From: Setophaga petechia
Lineage: Eukaryota > Chordata > Aves > Passeriformes > Parulidae
Reading direction: 5' to 3'
Length of the DNA stretch: 64,000 nt
Assembly: GCA_024362935.1 (NCBI GenBank)
Contig: JANCRA010000006.1
Span: 37,875,924-37,939,923, forward strand
Shown: positions 1 to 64,000 of the stretch, piece after piece
Layout: every line of letters begins with the position of its first letter
How positions within the stretch are numbered: the first letter of the stretch is position 1
Program-made: the position numbers and the translations under genes
The notes under the pieces: generated by a model
Told to the model about the DNA's origin: nothing
Databases searched by the model: none
The model's input: only the letters and a program-made list of their open reading frames with translations

Positions 1-376
1 TCGTGTTCTAGAAGTTGCACAGAGGGCTGCAGTGTGTTTTGCAGCAGGAAAAAGAAAGTTGTCTAAGACGCCTTCCTTTCAAGTATTAATGTGAAGGGAA
101 AGGCAAGAGAGTGGGAAAGTACTGTTTTCTAGCACTTTGCAAGCTGCTAACACAATCGCAGTGCTGTGTAGCAATTAGCTTGTCAGTGCACGGCAGTAAG
201 TGTTTCTTGATACCTACATCTGAGCAAATAGCTTTTTCACTTTGTCTCGCAAGGGGAAAACGTTGCTGCTCACGAAACATCTTCCATCGTGTTGTAGAAG
301 TTGCACAGAGGGCTGCAGTGTGTTTTGCAAAATGTAAAAGAAAGTTTTCTAAGACGCCTTCCTTTCAAGTATTAAT

Positions 377-662
377 GTGAAGGGAAAGGCAAGAGAGTGG
401 GAAAGTACTGTTTTCTAGCACTTTGCAAGCTGCTAACACAATCGCAGTGCTGTGTAGCAATTAGCTTGTCAGTGCACGGCAGTAAGTGTTTCTTGATACC
501 TACATCTGAGCAAATAGCTTTTTCACTTTGTCTCGCAAGGGGAAAACGTTGCTGCTCACTAAACAACTTCTATCGTGTTCTAGAAGTTGCACAGAGGGCT
601 GCATTGTGTTTTGCAAACAGTAAAAGAAAGTTGTCTAATACGCCTTCCTTTCAAGTATTAAT
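377..662. repeat. Representative complete satellite monomer (286 bp)
   Basis: A typical unit, given as a reference for the array. Landmarks in order: GTGAAGGGAAAGGCAAGAGA, then GTACTGTTTTCTAGCACTTT, the variable segment around GCTGTGTAGCAATTAGC, CAGTGCACGGCAGTAAGTG (CTGCAG in most other units), TACATCTGAGCAAATAGC, CGCAAGGGGAAAACG, AGAAGTTGCACAGAGGGCTG, a variable A-rich stretch, and GCCTTCCTTTCAAGTATTAA. The sequence is moderately AT-rich with few CpGs. Because 286 is not a multiple of three, no frame can run through several units. I see no CENP-B-box-like motif. Confidence 0.93.
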
Positions 663-1048
663 GTGAAGGGAAAGGCAAGAGAGTGGGAAAGTACTGTTTT
701 CTAGCACTTTGCAAGCTGCTAACACAGTCCTAGTGTTGTGTAGCAGTTGGCTGTTCAGTGCACTGCAGTAAGTGTTTCTTGTCACCTACATCTAAGCAAA
801 AAGCTTTTTCACTATGTCTCGCAAGGAGAAAACCTTCCTGCTCACTAAACAACTTCCATCGTGTTGTACATGTTGCAGAGAGGGCTGCAGAGTTTTTTGA
901 CACAAGAAAAAGAAAGTTGTCTAAGACGCCTTCCTTTCAAGTATTAATGTGAAGGGAAAGGCACGAGAGTGGGATAGTACTGTTTTCTAGCACTTTGCAG
1001 GCTGCTAACACAATCGCAGTGCTGTGTAGCAGTTAGCTTTTCAGTGCA

Positions 1049-1054
1049 CTGGAG
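1049..1054. repeat. Target-site duplication, left copy (CTGGAG)
   Basis: CTGGAG lies directly before the 5' LTR and is repeated directly after the 3' LTR at 10249-10254. A 6-bp duplication is usual for class II (alpha/beta-type) retroviral integrases. Most other satellite units have CTGCAG here, so the target monomer carried a C-to-G variant shared by both copies. Confidence 0.95.
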
Positions 1055-1452
1055 TGTTGCTGTGCGCCCCTGCAGCCTCCCTCCCCCTTCTCAGTTCAGT
1101 TTGATTTTAATTGTAATGTATGGTTTTTACTTACTTAAGATGGCGCTTGCCGGGCTTCCCCTCCCCCTGTTTTTCTCCCTGTAGGGCTGTCCGTCATTCT
1201 GTTTCCTTAGCAACTCCCGCCTTTTTGTATCCAGTTGTCCCCTCCCTGTCATTTTTGAGTTGTCAGCCTGCCTGCCTATCACTCTCTGCCGCTGCCTTTT
1301 CCCTAGAACATTCCCTCCAGGGCAGAGGGTGATTGGGCAGGAGAGGGCTGTCCCACCCCTCTAGTGCTTTCATTTGCTGCCACCCTATGCCTATTATGTT
1401 AAGTATTGTGTTCATTGGCCAGAGGAAGGAATCCACCTTCCCCTGGTCCCCC

Positions 1453-1459
1453 TATATAA
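1453..1459 (+). promoter_or_regulatory. TATA box of the 5' LTR promoter
   Basis: TATATAA followed by a GC-box (CACCCCGCCCC). A CAGTTC initiator-like sequence at about 1485 lies 32 bp downstream and is the probable start of R and of the genomic RNA. I find no ATG between there and the gag start at 2214, so ribosome scanning would reach gag first. Confidence 0.85.
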
Positions 1460-1529
1460 GTCCTGTTCACCCCGCCCCTCGGGGCAGTTCCCTGCAGCCT
1501 CCTCCTTGCCCATACCCTTCTCCTTCTGC

Positions 1530-1535
1530 AATAAA
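1530..1535 (+). terminator. Polyadenylation signal in the 5' LTR (AATAAA)
   Basis: AATAAA about 45 bp after the predicted cap site, followed by a TG/T-rich stretch (GCTTCTTTGTCC, CTGATTCTGTTG). In the 5' LTR it would be bypassed; its twin at 9988 would end viral transcripts. Confidence 0.85.
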
Positions 1536-1795
1536 CCTTCCCCTGCTGCCGAGAATTGTCGCCTCGCGTCTGCTTCTTTGTCCTCCGGACTCGTGCTGCT
1601 GATTCTGTTGCCTAGCCTGCCGGAGCTGCCTCCTCCACCACCGACGTGGAGGGAGCTCTGGGAAAGGGCATTCATTATCCAGTTTCGCTCCCGCCGGAGG
1701 TCCTGGATCTGCAGCTGCCCGTGCCCCTCAACAGGCTGTGTGCTGTGCATCGCTGTGGGCCAGCCGGGCTCAGCCTTCAGCACCGCCACAGCTGC

Positions 1796-1813
1796 TGGCG
1801 CCCAACGTGGGGC
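1796..1813 (+). other. Primer binding site, tRNA-Lys(1,2) type
   Basis: TGGCGCCCAACGTGGGGC starts five bases after the LTR end. Its TGGCGCCCAACG core is the known complement of the 3' end of tRNA-Lys1,2, the primer used by several betaretroviruses. Alpharetroviruses use tRNA-Trp, so the primer supports a betaretroviral origin of the 5' half. Confidence 0.92.
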
Positions 1814-2213
1814 GGCTCAGCATCGTAGCCGCGAAGACTACGTCCGCCCCACGGACCGAAGCAGTCGGCTTCACTGGGCGCGGCAGTACCTCCGACTGTA
1901 GGACACCTGGTCGCTGGGATTACTGCGTCGGAGGATTGGACCGGCGACCTCCGGCACCCCGGATCGGTCCACCAGAGGACGTCGCCTGGCACCCGGATCC
2001 CTCTTCCAACCCCTAAGGTCGGTTTGCGTGCCCCTCCTGTCTTTTACCGGACCCCCCCGGCCGCTTTGTCCGCCGGGTGGAGGTCACCTTTCTTTCGCGG
2101 CGGGAGGCCTTAGGGGGAGGTTCCTTTTCTACCCCTTCTTCGGTTTTTAAAATCCCCATTTTTATTTGACGGGTGTCGGTGAAAGCTGCTCAGCCAATTT
2201 AATATCCACAGTC
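1814..2213 (+). other. Untranslated leader (packaging region)
   Basis: 400 bp between primer site and gag with no ATG. It should hold the packaging signal and the 5' splice site for env mRNA. AAG|GTCGGT at 2017/2018 is the best donor-like sequence I can see, but it matches consensus poorly and is only a candidate. The end (about 2126-2170) is pyrimidine-rich. I recognise no other element. Confidence 0.6.
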
Positions 2214-4316
2214 ATGGGTGCGCGACTGTCGGCTGAGCAGCGCGAGGCTGTTTTAGTTTTGGTTGAAGTTCTTGTTGAAGGAAATATTTTAGTTAAGGAA
2301 AAAGAGATCCGGAGCCTGGTTCGATGGGTCTCCTCTCAGTTTAAGGATATCTCCTCTGACCAGTGTAGGAGCCCCCGATTTTGGGAGGAGGTCTCCAGGA
2401 AATTGTCCTATTTGGTCCGGTCAGAGGAGACCGCACTTACTAAGAAATTAAAATTGGCCAGACACCTCAATTGGGTGACTCAGCTCCTCCAGGTGCTGAG
2501 GACGAAGGAAAGCAAAAAACTGAGAGAACACCCCAGGCTCCCGAGTACGATCTCAGCCCCCGTTTCAGTTTCAAACCCCGAGCGTGTTGCTACCCCTCAG
2601 CTCTGTTCTCCTTCGCCCCTCCCTGTTAGTACCCCTGAGCGTGTCCCTATCCCTCAGCCCTGTCCCCCTTCGCCCGTAAGACCTGGGATCCTGAGGAGAG
2701 CAGCCCCCGACCACAGCGGGCAGGAGCCTCTCCATCGCCCTGGCTCTCCTCGGGGTCGCCAATCCCCCCGCGGTCGGAGTCCTGGCCAGACTCCGGCCGG
2801 TTCTCCCTTTCCCCCATCTTCCCCCACACCTTCATTCCGTGTTGTAAAATCCCCTAAGTTAAATTCTAAAGTTCGCTTCATGGTCCCTACCCAAGATGGC
2901 TCCCGTGGAGCCCAAGATGGCGGGGACCATGAGGCACCCCAGCAGGGAAGGTCCCTGCCCCCACCTTATTCCTACCCCAATCCTTTTTGTAGTCCCTCAC
3001 CCAATCCTTTCCTTCCTAGTCCCAACCCCTTCCTTCCTCCTGACCCCTCCTACCCCTTCTTCACTCCTCCCTCCCCCAGCGCTCCGCCCTCCTCCTCCGT
3101 GGTTCCTCCCTTTGCTCCGCCTCCGCCTCAGGCCCTCCCACCTTGCCCAACCCACTGGGCGGGCCCTCTCCCATCAGTCCCCGCCCCGGGTTCCCACGGC
3201 ATCCCTGACCCCGCCCCTTCCTGCCCCCTCCCCCTGGGTTCCGGTTCCCACGGTCCGCCATCTTGGCCTGATTTTTCCCACGGTCTGGGAACCGGGGCCG
3301 AGGGGAAGGAGGGCCCACCGGAGCCCGCTGAGTCCATCATGGCGGCTCCGGTGACGTACCGCCGGAATCGGGGCGGGGGAAATCCCCGCATCCAGTGGTC
3401 CCCAGTCCCCCGTGCTCTCATTAAAGAGCTGGTGAAGGCTCTGAAGGAGCACGGGGGACAGAGTCGATACTTTCGGGGGCTACTGGAGGCTTCCCTCCTA
3501 GAATCCGAGCTCGTCCCTGCCGATTTAAGGCAGATTTTTAGTTGTTTATTGGACGTCGCTCGGTATTCTAGGTGGGAAGCCACGTGGGAAATGGGAGTGG
3601 CGGACATCTTGCCACAGCTGTGGGAAGACCCGGAGGTAGGGGAGGACACTGAGGGGGAGAGGCTCACTGTTAACCATCTATGTGGGTTGGGTGAGTGGGA
3701 GAAGGGCGACAAGCAAGCCCGCCTGATACCTACTGAGGCGTTGCAGCGGAGCACACAGGTGGCACTTCAAGCTTTTTATCGTGTGGCCGCGGGGGTGCCT
3801 TCGGTCCCGGTGTCCCATCTTTTCCAGGGGCCGACGGAGAATTTCGACGATTTCGTGGTGCGACTACAGCAGGCTGCGGAGTCGGAGGAGCCGGACGAGG
3901 GGGCTCGCAAGAAGATGGTAACGCTCCTCGCAACCACCAACGCAAACCCAGCCTGCAAGGCTGCTATAATGAGCTTACCACTTCACCCTCGTCCCACACT
4001 CCGAGATCTCCTGATGGTCTGCGCTGCCAAAGTGACATCACAGGCATCCGGCGAGAAGCCAGCTACACCATCAGCCGCTCGTCGGGTGTCTTTCGCAGAC
4101 CTTCAGGGGACGGTCGCCGCCGCTGCACCATCTCCGTCGGTCCACCGCTCGGGACCTGGCACCCCCCGGACTGGCCGTTCTTCCACCTCGGCGTGCCACC
4201 TGTGTCAGAAGGAGGACCACTGGATGCCTGACTGCCCGCTCAGGAAGGAGTTCTACGCCTTTAAGAGGGCTCAGCAGTCAGGCGTCCAAGGAGGAGAGGC
4301 CCCAAAAAACTCCTAA
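2214..4316 (+). CDS. gag: Gag polyprotein (700 aa)
   Basis: Structural precursor that assembles the virion at the plasma membrane. The start is ATG 2214 in good context (G at -3 and +4). The frame opens upstream only with a TTG, and the MGARLS beginning fits an N-myristoylation signal. Residues 1-105 form a helical matrix-like domain. Residues about 105-378 are a long proline-rich linker with PPPY (249-252, bases 2958-2969) and PSAP (288-291, bases 3075-3086), motifs known to recruit NEDD4-family ligases and TSG101. Capsid starts near P379 (PVTYRR). A major homology region begins QGPTENFDDF at residue 538. Nucleocapsid has one CCHC knuckle (CHLC...HWMPDC, 661-674); betaretroviruses usually have two and I see no second. 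The stop TAA 4314-4316 lies right after the frameshift site. The frame is intact. Confidence 0.93.
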   Translation: MGARLSAEQREAVLVLVEVLVEGNILVKEKEIRSLVRWVSSQFKDISSDQCRSPRFWEEVSRKLSYLVRSEETALTKKLKLARHLNWVTQLLQVLRTKESKKLREHPRLPSTISAPVSVSNPERVATPQLCSPSPLPVSTPERVPIPQPCPPSPVRPGILRRAAPDHSGQEPLHRPGSPRGRQSPRGRSPGQTPAGSPFPPSSPTPSFRVVKSPKLNSKVRFMVPTQDGSRGAQDGGDHEAPQQGRSLPPPYSYPNPFCSPSPNPFLPSPNPFLPPDPSYPFFTPPSPSAPPSSSVVPPFAPPPPQALPPCPTHWAGPLPSVPAPGSHGIPDPAPSCPLPLGSGSHGPPSWPDFSHGLGTGAEGKEGPPEPAESIMAAPVTYRRNRGGGNPRIQWSPVPRALIKELVKALKEHGGQSRYFRGLLEASLLESELVPADLRQIFSCLLDVARYSRWEATWEMGVADILPQLWEDPEVGEDTEGERLTVNHLCGLGEWEKGDKQARLIPTEALQRSTQVALQAFYRVAAGVPSVPVSHLFQGPTENFDDFVVRLQQAAESEEPDEGARKKMVTLLATTNANPACKAAIMSLPLHPRPTLRDLLMVCAAKVTSQASGEKPATPSAARRVSFADLQGTVAAAAPSPSVHRSGPGTPRTGRSSTSACHLCQKEDHWMPDCPLRKEFYAFKRAQQSGVQGGEAPKNS
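4304..4310 (+). promoter_or_regulatory. -1 ribosomal frameshift site A AAA AAC
   Basis: The heptamer AAAAAAC is in the correct phase: gag codons AAA (4305-4307) and AAC (4308-4310) follow the A at 4304. It is four bases before the gag stop at 4314. A -1 slip enters the pro-pol frame, which is open from here to 8008. The GC-rich stretch after it (about 4320-4362) could form the stimulatory structure, but I have not folded it. Confidence 0.9.
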
Positions 4317-7300
4317 AGGAGCGCAGCCCCCCCCTGCGCGCGGACAAAAATTCGGGCGGGCGTTTAACATCTGCAGCCAGGGGGGAGGGATTTCCTTCAT
4401 TTTCCCGCTCGCCGCCAGCCGAGCCCGGTCCAACGGGGCTCCCAGGACCTTCACTTACTGGACTTGACACTTCACCGGACCTGACCTCAGGCGTGGTTGC
4501 CCCTCGCCCTTGCCGTTCTGACCCGGGACCTTCACCAGAACCGGATTTAAACACCTTTCCTTCTGGTTTCTCTTTTAGGTTGGAAGCAGCGCGACCTTTC
4601 TTCTTTCCTAATTCGGAAGTTAGCGCATTGCCAGTCTGCCCGAAGGCCCGAGGTAATTGGGACACAAATCAGCAACTCCTCATTGTGGGAGATACCGAGG
4701 TCACTCCACCGGACCTCGAGGTCCTTCCAGCTTTGGTGTCTGCAGACCAGCATCCACTCGTCGTCAGGTGCAGGTGTCTGCGTCCCCCTCTGTTCCTCCC
4801 TGCCGGAGAGGTGGTGGCCCAGGCCATTTCAATAAAATCGTCCATACCTTCAGTTGCCTGGGCCGAACACCTAGGGCGAGCGAAGCCTCGCCTCGACTGT
4901 CAGCTGTCCCGGGGGGGGGACTCCATTTCCATCAGGGGGATGTTGGACACTAGAGCAGATGTGACGATCATTCCCTCTCGGGAGTGGCCGTCACATTGGG
5001 AGTTGCAAAACGTGGACGGGCGCATCCAGGGTGTCGGGGGGACACAATTGGCCAGACGCTCAAAGAGCATCGTGCAAATTAAGGGGCCAGATGGGCAATT
5101 GGCTTCTGTACGCCCATTCGTTTTAGATTATGTAGAGCCTCTCTGGGGGAGAGATACCCTTGCCCAGTGGGGAGCCAAAATTGACCTGCCGGCTCCCCAG
5201 GTTTTTCGGGCAGCGGTCACTGAAGAGCGCCCTACCTGGAAACTGAATTGGCTCTCAGATAAACCAGTCCAGGTAGCTCAGTGGCCGCTCAACAAACAAA
5301 AATTGAAGGCGCTAGCGGAACTCGTGGAGGAGCAAGTCCAAAAAGGCAACCTGGTGGAGTCCATGTCGGAATGGAACTCCCCAGTGTTTGTCATTCGTAA
5401 GTCATCTGGCAAGTGGCGGCTCCTCACCGACCTCCGCAAAATCAATGAAATTATACAAGATATGGGTACTCTCCAACCAGGGATGCCATCCCCGGCGATG
5501 CTCCCCCAAAATTGGAATTTGGTTGTCATTGATATCAAAGATTGCTTCTTCCAAATTCCCCTTCACCCAGATGACGCGCCACGTTTCGCATTCACGGTGC
5601 CCACCTTGAACCGTGAAGCTCCCGGGAAGCGCTACCACTGGCGAGTTTTGCCACAAGGCATGAAATGCAGTCCTATTATTTGCCAGTGGTATGTTGCTTC
5701 CTTGCTCCAACCAGTTCGCACCGAATGTCCGGACGTCATCATCTATCATTACATGGACGACGTGCTGGTCTGCGCCCCCAATGATGACCTGCTGATTCAC
5801 GCGCTCTCCCGCGTAACTGATTGTTTAATTGCCGCAGGGTTCGAGCTCCAGAGCGAGAAGATTCAACGGATGCCGCCCTGGAAGTACTTAGGCCTGGAGA
5901 TCACGAAGCGGACCATTGCTCCGCAGAAATTGGCCATTCACCACAAGGTGAGAACCTTAGCGGATGTCCATCAGCTGTGTGGGGCGTTGAATTGGGTGAG
6001 ACCCTGGCTGGGCATTACCACCAATGACCTAGCCCCCCTTTTCAATTTATTGAAAGGAGGAGAGGAGCTTAGTTCTCCTAGGGAACTCACCCCAGAGGCG
6101 GAAATTGCACTTGAGAACATCAGACAGATAATCGAGGCAAGGCAGGCCCATCGTTGTCATCTGGGCCTGCCCTTCAAATTTATCATACTTGGTAAACTGC
6201 CACACCTCCATGGAATGATTTTCCAATGGGATGATACCTGCAAGTCCCCAAAAACATCTAAGGAGAGGAGGACGGACCAAGGCTTGAGTGACCCCCTCTT
6301 AATCATAGAGTGGGTGTTCCTCAGCCATCATCGGTCCAAAAGAATTACAAGGCCACATGAGCTGGTGGCTGAGCTGATCCGCAAGGGAAGATCGCGGATC
6401 AGGGAGCTGGCAGGTGTGGATTTCACGTGCATACACATTCCAATTGAGTTACAATCCGGAAAGTTACAATCTAAAATTCTTAATCAACTCCTCGAGGAGA
6501 GCGAAGTTTTGCAGTTCGCTCTGGCAGAATACACCGGGAAAATTGAAGTTGGCCATCCTTCACATGCCTTGTTCAATCAAGACATGCAGTTTAAATTTTC
6601 AATTCGGGATATTCAAAGTCGAGTCCCCCTCAAGGCCTTGACTGTTTTTACGGACGCGTCCGGAGGAACCCACAAGTCAGTGATGACTTGGAAGGATCCT
6701 CAGACTCAGCAGTGGGAGATGGATGTTACTATCGTTGAGGGCTCCCCTCAAGTTGCTGAGTTGGACGCAGTCGTCAGGGCCTTTGAGAAATTCAAAGATC
6801 AACCTTTCAATTTGGTCACGGACTCGGCTTATGTTGCAGGTGTAGTCGCTAGAGCTGAAAGTGCTGTCCTTGAGGAGGTGTCCAATTTGGCCTTGTATGA
6901 TTTGCTCTCGAAGCTCATCAAACTCATCTCCCACCGGGAGCAAAAATACTATGTTATGCACGTGAGAGCCCACACTGGTTTGCCTAGGTTCATTGCGGAG
7001 GGGAATCGATTGGCTGATAGCCTCGCTTCCCCGGCCGAGTGGGCACTTGCCCACGCGGTGCAATGGGCCCCGCTCCCGGATGTCTTCAAACAAGCCAAGA
7101 TCAGCCACCAGCTGTTCCACCAGAATGCGCCTGGCTTGGTTCGTCAATTCCAGCTCACGCGGGACCAAGCCAAGGCCATTGTGGCCACATGCCCCCACTG
7201 CCAGCGGGATCAGCTTCCATCTCTGCCCGCTGGCGCGAATCCCCGGGGACTTGCCAGCTGTGAGGTGTGGCAGATGGACATCACCAAAATCAATCAATTC

Positions 7301-8008
7301 GGTCGCCTCAAGTTCGTCCATGTTTCGGTGGACACTTTCTCGAGTGCCGTTTTCGCCTCTGCCCACACAGGGGAGAAAGCCAAGGATGCCATCAAACATC
7401 TGCTCCAGGCTTTCTCCGTGCTGGGCATCCCTAAGGTTATAAAAACTGACAACGGGCCTTCGTACGTGTCCAGGGAGTTCCGGAGCTTCCTGCAGCAATG
7501 GGGAATAGAGCACAAGACCGGCATCCCCTATTCCCCCACGGGACAAGCGGTGATCGAGAGGATCCACCAGAGCCTAAAAAAGGTTCTTTCTCATCTCTCC
7601 CCGGCGATGAAGGTGGAATCCCCTCAGTCCCAATTATCTAGGGCACTGTACACCATCAATTTCTTAAATTGTTCTTTTGAAAACTTGAATCCGCCCATTG
7701 TGCGGCACTTCGGGCAGAGTGGCAGTTTCCACCTGAAGGAGAAGCCCCCGGTTCTCGTGAAGGACCCGGAGACCTGGCGTCTGGAGGGACCGTTCGATCT
7801 TATCACCTGGGGCCGAGGGTATGCCTGTGTTTCCACCCCCACAGGTCCCAGGTGGGTCCCTTCGCGCTGGGTTCGGCCCTTTGTGCCGAGAACGACAAAG
7901 GCGACGACATCCCCGCCTCAGGTTCGGGTTGCCAGCTGGCGGCGAAAACGGAGGGAGGAGGAAGATTCCCTCTTTCCTTTAGATTCCCTTTTCTCCCCAG
8001 AAACTTAA
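4310..8008 (+). CDS. pol: Pro-Pol polyprotein (protease, RT, RNase H, integrase), protease triplet altered
   Basis: Made by -1 frameshifting from gag; about 1,232 codons numbered from 4310. The first 60-odd codons are linker. The segment around PPLFLPAGEVVAQAI (about 4787-4831) resembles the end of a retroviral dUTPase and may be a remnant. Protease follows: its catalytic triplet reads DTR (4946-4954), where the family has Asp-Thr/Ser-Gly. Reverse transcriptase has LPQGM and YMDD (5750-5761). RNase H shows its acidic residues at 6653, 6758, 6821 and 7016. Integrase has an HHCC-type zinc domain (HQLFH, CPHC) and a DD35E core: Asp 7277, Asp 7448, Glu 7556, with 56 and 35 residues between. A basic C-terminal domain ends in SWRRKRREEED. 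Protease shares the pol frame, unlike typical betaretroviruses with a separate pro frame. There is no internal stop. Confidence 0.93.
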   Translation, partial: LLKERSPPLRADKNSGGRLTSAARGEGFPSFSRSPPAEPGPTGLPGPSLTGLDTSPDLTSGVVAPRPCRSDPGPSPEPDLNTFPSGFSFRLEAARPFFFPNSEVSALPVCPKARGNWDTNQQLLIVGDTEVTPPDLEVLPALVSADQHPLVVRCRCLRPPLFLPAGEVVAQAISIKSSIPSVAWAEHLGRAKPRLDCQLSRGGDSISIRGMLDTRADVTIIPSREWPSHWELQNVDGRIQGVGGTQLARRSKSIVQIKGPDGQLASVRPFVLDYVEPLWGRDTLAQWGAKIDLPAPQVFRAAVTEERPTWKLNWLSDKPVQVAQWPLNKQKLKALAELVEEQVQKGNLVESMSEWNSPVFVIRKSSGKWRLLTDLRKINEIIQDMGTLQPGMPSPAMLPQNWNLVVIDIKDCFFQIPLHPDDAPRFAFTVPTLNREAPGKRYHWRVLPQGMKCSPIICQWYVASLLQPVRTECPDVIIYHYMDDVLVCAPNDDLLIHALSRVTDCLIAAGFELQSEKIQRMPPWKYLGLEITKRTIAPQKLAIHHKVRTLADVHQLCGALNWVRPWLGITTNDLAPLFNLLKGGEELSSPRELTPEAEIALENIRQIIEARQAHRCHLGLPFKFIILGKLPHLHGMIFQWDDTCKSPKTSKERRTDQGLSDPLLIIEWVFLSHHRSKRITRPHELVAELIRKGRSRIRELAGVDFTCIHIPIELQSGKLQSKILNQLLEESEVLQFALAEYTGKIEVGHPSHALFNQDMQFKFSIRDIQSRVPLKALTVFTDASGGTHKSVMTWKDPQTQQWEMDVTIVEGSPQVAELDAVVRAFEKFKDQPFNLVTDSAYVAGVVARAESAVLEEVSNLALYDLLSKLIKLISHREQKYYVMHVRAHTGLPRFIAEGNRLADSLASPAEWALAHAVQWAPLPDVFKQAKISHQLFHQNAPGLVRQFQLTRDQAKAIVATCPHCQRDQLPSLPAGANPRGLASCEVWQMDITKINQFGRLKFVHVSVDTFSSAVFASAHTGEKAKDAIKHLLQAFSVLGIPKVIKTDNGPSYVSREFRSFLQQWGIEHKTGIPYSPTGQAVIERIHQSLKKVLSHLSPAMKVESPQSQLSRALYTINFLNCSFENLNPPIVRHFGQSGSFHLKEKPPVLVKDPETWRLEGPFDLITWGRGYACVSTPTGPRWVPSRWVRPFVPRTTKATTSPPQVRVASWRRKRREEEDSLFPLDSLFSPET

Positions 8009-8034
8009 ATCCTCTCCCCCCGGGCAAATCATTT

Positions 8035-8060
8035 CATTTGTTTGTCTCTTTTGATTTTAG
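8035..8060 (+). promoter_or_regulatory. Probable 3' splice site for env mRNA
   Basis: A long T-rich run (TTTGTTTGTCTCTTTTGATT) ends in TTTTAG at 8055-8060, 16 bp before the env ATG and just after the pol stop. This is the layout expected for the acceptor of singly spliced env mRNA. It was found by eye. Confidence 0.7.
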
Positions 8061-8076
8061 TTGCTCCAGCCCAGCC

Positions 8077-9420
8077 ATGCCCCGAGGAGGAATCCCCGCC
8101 GTGGTCATCTTAGCAGCCGTCCTCCTCCTCCAAGCGGCACCCGGAGAGCCCGACCAGAGGTCCCCCACTGCTAACAACATGTGGACCTCCCTCGCCCGCT
8201 CTCTCGGCCAGGACCACATTTGCCTCCACGCCGAAGCAGCTACAGACCCTCTGTCGTCCTGTCTGGTGGGGATCCCGGTCCCTCCCCGTGATTTTCCTTC
8301 CCCGCTTAATTTGTTGATTAATGCTAAAGATCATGATTATACGGAGGCTTGGAGGAGATCCATTAACCTTCTCCCCTTTTCCCCCGAAGAGCCTCTGAAA
8401 TTCGAATTGCTCGGTTCCGCCAAAGCCCCTTTTTGTGTTCGCCTCTCCGTCCCTTACAGTTTGGTTAAGTCAATTCGGTCCAATGATCCCCAGTGGACTC
8501 TGGTTGAGGGGGAATCTGAACATCAATGGTGCGCGGAGACCCTCTCGGCCAGAGGTCCAACCACCCCTGACCTTAAACCCCGCTCTTTACCCCAAGGCTT
8601 ATATTTTATTTGCGGAAACCGAGCCTGGAACGGCATCCCCTCTCACCTGTTAGGAGGCCCATGTACGATCGGCCATGTGACGCTGTTCACTCCCAGCACG
8701 CCTAAATTGGAGAATTGGCCTACCAAAAATTCCGAGGTGATGATTCGGCAGAAAAAAGACCTGACAGAATTCGGCCCAGATTGCGACTCCAAAATTTATC
8801 ATTGGAATGAGGGTAAAAGGGTCGCAGTCTCCTTGTTCTTGCCGTGGGTTTCGGCCGGGAAGGCCATCGGCGAATTGGGCAAACTAGAGTGTTGGTCAGT
8901 GAAGCAAGCAAACCTTACTTCCACGGCCATCGCGGGACTCTTAGCAGATGAGAAAATCACCAGACAGGCGATGCTGCAAAATAGAGCAGCAATTGATTAT
9001 CTACTCCTCCTGCATCACCACCGCTGCGAGGAATTTGAGGGTCTGTGCTGCTTCAACTTAACATCTAAAGCACCCAATGTGCAGAAAGCGTTGGAGGAAA
9101 TGAAAGGCCTGGTCAAGGACATCCAGAGAGAGACAGAGGACTGGTTGGGGAATCTACTCTCCGGGCTTGGGCTCTCCGGCTGGGCTGGTTCTATCCTAAA
9201 AGACGTTTTATTTGGAGTTTTACTTATTTTAGCGGTCATCCTCGGTTGCTCCATCGTCTGGGCTGTGGTTCGGAGACTGGTCCGAAAGCTCATCACCAGC
9301 AGTGTCAATGTGGTCAGCTTCCCCACCACCGAAGCTGACCCAGAGAACTCCGAGACCAGCTCCGACCACCAGGACTTTATCCCATCACCAGAAGAGCCCG
9401 AGGATGAGCAAGAAGTTTAA
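8077..9420 (+). CDS. env: Envelope glycoprotein (447 aa), alpharetrovirus-type TM, sequon-free SU
   Basis: Receptor-binding and fusion protein. The start is ATG 8077 (GCC before it). The frame is open upstream to 7852 but without an ATG, and overlaps pol there. Residues 1-24 are a signal peptide with a VVILAAVLLL core. SU is short (about 25-227) with six cysteines and no N-X-S/T sequon. The predicted SU/TM junction is RQKK (224-227, bases 8746-8757), which lacks the terminal Arg of a furin site. TM then has cysteines at its 9th and 45th residues (C236, C272) flanking an internal hydrophobic fusion segment, as known for avian sarcoma/leukosis Env. It also has an LQNRAAID-type region, a CX6CC motif (C317, C324, C325), two NLT sequons (N279, N327), a membrane span about 377-398 and an acidic tail of about 49 residues. 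The frame is intact to TAA 9418-9420. Confidence 0.92.
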   Translation: MPRGGIPAVVILAAVLLLQAAPGEPDQRSPTANNMWTSLARSLGQDHICLHAEAATDPLSSCLVGIPVPPRDFPSPLNLLINAKDHDYTEAWRRSINLLPFSPEEPLKFELLGSAKAPFCVRLSVPYSLVKSIRSNDPQWTLVEGESEHQWCAETLSARGPTTPDLKPRSLPQGLYFICGNRAWNGIPSHLLGGPCTIGHVTLFTPSTPKLENWPTKNSEVMIRQKKDLTEFGPDCDSKIYHWNEGKRVAVSLFLPWVSAGKAIGELGKLECWSVKQANLTSTAIAGLLADEKITRQAMLQNRAAIDYLLLLHHHRCEEFEGLCCFNLTSKAPNVQKALEEMKGLVKDIQRETEDWLGNLLSGLGLSGWAGSILKDVLFGVLLILAVILGCSIVWAVVRRLVRKLITSSVNVVSFPTTEADPENSETSSDHQDFIPSPEEPEDEQEV

Positions 9421-9498
9421 TGTTTTTTGGACCTTTATGTACACTTTTCAGTTTTACTCTCCATGAATTTACCCCTGTTTTTTCTTTTATTTTTGTGT
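9421..9498 (+). other. Short untranslated gap between env and the polypurine tract
   Basis: 78 bp, T-rich, containing no convincing gene. There is no accessory frame between env and the 3' LTR, so the provirus is a simple gag-pol-env type. Confidence 0.8.
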
Positions 9499-9512
9499 AA
9501 AAAAGAGGGAGA
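9499..9512 (+). other. Polypurine tract
   Basis: AAAAAAGAGGGAGA directly abuts the TGTTGC start of the 3' LTR. Its position and composition are those of the RNase H-resistant primer for plus-strand DNA synthesis. Confidence 0.93.
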
Positions 9513-9910
9513 TGTTGCGGTGCGCCCCTGCAGCCTCCCTCCCCCTTCTCAGTTCAGTTTGATTTTAATTGTAATGTATGGTTTTTACTTACTTAAGATG
9601 GCGCTTGCCGGGCTTCCCCTCCCCCTGTTTTTCTCCCTGTAGGGCTGTCCGTCATTCTGTTTCCTTAGCAACTCCCGCCTTTTTGTATCCAGTTGTCCCC
9701 TCCCTGTCATTTTTGAGTTGTCAGCCTGCCTGCCTGTCACTCTCTGCCCCTGCCTTTTCCCTAGAACATTCCCTCCAGGGCAGAGGGTGATTGGGCAGGA
9801 GAGGGCTGTCCCACCCCTCTAGTGCTTTCATTTGCTGCCACCCTATGCCTATTATGTTAAGTATTGTGTTCATTGGCCAGAGGAAGGGATCCACCTTCCC
9901 CTGGTCCCCC

Positions 9911-9917
9911 TATATAA
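9911..9917 (+). promoter_or_regulatory. TATA box of the 3' LTR
   Basis: TATATAA in the same context as in the 5' LTR, with the GC-box after it. If active it would start transcription outwards into the satellite to the right. Confidence 0.75.
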
Positions 9918-9987
9918 GTCCTGTTCACCCCGCCCCTCGGGGCAGTTCCCTGCAGCCTCCTCCTTGCCCATACCCTTCTCCTTCTGC

Positions 9988-9993
9988 AATAAA
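9988..9993 (+). terminator. Polyadenylation signal of proviral transcripts (AATAAA)
   Basis: AATAAA in R of the 3' LTR, followed about 50 bp later by T/TG-rich sequence. It is the expected 3' end signal for genomic and env RNAs. Confidence 0.87.
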
Positions 9994-10248
9994 CCTTCCC
10001 CTGCTGCCGAGAATTGTCGCCTCGCGTCTGCTTCTTTGTCCTCCGGACTCGTGCTGCTGATTCTGTTGCCTAGCCTGCCGGAGCTGCCTCCTCCACCACC
10101 GACGTGGAGGGAGCTCTGGGAAAGGGCATTCATTATCCAGTTTCGCTCCCGCCGGAGGTCCTGGATCTGCAGCTGCCCGTGCCCCTCAACAGGCTGTGTG
10201 CTGTGCATCGCTGTGGGCCAGCCGGGCTCAGCCTTCAGCACCGCCACA

Positions 10249-10254
10249 CTGGAG
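10249..10254. repeat. Target-site duplication, right copy (CTGGAG)
   Basis: Identical to 1049-1054. After it the satellite resumes with TAAGTGTTTCTTGTC in exact phase. Confidence 0.95.
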
Positions 10255-13200
10255 TAAGTGTTTCTTGTCACCTACATCTAAGCAAATAGCTTTATCACTC
10301 TGTCTAGCAAGGAGAAAACCTTCTTGCTCACTAAAAATTTCCTATCGTGTTCTAGAAGTTGCACAGAGGGCTGCAGTTTGTTTTGCAGCAAGAAAAAGAA
10401 AGTTGTCTAAGACGCCTTCCTTTCAAGTATTAATGTGAAGGGAAAGGCAAGAGAGTGGGAAAGTACTGTTTTCTAGCACTTTGCAAGATGCTAAGACAAT
10501 CCCAGTGCTGTGTAGCAATTAGATTGTCAGTGCACGGCAGTAAGTGTTTCTTGATACCTACATCTGAGCAAAAAGCTTTTTCCCTTTGTCTCGCAAGGGG
10601 AAAAGGTTCCTGCTCACTAAACAACTTCCATCGTGTTGTAGAAGTTGCACAGAGGGCTGCAGTGTGTTTTGCAAAATGTAAAAGAAAGTTGTCTAAGACG
10701 CCTTCCTTTCAAGTATTAATATGAAGGGAAAGGCAAGAGAGTGGGAAAGTACTGTTTTCTAGCACTTTGCAAGCTGCTAACACAATCCCAGTTCTGTGCA
10801 GCAGTTAGCTGTTCAGTGCACTGCAGTAAGTGTTTCTTGTCACCTATATCTAAGCAAAAAGCTTTTTCACTATGTCTCGCAAGGAGAAAACCTTCCTGTC
10901 CACTAAACATTTCCTATCGTGTTCTAGAAGTTGCACAGAGGGCTGCAGTGTGTTCTGTAACAAGAAAAAGAAAGTTGTCTGAGACGCCTTCCTTTCAAGT
11001 ATTAATGTGAAGGGAAAGGCAAGAGAGTGGGAAAGTACTGTTTTCTAGCACTTTGCAAGCTGCTAACACAATCGCAGTGCTGTGTAGCAATTAGCATGTC
11101 AGTGCACGGCAGTAAGTGTTTCTTGATAACTACATCTGAGCAAATAGCTTTTTCCCTTTGTCTCGCAAGGGGAAAACGTTCCTGCTCACTAAACAACTTC
11201 CATCGTGTTGTAGAAGTTGCACAGACGGCTGCAGTGTGTTTTGCAAAATGTAAAAGAAAGTTGTCTAAGACACCTTCCTTTCAAGTATTAATGTGAAGGG
11301 AAAGGCAAGAGAGTGGGAAAGTACTGTTTTCTAGCACTTTGCAAGCTGCTGACACAATCGCAGTCCTGTGTAACAGTTAGCTGTTCAGCGCACTGCAGTA
11401 AGTGTTTCTTGTCACCTATATCTAAGCAAATAGCTTTATCACGATGTCTCGCAAGGAGAAAACCTTCCTGCTCACTAAACATTTCCTCTCGTGTTCTAGA
11501 AGTTGCACAGAGGGCTGCAGTGTGTTTTGCAGCAAGAAAAAGAAAGTTGTCTAAGACGCCTTCCTTTCAAGTATTATAGTGAAGGGAAAGGCAAGAGAGT
11601 GGGAAAGTACTGTTTTCTAGCACTTTGCAAGCTGCTAACACAATCCCAGTTCTGTGTAGCAATTAGCTTGTCAGTGCACGGCAGTAAGTGTTTCTTGATA
11701 CCTACATCTGAGCAAATAGCTTTTTCACTATGTCTCGCAAGGGGAAAACGTTGCTGCTCACTAAACAACTTCCATCGTGTTGTAGAAGTTGCACAGAGGG
11801 CTGCAGTGTGTTTTGCAAAATATAAAAGAAAGTTGTCTAAGACGCCTTCCTTTCAAGTATTAATGTGAAGGGAAAGGCAAGAGAGTGGGAAAGTACTGTT
11901 TTCTAGCACTTTGCAAGCTGCTGACACAATCGCAGTTCTGTGTAGCAATTAGCTGTTCGGTGCACTGCAGTAAGTGTTTCTTGTCACCTACATCTAAGCA
12001 AAAAGCTTTTTCACTATGTCTCGCAAGGAGAAAACCTTCCTGCTCACTAAAACACTTCCATCGTGTTGTAGATGTTGCAGAGAGGGCTGCAGAGTTTTTT
12101 GACACAAGAAAAAGAAAGTTGTCTAAGACGCCTTCCTTTCAAGTATTAATGTGAAGGGAAAGGCAAGAGAGTGGGAAAGTACTGTTTTCTAGCACTTTGC
12201 AGGCTGCTGACACAATCGCAGTGCTGTGTAGCAGTTAGCTTTTCAGTGCACTGCAGTAAGTGTTTCTTGTCACCTACATCTAAGCAAAAAGCTTTTTCAC
12301 TATGTCTCGCAAGGAGAAAACCTTCTTGCTCACTAAAAATCTCCTATCGTGTTTTAGAAGTTGCACAGAGGGCTGCAGTGTGTTCTGTAACAAGAAAAAG
12401 AAAGTTGTCTAAGACGCCTTCCTTTCAAGTATTAATGTGAAGGGAAAGGCAAGAGAGTGGGAAAGTACTGTTTTCTATCACTTTGAGAGCTGCTAACACA
12501 ATCCCAGTGCTGTGTACCAATTAACTTGTCACTGCACTGCAGTAAGTGTTTCTTGTCACCTACATCTAAGCAAATAGCTTTTTAACTCTGTCTCGCAAGG
12601 AGAAAACCTTCCTGCTCACTAAACATCTCCTATCGTGTTCTAGAAGTTGCACAGAGGCCTGCAGTGTGTTCTGTAACAAGAAAAAGAAAGTTGTCTAAGA
12701 CGCCTTCCTTTCAAGTATTAATGTGAAGGGAAAGGCAAGAGAGTGGGAAAGTACTGTTTTCTAGCACTTTGCAAGCTGCTAACACAATCGCAGTGCTGTG
12801 TAGCAATTAGCTTGTCAGTGCACGGCAGTAAGTGTTTCTTGATACCTACATCTGAGCAAATAGCTTTTTCACTTTGTCTCGCAAGGGGAAAACGTTGCTG
12901 CTCACTAAACAACTTCCATCGTGTTGTAGATGTTGCAGAGAGGGCTGCAGTGTGTTTTGCAAAATATAAAACAAAGTTGTCTAAGACGCCTTCCTTTCAA
13001 GTATTAATGTGAAGGGAAAGGCAAGAGAGTGGGAAAGTACTGTTTTCTAGCACTTTGCAGGCTGCTAACACAATCGCAGTGCTGTGTAGCAGTTAGCTTT
13101 TCAGTGCACTGCAGTAAGAGTTTCTTGTCACCTACATCTAAGCAAATAGCTTTATCACTCTGTCTAGCAAGGAGAAAACCTTCTTGCTCACTAAACATTT

Positions 13201-16153
13201 CCTATCGTGTTCTAGAAGTTGCACAGAGGGCTGCAGTGTGTTTTGCAGCAAGAAAAAGAAAGTTGTCTAAGACGCCTTCCTTTCAAGTATTAATGTGAAG
13301 GGAAAGGCAAGAGAGTGGGAAAGTATTGTTTACTAGCACTTTGAGAGCTGCTAACACAATCCCAGTGCTGTGTACCAATTAACTTGTCACTGCGCTGCAG
13401 TAAGGGTTTCTTGTCACCTGCATCTAAGCAAATAGCTTTTTCACTATGTTTCGCAAGGAGAAAACCTTCCGGCTCACTAAACATTTCCTATCGTGTTCTA
13501 GAAGTTGCACAGAGGGCTGCAGGGTGTTCTGTAACAAGAAAAAGAAAGTTGTCTAAGACGCCTTCCTTTCAAGTATTAATGTGAAGGGAAAGGCAAGAGA
13601 GTGGGAAAGTACTGTTTTCTAGCACTTTGCAAGCTCCTAATCCAAACCCAGTTCTGTGTAGCAATTAGCTGTTCAGTCCACTGCAGTAAGTGTTTCTTGT
13701 CACCTACATCTAAGCAAATAGCTTTTTCACTATGTCTCGCAAGGAGAAAACCTTCCTGCTCACTAAAACACTTCCATCGTGTTGCAGATGTTGCAGAGAG
13801 GGCTGCAGATTTTTTTGACACAAGAAAAAGAAAGCTGTCTAAGATGCCTTCCTTTCAAGTATTAATGTGAAGGGAAAGGCAAGAGAGTGGGAAAGTACTG
13901 TTTTCTAGCACTTTGCAAGCTGCTAACACAATCGCAGTGCTGTGTAGCAATTAGCTTGTCAGTGCACGGCAGTAAGTGTTTCTTGATACCTACATCTGAG
14001 CAAATAGCTTTTTCACTTTGTCTCGCAAGGGGAAAACGTTGCTGCTCACTAAACAACTTCCATCGTGTTGTAGAAGTTGCACAGAGGGCTGCAGTGTGTT
14101 TTGCAGCAAGAAAAAGAAAGTTGTCTAAGACGCCTTCCTTTCAAGTATTAATGTGAAGGGAAAGGCAAGAGAGTGGGAAAGTACTGTTTTCTAGCACTTT
14201 GCAAGCTGCTAACACAATCCCAGTGCTGTGTAGCAATTAGCTGTTCAGTGCACTGCAGTAAGTGTTTCTTGTCACCTATATCTCAGCAAAAAGCTTTATC
14301 ACGATGTCTCGCAAGGAGAAAACCTTCCTGCTCACTAAACATCTCCTATCGTGTTCTAGAAGTTGCACAGAGGGCTGCAGTGAGTTCTGTAACAAGAAAA
14401 AGAAAGTTGTCTAAGACGCCTTCCTTTCAAGTATTAATGTGTAGGGAAAGGCAAGAGAGTGGGAAAGTACTGTTTTCTAGCACTTTGCAAGCTGCTAACA
14501 CAATCGCAGTGCTGTGTAGCAATTAGCTTGTCAGTGCACGGCAGTAAGTTTTTCTTGATACCTACATCTGAGCAAATAGCTTTTTCACTATGTCTCGCAT
14601 GGGGAAAACGTTGCTGCTCACTAAACAACTTCCATCGTGTTGTAGAAGTTGCACAGAGGGCTGCAGTGTGTTTTGCAAAATATAAAAGAAAGTTGTCTAA
14701 GACGCCTTCCTTTCAAGTATTAATGTGAAGGGAAAGGCAAGAGAGTGGGAAAGTACTGTTTTCTAGCACTTTGCAAGCTGCTGACACAATCGCAGTTCTG
14801 TGTAGCAATTAGCTGTTCGGTGCACTCCAGTAAGTGTTTCTTGCCACCTATATCTAAGCAAAAAGCTTTTTCAATATGTCTCGCAAGGAGAAAACCTTCC
14901 TGCTCACTAAACATTTCCTATCGTGTTGTAGAAGTTGCACAGAGGGCTGCAGTGTGTTTTGCAGCAAGAAAAAGAAAGTTGTCTAAGACGCCTTCCTTTC
15001 AAGTATTAATGTGAATGGAAAGGCGAGAGAGTGGGAAAGTACTGCTTTCTAGCACTTTGCAGGCTGCTAACACAATTGCAGTGCTGTGTAGCAGTTAGCT
15101 TTTCAGTGCACTGCAGTAAGTGTTTCTTGTCACCTACATCTAAGCAAATAGCTTTATCACTCTGTCTAGCAAGGAGAAAACCTTCTTGCTCACTAAACAT
15201 TTCCTATCATGTTCTAGAAGTTGCACAGAGGGCTGCAGTGTGTTTTGCAGCAAGAAAAAGAAAGTTGTCTAAGACGCCTTCCTTTCAAGTATTAATGTGA
15301 AGGGAAAGGCAAGAGAGTGGGAAAGTACTGTTTTCTAGCACTTTGAGAGCTGCTAACACAATCCCAGTGCTGTGTACCAATTAACTTGTCACTGCACTGC
15401 AGTAAGGGTTTCTTGTCACCTGCATCTAAGCAAATAGCTTTTTCACTATGTCTCGCAAGGAGAAAACCTTCCGGCTCACTAAACATTTCCTATCGTGTTC
15501 TACAAGTTGCACAGAGGGCTGCAGGGTGTTCTGTAACAAGAAAAAGAAAGTTGTCTAAGACGCCTTCCTTTCAAGTATTAATGTGAAGGGAAAGGCAAGA
15601 GAGTGGGAAAGTACTGTTTTCTAGCACTTTGCAAGCTGCTAACACAATCCCAGTTTTGTGTAGCAATTAGCTTTTCAGTGCACTGCAGTAAGTGTTTCTT
15701 GTCACCTACATCTAAGCAAATAGCTTTTTCACTATGTCTCGCAAGGAGAAAACCTTCATGCTCACTAAACAACTTCCATCGTGTTGTAGAAGTTGCACAG
15801 AGGGCTGCAGTGTGTTTTGCAAAATGTAAAAGAAAGTTGTCTAAGACGCCTTCCTTTCAAGTATTAATGTGAAGGGAAAGGCAAGAGAGTGGGAAAGTAC
15901 TGTTTTCTAGCACTTTGCAAGCTGCTAACACAATCGCAGTGCTGTGTAGCAGTAAGCTTTTCAGTGCACTGCAGTAAGTGTTTCTTGTCACCTACATCTG
16001 AGCAAATAGCTTTTTCACTCTGTCTCGCCAGGAGAAAACCTTCCTCTCACTAAACATCTCCTATCGTGCTCTAGAAGTTGCACAGAGGACTGCAGTGTGT
16101 TTTGCAAAAAGTAAAAGAAAGTTGTCTAAGACGCCTTCCTTTCAAGTATTAAT
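10255..16153. repeat. 286-bp satellite array between the ERV and the first 1,586-bp block
   Basis: The remaining 180 bp of the interrupted monomer, then 20 units starting at 10435, 10721, 11007 and so on to 15869. All are 286 bp except the last, which is one base short (AACCTTCCTCTCACT at about 16040). Several variants are interleaved. The two units at 15011 and 15297 recur nearly unchanged at 18026 and 18312, on the other side of the next block. The run from 12723 recurs at 18884, 21457 and 31493. There is no gene here. Confidence 0.95.
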
Positions 16154-17739
16154 GTGTAGGGAAAGGCAAGAGAGTGGGAAAGTACTGTTTTCTATCACTT
16201 TGAAAGCTGCTTACCCAATCCCAGTTTTGTGCCGCTTCGTAGTTCGCCGTTCAGAAGCTGCCGCAGTCTCTGTTTCCCGGAGAAGGAGAAGACGCTTCTT
16301 GGCGGGAAGAATCTGGTGTCGTTACGCCGATCGCGGCGTGCTCCGGAGAACAGCTACGGCCGAGAGACACCCGGAAGCGGCGCTTAAAGGCACAGTGCTC
16401 CGTCTCCTGGTCTTTAGCGTCTCCTGCCGGCTACACCTTAGCAAAAACTTTTTCATTATGTCTCGCCAGGAGAAACTGTGTCTGTTCACAAAAAACCTCC
16501 CATCGTGCTCTAGAGCTTGCAGGCAGGTCTGCAGAGTGTTTTGCAACAAGAAAAAGTAACTTGTCCAAAAAAGCCATCAATTCGAATGTTCCTGGAAAGG
16601 GAAAATGCAGGAGAGCGGATAGGTGCTGTTTTCTACCAGTTTGCAAGCTGGACACACAATCCCAGTGTTCTACTACGATTGACTTTGCAGTGCACTGTAA
16701 TAATTGCCTATTGTTACTACATCTAAGCCAATAGCGTTTGCATTATATCTCTTCAGGAGAAACTGTACCAGTTCAGAAAACAACTCTCATTTTTTCTAGA
16801 AGTTGCACGGAGGTGTGCAGAGTGTTTTGCAAGAAGCAAAAGAAAGTTGTCCAAAACTGCTGCTATTCGAATAGTAATGCGAATGGAAAAGGCAGGAGAG
16901 TGGAAAGGTGCTGTTTTCTATCTGTTTGTAAGCTGCTTACACAATCCCAGAGTTGTGCAGCAATTAGTTTTTCAGTGCACTGTAGTAGGTGCCTCTTTTC
17001 ACCTGCATCTAAGCAAATTGCTTTTTCCCCATGTCTCGCAAGGAGAAACTGAGCCAGTTCAGAAAACATCTCCCATCGAGTTCTAGAGATTGCAGGCAGG
17101 TGTGCAGAGTGTTTTGCAAGAAGCAAAAGAAAGTTGTCTAAAACGCCTTGCATTCAAATAGAAATGTGAATAGAAAAGGCAGGAGAAGGGAGAGGTACTG
17201 TTTTCTATCAGTTTGCAACCTGCTTACACAATCTGCGTGTTGTGCAGCAATTAGCTTGCAGTGCACTGTAGTAGGTGCCTCTTTTCACCTATATCTAAGC
17301 AAATTGCTTTTTCCCCATGTCTTGCAAAGAGAAACTGAGCCAGTTCAGAAAATATCTCCCATCGACTTCTAGAGATTGCAGGCAGGTGTGCAGAGTGTTT
17401 TGCAAGAAGCCAAAGAAAGTTGTCTAAAATTCTTTCCATTCGAATAGTAATGTGCATGGAAAAGGCAGGAAGAGTGGAAAGGTACTCTTTTCTATCACTT
17501 TGCAAGCTGGGCACACAATCCCAGTGTTGTGCATCTATTAGCTTTGCAGTGCACTGCAGTAACTGCCTGTGGTAACCTACATCTAAGCAAAAAGCTTTTT
17601 CACTATCTCTCACTAGGAGAAAATGTTCCTGCTCATTAAACAACTTCCATCGTGATGTACAGGTTGCACAGAGGGCTGCAGAATGTTTTGCAGCAAGAAA
17701 AAGAAAGTTGTCTAAGACGCCTTCCTTTCAAGTATTAAT
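16154..17739. repeat. 1,586-bp diverged block, copy 1 (with CpG cassette)
   Basis: Five satellite monomers clearly diverged from the surrounding 286-bp family: they have TTCGAATAGTAATG-like joins and GCAGGTGTGCAGAGTG in place of GCACAGAGGGCTGCAG. The first is lengthened by about 153 bp. This copy is the most divergent of the seven: it has GGCGGGAAG where the others have GGCGCGAAG, and its last unit ends AATGCGAAGG where other copies end AAAGTGAAGG. Confidence 0.93.
16231..16437. promoter_or_regulatory. CpG-rich cassette, copy 1 (possible promoter fragment)
   Basis: About 205 bp with roughly two dozen CpGs, against only a few per ordinary 286-bp unit. It contains CCGGAAGC, a strong ETS/GABP-type motif, at 16371-16378, a short CGCCG-ATCG-CGGCG hairpin and CTTAAAGG. 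These resemble a CpG-island promoter, but promoter activity is inference. Its edges align weakly to the monomer (TTCAG...GCAGT on the left, CTACACCTTAGC on the right), so it sits within a monomer and does not replace one. Confidence 0.5.
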
Positions 17740-20700
17740 GCGAAGGGAAAGGCAAGAGAGTGGGAAAGTACTATTTTCTCTCACTTTGAGAGCTGCTAAC
17801 ACAATCCAAGTGCTGTGTACCAATTGACTTGCCACTGCACTGCAGTAAGTGTTTCTTGTCACCTACATCTAAGCAAATAGCTTTTTCACTATGTCTCGCA
17901 AGGAGAAAACCTTCCTGCTCACTAAACAACTTCCATCGTGTTGTAGATGTTGCACAGAGGGCTTCAGAGTGTTCTCTAACAAGAAAAAGAAAGTTGTCTA
18001 AGACGCCTTCCTTTCAAGTATTAATGTGAATGGAAAGGCGAGAGAGTGGGAAAGTACTGTTTTCTAGCACTTTGCAGGCTGCTAACACAATTGCAGTGCT
18101 GTGTAGCAGTTAGCTTTTCAGTGCACTGCAGTAAGTGTTTCTTGTCACCTACATCTAAGCAAATAGCTTTATCACTCTGTCTAGCAAGGAGAAAACCTTC
18201 TTGCTCACTAAACATTTCCTATCATGTTCTAGAAGTTGCACAGAGGGCTGCAGTGTGTTTTGCAGCAAGAAAAAGAAAGTTGTCTAAGACGCCTTCCTTT
18301 CAAGTATTAATGTGAAGGGAAAGGCAAGAGAGTGGGAAAGTACTGTTTTCTAGCACTTTGAGAGCTGCTAACACAATCCCAGTGCTGTGTACCAATTAAA
18401 TTGTCACTGCACTGCAGTAAGGGTTTCTTGTCACCTGCATCTAAGCAAATAGCTTTTTCACTATGTCTCGCAAGGAGAAAACCTTCCGGCTCACTAAACA
18501 TTTCCTATCGTGTTCTAGAAGTTGCACAGAGGGCTGCAGGGTGTTCTGTAACAAGAAAAAGAAAGTTGTCTAAGATGCCTTCCTTTCAAGTATTAATGTG
18601 AAGGGAAAGGCAAGAGAGTGGGAAAGTACTGTTTTCTATCACTTTGACAGCTGCTAAAACAATCCCAGTGCTGTGTACCAATTAACTTGTCACTGCACTG
18701 CAGTAAGTGTTTCTTGTCACCTACATCTAAGCAAATAGCTTTTTCACTCTGTCTCGCAAGGAGAAAACCTTCCTGCTCACTAAACATCTCCTATCGTGTT
18801 CTAGAAGTTGCAGAGAGGGCTGCAGTGTGTTCTGTAACAAGAAAAAGAAAGTTGTCTAAGACGCCTACCTTTCAAGTATTAATGTGAAGGGAAAGGCAAG
18901 AGAGTGGGAAAGTACTGTTTTCTAGCACTTTGCAAGCTGCTAACACAATCGCAGTGCTGTGTAGCAATTAGCTGTTCAGTGCACGGCAGTAAGTGTTTCT
19001 TGATACCTACATCTGAGCAAATAGCTTTTTCACTATGTCTCGCATGGGGAAAACGTTGCTGCTCACTAAACAACTTCCATCGTGTTGTAGAAGTTGCACA
19101 GAGGGCTGCAGTGTGTTTTGCAAAATATAAAACAAAGTTGTCTAAGACGCCTTCCTTTCAAGTATTAATGTGAAGGGAAAGGCAAGAGAGTGGGAAAGTA
19201 CTGTTTTCTAGCACTTTGCAAGCTGCTAACACAATCGCAGTGCTGTGTAGCAGTTAGCTTTTCAGTGCACTGCAGTAAGAGTTTCTTGTCACCTACATCT
19301 AAGCAAATAGCTTTATCACTCTGTCTAGCAAGGAGAAAACCTTCTTGCTCACTAAACATTTCCTATCGTGTTCTAGAAGTTGCACAGAGGGCTGCAGTGT
19401 GTTTTGCAGCAAGAAAAAGAAAGTTGTCTAAGACGCCTTCCTTTCAAGTATTAATGTGAAGGGAAAGGCAAGAGAGTGGGAAAGTATTGTTTACTAGCAC
19501 TTTGAGAGCTGCTAACACAATCCCAGTGCTGTGTACCAATTAACTTGTCACTGCGCTGCAGTAAGGGTTTCTTGTCACCTGCATCTAAGCAAATAGCTTT
19601 TTCACTATGTTTCGCAAGGAGAAAACCTTCCGGCTCACTAAACATTTCCTATCGTGTTCTAGAAGTTGCACAGAGGGCTGCAGGGTGTTCTGTAACAAGA
19701 AAAAGAAAGTTGTCTAAGACGCCTTCCTTTCAAGTATTAATGTGAAGGGAAAGGCAAGAGAGTGGGAAAGTACTGTTTTCTAGCACTTTGCAGGCTGCTA
19801 ACACAATCGCAGTGCTGTGTAACAGTTAGCTGTTCAGCGCACTGCAGTAAGTGTTTCTTGTCACCTACATCTAAGCAAATAGCTTTTTCACTATATCTCG
19901 CAAGGAGAAAACCTTCTTGCTCACTAAACATCTCCTATCGTGTTCTAGGAGTTGCACAGAGGGCTGCAGTGTGTTCTGTAACAAGAAAAAGAAAGTTGTC
20001 TAAGACGCCTTCTTTCAAGTATTAATGTGAAGGGAAAGGCAAGAGAGTGGGAAAGTACTGTTTTCTAGCACTTTGCAAGCTCCTAACACAATCCCAGTTC
20101 TGTGTAGCAATTAGCTGTTCAGTCCACTGCAGTAAGTGTTTCTTGTCACCTACACCTAAGCAAATAGCTTTTTCACTATGTCTCGCAAGGAGAAAACCTT
20201 CCTGCTCACTAAACAACTTCCATCGTATTGTAGATGTTGCAGAGAGGGCTGCAGAGTTTTTTGACACAAGAAAAAGAAAGTTGTCTAAGATGCCTTCCTT
20301 TCAAGTATTAATGTGAAGGGAAAGGCAAGAGAGTGGGAAAGTACTGTTTTCTAGCACTTTGCAAGCTGCTAACACAATCGCAGTGCTGTGTAGCAATTAG
20401 CTTGTCAGTGCACGGCAGTAAGTGTTTCTTGATACCTACATCTGAGCAAATAGCTTTTTCACTTTGTCTCGCAAGGGGAAAACGTTGCTGCTCACTAAAC
20501 AACTTCCATCGTGTTGTAGAAGTTGCACAGAGGGCTGCAGTGTGTTTTGCAGCAAGAAAAAGAAAGTTGTCTAAGACGCCTTCCTTTCAAGTATTAATGT
20601 GAAGGGAAAGGCAAGAGAGTGGGAAGGTACTGTTTTCTAGCACTTTGCAAGCTGCTAACACAATCCCAGTGCTGTGTAGCAATTAGCTGTTCAGTGCACT

Positions 20701-23700
20701 GCAGTAAGTGTTTCTTGTCACCTATATCTCAGCAAAAAGCTTTATCACGATGTCTCGCAAGGAGAAAACCTTCCTGCTCACTAAACATTTCCTATCGTGT
20801 TGTAGAAGTTGCACAGAGGGCTGCAGTGTGTTTTGCAGCAAGAAAAAGAAAGTTGTCTAAGACGCCTTCCTTTCAAGTATTAATGTGAAGGGAAAGACAA
20901 GAGAGTGGGAAAGTACTGTTTTCTAGCACTTTGCAAGCTGCTAACACAGTACTAGTGCTGTGTAGCAGTTAGCTGTTCAGTGCACTGCAGTAAGTGTTTC
21001 TTGTCACCTACATCTAAGCAAAAAGCTTTTTCACTATGTCTCGCAAGGAGAAAACCTTCCTGCTCACTAAACAACTTCCATCGTGTTGTAGATGTTGCAG
21101 AGAGGGCTGCAGAGTTTTTTGACACAAGAAAAAGAAAGTTGTCTAAGATGCCTTCCTTTCAAGTATTAATGTGAAGGGAAAGGCAAGAGAGTGGGAAAGT
21201 ACTGTTTTCTATCACTTTGAGAGCTGCTAACACAATCCCAGTGCTGTGTACCAATTAACTTGTCACTGCACTGCAGTAAGTGTTTCTTGTCACCTACATC
21301 TAAGCAAATAGCTTTTTCACTCTGTCTCGCAAGGAGAAAACCTTCCTGCTCACTAAACATCTCCTATCGTGTTCTAGAATTTGCACAGAGGGCTGCAGTG
21401 TGTTCTGTAACAAGAAAAAGAAAGTTGTCTAAGACGCCTTCCTTTCAAGTATTAATGTGAAGGGAAAGGCAAGAGAGTGGGAAAGTACTGTTTTCTAGCA
21501 CTTTGCAAGCTGCTAACACAATCGCAGTGCTGTGTAGCAATTAGCTTGTCAGTGCACGGCAGTAAGTGTTTCTTGATACCTACATCTGAGCAAATAGCTT
21601 TTTCACTTTGTCTCGCAAGGGGAAAACGTTGCTGCTCACTAAACAACTTCCATCGTGTTGTAGAAGTTGCACAGAGGGCTGCAGTGTGTTTTGCAAAATA
21701 TAAAACAAAGTTGTCTAAGACGCCTTCCTTTCAAGTATTAATGTGAAGGGAAAGGCAAGAGAGTGGGAAAGTACTGTTTTCTAGCACTTTGCAGGCTGCT
21801 AACACAATCGCAGTGCTGTGTAGCAGTTAGCTTTTCAGTGCACTGCAGTAAGAGTTTCTTGTCACCTACATCTAAGCAAATAGCTTTATCACTCTGTCTA
21901 GCAAGGAGAAAACCTTCTTGCTCACTAAACATTTCCTATCGTGTTCTAGAAGTTGCACAGAGGGCTGCAGTGTGTTTTGCAGCAGGAAAAAAAAAATTGT
22001 CTAAGACGCCTTCCTTTCAAGTATTAATGTGAAGGGAAAGGCAAGAGAGTGGGAAAGTATTGTTTACTAGCACTTTGAGAGCTGCTAACACAATCCCAGT
22101 GCTGTGTACCAATTAACTTGTCACTGCGCTGCAGTAAGGGTTTCTTGTCACCTGCATCTAAGCAAATAGCTTTTTCACTATGTTTCGCAAGGAGAAAACC
22201 TTCCGGCTCACTAAACATTTCCTATCGTGTTCTAGAAGTTGCACAGAGGGCTTCAGGGTGTTCTGTAACAAGAAAAAGAAAGTTGTCTAAGACGCCTTCC
22301 TTTCAAGTATTAATGTGAAGGGAAAGGCAAGAGAGTGGGAAAGTACTGTTTTCTAGCACTTTGCAGGCTGCTAACACAATCGCAGTCCTGTGTAACAGTT
22401 AGCTGTTCAGTGCACTGCAGTAAGTGTTTCTTGTCACCTACATCTAAGCAAATAGCTTTTTCACTATGTCTCGCAAGGAGAAAACCTTCCTGCTCACTAA
22501 ACATCTCCTATCGTGTTCTAGGAGTTGCACAGAGGGCTGCAGTGTGTTCTGTAACAAGAAAAAGAAAGTTGTCTAAGACGCCTTCCTTTCAAGTATTAAT
22601 GTGAAGGGAAAGGCAAGAGAGTGGGAAAGTACTGTTTTCTAGCACTTTGCAAGCTGCTAACACAATCGCAGTGCTGTGTAGCAATTAGCTTGTCAGTGCA
22701 CGGCAGTAAGTGTTTCTTGATACCTACATCTGAGCAAATAGCTTTTTCCCTTTGTCTCGCAAGGGGAAAACGTTGCTGCTCACTAAACAACTTCCATCGT
22801 GTTGTAGAAGTTGCACAGAGGGCTGCAGTGTGTTTTGCAGCAAGAAAAAGAAAGTTGTCTAAGACGCCTTCCTTTCAAGTATTAATGTGAAGGGAAAGGC
22901 AAGAGAGTGGGAAAGTACTGTTTTCTAGCACTTTGCAAGCTGCTAACACAATCCCAGTGCTGTGTAGCAATTAGCTGTTCAGTGCACTGCAGTAAGTGTT
23001 TCTTGTCACCTATATCTCAGCAAAAAGCTTTATCACGATGTCTCGCAAGGAGAAAACCTTCCTGCTCACTAAACATTTCCTATCGTGTTCTAGAAGTTGC
23101 ACAGAGGGCTGCAGTGTGTTTTGCAGCAAGAAAAAGAAAGTTGTCTAAGACGCCTTCCTTTCAAGTATTAATGTGAAGGGAAAGGCAAGAGAGTGGGAAA
23201 GTACTGTTTTCTAGCACTTTGCAAGCTGCTAACACAATCGCAGTGCTGTGTAGCAATTAGCTTGTCAGTGCACGGCAGTAAGTGTTTCTTGATACCTACA
23301 TCTGAGCAAATAGCTTTTTCACTATGTCTCGCATGGGGAAAACGTTGCTGCTCACTAAACAACTTCCATCGTGTTGTAGAAGTTGCACAGAGGGCTGCAG
23401 TGTGTTTTGCAAAATGTAAAAGAAAGTTGTCTAAGACGCCTTCCTTTCAAGTATTAATGTGAAGGGAAAGGCAAGAGAGTGGGAAAGTACTGTTTTCTAT
23501 CACTTTGCAGGCTGCTAACACAATCGCAGTGCTGTGTAGCAGTAAGCTTTTCAGTGCACTGCAGTAAGTGTTTCTTGTCACCTACATCTGAGCAAATAGC
23601 TTTTTCACTCTGTCTCGCAAGGAGAAAACCTTCCTGCTCACTAAACATCTCCTATCGTGCTCTAGAAGTTGCACAGAGGACTGCAGTGTGTTTTGCAAAA

Positions 23701-23744
23701 AGTAAAAGAAAGTTGTCTAAGACGCCTTCCTTTCAAGTATTAAT
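17740..23744. repeat. 286-bp satellite array between blocks 1 and 2
   Basis: 21 units, one of them 285 bp (CTTCTTTCAAG near 20010). A module of several units starting at 18884 (a GGGGAAAACG unit, then a CTGTCTAGCAAGG unit, then a CCTTCCGGCTC unit) is repeated from 21457 and matches 12723 and 31493. The last unit before the next block (23459) is the variant with AGAGGACTGCAG and CAAAAAGTAAAAG that precedes every block. There is no gene here. Confidence 0.95.
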
Positions 23745-25330
23745 GTGAAGGGAAAGGCAAGAGAGTGGGAAAGTACTGTTTTCTATCACTTTGAAAGCTG
23801 CTTACCCAATCCCAGTTTTGTGCCGCTTCTTAGTTCGCCGTTCAGAAGCTGCCGCAGTCTCTGTTTCCCGGAGAAGGAGAAGACGCTTCTTGGCGCGAAG
23901 AATCTGGTGTCGTTACGCCGATCGCGGCGTGCTCCGGAGAACAGCTACGGCCGAGAGACACCCGGAAGCGGCGCTTAAAGGCACAGTGCTCCGTCTCCTG
24001 GTCTTTAGCGTCTCCTGCCGGCTACACCTTAGCAAAAAGCTTTTTCATTATGTCTCGCCAGGAGAAACTGTGTCTGTTCACAAAAAACCTCCCATCGTGC
24101 TCTAGAGGTTGCAGGCAGCTCTGCAGAGTGTTTTGCAACAAGAAAAAGTAACTTGTCCAAAAAAGCCATCAATTCGAATGTTCCTGGAAAGGGAAAATGC
24201 AGGAGAGTGGATAGGTACTGTTTTCTACCAGTTTGCAAGCTGGACACACAATCCCAGTGTTATACTACGATTGACTTTGCAGTGCACTGTAATAATTGCC
24301 TATTGTTACTACATCTAAGCCAATAGCGTTTGCATTATATCTCTTCAGGAGAAACTGTACCAGTTCAGAAAACAACTCTCATTTTTTCTAGAAGTTGCAC
24401 GGAGGTGTGCAGAGTGTTTTGCAAGAAGCAAAAGAAAGTTGTCCAAAACTGCTGCCATTCGAATAGTAATGCGAATGGAAAAGGCAGGAGAGTGGAAAGC
24501 TGCTGTTTTCTATCTGTTTGTAAGCTGCTTACACAATCCCAGAGTTGTGCAGCAATTAGTTTTTCAGTGCACTGTAGTAGGTGCCTCTTTTCACCTGCAT
24601 CTAAGCAAATTGCTTTTCCCCATGTCTCGCAAGGAGAAACTGAGCCAGTTCAGAAAACATCTCCCATCGAGTTCTAGAGATTGCAGGCAGGTGTGCAGAG
24701 TGTTTTGCAAGAAGCAAAAGAAAGTTGTCTAAAACGCCTTGCATTCAAATAGAAATGTGAATAGAAAAGGCAGGAGAAGGGAGAGGTACTGTTTTCTATC
24801 AGTTTGCAACCTGCTTACACAATCTGCGTGTTGTGCAGCAATTAGCTTGCAGTGCACTGTAGTAGGTGCCTCTTTTCACCTATATCTAAGCAAATTGCTT
24901 TTTCCCCATGTCTTGCAAAGAGAAACTGAGCCAGTTCAGAAAATATCTCCCATCGACTTCGAGAGATTACAGGCAGGTGTGCAGAGCGTTTTGCAAGAAG
25001 CCAAAGAAAGTTGTCTAAAATTCTTTCCATTCGAATAGTAATGTGCATGGAAAAGGCAGGAAGAGTGGAAAGGTACTGTTTTCATTCACTTTGCAAGCTG
25101 CTAACACAATCCCAGTGTTGTGCATCTATTAGCTTTGCAGTGCACTGCAGTAACTGCCTATGGTAACCTACATCTAAGCAAAAAGCTTTTTCACTATCTC
25201 TCACTAGGAGAAAATGTTCCTGCTCATTAAACAACTTCCATCGTGCTGTACAGATTGCACAGAGGGCTGCAGAATGTTTTGCAGCAAGAAAAAGAAAGTT
25301 GTCTAAGACGCCTTCCTTTCAAGTATTAAA
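23745..25330. repeat. 1,586-bp diverged block, copy 2
   Basis: Same length and internal order as the other copies. A private variant is CGCTTCTTAGTTC where others have CGCTTCGTAGTTC. It ends with ATTAAAGTGAAGG, the junction seen after all later blocks. Confidence 0.94.
23822..24028. promoter_or_regulatory. CpG-rich cassette, copy 2
   Basis: ETS-type CCGGAAGC at 23962-23969, which is 217 bp into the block as in every copy. CpG density and hairpin are as in copy 1. Confidence 0.5.
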
Positions 25331-28300
25331 GTGAAGGGAAAGGCAAGAGAGTGGGAAAGTACTGTTTTCTAGCACTTTGCAGGCTGCTAACACAATCCCA
25401 GTGCTGTGTACCAATTAACTTGTCACTGCACTGCAGTAAGGGTTTCTTGTCTGGTATATCTAAGCGAAAAGCTTTTTCACTATGTCTCGCAAGGAGAAAA
25501 CCTTCTTGCTCACTAAACATTTCCTATCGTGTTCCAGAAGTTGCACAGAGGGCTGCAGTGTGTTTTGACCCAAGAAAAAGAAAGTTGTCTAAGACGCCTT
25601 CCATTCAAGTATTAATGTGAAGGGAAAGGCAAGAGAGTGGGAAAGTACTGTTTTCTAGCACTTTGCAAGCTGCTAACACAATCGCAGTGCTGTGTAGCAA
25701 TTAGCTTGTCAGTGCACGGCAGTAAGTGTTTCTCGATACCTACATCTGAGCAAATAGCTTTTTCACTTTGTCTCGCAAGGGGAAAACGTTGCTGCTCACT
25801 AAACAACTTCCATCGTGTTGTAGAAGTTGCACAGAGGGCTGCAGTGTGTTTTGCAAAATGTAAAAGAAAGTTGTCTAAGACGCCTTCCTTTCAAGTATTA
25901 ATGTGAAGGGAAAGGCAAGAGAGTGGGAAAGTACTGTTTTCTAGCACTTTGCAAGTTGCTAACACAGTCCTAGTTCTGTGTAGCAGTTAGCTGTTCAGTG
26001 CACTGCAGTAAGTGTTTCTTGTCACCTACATCTAAGCAAAAAGCTTTTTCACTATGTCTCGCAAGGAGAAAACCTTCCTGCTCACTAAACAACTTCCATC
26101 ATGTTGTAGATGTTGCAGAGAGGGCTGCAGAGTTTTTTGACACAAGAAAAAGAAAGTTGTCTAAGATGCCTTCCTTTCAAGTATTAATGTGAAGGGAAAG
26201 GCAAGAGAGTGGGAAAGTACTGTTTTCTAGCACTTTGCAGGCTGCTAACACAATCGCAGTGCTGTGTAGCAGTTAGCTTTTCAGTGCACTGCAGTAAGTG
26301 TTTCTTGTCACCTACATCTAAGCAAATAGCTTTTTCATTATGTCTCGCAAGGAGAAAACCTTCTTGCTCACTAAACATCTCCTATCGTGTTCTAGAAGTT
26401 GCACAGAGGGCTGCAGTGTCTTCTGTAACAAGAAAAAGAAAGTTGTCTAAGACGCCTTCCTTTCAAGTATTAATGTGAAGGGAAAGGCAAGAGAGTGGGA
26501 AAGTACTGTTTTCTAGCACTTTGCAAGCTGCTAACACAATCCCAGTTCTGTGTAGCAATTAGCTGTTCAGTGCACTGCAGTAAGTGTTTCTTGTCACCTA
26601 CATCTAAGCAAATAGCTTTTTCACTATGTCTCGCAAGGAGAAAACCTTCCTGCTCACTAAACAACTTCCATCGTGTTGTAGATGTTGCAGAGAGGGCTGC
26701 AGAGTTTTTTGACACAAGAAAAAGAAAGTTGTCTAAGATGCCTTCCTTTCAAGTATTAATGTGAAGGGAAAGGCAAGAGAGTGGGAAAGTACTGTTTTCT
26801 AGCACTTTGCAGGCTGCTAACACAATCCCAGTGCTGTGTACCAATTAACTTGTCACTGCACTGCAGTAAGGGTTTCTTGTCACCTATATCTAAGCAAAAA
26901 GCTTTTTCACTATGTCTCGCAAGGAGAAAACCTTCTTGCTCACTAAACATTTCCTATCGTGTTCCAGAAGTTGCACAGAGGGCTGCAGTGTGTTTTGACA
27001 CAAGAAAAAGAAAGTTGTCTAAGACGCCTTCCTTTCAAGTATTAATGTGAAGGGAAAGGCAAGAGAGTGGGAAAGTACTGTTTTCTAGCACTTTGCAAGC
27101 TGCTAACACAATCGCAGTGCTGTGTAGCAATTAGCTTGTCAGTGCACGGCAGTAAGTGTTTCTTGATACCTACATCTGAGCAAATAGCTTTTTCACTTTG
27201 TCTCGCAAGGGGAAAATGTTGCTGCTCACTAAACAACTTCCATCGTGTTCTAGAAGTTGCACAGAGGGCTGCAGTGTGTTTTGCAAAATGTAAAAGAAAG
27301 TTGTCTAAGACGCCTTCCTTTCAAGTATTAATGTGAAGGGAAAAGCAAGAGAGTGGGAAAGTACTGTTTTCTAGCACTTTGCAGGCTGCTAACACAATCG
27401 CAGTGCTGTGTAGCAGTAAGCTTTTCAGTGCACTGCAGTAAGTGTTTCTTGTCACCTACATCTGAGCAAATAGCTTTTTCACTCTGTCTCGCAAGGAGAA
27501 AACCTTCCTGCTCACTAAACATCTCCTATCGTGCTCTAGAAGTTGCACAGAGGACTGCAGTGTGTTTTGCAAAAAGTAAAAGAAAGTTGTCTAAGACGCC
27601 TTCCTTTCAAGTATTAATGTGAAGGGAAAGGCAAGAGAGTGGGAAAGTACTGTTTTCTAGCACTTTGCAAGCTGCTAACACAGTCCTAGTGCTGTGTAGC
27701 AGTTAGCTGTTCAGTGCACTGCAGTAAGTGTTTCTTTTCACCTACATCTAAGCAAAAAGCTTTTTCACTATGTCTCGCAAGGAGAAAACCTTCCTGCTCA
27801 CTAAACAACTTCCATCGTATTGTAGATGTTGCAGAGAGGGCTGCAGAGATTTTTGACACAAGAAAAAGAAAGTTGTCTAAGATGCCTTCCTTTCAAGTAT
27901 TAATGTGAAGGGAAAGGCAAGAGAGTGGGAAAGTACTGTTTTCTAGCACTTTGCAGGCTGCTGACACAATCGCAGTGCTGTGTAGCAGTTAGCTTTTCAG
28001 TGCACTGCAGTAAGTGTTTCTTCTCACCTACATCTAAGCAAATAGCTTTTTCACTATGTCTCGCAAGGAGAAAACCTTCTTGCTCACTAAACATCTCCTA
28101 TCGTGTTCTAGAAGTTGCGCAGAGGGCTGCAGTGTGTTCTGTAACAAGAAAAAGAAAGTTGTCTAAGACGCCTTCCTTTCAAGTATTAATGTGAAGGGAA
28201 AGGCAAGAGAGTGGGAAAGTACTGTTTTCTAGCACTTTGCAAGCTGCTAACACAGTCCTAGTGCTGTGTAGCAGTTAGCTGTTCAGTGCACTGCAGTAAG

Positions 28301-29620
28301 TGTTTCTTGTCACCTACATCTAAGCAAAAAGCTTTTTCACTATGTCTCGCAAGGAGAAAACCTTCCTGCTCACTAAACAACTTCCATCGTATTGTAGATG
28401 TTGCAGAGAGGGCTGCAGAGTTTTTTGACACAAGAAAAAGAAAGTTGTCTAAGATGCCTTCCTTTCAAGTATTAATGTGAAGGGAAAGGCAAGAGAGTGG
28501 GAAAGTACTGTTTTCTAGCACTTTGCAGGCTGCTGACACAATCGCAGTGCTGTGTAGCAGTTAGCTTTTCAGTGCACTGCAGTAAGTGTTTCTTCTCACC
28601 TACATCTAAGCAAATAGCTTTTTCACTATGTCTCGCAAGGAGAAAACCTTCTTGCTCACTAAACATCTCCTATCGTGTTCTAGAAGTTGCACAGAGGGCT
28701 GCAGTGTGTTCTGTAACAAGAAAAAGAAAGTTGTCTAAGACGCCTTCCTTTCAAGTATTAATGTGAAGGGAAAGGCAAGAGAGTGGGAAAGTACTGTTTT
28801 CTAGCACTTTGCAAGCTGCTAACACAGTCCTAGTGCTGTGTAGCAGTTAGCTGCTCAGTGCACTGCAGTAAGTGTTTCTTGTCACCTACATCTAAGCAAA
28901 AAGCTTTTTCACTATGTCTCGCAAGGAGAAAACCTTCCTGCTCACTAAACAACTTCCATCGTGTTGTAGATGTTGCAGAGAGGGCTGCAGAGTTTTTTGA
29001 CACAAGAAAAAGAAAGTTGTCTAAGATGCCTTCCTTTCAAGTATTAATGTGAAGGGAAAGGCAAGAGAGTGGGAAAGTACTGTTTTCTAGCACTTTGCAG
29101 GCTGCTAACACAATCGCAGTGCTGTGTAGCAGTTAGCTTTTCAGTGCACTGCTGTAAGTGTTTCTTGTCACCTACATCTAAGCAAATAGCTTTTTCACTA
29201 TGTCTCGCAAGGAGAAAACCTTCTTGCTCACTAAACATTTCCTATCGTGTTCTAGAAGTTGCACAGAGGGCTGCAGTGTCTTCTGTAACAAGAAAAAGAA
29301 AGTTGTCTAAGACGCCTTCCTTTCAAGTATTAATGTGAAGGGAAAGGCAAGAGAGTGGGAAAGTACTGTTTTCTATCACTTTGCAGGCTGCTAACACAAT
29401 CGCAGTGCTGTGTAGCAGTAAGCTTTTCAGTGCACTGCAGTAAGTGTTTCTTGTCACCTACATCTGAGCAAATAGCTTTTTCACTCTGTCTCGCAAGGAG
29501 AAAACCTTCCTGCTCACTAAACATCTCCTATCGTGCTCTAGAAGTTGCACAGAGGACTGCAGTGTGTTTTGCAAAAAGTAAAAGAAAGTTGTCTAAGACG
29601 CCTTCCTTTCAAGTATTAAT
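25331..29620. repeat. 286-bp satellite array between blocks 2 and 3
   Basis: 15 exact 286-bp units. From about 27623 to 29050 two unit types alternate, giving a local dimeric repeat of 572 bp (equivalent points at 27714, 28286 and 28858). The unit before the next block is again the AGAGGACTGCAG variant. There is no gene here. Confidence 0.95.
27623..29048. repeat. Dimeric 572-bp higher-order repeat
   Basis: Units of the CACAGTCCTAGTGCTG / GAGTTTTTTGACAC type alternate with units of the CTTTTCAGTGCACTGCAG / GTTCTGTAAC type. Similar dimers occur at 36229-37080, 40961-41812, 45693-46544, 54436-55570 and 62165-63300. Confidence 0.8.
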
Positions 29621-31206
29621 GTGAAGGGAAAGGCAAGAGAGTGGGAAAGTACTGTTTTCTATCACTTTGAAAGCTGCTTACCCAATCCCAGTTTTGTGCC
29701 GCTTCGTAGTTCGCCGTTCAGAAGCTGCCGCAGTCTCTGTTTCCCGGAGAAGGAGAAGACGCTTCTTGGCGCGAAGAATCTGGTGTCGTTACGCCGATCG
29801 CGGCGTGCTCCGGAGAACAGCTACGGCCGAGAGACACCCGGAAGCGGCGCTTAAAGGCACAGTGCTCCGTCTCCTGGTCTTTAGCGTCTCCTGCCGGCTA
29901 CACCTTAGCAAAAAGCTTTTTCATTATGTCTCGCCAGGAGAAACTGTGTCTGTTCACAAAAAACCTCCCATCGTGCTCTAGAGGTTGCAGGCAGCTCTGC
30001 AGAGTGTTTTGCAACAAGAAAAAGTAACTTGTCCAAAAAAGCCATCAATTCGAATGTTCCTGGAAAGGGAAAATGCAGGAGAGTGGATAGGTACTGTTTT
30101 CTACCAGTTTGCAAGCTGGACACACAATCCCAGTGTTATACTACGATTGACTTTGCAGTGCACTGTAATAATTGCCTATTGTTACTACATCTAAGCCAAT
30201 AGCGTTTGCATTATATCTCTTCAGGAGAAACTGTACCAGTTCAGAAAACAACTCTCATTTTTTCTAGAAGTTGCACGGAGGTGTGCAGAGTGTTTTGCAA
30301 GAAGCAAAAGAAAGTTGTCCAAAACTGCTGCCATTCGAATAGTAATGCGAATGGAAAAGGCAGGAGAGTGGAAAGCTGCTGTTTTCTATCTGTTTGTAAG
30401 CTGCTTACACAATCCCAGAGTTGTGCAGCAATTAGTTTTTCAGTGCACTGTAGTAGGTGCCTCTTTTCACCTGCATCTAAGCAAATTGCTTTTCCCCATG
30501 TCTCGCAAGGAGAAACTGAGCCAGTTCAGAAAACATCTCCCATCGAGTTCTAGAGATTGCAGGCAGGTGTGCAGAGTGTTTTGCAAGAAGCAAAAGAAAG
30601 TTGTCTAAAACGCCTTGCATTCAAATAGAAATGTGAATAGAAAAGGCAGGAGAAGGGAGAGGTACTGTTTTCTATCAGTTTGCAACCTGCTTACACAATC
30701 TGCGTGTTGTGCAGCAATTAGCTTGCAGTGCACTGTAGTAGGTGCCTCTTTTCACCTATATCTAAGCAAATTGCTTTTTCCCCATGTCTTGCAAAGAGAA
30801 ACTGAGCCAGTTCAGAAAATATCTCCCATCGACTTCGAGAGATTACAGGCAGGTGTGCAGAGCGTTTTGCAAGAAGCCAAAGAAAGTTGTCTAAAATTCT
30901 TTCCATTCGAATAGTAATGTGCATGGAAAAGGCAGGAAGAGTGGAAAGGTACTGTTTTCATTCACTTTGCAAGCTGCTAACACAATCCCAGTGTTGTGCA
31001 TCTATTAGCTTTGCAGTGCACTGCAGTAACTGCCTATGGTAACCTACATCTAAGCAAAAAGCTTTTTCACTATCTCTCACTAGGAGAAAATGTTCCTGCT
31101 CATTAAACAACTTCCATCGTGCTGTACAGATTGCACAGAGGGCTGCAGAATGTTTTGCAGCAAGAAAAAGAAAGTTGTCTAAGACGCCTTCCTTTCAAGT
31201 ATTAAA
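29621..31206. repeat. 1,586-bp diverged block, copy 3
   Basis: Unit boundaries are near 29621, 30060, 30347, 30633 and 30919, giving lengths of about 439, 287, 286, 286 and 288. The extra 153 bp therefore lies in the first unit. It appears identical to copy 4 in all stretches I compared. Confidence 0.95.
29698..29904. promoter_or_regulatory. CpG-rich cassette, copy 3
   Basis: ETS-type CCGGAAGC at 29838-29845. I count 24 CpGs by eye between 29698 and about 29900. Confidence 0.5.
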
Positions 31207-33780
31207 GTGAAGGGAAAGGCAAGAGAGTGGGAAAGTACTGTTTTCTAGCACTTTGCAGGCTGCTAACACAATCCCAGTGCTGTGTACCAATTAACTTGTC
31301 ACTGCACTGCAGTAAGTGTTTCTTGTCACCTACATCTAAGCAAATAGCTTTTTCACTCTGTCTCGCAAGGAGAAAACCTTCCTGCTCACTAAACATCTCC
31401 TATCGTGTTCTAGAAGTTGCACAGAGGGTTGCAGTGTGTTTTGCAGCAAGAAAAAGAAAGTTGTCTAAGACGCCTTCCTTTCAAGTATTAATGTGAAGGG
31501 AAAGGCAAGAGAGTGGGAAAGTACTGTTTTCTAGCACTTTGCAAGCTGCTAACACAATCGCAGTGCTGTGTAGCAATTAGCTTGTCAGTGCACGGCAGTA
31601 AGTGTTTCTTGATACCTACATCTGAGCAAATAGCTTTTTCACTTTGTCTCGCAAGGGGAAAACGTTGCTGCTCACTAAACAACTTCCATCGTGTTGTAGA
31701 AGTTGCACAGAGGGCTGCAGTGTGTTTTGACACAAGAAAAAGAAAGTTGTCTAAGACGCCTTCCTTTCAAGTATTAATGTGAAGGGAAAGGCAAGAGAGT
31801 GGGAAAGTACTGTTTTCTAGCACTTTGCAGGCTGCTAACACAATCGCAGTGCTGTGTAGCAGTTAGCTTTTCAGTGCACTGCAGTAAGAGTTTCTTGTCA
31901 CCTACATCTAAGCAAATAGCTTTATCACTCTGTCTAGCAAGGAGAAAACCTTCTTGCTCACTAAACATTTCCTATCGTGTTCTAGAAGTTGCACAGAGGG
32001 CTGCAGTGTGTTTTGCAGCAAGAAAAAGAAAGTTGTCTAAGACGCCTTCCTTTCAAGTATTAATGTGAAGGGAAAGGCAAGAGAGTGGGAAAGTATTGTT
32101 TACTAGCACTTTGAGAGCTGCTAACACAATCCCAGTGCTGTGTACCAATTAACTTGTCACTGCGCTGCAGTAAGGGTTTCTTGTCACCTGCATCTAAGCA
32201 AATAGCTTTTTCACTATGTTTCGCAAGGAGAAAACCTTCCGGCTCACTAAACATTTCCTATCGTGTTCTAGAAGTTGCACAGAGGGCTGCAGGGTGTTCT
32301 GTAACAAGAAAAAGAAAGTTGTCTAAGACGCCTTCCTTTCAAGTATTAATGTGAAGGGAAAGGCAAGAGAGTGGGAAAGTACTGTTTTCTAGCACTTTGC
32401 AGGCTGCTAACACAATCGCAGTCCTGTGTAACAGTTAGCTGTTCAGTGCACTGCAGGAAGTGTTTCTTGTCACCTACATCTAAGCAAATAGCTTTTTCAC
32501 TATATCTCGCAAGGAGAAAACCTTCTTGCTCACTAAACATCTCCTATCGTGTTCTAGGAGTTGCACAGAGGGCTGCAGTGTGTTCTGTAACAAGAAAAAG
32601 AAAGTTGTCTAAGACGCCTTCCTTTCAAGTATTAATGTGAAGGGAAAGGCAAGAGAGTGGGAAAGTACTGTTTTCTAGCACTTTGCAAGCTGCTAACACA
32701 ATCGCAGTGCTGTGTAGCAATTAGCTTGTCAGTGCACGGCAGTAAGTGTTTCTTGATACCTACATCTGAGCAAATAGCTTTTTCACTTTGTCTCGCAAGG
32801 GGAAAACGTTGCTGCTCACTAAACAACTTCCATCGTGTTGTAGAAGTTGCACAGAGGGCTGCAGTGTGTTTTGCAGCAAGAAAAAGAAAGTTGTCTAAGA
32901 CGCCTTCCTTTCAAGTATTAATGTGAAGGGAAAGGCAAGAGAGTGGGAAAGTACTGTTTTCTAGCACTTTGAGAGCTGCTAACACAATCCCAGTGCTGTG
33001 TACCAATTAACTTGTCACTGCACTGCAGTAAGTGTTTCTTGTCACCTACATCTAAGCAAATAGCTTTTTCACTATGTCTCCCAAGGAGAAAACCTTCCTG
33101 CTCACTAAACATCTCCTATCGTGTTCTAGAAGTTGCACAGAGGGCTGCAGTGAGTTCTGTAACAAGAAAAAGAAAGTTGTCTAAGACGCCTTCCTTTCAA
33201 GTATTAATGTGTAGGGAAAGGCAAGAGAGTGGGAAAGTACTGTTTTCTAGCACTTTGCAAGCTGCTAACACAATCGCAGTGCTGTGTAGCAATTAGCTTG
33301 TCAGTGCACGGCAGTAAGTGTTTCTTGATACCTACATCTGAGCAAATAGCTTTTTCACTATGTCTCGCATGGGGAAAACGTTGCTGCTCACTAAACAACT
33401 TCCATCGTGTTGTAGAAGTTGCACAGAGGGCTGCAGTGTGTTTTGCAAAATGTAAAAGAAAGTTGTCTAAGACGCCTTCCTTTCAAGTATTAATGTGAAG
33501 GGAAAGGCAAGAGAGTGGGAAAGTACTGTTTTCTATCACTTTGCAGGCTGCTAACACAATCGCAGTGCTGTGTAGCAGTAAGCTTTTCAGTGCACTGCAG
33601 TAAGTGTTTCTTGTCACCTACATCTGAGCAAATAGCTTTTTCACTCTGTCTCGCAAGGAGAAAACCTTCCTGCTCACTAAACATCTCCTATCGTGCTCTA
33701 GAAGTTGCACAGAGGACTGCAGTGTGTTTTGCAAAAAGTAAAAGAAAGTTGTCTAAGACGCCTTCCTTTCAAGTATTAAT
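31207..33780. repeat. 286-bp satellite array between blocks 3 and 4
   Basis: Nine exact units. The units from 31493 on repeat the module seen from 12723, 18884 and 21457. There is no gene here. Confidence 0.95.
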
Positions 33781-35366
33781 GTGAAGGGAAAGGCAAGAGA
33801 GTGGGAAAGTACTGTTTTCTATCACTTTGAAAGCTGCTTACCCAATCCCAGTTTTGTGCCGCTTCGTAGTTCGCCGTTCAGAAGCTGCCGCAGTCTCTGT
33901 TTCCCGGAGAAGGAGAAGACGCTTCTTGGCGCGAAGAATCTGGTGTCGTTACGCCGATCGCGGCGTGCTCCGGAGAACAGCTACGGCCGAGAGACACCCG
34001 GAAGCGGCGCTTAAAGGCACAGTGCTCCGTCTCCTGGTCTTTAGCGTCTCCTGCCGGCTACACCTTAGCAAAAAGCTTTTTCATTATGTCTCGCCAGGAG
34101 AAACTGTGTCTGTTCACAAAAAACCTCCCATCGTGCTCTAGAGGTTGCAGGCAGCTCTGCAGAGTGTTTTGCAACAAGAAAAAGTAACTTGTCCAAAAAA
34201 GCCATCAATTCGAATGTTCCTGGAAAGGGAAAATGCAGGAGAGTGGATAGGTACTGTTTTCTACCAGTTTGCAAGCTGGACACACAATCCCAGTGTTATA
34301 CTACGATTGACTTTGCAGTGCACTGTAATAATTGCCTATTGTTACTACATCTAAGCCAATAGCGTTTGCATTATATCTCTTCAGGAGAAACTGTACCAGT
34401 TCAGAAAACAACTCTCATTTTTTCTAGAAGTTGCACGGAGGTGTGCAGAGTGTTTTGCAAGAAGCAAAAGAAAGTTGTCCAAAACTGCTGCCATTCGAAT
34501 AGTAATGCGAATGGAAAAGGCAGGAGAGTGGAAAGCTGCTGTTTTCTATCTGTTTGTAAGCTGCTTACACAATCCCAGAGTTGTGCAGCAATTAGTTTTT
34601 CAGTGCACTGTAGTAGGTGCCTCTTTTCACCTGCATCTAAGCAAATTGCTTTTCCCCATGTCTCGCAAGGAGAAACTGAGCCAGTTCAGAAAACATCTCC
34701 CATCGAGTTCTAGAGATTGCAGGCAGGTGTGCAGAGTGTTTTGCAAGAAGCAAAAGAAAGTTGTCTAAAACGCCTTGCATTCAAATAGAAATGTGAATAG
34801 AAAAGGCAGGAGAAGGGAGAGGTACTGTTTTCTATCAGTTTGCAACCTGCTTACACAATCTGCGTGTTGTGCAGCAATTAGCTTGCAGTGCACTGTAGTA
34901 GGTGCCTCTTTTCACCTATATCTAAGCAAATTGCTTTTTCCCCATGTCTTGCAAAGAGAAACTGAGCCAGTTCAGAAAATATCTCCCATCGACTTCGAGA
35001 GATTACAGGCAGGTGTGCAGAGCGTTTTGCAAGAAGCCAAAGAAAGTTGTCTAAAATTCTTTCCATTCGAATAGTAATGTGCATGGAAAAGGCAGGAAGA
35101 GTGGAAAGGTACTGTTTTCATTCACTTTGCAAGCTGCTAACACAATCCCAGTGTTGTGCATCTATTAGCTTTGCAGTGCACTGCAGTAACTGCCTATGGT
35201 AACCTACATCTAAGCAAAAAGCTTTTTCACTATCTCTCACTAGGAGAAAATGTTCCTGCTCATTAAACAACTTCCATCGTGCTGTACAGATTGCACAGAG
35301 GGCTGCAGAATGTTTTGCAGCAAGAAAAAGAAAGTTGTCTAAGACGCCTTCCTTTCAAGTATTAAA
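33781..35366. repeat. 1,586-bp diverged block, copy 4
   Basis: 4,160 bp after copy 3 and matching it closely, including CAGTCTCTGTTTCCC and GCCGAGAGACAC. It belongs to the same subtype as copies 1-3. Confidence 0.95.
33858..34064. promoter_or_regulatory. CpG-rich cassette, copy 4
   Basis: ETS-type CCGGAAGC at 33998-34005, in the same context as copy 3. Confidence 0.5.
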
Positions 35367-37368
35367 GTGAAGGGAAAGGCAAGAGAGTGGGAAAGTACTG
35401 TTTTCTAGCACTTTGCAGGCTGCTAACACAATCCCAGTGCTGTGTACCAATTAACTTGTCACTGCACTGCAGTAAGGGTTTCTTGTCACCTATATCTAAG
35501 CAAAAAGCTTTTTCACTATGTCTCGCAAGGAGAAAACCTTCTTGCTCACTAAACATTTCCTATCGTGTTCCAGAAGTTGCACAGAGGGCTGCAGTGTGTT
35601 TTGACCCAAGAAAAAGAAAGTTGTCTAAGACGCCTTCCATTCAAGTATTAATGTGAAGGGAAAGGCAAGAGAGTGGGAAAGTACTGTTTTCTAGCACTTT
35701 GCAAGCTGCTAACACAATCGCAGTGCTGTGTAGCAATTAGCTTGTCAGTGCACGGCAGTAAGTGTTTCTCGATACCTACATCTGAGCAAATAGCTTTTTC
35801 ACTTTGTCTCGCAAGGGGAAAACGTTGCTGCTCACTAAACAACTTCCATCGTGTTGTAGAAGTTGCACAGAGGGCTGCAGTGTGTTTTGCAAAATGTAAA
35901 AGAAAGTTGTCTAAGACGCCTTCCTTTCAAGTATTAATGTGAAGGGAAAAGCAAGAGAGTGGGAAAGTACTGTTTTCTAGCACTTTGCAGGCTGCTAACA
36001 CAATCGCAGTGCTGTGTAGCAGTAAGCTTTTCAGTGCACTGCAGTAAGTGTTTCTTGTCACCTACATCTGAGCAAATAGCTTTTTCACTCTGTCTCGCAA
36101 GGAGAAAACCTTCCTGCTCACTAAACATCTCCTATCGTGCTCTAGAAGTTGCACAGAGGACTGCAGTGTGTTTTGCAAAAAGTAAAAGAAAGTTGTCTAA
36201 GACGCCTTCCTTTCAAGTATTAATGTGAAGGGAAAGGCAAGAGAGTGGGAAAGTACTGTTTTCTAGCACTTTGCAAGCTGCTAACACAGTCCTAGTGCTG
36301 TGTAGCAGTTAGCTGTTCAGTGCACTGCAGTAAGTGTTTCTTGTCACCTACATCTAAGCAAAAAGCTTTTTCACTATGTCTCGCAAGGAGAAAACCTTCC
36401 TGCTCACTAAACAACTTCCATCGTGTTGTAGATGTTGCAGAGAGGGCTGCAGAGTTTTTTGACACAAGAAAAAGAAAGTTGTCTAAGATGCCTTCCTTTC
36501 AAGTATTAATGTGAAGGGAAAGGCAAGAGAGTGGGAAAGTACTGTTTTCTAGCACTTTGCAGGCTGCTGACACAATCGCAGTGCTGTGTAGCAGTTAGCT
36601 TTTCAGTGCACTGCAGTAAGTGTTTCTTGTCACCTACATCTAAGCAAATAGCTTTTTCACTATGTCTCGCAAGGAGAAAACCTTCTTGCTCACTAAACAT
36701 CTCCTATCGTGTTCTAGAAGTTGCACAGAGGGCTGCAGTGTCTTCTGTAACAAGAAAAAGAAAGTTGTCTATGATGCCTTCCTTTCAAGTATTAATGTGA
36801 AGGGAAAGGCAAGAGAGTGGGAAAGTACTGTTTTCTAGCACTTTGCAAGCTGCTAACACAGTCCTAGTGCTGTGTAGCAGTTAGCTGTTCAGTGCACTGC
36901 AGTAAGTGTTTCTTTTCACCTACATCTAAGCAAAAAGCTTTTTCACTATGTCTCGCAAGGAGAAAACCTTCCTGCTCACTAAACAACTTCCATCGTGTTG
37001 TAGATGTTGCAGAGAGGGCTGCAGAGTTTTTTGACACAAGAAAAAGAAAGTTGTCTAAGATGCCTTCCTTTCAAGTATTAATGTGAAGGGAAAGGCAAGA
37101 GAGTGGGAAAGTACTGTTTTCTAGCACTTTGCAGGCTGCTAACACAATCGCAGTGCTGTGTAGCAGTAAGCTTTTCAGTGCACTGCAGTAAGTGTTTCTT
37201 GTCACCTACATCTGAGCAAATAGCTTTTTCACTCTGTCTCGCAAGGAGAAAACCTTCCTGCTCACTAAACATCTCCTATCGTGCTCTAGAAGTTGCACAG
37301 AGGACTGCAGTGTGTTTTGCAAAAAGTAAAAGAAAGTTGTCTAAGACGCCTTCCTTTCAAGTATTAAT
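35367..37368. repeat. 286-bp satellite array between blocks 4 and 5
   Basis: Seven exact units, including a dimeric stretch from about 36229. There is no gene here. Confidence 0.95.
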
Positions 37369-38954
37369 GTGAAGGGAAAGGCAAGAGAGTGGGAAAGTAC
37401 TGTTTTCTATCACTTTGAAAGCTGCTTACCCAATCCCAGTTTTGTGCCGCTTCGTAGTTCGCCGTTCAGAAGCTGCCGCAGTCTCTTTTTCCCGGAGAAG
37501 GAGAAGACGCTTCTTGGCGCGAAGAATCTGGTGTCGTTACGCCGATCGCGGCGTGCTCCGGAGAACAGCTACGGCCGACAGACACCCGGAAGCGGCGCTT
37601 AAAGGCACAGTGCTCCGTCTCCTGGTCTTTAGCGTCTCCTGCCGGCTACACCTTAGCAAAAAGCTTTTTCATTATGTCTCGCCAGGAGAAACTGTGTCTG
37701 TTCACAAAAAACCTCCCATCGTGCTCTAGAGGTTGCAGGCAGCTCTGCAGAGTGTTTTGCAACAAGAAAAAGTAACTTGTCCAAAAAAGCCATCAATTCG
37801 AATGTTCCTGGAAAGGGAAAATGCAGGAGAGCGGATAGGTACTGTTTTCTACCAGTTTGCAAGCTGGACACACAATCCCAGTGTTATACTACGATTGACT
37901 TTGCAGTGCACTGTAATAATTGCCTATTGTTACTACATCTAAGCCAATAGCGTTTGCATTATATCTCTTCAGGAGAAACTGTACCAGTTCAGAAAACAAC
38001 TCTCATTTTTTCTAGAAGTTGCACGGAGGTGTGCAGAGTGTTTTGCAAGAAGCAAAAGAAAGTTGTCCAAAACTGCTGCCATTCGAATAGTAATGCGAAT
38101 GGAAAAGGCAGGAGAGTGGAAAGCTGCTGCTTTCTATCTGTTTGTAAGCTGCTTACACAATCCCAGAGTTGTGCAGCAATTAGTTTTTCAGTGCACTGTA
38201 GTAGGTGCCTCTTTTCACCTGCATCTAAGCAAATTGCTTTTCCCCATGTCTCGCAAGGAGAAACTGAGCCAGTTCAGAAAACATCTCCCATCGAGTTCTA
38301 GAGATTGCAGGCAGGTGTGCAGAGTGTTTTGCAAGAAGCAAAAGAAAGTTGTCTAAAACGCCTTGCATTCAAATAGAAATGTGAATAGAAAAGGCAGGAG
38401 AAGGGAGAGGTACTGTTTTCTATCAGTTTGCAACCTGCTTACACAATCTGCGTGTTGTGCAGCAATTAGCTTGCAGTGCACTGTAGTAGGTGCCTCTTTT
38501 CACCTATATCTAAGCAAATTGCTTTTTCCCCATGTCTTGCAAAGAGAAACTGAGCCAGTTCAGAAAATATCTCCCATCGACTTCGAGAGATTACAGGCAG
38601 GTGTGCAGAGCGTTTTGCAAGAAGCCAAAGAAAGTTGTCTAAAATTCTTTCCATTCGAATAGTAATGTGCATGGAAAAGGCAGGAAGAGTGGAAAGGTAC
38701 TGTTTTCATTCACTTTGCAAGCTGCTAACACAATCCCAGTGTTGTGCATCTATTAGCTTTGCAGTGCACTGCAGTAACTGCCTGTGGTAACCTACATCTA
38801 AGCAAAAAGCTTTTTCACTATCTCTCACTAGGAGAAAATGTTCCTGCTCATTAAACAACTTCCATCGTGCTGTACAGATTGCACAGAGGGCTGCAGAATG
38901 TTTTGCAGCAAGAAAAAGAAAGTTGTCTAAGACGCCTTCCTTTCAAGTATTAAA
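37369..38954. repeat. 1,586-bp diverged block, copy 5
   Basis: First of a subtype shared by copies 5-7: CAGTCTCTTTTTCCC, GCCGACAGACAC, GGAGAGCGGATAGG, GCTGCTGCTTTCTA and CTGCCTGTGGTAACC. Confidence 0.95.
37446..37652. promoter_or_regulatory. CpG-rich cassette, copy 5
   Basis: ETS-type CCGGAAGC at 37586-37593. The ETS site and the hairpin are unchanged between the two block subtypes although neighbouring bases differ. Confidence 0.5.
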
Positions 38955-41900
38955 GTGAAGGGAAAGGCAAGAGAGTGGGAAAGTACTGTTTTCTAGCACT
39001 TTGCAGGCTGCTAACACAATCCCAGTGCTGTGTACCAATTAACTTGTCACTGCACTGCAGTAAGGGTTTCTTGTCACCTATATCTAAGCAAAAAGCTTTT
39101 TCACTATGTCTCGCAAGGAGAAAACCTTCTTGCTCACTAAACATTTCCTATCGTGTTCCAGAAGTTGCACAGAGGGCTGCAGTGTGTTTTGACCCAAGAA
39201 AAAGAAAGTTGTCTAAGACGCCTTCCATTCAAGTATTAATGTGAAGGGAAAGGCAAGAGAGTGGGAAAGTACTGTTTTCTAGCACTTTGCAAGCTGCTAA
39301 CACAATCGCAGTGCTGTGTAGCAATTAGCTTGTCAGTGCACGGCAGTAAGTGTTTCTCGATACCTACATCTGAGCAAATAGCTTTTTCACTTTGTCTCGC
39401 AAGGGGAAAACGTTGCTGCTCACTAAACAACTTCCATCGTGTTCTAGAAGTTGCACAGAGGGCTGCAGTGTGTTTTGACACAAGAAAAAGAAAGTTGTCT
39501 GAGACGCCTTCCTTTCAAGTATTAATGTGAAGGGAAAGGCAAGAGAGTGGGAAAGTACTGTTTTCTAGCACTTTGCAAGCTGCTAACACAATCCCAGTGC
39601 TGTGTAGCAATTAGCTTTTCAGTGCACTGCAGTAAGTGTTTCTTGTCACCTACATCTAAGCAAATAGCTTTATCACTATGTCTCGCAAGGAGAAAACCTT
39701 CCTGCTCACTAAACAACTTCCATCGTATTCTAGAAGTTGCAGAGAGGGCTGCAGTGTGTTCTGTAACAAGAAAAAGAAAGTTGTCTAAGACGCCTTCCTT
39801 TCAAGTATTAATGTGAAGGGAAAGGCAAGAGAGTGGGAAAGTACTGTTTTCAAGCACTTTGCAAGCTGCTAACACAATCCCAGTGCTGTGTAGCAGTTAG
39901 CTGTTCAGTGCACGGCAGTACGTGTTTCTTGTCACCTACATCTAAGCAAATAGCTTTTTCACTATGTCTCGCAAGGAGAAAACCTTCCTGCTCACTAAAC
40001 AACTTCCATCGTGTTGTAGATGTTGCAGAGAGGGCTGCAGAGTTTTTTGACCCAAGAAAAAGAAAGTTGTCTAAGATGCCTTCCTTTCAAGTATTAATGT
40101 GAAGGGAAAGGCAAGAGAGTGGGAAAGTACTGTTTTCTAGCACTTTGCAGGCTGCTGACACAATCCCAGTGCTGTGTACCAATTAACTTGTCACTGCACT
40201 GCAGTAAGGGTTTCTTGTCACCTATATCTAAGCAAAAAGCTTTTTCACTATGTCTCGCAAGGAGAAAACCTTCTTGCTCACTAAACATTTCCTATCGTGT
40301 TCCAGAAGTTGCACAGAGGGCTGCAGTGTGTTTTGACACAAGAAAAAGAAAGTTGTCTAAGACGCCTTCCTTTCAAGTATTAATGTGAAGGGAAAGGCAA
40401 GAGAGTGGGAAAGTACTGTTTTCTAGCACTTTGCAAGCTGCTAACACAATCGCAGTGCTGTGTAGCAATTAGCTTGTCAGTGCACGGCAGTAAGTGTTTC
40501 TTGATACCTACATCTGAGCAAATAGCTTTTTCACTTTGTCTCGCAAGGGGAAAAAGTTGCTGCTCACTAAACAACTTCCATCGTGTTCTAGAAGTTGCAC
40601 AGAGGGCTGCAGTGTGTTTTGCAAAATGTAAAAGAAAGTTGTCTAAGACGCCTTCCTTTCAAGTATTAATGTGAAGGGAAAAGCAAGAGAGTGGGAAAGT
40701 ACTGTTTTCTAGCACTTTGCAGGCTGCTAACACAATCGCAGTGCTGTGTAGCAGTAAGCTTTTCAGTGCACTGCAGTAAGTGTTTCTTGTCACCTACATC
40801 TGAGCAAATAGCTTTTTCACTCTGTCTCGCAAGGAGAAAACCTTCCTGCTCACTAAACATCTCCTATCGTGCTCTAGAAGTTGCACAGAGGACTGCAGTG
40901 TGTTTTGCAAAAAGTAAAAGAAAGTTGTCTAAGACGCCTTCCTTTCAAGTATTAATGTGAAGGGAAAGGCAAGAGAGTGGGAAAGTACTGTTTTCTAGCA
41001 CTTTGCAAGCTGCTAACACAGTCCTAGTGCTGTGTAGCAGTTAGCTGTTCAGTGCACTGCAGTAAGTGTTTCTTGTCACCTACATCTAAGCAAAAAGCTT
41101 TTTCACTATGTCTCGCAAGGAGAAAACCTTCCTGCTCACTAAACAACTTCCATCGTGTTGTAGATGTTGCAGAGAGGGCTGCAGAGTTTTTTGACACAAG
41201 AAAAAGAAAGTTGTCTAAGATGCCTTCCTTTCAAGTATTAATGTGAAGGGAAAGGCAAGAGAGTGGGAAAGTACTGTTTTCTAGCACTTTGCAGGCTGCT
41301 GACACAATCGCAGTGCTGTGTAGCAGTTAGCTTTTCAGTGCACTGCAGTAAGTGTTTCTTGTCACCTACATCTAAGCAAATAGCTTTTTCACTATGTCTC
41401 GCAAGGAGAAAACCTTCTTGCTCACTAAACATCTCCTATCGTGTTCTAGAAGTTGCACAGAGGGCTGCAGTGTCTTCTGTAACAAGAAAAAGAAAGTTGT
41501 CTAAGATGCCTTCCTTTCAAGTATTAATGTGAAGGGAAAGGCAAGAGAGTGGGAAAGTACTGTTTTCTAGCACTTTGCAAGCTGCTAACACAGTCCTAGT
41601 GCTGTGTAGCAGTTAGCTGTTCAGTGCACTGCAGTAAGTGTTTCTTTTCACCTACATCTAAGCAAAAAGCTTTTTCACTATGTCTCGCAAGGAGAAAACC
41701 TTCCTGCTCACTAAACAACTTCCATCGTGTTGTAGATGTTGCAGAGAGGGCTGCAGAGTTTTTTGACACAAGAAAAAGAAAGTTGTCTAAGATGCCTTCC
41801 TTTCAAGTATTAATGTGAAGGGAAAGGCAAGAGAGTGGGAAAGTACTGTTTTCTAGCACTTTGCAGGCTGCTAACACAATCGCAGTGCTGTGTAGCAGTA

Positions 41901-42100
41901 AGCTTTTCAGTGCACTGCAGTAAGTGTTTCTTGTCACCTACATCTGAGCAAATAGCTTTTTCACTCTGTCTCGCAAGGAGAAAACCTTCCTGCTCACTAA
42001 ACATCTCCTATCGTGCTCTAGAAGTTGCACAGAGGACTGCAGTGTGTTTTGCAAAAAGTAAAAGAAAGTTGTCTAAGACGCCTTCCTTTCAAGTATTAAT

Positions 42101-43686
42101 GTGAAGGGAAAGGCAAGAGAGTGGGAAAGTACTGTTTTCTATCACTTTGAAAGCTGCTTACCCAATCCCAGTTTTGTGCCGCTTCGTAGTTCGCCGTTCA
42201 GAAGCTGCCGCAGTCTCTTTTTCCCGGAGAAGGAGAAGACGCTTCTTGGCGCGAAGAATCTGGTGTCGTTACGCCGATCGCGGCGTGCTCCGGAGAACAG
42301 CTACGGCCGACAGACACCCGGAAGCGGCGCTTAAAGGCACAGTGCTCCGTCTCCTGGTCTTTAGCGTCTCCTGCCGGCTACACCTTAGCAAAAAGCTTTT
42401 TCATTATGTCTCGCCAGGAGAAACTGTGTCTGTTCACAAAAAACCTCCCATCGTGCTCTAGAGGTTGCAGGCAGCTCTGCAGAGTGTTTTGCAACAAGAA
42501 AAAGTAACTTGTCCAAAAAAGCCATCAATTCGAATGTTCCTGGAAAGGGAAAATGCAGGAGAGCGGATAGGTACTGTTTTCTACCAGTTTGCAAGCTGGA
42601 CACACAATCCCAGTGTTATACTACGATTGACTTTGCAGTGCACTGTAATAATTGCCTATTGTTACTACATCTAAGCCAATAGCGTTTGCATTATATCTCT
42701 TCAGGAGAAACTGTACCAGTTCAGAAAACAACTCTCATTTTTTCTAGAAGTTGCACGGAGGTGTGCAGAGTGTTTTGCAAGAAGCAAAAGAAAGTTGTCC
42801 AAAACTGCTGCCATTCGAATAGTAATGCGAATGGAAAAGGCAGGAGAGTGGAAAGCTGCTGCTTTCTATCTGTTTGTAAGCTGCTTACACAATCCCAGAG
42901 TTGTGCAGCAATTAGTTTTTCAGTGCACTGTAGTAGGTGCCTCTTTTCACCTGCATCTAAGCAAATTGCTTTTCCCCATGTCTCGCAAGGAGAAACTGAG
43001 CCAGTTCAGAAAACATCTCCCATCGAGTTCTAGAGATTGCAGGCAGGTGTGCAGAGTGTTTTGCAAGAAGCAAAAGAAAGTTGTCTAAAACGCCTTGCAT
43101 TCAAATAGAAATGTGAATAGAAAAGGCAGGAGAAGGGAGAGGTACTGTTTTCTATCAGTTTGCAACCTGCTTACACAATCTGCGTGTTGTGCAGCAATTA
43201 GCTTGCAGTGCACTGTAGTAGGTGCCTCTTTTCACCTATATCTAAGCAAATTGCTTTTTCCCCATGTCTTGCAAAGAGAAACTGAGCCAGTTCAGAAAAT
43301 ATCTCCCATCGACTTCGAGAGATTACAGGCAGGTGTGCAGAGCGTTTTGCAAGAAGCCAAAGAAAGTTGTCTAAAATTCTTTCCATTCGAATAGTAATGT
43401 GCATGGAAAAGGCAGGAAGAGTGGAAAGGTACTGTTTTCATTCACTTTGCAAGCTGCTAACACAATCCCAGTGTTGTGCATCTATTAGCTTTGCAGTGCA
43501 CTGCAGTAACTGCCTGTGGTAACCTACATCTAAGCAAAAAGCTTTTTCACTATCTCTCACTAGGAGAAAATGTTCCTGCTCATTAAACAACTTCCATCGT
43601 GCTGTACAGATTGCACAGAGGGCTGCAGAATGTTTTGCAGCAAGAAAAAGAAAGTTGTCTAAGACGCCTTCCTTTCAAGTATTAAA
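42101..43686. repeat. 1,586-bp diverged block, copy 6
   Basis: Same subtype as copies 5 and 7, at a spacing of exactly 4,732 bp from both. Confidence 0.95.
42178..42384. promoter_or_regulatory. CpG-rich cassette, copy 6
   Basis: ETS-type CCGGAAGC at 42318-42325. Confidence 0.5.
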
Positions 43687-46600
43687 GTGAAGGGAAAGGC
43701 AAGAGAGTGGGAAAGTACTGTTTTCTAGCACTTTGCAGGCTGCTAACACAATCCCAGTGCTGTGTACCAATTAACTTGTCACTGCACTGCAGTAAGGGTT
43801 TCTTGTCACCTATATCTAAGCAAAAAGCTTTTTCACTATGTCTCGCAAGGAGAAAACCTTCTTGCTCACTAAACATTTCCTATCGTGTTCCAGAAGTTGC
43901 ACAGAGGGCTGCAGTGTGTTTTGACCCAAGAAAAAGAAAGTTGTCTAAGACGCCTTCCATTCAAGTATTAATGTGAAGGGAAAGGCAAGAGAGTGGGAAA
44001 GTACTGTTTTCTAGCACTTTGCAAGCTGCTAACACAATCGCAGTGCTGTGTAGCAATTAGCTTGTCAGTGCACGGCAGTAAGTGTTTCTCGATACCTACA
44101 TCTGAGCAAATAGCTTTTTCACTTTGTCTCGCAAGGGGAAAACGTTGCTGCTCACTAAACAACTTCCATCGTGTTCTAGAAGTTGCACAGAGGGCTGCAG
44201 TGTGTTTTGACACAAGAAAAAGAAAGTTGTCTGAGACGCCTTCCTTTCAAGTATTAATGTGAAGGGAAAGGCAAGAGAGTGGGAAAGTACTGTTTTCTAG
44301 CACTTTGCAAGCTGCTAACACAATCCCAGTGCTGTGTAGCAATTAGCTTTTCAGTGCACTGCAGTAAGTGTTTCTTGTCACCTACATCTAAGCAAATAGC
44401 TTTATCACTATGTCTCGCAAGGAGAAAACCTTCCTGCTCACTAAACAACTTCCATCGTATTCTAGAAGTTGCAGAGAGGGCTGCAGTGTGTTCTGTAACA
44501 AGAAAAAGAAAGTTGTCTAAGACGCCTTCCTTTCAAGTATTAATGTGAAGGGAAAGGCAAGAGAGTGGGAAAGTACTGTTTTCAAGCACTTTGCAAGCTG
44601 CTAACACAATCCCAGTGCTGTGTAGCAGTTAGCTGTTCAGTGCACGGCAGTACGTGTTTCTTGTCACCTACATCTAAGCAAATAGCTTTTTCACTATGTC
44701 TCGCAAGGAGAAAACCTTCCTGCTCACTAAACAACTTCCATCGTGTTGTAGATGTTGCAGAGAGGGCTGCAGAGTTTTTTGACCCAAGAAAAAGAAAGTT
44801 GTCTAAGATGCCTTCCTTTCAAGTATTAATGTGAAGGGAAAGGCAAGAGAGTGGGAAAGTACTGTTTTCTAGCACTTTGCAGGCTGCTGACACAATCCCA
44901 GTGCTGTGTACCAATTAACTTGTCACTGCACTGCAGTAAGGGTTTCTTGTCACCTATATCTAAGCAAAAAGCTTTTTCACTATGTCTCGCAAGGAGAAAA
45001 CCTTCTTGCTCACTAAACATTTCCTATCGTGTTCCAGAAGTTGCACAGAGGGCTGCAGTGTGTTTTGACACAAGAAAAAGAAAGTTGTCTAAGACGCCTT
45101 CCTTTCAAGTATTAATGTGAAGGGAAAGGCAAGAGAGTGGGAAAGTACTGTTTTCTAGCACTTTGCAAGCTGCTAACACAATCGCAGTGCTGTGTAGCAA
45201 TTAGCTTGTCAGTGCACGGCAGTAAGTGTTTCTTGATACCTACATCTGAGCAAATAGCTTTTTCACTTTGTCTCGCAAGGGGAAAAAGTTGCTGCTCACT
45301 AAACAACTTCCATCGTGTTCTAGAAGTTGCACAGAGGGCTGCAGTGTGTTTTGCAAAATGTAAAAGAAAGTTGTCTAAGACGCCTTCCTTTCAAGTATTA
45401 ATGTGAAGGGAAAAGCAAGAGAGTGGGAAAGTACTGTTTTCTAGCACTTTGCAGGCTGCTAACACAATCACAGTGCTGTGTAGCAGTAAGCTTTTCAGTG
45501 CACTGCAGTAAGTGTTTCTTGTCACCTACATCTGAGCAAATAGCTTTTTCACTCTGTCTCGCAAGGAGAAAACCTTCCTGCTCACTAAACATCTCCTATC
45601 GTGCTCTAGAAGTTGCACAGAGGACTGCAGTGTGTTTTGCAAAAAGTAAAAGAAAGTTGTCTAAGACGCCTTCCTTTCAAGTATTAATGTGAAGGGAAAG
45701 GCAAGAGAGTGGGAAAGTACTGTTTTCTAGCACTTTGCAAGCTGCTAACACAGTCCTAGTGCTGTGTAGCAGTTAGCTGTTCAGTGCACTGCAGTAAGTG
45801 TTTCTTGTCACCTACATCTAAGCAAAAAGCTTTTTCACTATGTCTCGCAAGGAGAAAACCTTCCTGCTCACTAAACAACTTCCATCGTGTTGTAGATGTT
45901 GCAGAGAGGGCTGCAGAGTTTTTTGACACAAGAAAAAGAAAGTTGTCTAAGATGCCTTCCTTTCAAGTATTAATGTGAAGGGAAAGGCAAGAGAGTGGGA
46001 AAGTACTGTTTTCTAGCACTTTGCAGGCTGCTGACACAATCGCAGTGCTGTGTAGCAGTTAGCTTTTCAGTGCACTGCAGTAAGTGTTTCTTGTCACCTA
46101 CATCTAAGCAAATAGCTTTTTCACTATGTCTCGCAAGGAGAAAACCTTCTTGCTCACTAAACATCTCCTATCGTGTTCTAGAAGTTGCACAGAGGGCTGC
46201 AGTGTCTTCTGTAACAAGAAAAAGAAAGTTGTCTAAGATGCCTTCCTTTCAAGTATTAATGTGAAGGGAAAGGCAAGAGAGTGGGAAAGTACTGTTTTCT
46301 AGCACTTTGCAAGCTGCTAACACAGTCCTAGTGCTGTGTAGCAGTTAGCTGTTCAGTGCACTGCAGTAAGTGTTTCTTTTCACCTACATCTAAGCAAAAA
46401 GCTTTTTCACTATGTCTCGCAAGGAGAAAACCTTCCTGCTCACTAAACAACTTCCATCGTGTTGTAGATGTTGCAGAGAGGGCTGCAGAGTTTTTTGACA
46501 CAAGAAAAAGAAAGTTGTCTAAGATGCCTTCCTTTCAAGTATTAATGTGAAGGGAAAGGCAAGAGAGTGGGAAAGTACTGTTTTCTAGCACTTTGCAGGC

Positions 46601-46832
46601 TGCTAACACAATCGCAGTGCTGTGTAGCAGTAAGCTTTTCAGTGCACTGCAGTAAGTGTTTCTTGTCACCTACATCTGAGCAAATAGCTTTTTCACTCTG
46701 TCTCGCAAGGAGAAAACCTTCCTGCTCACTAAACATCTCCTATCGTGCTCTAGAAGTTGCACAGAGGACTGCAGTGTGTTTTGCAAAAAGTAAAAGAAAG
46801 TTGTCTAAGACGCCTTCCTTTCAAGTATTAAT

Positions 46833-48418
46833 GTGAAGGGAAAGGCAAGAGAGTGGGAAAGTACTGTTTTCTATCACTTTGAAAGCTGCTTACCCAATCC
46901 CAGTTTTGTGCCGCTTCGTAGTTCGCCGTTCAGAAGCTGCCGCAGTCTCTTTTTCCCGGAGAAGGAGAAGACGCTTCTTGGCGCGAAGAATCTGGTGTCG
47001 TTACGCCGATCGCGGCGTGCTCCGGAGAACAGCTACGGCCGACAGACACCCGGAAGCGGCGCTTAAAGGCACAGTGCTCCGTCTCCTGGTCTTTAGCGTC
47101 TCCTGCCGGCTACACCTTAGCAAAAAGCTTTTTCATTATGTCTCGCCAGGAGAAACTGTGTCTGTTCACAAAAAACCTCCCATCGTGCTCTAGAGGTTGC
47201 AGGCAGCTCTGCAGAGTGTTTTGCAACAAGAAAAAGTAACTTGTCCAAAAAAGCCATCAATTCGAATGTTCCTGGAAAGGGAAAATGCAGGAGAGCGGAT
47301 AGGTACTGTTTTCTACCAGTTTGCAAGCTGGACACACAATCCCAGTGTTATACTACGATTGACTTTGCAGTGCACTGTAATAATTGCCTATTGTTACTAC
47401 ATCTAAGCCAATAGCGTTTGCATTATATCTCTTCAGGAGAAACTGTACCAGTTCAGAAAACAACTCTCATTTTTTCTAGAAGTTGCACGGAGGTGTGCAG
47501 AGTGTTTTGCAAGAAGCAAAAGAAAGTTGTCCAAAACTGCTGCCATTCGAATAGTAATGCGAATGGAAAAGGCAGGAGAGTGGAAAGCTGCTGCTTTCTA
47601 TCTGTTTGTAAGCTGCTTACACAATCCCAGAGTTGTGCAGCAATTAGTTTTTCAGTGCACTGTAGTAGGTGCCTCTTTTCACCTGCATCTAAGCAAATTG
47701 CTTTTCCCCATGTCTCGCAAGGAGAAACTGAGCCAGTTCAGAAAACATCTCCCATCGAGTTCTAGAGATTGCAGGCAGGTGTGCAGAGTGTTTTGCAAGA
47801 AGCAAAAGAAAGTTGTCTAAAACGCCTTGCATTCAAATAGAAATGTGAATAGAAAAGGCAGGAGAAGGGAGAGGTACTGTTTTCTATCAGTTTGCAACCT
47901 GCTTACACAATCTGCGTGTTGTGCAGCAATTAGCTTGCAGTGCACTGTAGTAGGTGCCTCTTTTCACCTATATCTAAGCAAATTGCTTTTTCCCCATGTC
48001 TTGCAAAGAGAAACTGAGCCAGTTCAGAAAATATCTCCCATCGACTTCGAGAGATTACAGGCAGGTGTGCAGAGCGTTTTGCAAGAAGCCAAAGAAAGTT
48101 GTCTAAAATTCTTTCCATTCGAATAGTAATGTGCATGGAAAAGGCAGGAAGAGTGGAAAGGTACTGTTTTCATTCACTTTGCAAGCTGCTAACACAATCC
48201 CAGTGTTGTGCATCTATTAGCTTTGCAGTGCACTGCAGTAACTGCCTGTGGTAACCTACATCTAAGCAAAAAGCTTTTTCACTATCTCTCACTAGGAGAA
48301 AATGTTCCTGCTCATTAAACAACTTCCATCGTGCTGTACAGATTGCACAGAGGGCTGCAGAATGTTTTGCAGCAAGAAAAAGAAAGTTGTCTAAGACGCC
48401 TTCCTTTCAAGTATTAAA
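46833..48418. repeat. 1,586-bp diverged block, copy 7
   Basis: The last block in the window. No further CpG cassette appears to the right, where a different class of diverged units is found. Confidence 0.95.
46910..47116. promoter_or_regulatory. CpG-rich cassette, copy 7
   Basis: ETS-type CCGGAAGC at 47050-47057. Confidence 0.5.
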
Positions 48419-51400
48419 GTGAAGGGAAAGGCAAGAGAGTGGGAAAGTACTGTTTTCTAGCACTTTGCAGGCTGCTAACACAATCCCAGTGCTGTGTACC
48501 AATTAACTTGTCACTGCACTGCAGTAAGGGTTTCTTGTCACCTATATCTAAGCAAAAAGCTTTTTCACTATGTCTCGCAAGGAGAAAACCTTCTTGCTCA
48601 CTAAACATTTCCTATCGTGTTCCAGAAGTTGCACAGAGGGCTGCAGTGTGTTTTGACCCAAGAAAAAGAAAGTTGTCTAAGACGCCTTCCATTCAAGTAT
48701 TAATGTGAAGGGAAAGGCAAGAGAGTGGGAAAGTACTGTTTTCTAGCACTTTGCAAGCTGCTAACACAATCGCAGTGCTGTGTAGCAATTAGCTTGTCAG
48801 TGCACGGCAGTAAGTGTTTCTCGATACCTACATCTGAGCAAATAGCTTTTTCACTTTGTCTCGCAAGGGGAAAACGTTGCTGCTCACTAAACAACTTCCA
48901 TCGTGTTCTAGAAGTTGCACAGAGGGCTGCAGTGTGTTTTGACACAAGAAAAAGAAAGTTGTCTGAGACGCCTTCCTTTCAAGTATTAATGTGAAGGGAA
49001 AGGCAAGAGAGTGGGAAAGTACTGTTTTCTAGCACTTTGCAAGCTGCTAACACAATCCCAGTGCTGTGTAGCAATTAGCTTTTCAGTGCACTGCAGTAAG
49101 TGTTTCTTGTCACCTACATCTAAGCAAATAGCTTTATCACTATGTCTCGCAAGGAGAAAACCTTCCTGCTCACTAAACAACTTCCATCGTATTCTAGAAG
49201 TTGCAGAGAGGGCTGCAGTGTGTTCTGTAACAAGAAAAAGAAAGTTGTCTAAGACGCCTTCCTTTCAAGTATTAATGTGAAGGGAAAGGCAAGAGAGTGG
49301 GAAAGTACTGTTTTCAAGCACTTTGCAAGCTGCTAACACAATCCCAGTGCTGTGTAGCAGTTAGCTGTTCAGTGCACGGCAGTACGTGTTTCTTGTCACC
49401 TACATCTAAGCAAATAGCTTTTTCACTATGTCTCGCAAGGAGAAAACCTTCCTGCTCACTAAACAACTTCCATCGTGTTGTAGATGTTGCAGAGAGGGCT
49501 GCAGAGTTTTTTGACCCAAGAAAAAGAAAGTTGTCTAAGATGCCTTCCTTTCAAGTATTAATGTGAAGGGAAAGGCAAGAGAGTGGGAAAGTACTGTTTT
49601 CTAGCACTTTGCAGGCTGCTGACACAATCGCAGTGCTGTGTAGCAGTTAGCTTTTCAGTGCACTGCAGTAAGTGTTTCTTCTCACCTACATCTAAGCAAA
49701 TAGCTTTTTCACTATGTCTCGCAAGGAGAAAACCTTCTTGCTCACTAAACATCTCCTATCGTGTTCTAGAAGTTGCACAGAGGGCTGCAGTGTGTTCTAT
49801 AACAAGAAAAAGAAAGTTTTCTAAGACGCCTTCCTTTCAAGTATTAATGTGAAGGGAAAGGCAAGAGAGTGGGAAAGTACTGTTTTCTAGCACTTTGCAG
49901 TCTGCTAACACAATCCCAGTGCTGTGTACCAATTAACTTGTCACTGCACTGCAGTAAGGGTTTCTTGTCACCTATATCTAAGGAAAAAGCTTTTTCACTA
50001 TGTCTCTCAAGGAGAAAACCTTCTTGCTCACTAAACATTTCCTATCGTGTTCCAGAAGTTGCACAGAGGGCTGCAGTGTGTTTTGACACAAGAAAAAGAA
50101 AGTTGTCTAAGACGCCTTCCATTCAAGTATTAATGTGAAGGGAAAGGCAAGAGAGTGGGAAAGTACTGTTTTCTAGCACTTTGCAAGCTGCTAACACAAT
50201 CCCAGTTCTGTGTAGCAATTAGCTGTTCAGTGCACTGCAGTAAGTGTTTCTTGTCACCTACATCTAAGCAAATAGCTTTTTCACTATGTCTCGCAAGGAG
50301 AAAACCTTCCTGCTCACTAAACAACTTCCATCGTGTTGTAGATGTTGCAGAGAGGGCTGCAGTGTGTTTTGACACAAGAAAAAGAAAGTTGTCTAAGACG
50401 CCTTCCTTTCAAGTATTAATGTGGATGGAAAGGCAAGAGAGTGGGAAAGTACTGTTTTCTAGCACTTTGCAAGCTGCTAACACAATCCCAGTGCTGTGTA
50501 GCAATTAACTTGTCACTGCACTGCAGTGAGGGTTTCTTGTTACCTTCATTTAAGGAAAAAGCTTTATCAATATGTCTCGCAAATAGAAAACGTTCCTGCT
50601 CACTAAACAGCTTCCATCGTGTTCTGGAGGTTGCACAGAGGGCTGCAGAGTGTTTTGCAACAAGAAAAAGAAAGTTGTCTAAGACGCCTTCCTTTCAAGT
50701 ATTAATGTGAATGGAAAAGGCAAGAGAGTCGAAAGGTACTGTTTTCTATCACTTTGCATGCTGGGCACACAATCCCAGTGTTGTGTTTCGATTAGCTTTG
50801 CAGTCCACTGTAGATAGTGCCTCTTGTCACCTACATCTAAGCCAATAGCTTTTGCACTGTATCGCTTGGAGAAACTGTGCCAGTTCAAAAAACATCTCCC
50901 ATCTTGTTGTGGAGGGTGCACGCTGGTGTGGGGAGTGTTTTGCAAGAAGCAAAAGAAAGATGTCCAAAACTCCTTCCATTCAAATAGAAATGTGAATAGA
51001 AAAGGCAGGAGAGTGGAATGGTACTGTTTTCTATCCGTTTGCAAGCTGGGCACACAATCCCAGTGTTGTGTAGCAATTAGCTTGTCAGTGCACTGCAGTA
51101 AGCGCATCTTGTCACCTACATCTAAGCAAATAGCTTCTTCGCAGTTTCTCGCAAGGAGAAACTGTGCCTGCTCAGAAAACATCTCCTATCCTGACTAGAG
51201 TTTGCACACCTGTCAGTGGAGTGTTCTGCAACAAGAAAGAGAAAGTTGTCCAAAACTACTTCCTTTTGAATGTTATTGGCAATGGAAAAGGCAGGAGAGT
51301 GGAAAGGTACTGTTTTCTTTGAGTTTGCAATCTGCTTACAAAATGCCAGTGTTCTACAGAGATTACCTTTGCAGTGCATTGGAGTATGTGCCTCTTGTTT

Positions 51401-54400
51401 CCAACCTCGAAGCAAATAGCCTTTTCAGTATATCGCGCAAGAAGAAACTGTGTGCCTGTTCAGGAAACATTTCCCATCGTGTTCTAGAGGTTGCACGCAG
51501 GTCTGCAGAGTGTTTTGCAACAAGAAAAAGAAAGTTGTCTAAGACGCCTTCCTTTCAAGTGTTAATATGAATGGAAAAGGCAAGAGAGTGGAAAGGTACT
51601 GTTTTCTATCTGTTTCTAAGCAGCTTACACAATCGCAGTGCTGTGTAGCAATTAGCCTGTCAGTGCACTGTAGATAGTGCCTCTTGTCACCTACATCTAA
51701 GCAAATAGCTTTTTCACTATATCTCGCAAGGAGAAAACGTTTCTGCTCACAAACATCTGCTATCATGTTCTAGGGGTTGCACAGAGGGCTGCAGAGTGTT
51801 TTGCAACAAGGAAAAGAAAGTTGTCTAAGACGCCTTCCTTTCAAGTATTAATGTGAATGGAAAGGCAAGAGAGTGGGAAAGGTACTGTTTTGTATCACTT
51901 TGCAAGCTGCTTACACAATCCCAGTGCTCTGTAGCAATTTGCTATTCAGTGCACTGCAGTAAGCGTTTCTTGACACCTACATCTAAGAAAATAGCTTTTT
52001 CACTATGTCTCGCAAGGAGAAAACGTTTCTGCTCACGAAACATCTCCTATCGTGTTCTAGAAGATGCACAGAGGGCTACAGAGTGTTTTGCAACAAGAAA
52101 AAGAAAGTTGTCTAAGACGCCTTCCTTTCAAGTATTAATGTAAATGGAAAGGCAAGAGAGTGGAAAGGTACTGTTTTCTATCACTTTGCAAGCTGCTTAC
52201 ACAATCCCAGTGTTGTGCTTCGATTAGCTTTGCAGTGCACTGTAGATAGTGCCTCTTGTCACCTACATCTAAGCAAATAGCTTTTTCACTATGTCTCGCA
52301 AGGAGAAACTGCGCCTGCTCAGAAAACATCTCCTATCCCGACTAGAGTTTGCACACGTGTCAGTGGAGTGTTCTGCAACAAGAAAGAGAAAGTTGTCCAA
52401 AACGACTTCCTTTTAAATGTTATTGGCAATGGAAAAGGCAGGAGAGTGGAAAGGTACTGTTTTCTCTGAGTTTGCAATCTGCTTACAAAATGCCAGTGTT
52501 CTACAGCGATTACCTTTGCAGTGCACTGGAGTAAGTGCCTCTTGTTTCCAACCTCGAAGCAAATAGCCTTTTCAGTATATCGCGCAGGGAGAAACTGTGT
52601 GCCTGTTCAGGAAACATCTCCCATCGTGTTCTAGAGGTTGCACGCAGGTCTGCAGAGTGTTCTGCAAGAAGAAAAAGAAACTTGTCCAAAACGCCTTCCA
52701 TTCGAATGTTCCTCGAAAGGGAAAATGCAGGACAGTGGAAAGGTAGTGTTTCTATCACTTTGCAAGCTGCACACACAATCCCAGTGTTGTGATACGATTA
52801 GCTTTCCAGGGCATTGCAGTAAGTGCCTGTGGTCACCTACATCTAAGCAAAAAGCTTTTTCACTATGTCTCGCTCAGAGAAAATGTGCCTGCTCTGTAAC
52901 CATCTCCTCTCATGTTCTAGAAGTTGCGCGGAGGTGTGCGGAGTGTTTTGCAAGAAGCCAAAACAAGTTCTCCAAAACTAGTTCCATTCGAATAGCAATG
53001 CGAATGCAAAAGGCAGGAGAGTGGAAAGGTAATGTTTTCTATCCTTTTGCAAACTGCTTACACAATCCCAGTGTTGTGTAACAATTAGCTTTTCAGTGCA
53101 CAGCAGGAAGTGTTTCCTGTTACCTACATTTAAGCAAATAGCTTTTTCACTATGTCTCGCAAATAGAAACCGTTTCTGCTCACGAAACATCTCCCATCGT
53201 GTTGTAGAAGTTGCACAGAGGGCTGCAGAGTGTTTTGCAACAAGAAAAAAAAAGTTGTCTAAGACGCCTTTCTCTCAAGTATTAATGTGAATGGAAAAGG
53301 CAAGACAGTGGAAAGGTACTGTTTTCTATCACTTGGCAAGCTGCTTACACAATCCCAGTGCTGTGTAGCAATTACCCTGTCAGTGCACTGCAGTAAGTGT
53401 TTCTTGTCACCTACATCTAAGCAAATAGCTTTTTCACTATGTCTCGCAAGGAGAAAACCTTCCTGCTCACTAAACAACTTCCATCGTGTTGTAGATGTTG
53501 CAGAGAGGGCTGCAGAGTTTTTTGGCACAAGAAAAAGAAAGTTGTCTAAGATGCCTTCCTTTCAAGTATTAATGTGAAGGGAAAGGCAAGAGAGTGGGAA
53601 AGTACTGTTTTCTAGCACTTTGCAGGCTGCTAACACAATCCCAGTGCTGTGTACCAATTAACTTGTCACTGCACTGCAGTAAGGGTTTCTTGTCACCTAT
53701 ATCTAAGCAAAAAGCTTTTTCACTATGTCTCGCAAGGAGAAAACCTTCTTGCTCACTAAACATTTCCTATCGTGTTCCAGAAGTTGCACAGAGGGCTGCA
53801 GTGTGTTTTGACACAAGAAAAAGAAAGTTGTCTAAGACGCCTTCCTTTCAAGTATTAATGTGAAGGGAAAGGCAAGAGAGTGGGAAAGTACTGTTTTCTA
53901 GCACTTTGCAAGCTGCTAACACAATCGCAGTGCTGTGTAGCAATTAGCTTGTCAGTGCACGGCAGTAAGTGTTTCTTGATACCTACATCTGAGCAAATAG
54001 CTTTTTCACTCTGTCTCGCAAGGGAAAAAAGTTGCTGCTCACTAAACAACTTCCATCGTGTTGTAGAAGTTGCACAGAGGGCTGCAGTGTGTTTTGCAAA
54101 ATGTAAAAGAAAGTTGTCTAAGACGCCTTCCTTTCAAGTATTAATGTGAAGGGAAAAGCAAGAGAGTGGGAAAGTACTGTTTTCTAGCACTTTGCAGGCT
54201 GCTAACACAATCGCAGTGCTGTGTAGCAGTAAGCTTTTCAGTGCACTGCAGTAAGTGTTTCTTGTCACCTACATCTGAGCAAATAGCTTTTTCACTCTGT
54301 CTCGCAAGGAGAAAACCTTCCTGCTCACTAAACATCTCCTATCGTGCTCTAGAAGTTGCACAGAGGACTGCAGTGTGTTTTGCAAAAAGTAAAAGAAAGT

Positions 54401-56147
54401 TGTCTAAGACGCCTTCCTTTCAAGTATTAATGTGAAGGGAAAGGCAAGAGAGTGGGAAAGTACTGTTTTCTAGCACTTTGCAAGCTGCTAACACAGTCCT
54501 AGTGCTGTGTAGCAGTTAGCTGTTCAGTGCACTGCAGTAAGTGTTTCTTGTCACCTACATCTAAGCAAAAAGCTTTTTCACTATGTCTCGCAAGGAGAAA
54601 ACCTTCCTGCTCACTAAACAACTTCCATCGTATTGTAGATGTTGCAGAGAGGGCTGCAGAGTTTTTTGACACAAGAAAAAGAAAGTTGTCTAAGATGCCT
54701 TCCTTTCAAGTATTAATGTGAAGGGAAAGGCAAGAGAGTGGGAAAGTACTGTTTTCTAGCACTTTGCAGGCTGCTGACACAATCGCAGTGCTGTGTAGCA
54801 GTTAGCTGTTCAGTGCACTGCAGTAAGTGTTTCTTGTCACCTACATCTAAGCAAAAAGCTTTTTCACTATGTCTCGCAAGGAGAAAACCTTCCTGCTCAC
54901 TAAACAACTTCCATCGTGTTGTAGATGTTGCAGAGAGGGCTGCAGAGTTTTTTGACACAAGAAAAAGAAAGTTGTCTAAGATGCCTTCCTTTCAAGTATT
55001 AATGTGAAGGGAAAGGCAAGAGAGTGGGAAAGTACTGTTTTCTAGCACTTTGCAGGCTGCTGACACAATCGCAGTGCTGTGTAGCAGTTAGCTTTTCAGT
55101 GCACTGCAGTAAGTGTTTCTTGTCACCTACATCTAAGCAAATAGCTTTTTCACTATGTCTCGCAAGGAGAAAACCTTCTTGCTCACTAAACATCTCCTAT
55201 CGTGTTCTAGAAGTTGCACAGAGGGCTGCAGTGTGTTCTGTAACAAGAAAAAGAAAGTTGTCTAAGACGCCTTCCTTTCAAGTATTAATGTGAAGGGAAA
55301 GGCAAGAGAGTGGGAAAGTACTGTTTTCTAGCACTTTGCAAGCTGCTAACACAGTCCTAGTGCTGTGTAGCAGTTAGCTGTTCAGTGCACTGCAGTAAGT
55401 GTTTCTTGTCACCTACATCTAAGCAAAAAGCTTTTTCACTATGTCTCGCAAGGAGAAAACCTTCCTGCTCACTAAACAACTTCCATCGTGTTGTAGATGT
55501 TGCAGAGAGGGCTGCAGAGTTTTTTGACACAAGAAAAAGAAAGTTGTCTAAGATGCCTTCCTTTCAAGTATTAATGTGAAGGGAAAGGCAAGAGAGTGGG
55601 AAAGTACTGTTTTCTAGCACTTTGCAGGCTGCTAACACAATCGCAGTGCTGTGTAGCAGTTAGCTTTTCAGTGCACTGCAGTAAGTGTTTCTTGTCACCT
55701 ACATCTAAGCAAATAGCTTTTTCACTATGTCTCGCAAGGAGAAAACCTTCTTGCTCACTAAACATCTCCTATCGTGTTCTAGAAGTTGCACAGAGGGCTG
55801 CAGTGTCTTCTGTAGCAAGAAAAAGAAAGTTGTCTAAGACGCCTTCCTTTCAAGTATTAATGTGAAGGGAAAGGCAAGAGAGTGGGAAAGTACTGTTTTC
55901 TATCACTTTGCAGGCTGCTAACACAATCCCAGTTCTGTGTAGCAATTAGCTGTTCAGTGCACTGCAGTAAGTGTTTCTTGTCACCTACATCTAAGCAAAT
56001 AGCTTTTTCACTATGTCTCGCAAGGAGAAAACCTTCCTGCTCACTAAACAACTTCCATCGTGTTGTAGATGTTGCAGAGAGGGCTGCAGAGTTTTTTGAC
56101 ACAAGAAAAAGAAAGTTGTCTAAGATGCCTTCCTTTCAAGTATTAAT
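48419..56147. repeat. 7,729-bp higher-order repeat, copy 1 (27 monomers)
   Basis: Eight regular units (48419-50706), ten diverged units (50707-53573, 2,867 bp) and nine regular units (53574-56147). The whole series repeats from 56148 at an offset of exactly 7,729 bp. I noticed no difference between the copies in the stretches compared. Its first four units also belong to the 4,732-bp repeat. There is no gene here. Confidence 0.93.
50707..53573. repeat. Ten diverged monomers without CpG cassette, copy 1
   Basis: Units begin near 50707, 50992, 51281, 51566, 51851, 52139, 52424, 52711, 52997 and 53287 and vary between about 285 and 290 bp. They differ from each other far more than the regular units do: GTTATTGGCAATGG, GTTCCTCGAAAGGG and GTAAATGGAAAGG all stand where the regular joint is. 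Two units (from about 51281 and 52424) are a closer pair, 1,143 bp apart. They look like older satellite not reached by recent homogenisation. Confidence 0.88.
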
Positions 56148-59100
56148 GTGAAGGGAAAGGCAAGAGAGTGGGAAAGTACTGTTTTCTAGCACTTTGCAGG
56201 CTGCTAACACAATCCCAGTGCTGTGTACCAATTAACTTGTCACTGCACTGCAGTAAGGGTTTCTTGTCACCTATATCTAAGCAAAAAGCTTTTTCACTAT
56301 GTCTCGCAAGGAGAAAACCTTCTTGCTCACTAAACATTTCCTATCGTGTTCCAGAAGTTGCACAGAGGGCTGCAGTGTGTTTTGACCCAAGAAAAAGAAA
56401 GTTGTCTAAGACGCCTTCCATTCAAGTATTAATGTGAAGGGAAAGGCAAGAGAGTGGGAAAGTACTGTTTTCTAGCACTTTGCAAGCTGCTAACACAATC
56501 GCAGTGCTGTGTAGCAATTAGCTTGTCAGTGCACGGCAGTAAGTGTTTCTCGATACCTACATCTGAGCAAATAGCTTTTTCACTTTGTCTCGCAAGGGGA
56601 AAACGTTGCTGCTCACTAAACAACTTCCATCGTGTTCTAGAAGTTGCACAGAGGGCTGCAGTGTGTTTTGACACAAGAAAAAGAAAGTTGTCTGAGACGC
56701 CTTCCTTTCAAGTATTAATGTGAAGGGAAAGGCAAGAGAGTGGGAAAGTACTGTTTTCTAGCACTTTGCAAGCTGCTAACACAATCCCAGTGCTGTGTAG
56801 CAATTAGCTTTTCAGTGCACTGCAGTAAGTGTTTCTTGTCACCTACATCTAAGCAAATAGCTTTATCACTATGTCTCGCAAGGAGAAAACCTTCCTGCTC
56901 ACTAAACAACTTCCATCGTATTCTAGAAGTTGCAGAGAGGGCTGCAGTGTGTTCTGTAACAAGAAAAAGAAAGTTGTCTAAGACGCCTTCCTTTCAAGTA
57001 TTAATGTGAAGGGAAAGGCAAGAGAGTGGGAAAGTACTGTTTTCAAGCACTTTGCAAGCTGCTAACACAATCCCAGTGCTGTGTAGCAGTTAGCTGTTCA
57101 GTGCACGGCAGTACGTGTTTCTTGTCACCTACATCTAAGCAAATAGCTTTTTCACTATGTCTCGCAAGGAGAAAACCTTCCTGCTCACTAAACAACTTCC
57201 ATCGTGTTGTAGATGTTGCAGAGAGGGCTGCAGAGTTTTTTGACCCAAGAAAAAGAAAGTTGTCTAAGATGCCTTCCTTTCAAGTATTAATGTGAAGGGA
57301 AAGGCAAGAGAGTGGGAAAGTACTGTTTTCTAGCACTTTGCAGGCTGCTGACACAATCGCAGTGCTGTGTAGCAGTTAGCTTTTCAGTGCACTGCAGTAA
57401 GTGTTTCTTCTCACCTACATCTAAGCAAATAGCTTTTTCACTATGTCTCGCAAGGAGAAAACCTTCTTGCTCACTAAACATCTCCTATCGTGTTCTAGAA
57501 GTTGCACAGAGGGCTGCAGTGTGTTCTATAACAAGAAAAAGAAAGTTTTCTAAGACGCCTTCCTTTCAAGTATTAATGTGAAGGGAAAGGCAAGAGAGTG
57601 GGAAAGTACTGTTTTCTAGCACTTTGCAGTCTGCTAACACAATCCCAGTGCTGTGTACCAATTAACTTGTCACTGCACTGCAGTAAGGGTTTCTTGTCAC
57701 CTATATCTAAGGAAAAAGCTTTTTCACTATGTCTCTCAAGGAGAAAACCTTCTTGCTCACTAAACATTTCCTATCGTGTTCCAGAAGTTGCACAGAGGGC
57801 TGCAGTGTGTTTTGACACAAGAAAAAGAAAGTTGTCTAAGACGCCTTCCATTCAAGTATTAATGTGAAGGGAAAGGCAAGAGAGTGGGAAAGTACTGTTT
57901 TCTAGCACTTTGCAAGCTGCTAACACAATCCCAGTTCTGTGTAGCAATTAGCTGTTCAGTGCACTGCAGTAAGTGTTTCTTGTCACCTACATCTAAGCAA
58001 ATAGCTTTTTCACTATGTCTCGCAAGGAGAAAACCTTCCTGCTCACTAAACAACTTCCATCGTGTTGTAGATGTTGCAGAGAGGGCTGCAGTGTGTTTTG
58101 ACACAAGAAAAAGAAAGTTGTCTAAGACGCCTTCCTTTCAAGTATTAATGTGGATGGAAAGGCAAGAGAGTGGGAAAGTACTGTTTTCTAGCACTTTGCA
58201 AGCTGCTAACACAATCCCAGTGCTGTGTAGCAATTAACTTGTCACTGCACTGCAGTGAGGGTTTCTTGTTACCTTCATTTAAGGAAAAAGCTTTATCAAT
58301 ATGTCTCGCAAATAGAAAACGTTCCTGCTCACTAAACAGCTTCCATCGTGTTCTGGAGGTTGCACAGAGGGCTGCAGAGTGTTTTGCAACAAGAAAAAGA
58401 AAGTTGTCTAAGACGCCTTCCTTTCAAGTATTAATGTGAATGGAAAAGGCAAGAGAGTCGAAAGGTACTGTTTTCTATCACTTTGCATGCTGGGCACACA
58501 ATCCCAGTGTTGTGTTTCGATTAGCTTTGCAGTCCACTGTAGATAGTGCCTCTTGTCACCTACATCTAAGCCAATAGCTTTTGCACTGTATCGCTTGGAG
58601 AAACTGTGCCAGTTCAAAAAACATCTCCCATCTTGTTGTGGAGGGTGCACGCTGGTGTGGGGAGTGTTTTGCAAGAAGCAAAAGAAAGATGTCCAAAACT
58701 CCTTCCATTCAAATAGAAATGTGAATAGAAAAGGCAGGAGAGTGGAATGGTACTGTTTTCTATCCGTTTGCAAGCTGGGCACACAATCCCAGTGTTGTGT
58801 AGCAATTAGCTTGTCAGTGCACTGCAGTAAGCGCATCTTGTCACCTACATCTAAGCAAATAGCTTCTTCGCAGTTTCTCGCAAGGAGAAACTGTGCCTGC
58901 TCAGAAAACATCTCCTATCCTGACTAGAGTTTGCACACCTGTCAGTGGAGTGTTCTGCAACAAGAAAGAGAAAGTTGTCCAAAACTACTTCCTTTTGAAT
59001 GTTATTGGCAATGGAAAAGGCAGGAGAGTGGAAAGGTACTGTTTTCTTTGAGTTTGCAATCTGCTTACAAAATGCCAGTGTTCTACAGAGATTACCTTTG

Positions 59101-62100
59101 CAGTGCATTGGAGTATGTGCCTCTTGTTTCCAACCTCGAAGCAAATAGCCTTTTCAGTATATCGCGCAAGAAGAAACTGTGTGCCTGTTCAGGAAACATT
59201 TCCCATCGTGTTCTAGAGGTTGCACGCAGGTCTGCAGAGTGTTTTGCAACAAGAAAAAGAAAGTTGTCTAAGACGCCTTCCTTTCAAGTGTTAATATGAA
59301 TGGAAAAGGCAAGAGAGTGGAAAGGTACTGTTTTCTATCTGTTTCTAAGCAGCTTACACAATCGCAGTGCTGTGTAGCAATTAGCCTGTCAGTGCACTGT
59401 AGATAGTGCCTCTTGTCACCTACATCTAAGCAAATAGCTTTTTCACTATATCTCGCAAGGAGAAAACGTTTCTGCTCACAAACATCTGCTATCATGTTCT
59501 AGGGGTTGCACAGAGGGCTGCAGAGTGTTTTGCAACAAGGAAAAGAAAGTTGTCTAAGACGCCTTCCTTTCAAGTATTAATGTGAATGGAAAGGCAAGAG
59601 AGTGGGAAAGGTACTGTTTTGTATCACTTTGCAAGCTGCTTACACAATCCCAGTGCTCTGTAGCAATTTGCTATTCAGTGCACTGCAGTAAGCGTTTCTT
59701 GACACCTACATCTAAGAAAATAGCTTTTTCACTATGTCTCGCAAGGAGAAAACGTTTCTGCTCACGAAACATCTCCTATCGTGTTCTAGAAGATGCACAG
59801 AGGGCTACAGAGTGTTTTGCAACAAGAAAAAGAAAGTTGTCTAAGACGCCTTCCTTTCAAGTATTAATGTAAATGGAAAGGCAAGAGAGTGGAAAGGTAC
59901 TGTTTTCTATCACTTTGCAAGCTGCTTACACAATCCCAGTGTTGTGCTTCGATTAGCTTTGCAGTGCACTGTAGATAGTGCCTCTTGTCACCTACATCTA
60001 AGCAAATAGCTTTTTCACTATGTCTCGCAAGGAGAAACTGCGCCTGCTCAGAAAACATCTCCTATCCCGACTAGAGTTTGCACACGTGTCAGTGGAGTGT
60101 TCTGCAACAAGAAAGAGAAAGTTGTCCAAAACGACTTCCTTTTAAATGTTATTGGCAATGGAAAAGGCAGGAGAGTGGAAAGGTACTGTTTTCTCTGAGT
60201 TTGCAATCTGCTTACAAAATGCCAGTGTTCTACAGCGATTACCTTTGCAGTGCACTGGAGTAAGTGCCTCTTGTTTCCAACCTCGAAGCAAATAGCCTTT
60301 TCAGTATATCGCGCAGGGAGAAACTGTGTGCCTGTTCAGGAAACATCTCCCATCGTGTTCTAGAGGTTGCACGCAGGTCTGCAGAGTGTTCTGCAAGAAG
60401 AAAAAGAAACTTGTCCAAAACGCCTTCCATTCGAATGTTCCTCGAAAGGGAAAATGCAGGACAGTGGAAAGGTAGTGTTTCTATCACTTTGCAAGCTGCA
60501 CACACAATCCCAGTGTTGTGATACGATTAGCTTTCCAGGGCATTGCAGTAAGTGCCTGTGGTCACCTACATCTAAGCAAAAAGCTTTTTCACTATGTCTC
60601 GCTCAGAGAAAATGTGCCTGCTCTGTAACCATCTCCTCTCATGTTCTAGAAGTTGCGCGGAGGTGTGCGGAGTGTTTTGCAAGAAGCCAAAACAAGTTCT
60701 CCAAAACTAGTTCCATTCGAATAGCAATGCGAATGCAAAAGGCAGGAGAGTGGAAAGGTAATGTTTTCTATCCTTTTGCAAACTGCTTACACAATCCCAG
60801 TGTTGTGTAACAATTAGCTTTTCAGTGCACAGCAGGAAGTGTTTCCTGTTACCTACATTTAAGCAAATAGCTTTTTCACTATGTCTCGCAAATAGAAACC
60901 GTTTCTGCTCACGAAACATCTCCCATCGTGTTGTAGAAGTTGCACAGAGGGCTGCAGAGTGTTTTGCAACAAGAAAAAAAAAGTTGTCTAAGACGCCTTT
61001 CTCTCAAGTATTAATGTGAATGGAAAAGGCAAGACAGTGGAAAGGTACTGTTTTCTATCACTTGGCAAGCTGCTTACACAATCCCAGTGCTGTGTAGCAA
61101 TTACCCTGTCAGTGCACTGCAGTAAGTGTTTCTTGTCACCTACATCTAAGCAAATAGCTTTTTCACTATGTCTCGCAAGGAGAAAACCTTCCTGCTCACT
61201 AAACAACTTCCATCGTGTTGTAGATGTTGCAGAGAGGGCTGCAGAGTTTTTTGGCACAAGAAAAAGAAAGTTGTCTAAGATGCCTTCCTTTCAAGTATTA
61301 ATGTGAAGGGAAAGGCAAGAGAGTGGGAAAGTACTGTTTTCTAGCACTTTGCAGGCTGCTAACACAATCCCAGTGCTGTGTACCAATTAACTTGTCACTG
61401 CACTGCAGTAAGGGTTTCTTGTCACCTATATCTAAGCAAAAAGCTTTTTCACTATGTCTCGCAAGGAGAAAACCTTCTTGCTCACTAAACATTTCCTATC
61501 GTGTTCCAGAAGTTGCACAGAGGGCTGCAGTGTGTTTTGACACAAGAAAAAGAAAGTTGTCTAAGACGCCTTCCTTTCAAGTATTAATGTGAAGGGAAAG
61601 GCAAGAGAGTGGGAAAGTACTGTTTTCTAGCACTTTGCAAGCTGCTAACACAATCGCAGTGCTGTGTAGCAATTAGCTTGTCAGTGCACGGCAGTAAGTG
61701 TTTCTTGATACCTACATCTGAGCAAATAGCTTTTTCACTCTGTCTCGCAAGGGAAAAAAGTTGCTGCTCACTAAACAACTTCCATCGTGTTGTAGAAGTT
61801 GCACAGAGGGCTGCAGTGTGTTTTGCAAAATGTAAAAGAAAGTTGTCTAAGACGCCTTCCTTTCAAGTATTAATGTGAAGGGAAAAGCAAGAGAGTGGGA
61901 AAGTACTGTTTTCTAGCACTTTGCAGGCTGCTAACACAATCGCAGTGCTGTGTAGCAGTAAGCTTTTCAGTGCACTGCAGTAAGTGTTTCTTGTCACCTA
62001 CATCTGAGCAAATAGCTTTTTCACTCTGTCTCGCAAGGAGAAAACCTTCCTGCTCACTAAACATCTCCTATCGTGCTCTAGAAGTTGCACAGAGGACTGC

Positions 62101-63876
62101 AGTGTGTTTTGCAAAAAGTAAAAGAAAGTTGTCTAAGACGCCTTCCTTTCAAGTATTAATGTGAAGGGAAAGGCAAGAGAGTGGGAAAGTACTGTTTTCT
62201 AGCACTTTGCAAGCTGCTAACACAGTCCTAGTGCTGTGTAGCAGTTAGCTGTTCAGTGCACTGCAGTAAGTGTTTCTTGTCACCTACATCTAAGCAAAAA
62301 GCTTTTTCACTATGTCTCGCAAGGAGAAAACCTTCCTGCTCACTAAACAACTTCCATCGTATTGTAGATGTTGCAGAGAGGGCTGCAGAGTTTTTTGACA
62401 CAAGAAAAAGAAAGTTGTCTAAGATGCCTTCCTTTCAAGTATTAATGTGAAGGGAAAGGCAAGAGAGTGGGAAAGTACTGTTTTCTAGCACTTTGCAGGC
62501 TGCTGACACAATCGCAGTGCTGTGTAGCAGTTAGCTGTTCAGTGCACTGCAGTAAGTGTTTCTTGTCACCTACATCTAAGCAAAAAGCTTTTTCACTATG
62601 TCTCGCAAGGAGAAAACCTTCCTGCTCACTAAACAACTTCCATCGTGTTGTAGATGTTGCAGAGAGGGCTGCAGAGTTTTTTGACACAAGAAAAAGAAAG
62701 TTGTCTAAGATGCCTTCCTTTCAAGTATTAATGTGAAGGGAAAGGCAAGAGAGTGGGAAAGTACTGTTTTCTAGCACTTTGCAGGCTGCTGACACAATCG
62801 CAGTGCTGTGTAGCAGTTAGCTTTTCAGTGCACTGCAGTAAGTGTTTCTTGTCACCTACATCTAAGCAAATAGCTTTTTCACTATGTCTCGCAAGGAGAA
62901 AACCTTCTTGCTCACTAAACATCTCCTATCGTGTTCTAGAAGTTGCACAGAGGGCTGCAGTGTGTTCTGTAACAAGAAAAAGAAAGTTGTCTAAGACGCC
63001 TTCCTTTCAAGTATTAATGTGAAGGGAAAGGCAAGAGAGTGGGAAAGTACTGTTTTCTAGCACTTTGCAAGCTGCTAACACAGTCCTAGTGCTGTGTAGC
63101 AGTTAGCTGTTCAGTGCACTGCAGTAAGTGTTTCTTGTCACCTACATCTAAGCAAAAAGCTTTTTCACTATGTCTCGCAAGGAGAAAACCTTCCTGCTCA
63201 CTAAACAACTTCCATCGTGTTGTAGATGTTGCAGAGAGGGCTGCAGAGTTTTTTGACACAAGAAAAAGAAAGTTGTCTAAGATGCCTTCCTTTCAAGTAT
63301 TAATGTGAAGGGAAAGGCAAGAGAGTGGGAAAGTACTGTTTTCTAGCACTTTGCAGGCTGCTAACACAATCGCAGTGCTGTGTAGCAGTTAGCTTTTCAG
63401 TGCACTGCAGTAAGTGTTTCTTGTCACCTACATCTAAGCAAATAGCTTTTTCACTATGTCTCGCAAGGAGAAAACCTTCTTGCTCACTAAACATCTCCTA
63501 TCGTGTTCTAGAAGTTGCACAGAGGGCTGCAGTGTCTTCTGTAGCAAGAAAAAGAAAGTTGTCTAAGACGCCTTCCTTTCAAGTATTAATGTGAAGGGAA
63601 AGGCAAGAGAGTGGGAAAGTACTGTTTTCTATCACTTTGCAGGCTGCTAACACAATCCCAGTTCTGTGTAGCAATTAGCTGTTCAGTGCACTGCAGTAAG
63701 TGTTTCTTGTCACCTACATCTAAGCAAATAGCTTTTTCACTATGTCTCGCAAGGAGAAAACCTTCCTGCTCACTAAACAACTTCCATCGTGTTGTAGATG
63801 TTGCAGAGAGGGCTGCAGAGTTTTTTGACACAAGAAAAAGAAAGTTGTCTAAGATGCCTTCCTTTCAAGTATTAAT
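56148..63876. repeat. 7,729-bp higher-order repeat, copy 2
   Basis: Repeats 48419-56147 unit by unit, with the diverged stretch at 58436-61302. At its left edge it joins a regular unit (AGATGCCTTCC before the joint), whereas copy 1 is preceded by a diverged block. The repeat boundary therefore falls at or close to 48419/56148. Confidence 0.93.
58436..61302. repeat. Ten diverged monomers without CpG cassette, copy 2
   Basis: Same order and lengths as 50707-53573. The odd features of copy 1, such as GTTATTGGCAATGG twice and the CTGTATCGCTTGGAG shortened segment, are present at the matching places. Confidence 0.9.
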
Positions 63877-64000
63877 GTGAAGGGAAAGGCAAGAGAGTGG
63901 GAAAGTACTGTTTTCTAGCACTTTGCAGGCTGCTAACACAATCCCAGTGCTGTGTACCAATTAACTTGTCACTGCACTGCAGTAAGGGTTTCTTGTCACC
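63877..64000. repeat. Start of a third 7,729-bp repeat copy (cut by window end)
   Basis: The last 124 bp match the first 124 bp of both previous copies (GCAGGCTGCTAACACAATCC, then ACCAATTAACTTGTCACTGC and GTAAGGGTTTCTTGTCACC). The higher-order array therefore probably continues beyond the window. Confidence 0.85.

What the first reader, a model, noticed from the sequence alone, without database searches (positions are those of the whole stretch)
16231..47116. A CpG-dense cassette with a fixed ETS motif repeated seven times in a CpG-poor satellite
Seven 1,586-bp blocks each carry about 205 bp with around 24 CpGs, starting at 16231, 23822, 29698, 33858, 37446, 42178 and 46910. Surrounding monomers have only a few CpGs. 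Every copy keeps CCGGAAGC at offset 217 (established as a high-affinity ETS/GABP-type motif of CpG-island promoters), a CGCCG-ATCG-CGGCG hairpin and CTTAAAGG. Such CpG density usually decays if methylated, so the cassettes are either new or kept unmethylated. They may be a captured promoter that transcribes the satellite, or an insulator-like element spaced through it.
Basis: partly seen in the sequence, partly recalled or inferred. Interest (0 to 1): 0.8.

Follow-up and report, generated by a model that had tools for sequence, protein, structure and literature searches.

The report
CpG-rich insert in a chromosome-end satellite
A short CpG-dense DNA segment sits inside a long repeated DNA array near the end of a bird-like chromosome; it recurs thousands of times across the genome because the array copies itself, and the promoter-like motif in it looks like a late addition rather than a proven switch.

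Summary
Seven 205-bp cassettes (23-24 CpGs, CpG o/e 1.21-1.28) lie at the stated places in a 286-bp satellite (consensus o/e 0.24). Each lengthens one monomer by about 156 bp and is followed by four diverged monomers. The core has at least 3,539 copies genome-wide. Of 98 intervals between listed C6 copies, 87 are n x 286 + 156 bp within 8 bp: in-register exchange.

Relatives change the interpretation. Of 37 family cassettes compared, only 2 (the array type and its nearest relic) have the ETS core. "Fixed" therefore means homogenised and late. In old copies CpG transitions run 3.5x other C/G transitions, against 2.6x in monomers: no consistent sign of protection from methylation. Simple CTCF, NRF1, SP1, CCAAT and TATA strings, a CENP-B box and Rfam matches were not found.

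Cassettes point to the nearer contig end on 23 of 25 contigs, as if chromosome ends exchange them. Best reading: an old CpG-rich insert carried by a composite satellite. Promoter, or recombination-initiating island, remains open; no RNA, methylation or ChIP data were available.

The parts
16231..16435 (+). CpG-dense cassette, copy 1 (ETS core at 16371)
23822..24026 (+). CpG-dense cassette, copy 2 (ETS core at 23962)
29698..29902 (+). CpG-dense cassette, copy 3 (ETS core at 29838)
33858..34062 (+). CpG-dense cassette, copy 4 (ETS core at 33998)
37446..37650 (+). CpG-dense cassette, copy 5 (ETS core at 37586)
42178..42382 (+). CpG-dense cassette, copy 6 (ETS core at 42318)
46910..47114 (+). CpG-dense cassette, copy 7 (ETS core at 47050)
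24022..25167 (+). four diverged monomers (78-83% to the monomer consensus) downstream of the cassette; the same set follows copies 3-7
10260..64000 (+). 286-bp satellite array carrying the cassettes (139 monomers of exactly 286 bp taken from the whole window, mean 93% to their consensus)
1..1049 (+). same satellite on the other side of the inserted provirus

Best explanation
The cassette is an old CpG-dense insertion (net about 156 bp) in one monomer of a 286-bp satellite. With four diverged monomers it forms a 1,586-bp block of a composite, higher-order satellite near chromosome ends. The array spreads it by in-register unequal crossing-over and gene conversion within a chromosome, and between the ends of different chromosomes in a mostly fixed outward orientation. 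Its CpG density reflects a CpG-rich source copied recently, and its ETS motif arose late, in the lineage that was amplified. Shown: the register, the near identity between contigs, the polarity, the restriction of the ETS motif to one lineage, and the CpG decay. Inferred: the exchange mechanism, that contig ends are short arms or centromere regions, and that the cassette is mainly a passenger.
For: A cassette-bearing monomer spans 440 bp between anchors against 286 (alignment). 87 of 98 intervals between the exact-core C6 cassettes that one search listed fit n x 286 + 156 within 8 bp. Identity is 98-100% within and between C6, C48, C95 and C120 (38 loci). An isolated 5.6-kb relic on C6 carries three cassette lineages. 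Older lineages occur on many contigs. ETS core in 2 of 37 family rows. CpG transition excess 3.5x in old cassettes against 2.6x in monomers. The cassette strand points to the nearer contig end on 23 of 25 contigs, P = 1.9e-5 (positions and lengths; test). Nine contigs have a B-type cassette 22-57 kb from an end.
Against: CpG o/e near 1 persists in lineages only 57-75% alike, and the array type has more CpGs (24) than any relative (11-22), which passive decay does not explain. In two comparisons old cassettes looked protected: relics A and B and the 0.70-0.80 identity bin (CpG kept 0.45, GpC kept 0.38). One 20-mer (CAGCTACNGCCGANAGACAC) is better conserved than the rest (permutation P = 0.011), which hints at some function. 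The polarity test was thought of after seeing the data and scored by hand against the nearest contig end; only C95 was shown to end in TTAGGG, and the end of C6 was not.
Confidence: 0.66

Rival explanations
1. The cassette is a working CpG-island-type promoter (ETS, perhaps E2F) that transcribes the downstream monomers of the satellite.
For: CpG o/e 1.21-1.28. In one cassette CCCGGAAG occurs once (P = 0.015) and TTSSCGC-type E2F strings twice against 0.30 expected (P = 0.04); SGCGSGAA once (P = 0.11) (uncorrected). Monomers and cassettes of the window lie in one orientation. AATAAA is absent from both strands of 53.7 kb and GTAAGT occurs 104 times on the + strand only, so a + strand transcript could be long; these counts rest on a few monomer types.
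Against: ETS in 2 of 37 and GCGCGAA or GCGGGAA (same strand) in 2 of 25 family rows. CpGs decay about as in monomers. ATTAAA, a weaker poly(A) signal, occurs 14 times on the + strand.
Confidence: 0.17
2. The cassette is a recombination-initiating CpG island. In birds, which lack PRDM9, hotspots lie at CpG islands and promoters (recalled, no paper read here). Breaks in it would drive its own spread and homogenisation, with GC-biased repair raising its CpG count.
For: In-register spacing, near identity across contigs, and the highest CpG count of the family in the amplified lineage.
Against: CpGs show methylation-like decay. Crossing-over is usually suppressed near centromeres (recalled).
Confidence: 0.1
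3. The cassette is an insulator or boundary element like the CTCF-bound part of DXZ4.
For: A CpG-rich element recurring through a long array.
Against: No CTCF-like consensus in the cassette tested (simple string only). Spacing is not regular: median interval 6.2 kb, with n from 8 to 47 monomers among the 87 in-register intervals.
Confidence: 0.03
4. The cassette is a structured RNA gene or the remnant of one; old lineages carry inverted repeats.
For: Inverted repeats seen by eye in the C64 and C1 copies.
Against: No Rfam match near its threshold in a 7-kb stretch with two cassettes or in 8 relic loci. Consensus folding energy is poor, -12.9 kcal/mol for 16 rows (-25.7 for the 14 non-array rows) against -52 to -83 for the 8 single sequences folded, and the repeats are lost in the array type.
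Confidence: 0.02

Closest known systems
Chicken acrocentric centromere ends (CNM 41-bp higher-order repeats with the shared CenTe_5k short-arm sequence; PMC9974502, passages read)
   Same: Satellite higher-order arrays near the ends of many chromosomes, a conserved sequence shared by short arms, multicopy genes in the pericentromeric region.
   Different: Here the monomer is 286 bp, the C6 array is about 2.2 Mb, and it carries a CpG-dense cassette. Centromere identity was not tested.
Human acrocentric pseudo-homologous regions with SST1 (PMC10172130, passages read)
   Same: Near-identical GC-rich tandem elements on different chromosomes near their ends, attributed to exchange between non-homologues.
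   Different: Human SST1 is inverted on chr14 relative to chr13 and chr21; here 23 of 25 contigs share one polarity. No population data here.
DXZ4 macrosatellite (PMC3218863, passages read)
   Same: Tandem array with many CpGs per unit and a promoter assigned within the unit.
   Different: DXZ4 is one X-linked locus with 3-kb GC-rich units and CTCF binding; here only a 205-bp part is CpG-rich, no CTCF-like string was found, and copies lie on many contigs.
Human composite repeats and alpha-satellite higher-order repeats (recalled)
   Same: Larger unit built from diverged monomers plus an insert, homogenised as a block.
   Different: Sequence relationship not tested; no CENP-B box above shuffles here.

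Membership tests
Higher-order / composite satellite | Tandem monomers of fixed length, head to tail | tested here: met
   286-bp period through the window outside the provirus and cassettes
Higher-order / composite satellite | Larger units more alike than the monomers inside them | tested here: met
   Six blocks 99.6-100% in the window, 38 loci 98-100% over 560 bp, against 78-83% of their four diverged monomers to the array consensus
CpG-island promoter | CpG o/e above 0.6 over about 200 bp | tested here: met
   o/e 1.21-1.28 over 205 bp, borderline length
CpG-island promoter | Transcription-factor site kept while neighbouring bases diverge | tested here: not met
   ETS in 2 of 37 family rows
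CpG-island promoter | Low germline methylation (no CpG transition excess) | tested here: not met
   3.5x in old cassettes, 2.6x in monomers; 4/48 against 2/157 sites in array copies. Indirect, and (one bin) and 96 lean the other way
CpG-island promoter | Transcript starts | not testable with these tools
   no RNA data
DXZ4-like macrosatellite insulator | CTCF site in each unit | tested here: not met
   simple consensus, one cassette
Centromeric satellite | Megabase array at one place per chromosome | tested here: inconclusive
   C6 array starts between 35.801 and 35.858 Mb and ends between 38.016 and 38.025 Mb of 38.14; all twelve 10-kb probes from 36.0 to 38.0 Mb hold monomers; other contigs only spot-probed
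Centromeric satellite | CENP-A binding | not testable with these tools
   no ChIP data
Centromeric satellite (CENP-B type) | CENP-B box | tested here: not met
   best match 2 mismatches in cassette and block, 3 in the monomer, as in shuffles
Acrocentric pseudo-homologous region | Near-identical sequence on different chromosomes near ends, one orientation | tested here: met
   contigs stand in for chromosomes, and 2 of 25 contigs go the other way
Acrocentric pseudo-homologous region | Recombination between non-homologues seen in populations | not testable with these tools
   one genome
Known RNA family | Rfam match | tested here: not met
   only sub-threshold matches, most outside the cassettes

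The most novel reading that the evidence does not exclude
The cassette is a self-propagating meiotic recombination island: a CpG-dense, promoter-like segment that attracts double-strand breaks in a PRDM9-less bird, so that the block carrying it is copied within arrays and between the ends of different chromosomes, gaining CpGs by GC-biased repair and incidentally gaining an ETS site that opens the chromatin. Satellite amplification would then be driven by an embedded hotspot.
Probability: 0.12. Interest if true: 0.8.

Novelty: new variant of a known kind. Interest (0 to 1): 0.45.

Why it matters
If the cassette acts, thousands of CpG-island-like elements seed transcription or recombination inside chromosome-end satellite DNA, and the question of what amplifies and homogenises satellites across non-homologous chromosomes becomes testable at a defined 205-bp element. 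If it is a passenger, it shows that a promoter-like CpG cluster with a 'fixed' motif in a satellite can arise from homogenisation alone, a caution for reading conservation in tandem arrays.

Tried and rejected
Even number of monomers between cassettes: true for the six window intervals, but 44 even and 43 odd on C6; rejected. CpG protection: one old pair (relics A and B) looked protected, 8 of 17 CpG kept against 8 of 23 GpC (gaps left out), unlike monomers; with 18 distinct cassettes the 0.70-0.80 identity bin still did, but every bin above 0.80 kept fewer CpG than GpC, and the tree-based count of 32 rows did not support it. Small coding gene starting ATGTCTCGC: the A of the ATG is only 71% conserved among 139 monomers, and the frame differs between array type and relic C mainly by amino-acid changes (read by eye). 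CENP-B box: no better than shuffles. Structured RNA. A source gene outside the satellite was not found: genome DNA searches score only the best 40 of 1,013, 2,033 and 2,823 candidates, so a diverged source could be hidden. Literature: searches for a 286-bp bird satellite, bird centromere satellites or a CpG-rich ETS satellite gave listings without an evident match; most subscription papers are not held, so this is no proof of absence in print. A thrush and a nightingale paper were searched for passages only. Counting ETS-breaking against neutral variants genome-wide, counting HSF5-like genes, and a keratin-family test of the bird label were asked and never answered (of these one search was answered on repeat).

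Full report
WHAT IS THERE. The window is G000:C6:37875924-37939923 of a 1.222-Gb genome in 687 contigs; C6 is 38,138,923 bp. Apart from one provirus and the cassettes it is a 286-bp satellite. The monomer consensus has 3 CpGs (o/e 0.24), and the satellite outside the cassettes 2.83 CpG per 205 bp. The ETS core is at offset 141 from the stated starts.

ANATOMY. A cassette-bearing monomer spans 440 bp between anchors instead of 286; with the small length changes of the next monomers the net gain over whole intervals is 156 bp. The left junction is abrupt; the right side fades into monomer-like sequence. It is followed by four diverged monomers (78-83% to consensus), then ordinary ones at about 91-98%. 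Six of the seven 1,586-bp blocks compared are 99.6-100% identical (the first block was not in that comparison). Window intervals are 26, 20, 14, 12, 16 and 16 x 286 + 156 bp, within 1 bp (from the starts). Of 98 intervals between the exact-core cassettes that one search listed on C6, 87 fit n x 286 + 156 within 8 bp; n is even 44 times and odd 43 times, and 11 intervals do not fit. Copies with a changed core were not in that list.

NUMBERS. The 32-bp core with up to 3 mismatches occurs 1,539 times forward and 2,000 times reverse; reversed-pattern controls are 0 and 0. The figure 2,000 looks like a cap, so at least 3,539. On C6 the array starts between 35.801 and 35.858 Mb and ends between 38.016 and 38.025 Mb; all twelve 10-kb probes from 36.0 to 38.0 Mb hold monomers, but 7 of the 12 hold no cassette by a simple core match plus one (L020) likewise none, so cassettes are unevenly spread (cassettes found in L009, L017, L018 and L019 only). 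I aligned 38 cassette loci (34 on C6, 2 on C48, 1 each on C95 and C120); two more fetched pieces lacked the upstream part and dropped out. They are 98.0-100% identical over 560 bp. All 38 keep the ETS core, but most were chosen by similarity to a query or pattern that contains it. Thirteen were not: the seven in the window and six in probe loci L009, L017, L018 and L019.

OLD RELATIVES. One exact core lies outside the array at C6:35.168 Mb on the other strand. Its 9-kb surroundings (L043) hold a 5.6-kb relic array with three cassettes: C (92% to the array type), B and A. Searching with B and A found more lineages on many contigs, including a separate B-type array on C14 and older copies on C1, C17, C34, C45 and C64 (40 of 2,033 and 40 of 2,823 candidates scored). 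A 20-mer typical of B occurs exactly 57 times on 24 contigs, controls 0 and 0. I aligned 37 family rows (the array type as one majority row). Each has 11-24 CpGs, but only relic C and the array type have an ETS core, 2 of 37. An E2F-like GCGCGAA or GCGGGAA on the same strand is in 2 of 25. The ETS site is therefore confined to one lineage, most simply a late gain, and its fixation follows from homogenisation. The best conserved stretch among 15 representatives is CAGCTACNGCCGANAGACAC (permutation P = 0.011 with a window size picked by me); its function is unknown. The last 12 of the 37 were found by that 20-mer, so they say nothing on its conservation.

METHYLATION. Parsimony on a tree of 32 distinct old cassettes gives 87 CpG transitions (exposure 69.7) against 60 other C/G transitions (170.0), a 3.5-fold excess. 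In 28 monomers it is 18 (16.5) against 81 (189.8), 2.6-fold; the difference is not significant (z = 1.05). In the 38 array cassettes, transitions hit 4 of 48 CpG-site positions and 2 of 157 others (P = 0.028); transversions hit 5 and 9. Cassette CpGs thus decay like methylated DNA. Results that lean the other way: relics A and B kept 8 of 17 CpGs against 8 of 23 GpCs while monomers of similar divergence kept fewer CpGs than GpCs; the 0.70-0.80 identity bin (15 pairs) kept 0.45 of CpGs against 0.38 of GpCs, though all four bins above 0.80 kept fewer CpGs (0.39-0.83 against 0.63-0.93), as did the bin below 0.70; and on the branches to relic A, relic C and the array type the CpG transition rate is lower (by subtraction, 12 per 28 exposure against 53 per 35), possibly only because long branches saturate, since on the array-type and relic C branches the ratio to other C/G transitions is still about 3.3 (by subtraction, small counts). 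What remains unexplained is why the family rows still have CpG o/e near 1 (0.84-1.26 in the 17 rows printed) while monomers of the same arrays are CpG-poor, and why the array type has the most CpGs. Either the cassette came from a CpG-rich source not long before the family radiated, or the lineage that is copied is renewed by biased conversion or low methylation.

PLACE AND POLARITY. On nine contigs (C6, C16, C17, C21, C34, C48, C95, C120, C214) a B-type cassette lies 22-57 kb from a contig end. On 23 of 25 contigs with cassettes and known length the cassette strand points to the nearer end; C3 and C14 do not, C6 also carries the inverted relic, and C14 has one copy the other way. I scored this by hand after noticing it, by majority per contig; P = 1.9e-5. 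Some copies are far from an end (C3 6.1 Mb, C46 1.9 Mb). C95 ends in TTAGGG repeats, the end of C6 does not; for the others I do not know that the contig end is the chromosome end. This fits exchange between non-homologous chromosome ends, as described for human acrocentrics (PMC10172130, passages), and the short-arm sequence shared by chicken acrocentrics (PMC9974502, passages).

MOTIFS AND OTHER TESTS. In 2,000 shuffles of one cassette CCGGAAG has P = 0.06, CCCGGAAG 0.015, TTSSCGC 0.04 and SGCGSGAA 0.11; NRF1, CRE, CCAAT, SP1, YY1, ZNF143, TATA and CTCF strings (recalled consensus forms) are absent. No CENP-B box above shuffles. No Rfam family near threshold in window 23500-30500 or in 8 relic loci; consensus folding of 16 members is poor. 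AATAAA is absent in 53.7 kb on both strands, ATTAAA occurs 14 times and GTAAGT 104 times, both on the + strand only.

VERDICT. A composite satellite with an old CpG-dense insert, spread by in-register exchange. A promoter role is possible (0.17) but rests on a motif confined to the amplified lineage. The boldest reading, a recombination-initiating island that drives its own spread, is not excluded.

Noticed in passing
window 1055-10246: Near-complete provirus inserted in the satellite: two 734-bp LTRs identical at 730 positions, apparent 6-bp target duplication (by eye), gag (Gag_p24) and env (Avian_gp85) domains. Described only.
   Followed up: partly
L021:6317-7417 (C6 about 38.056 Mb), L022: HSF5-like gene (PF00447 E = 1.4e-14; PDB 8zys HSF5 E = 5.5e-32) between the array and the contig end; reading frames shared by L021 and L022 outside the gene suggest a tandemly repeated unit.
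   Followed up: partly
window 50544-53410 and 58273-61139: A second block of diverged monomers without a cassette, repeated 7,729 bp apart.
   Followed up: no
G000:C14:21.91-22.08 Mb: A separate array of the older, ETS-less B-type cassette, often at a spacing of 7,435 bp, pointing away from the nearer contig end.
   Followed up: partly
L095-L097, L093: Older cassettes carry inverted repeats (about 10-bp and 12-bp arms) that the array type has lost (seen by eye).
   Followed up: partly
L022:7056-9101 (minus strand): Retroviral gag-like open frame with zinc-knuckle-like motifs near the contig end (by eye).
   Followed up: no
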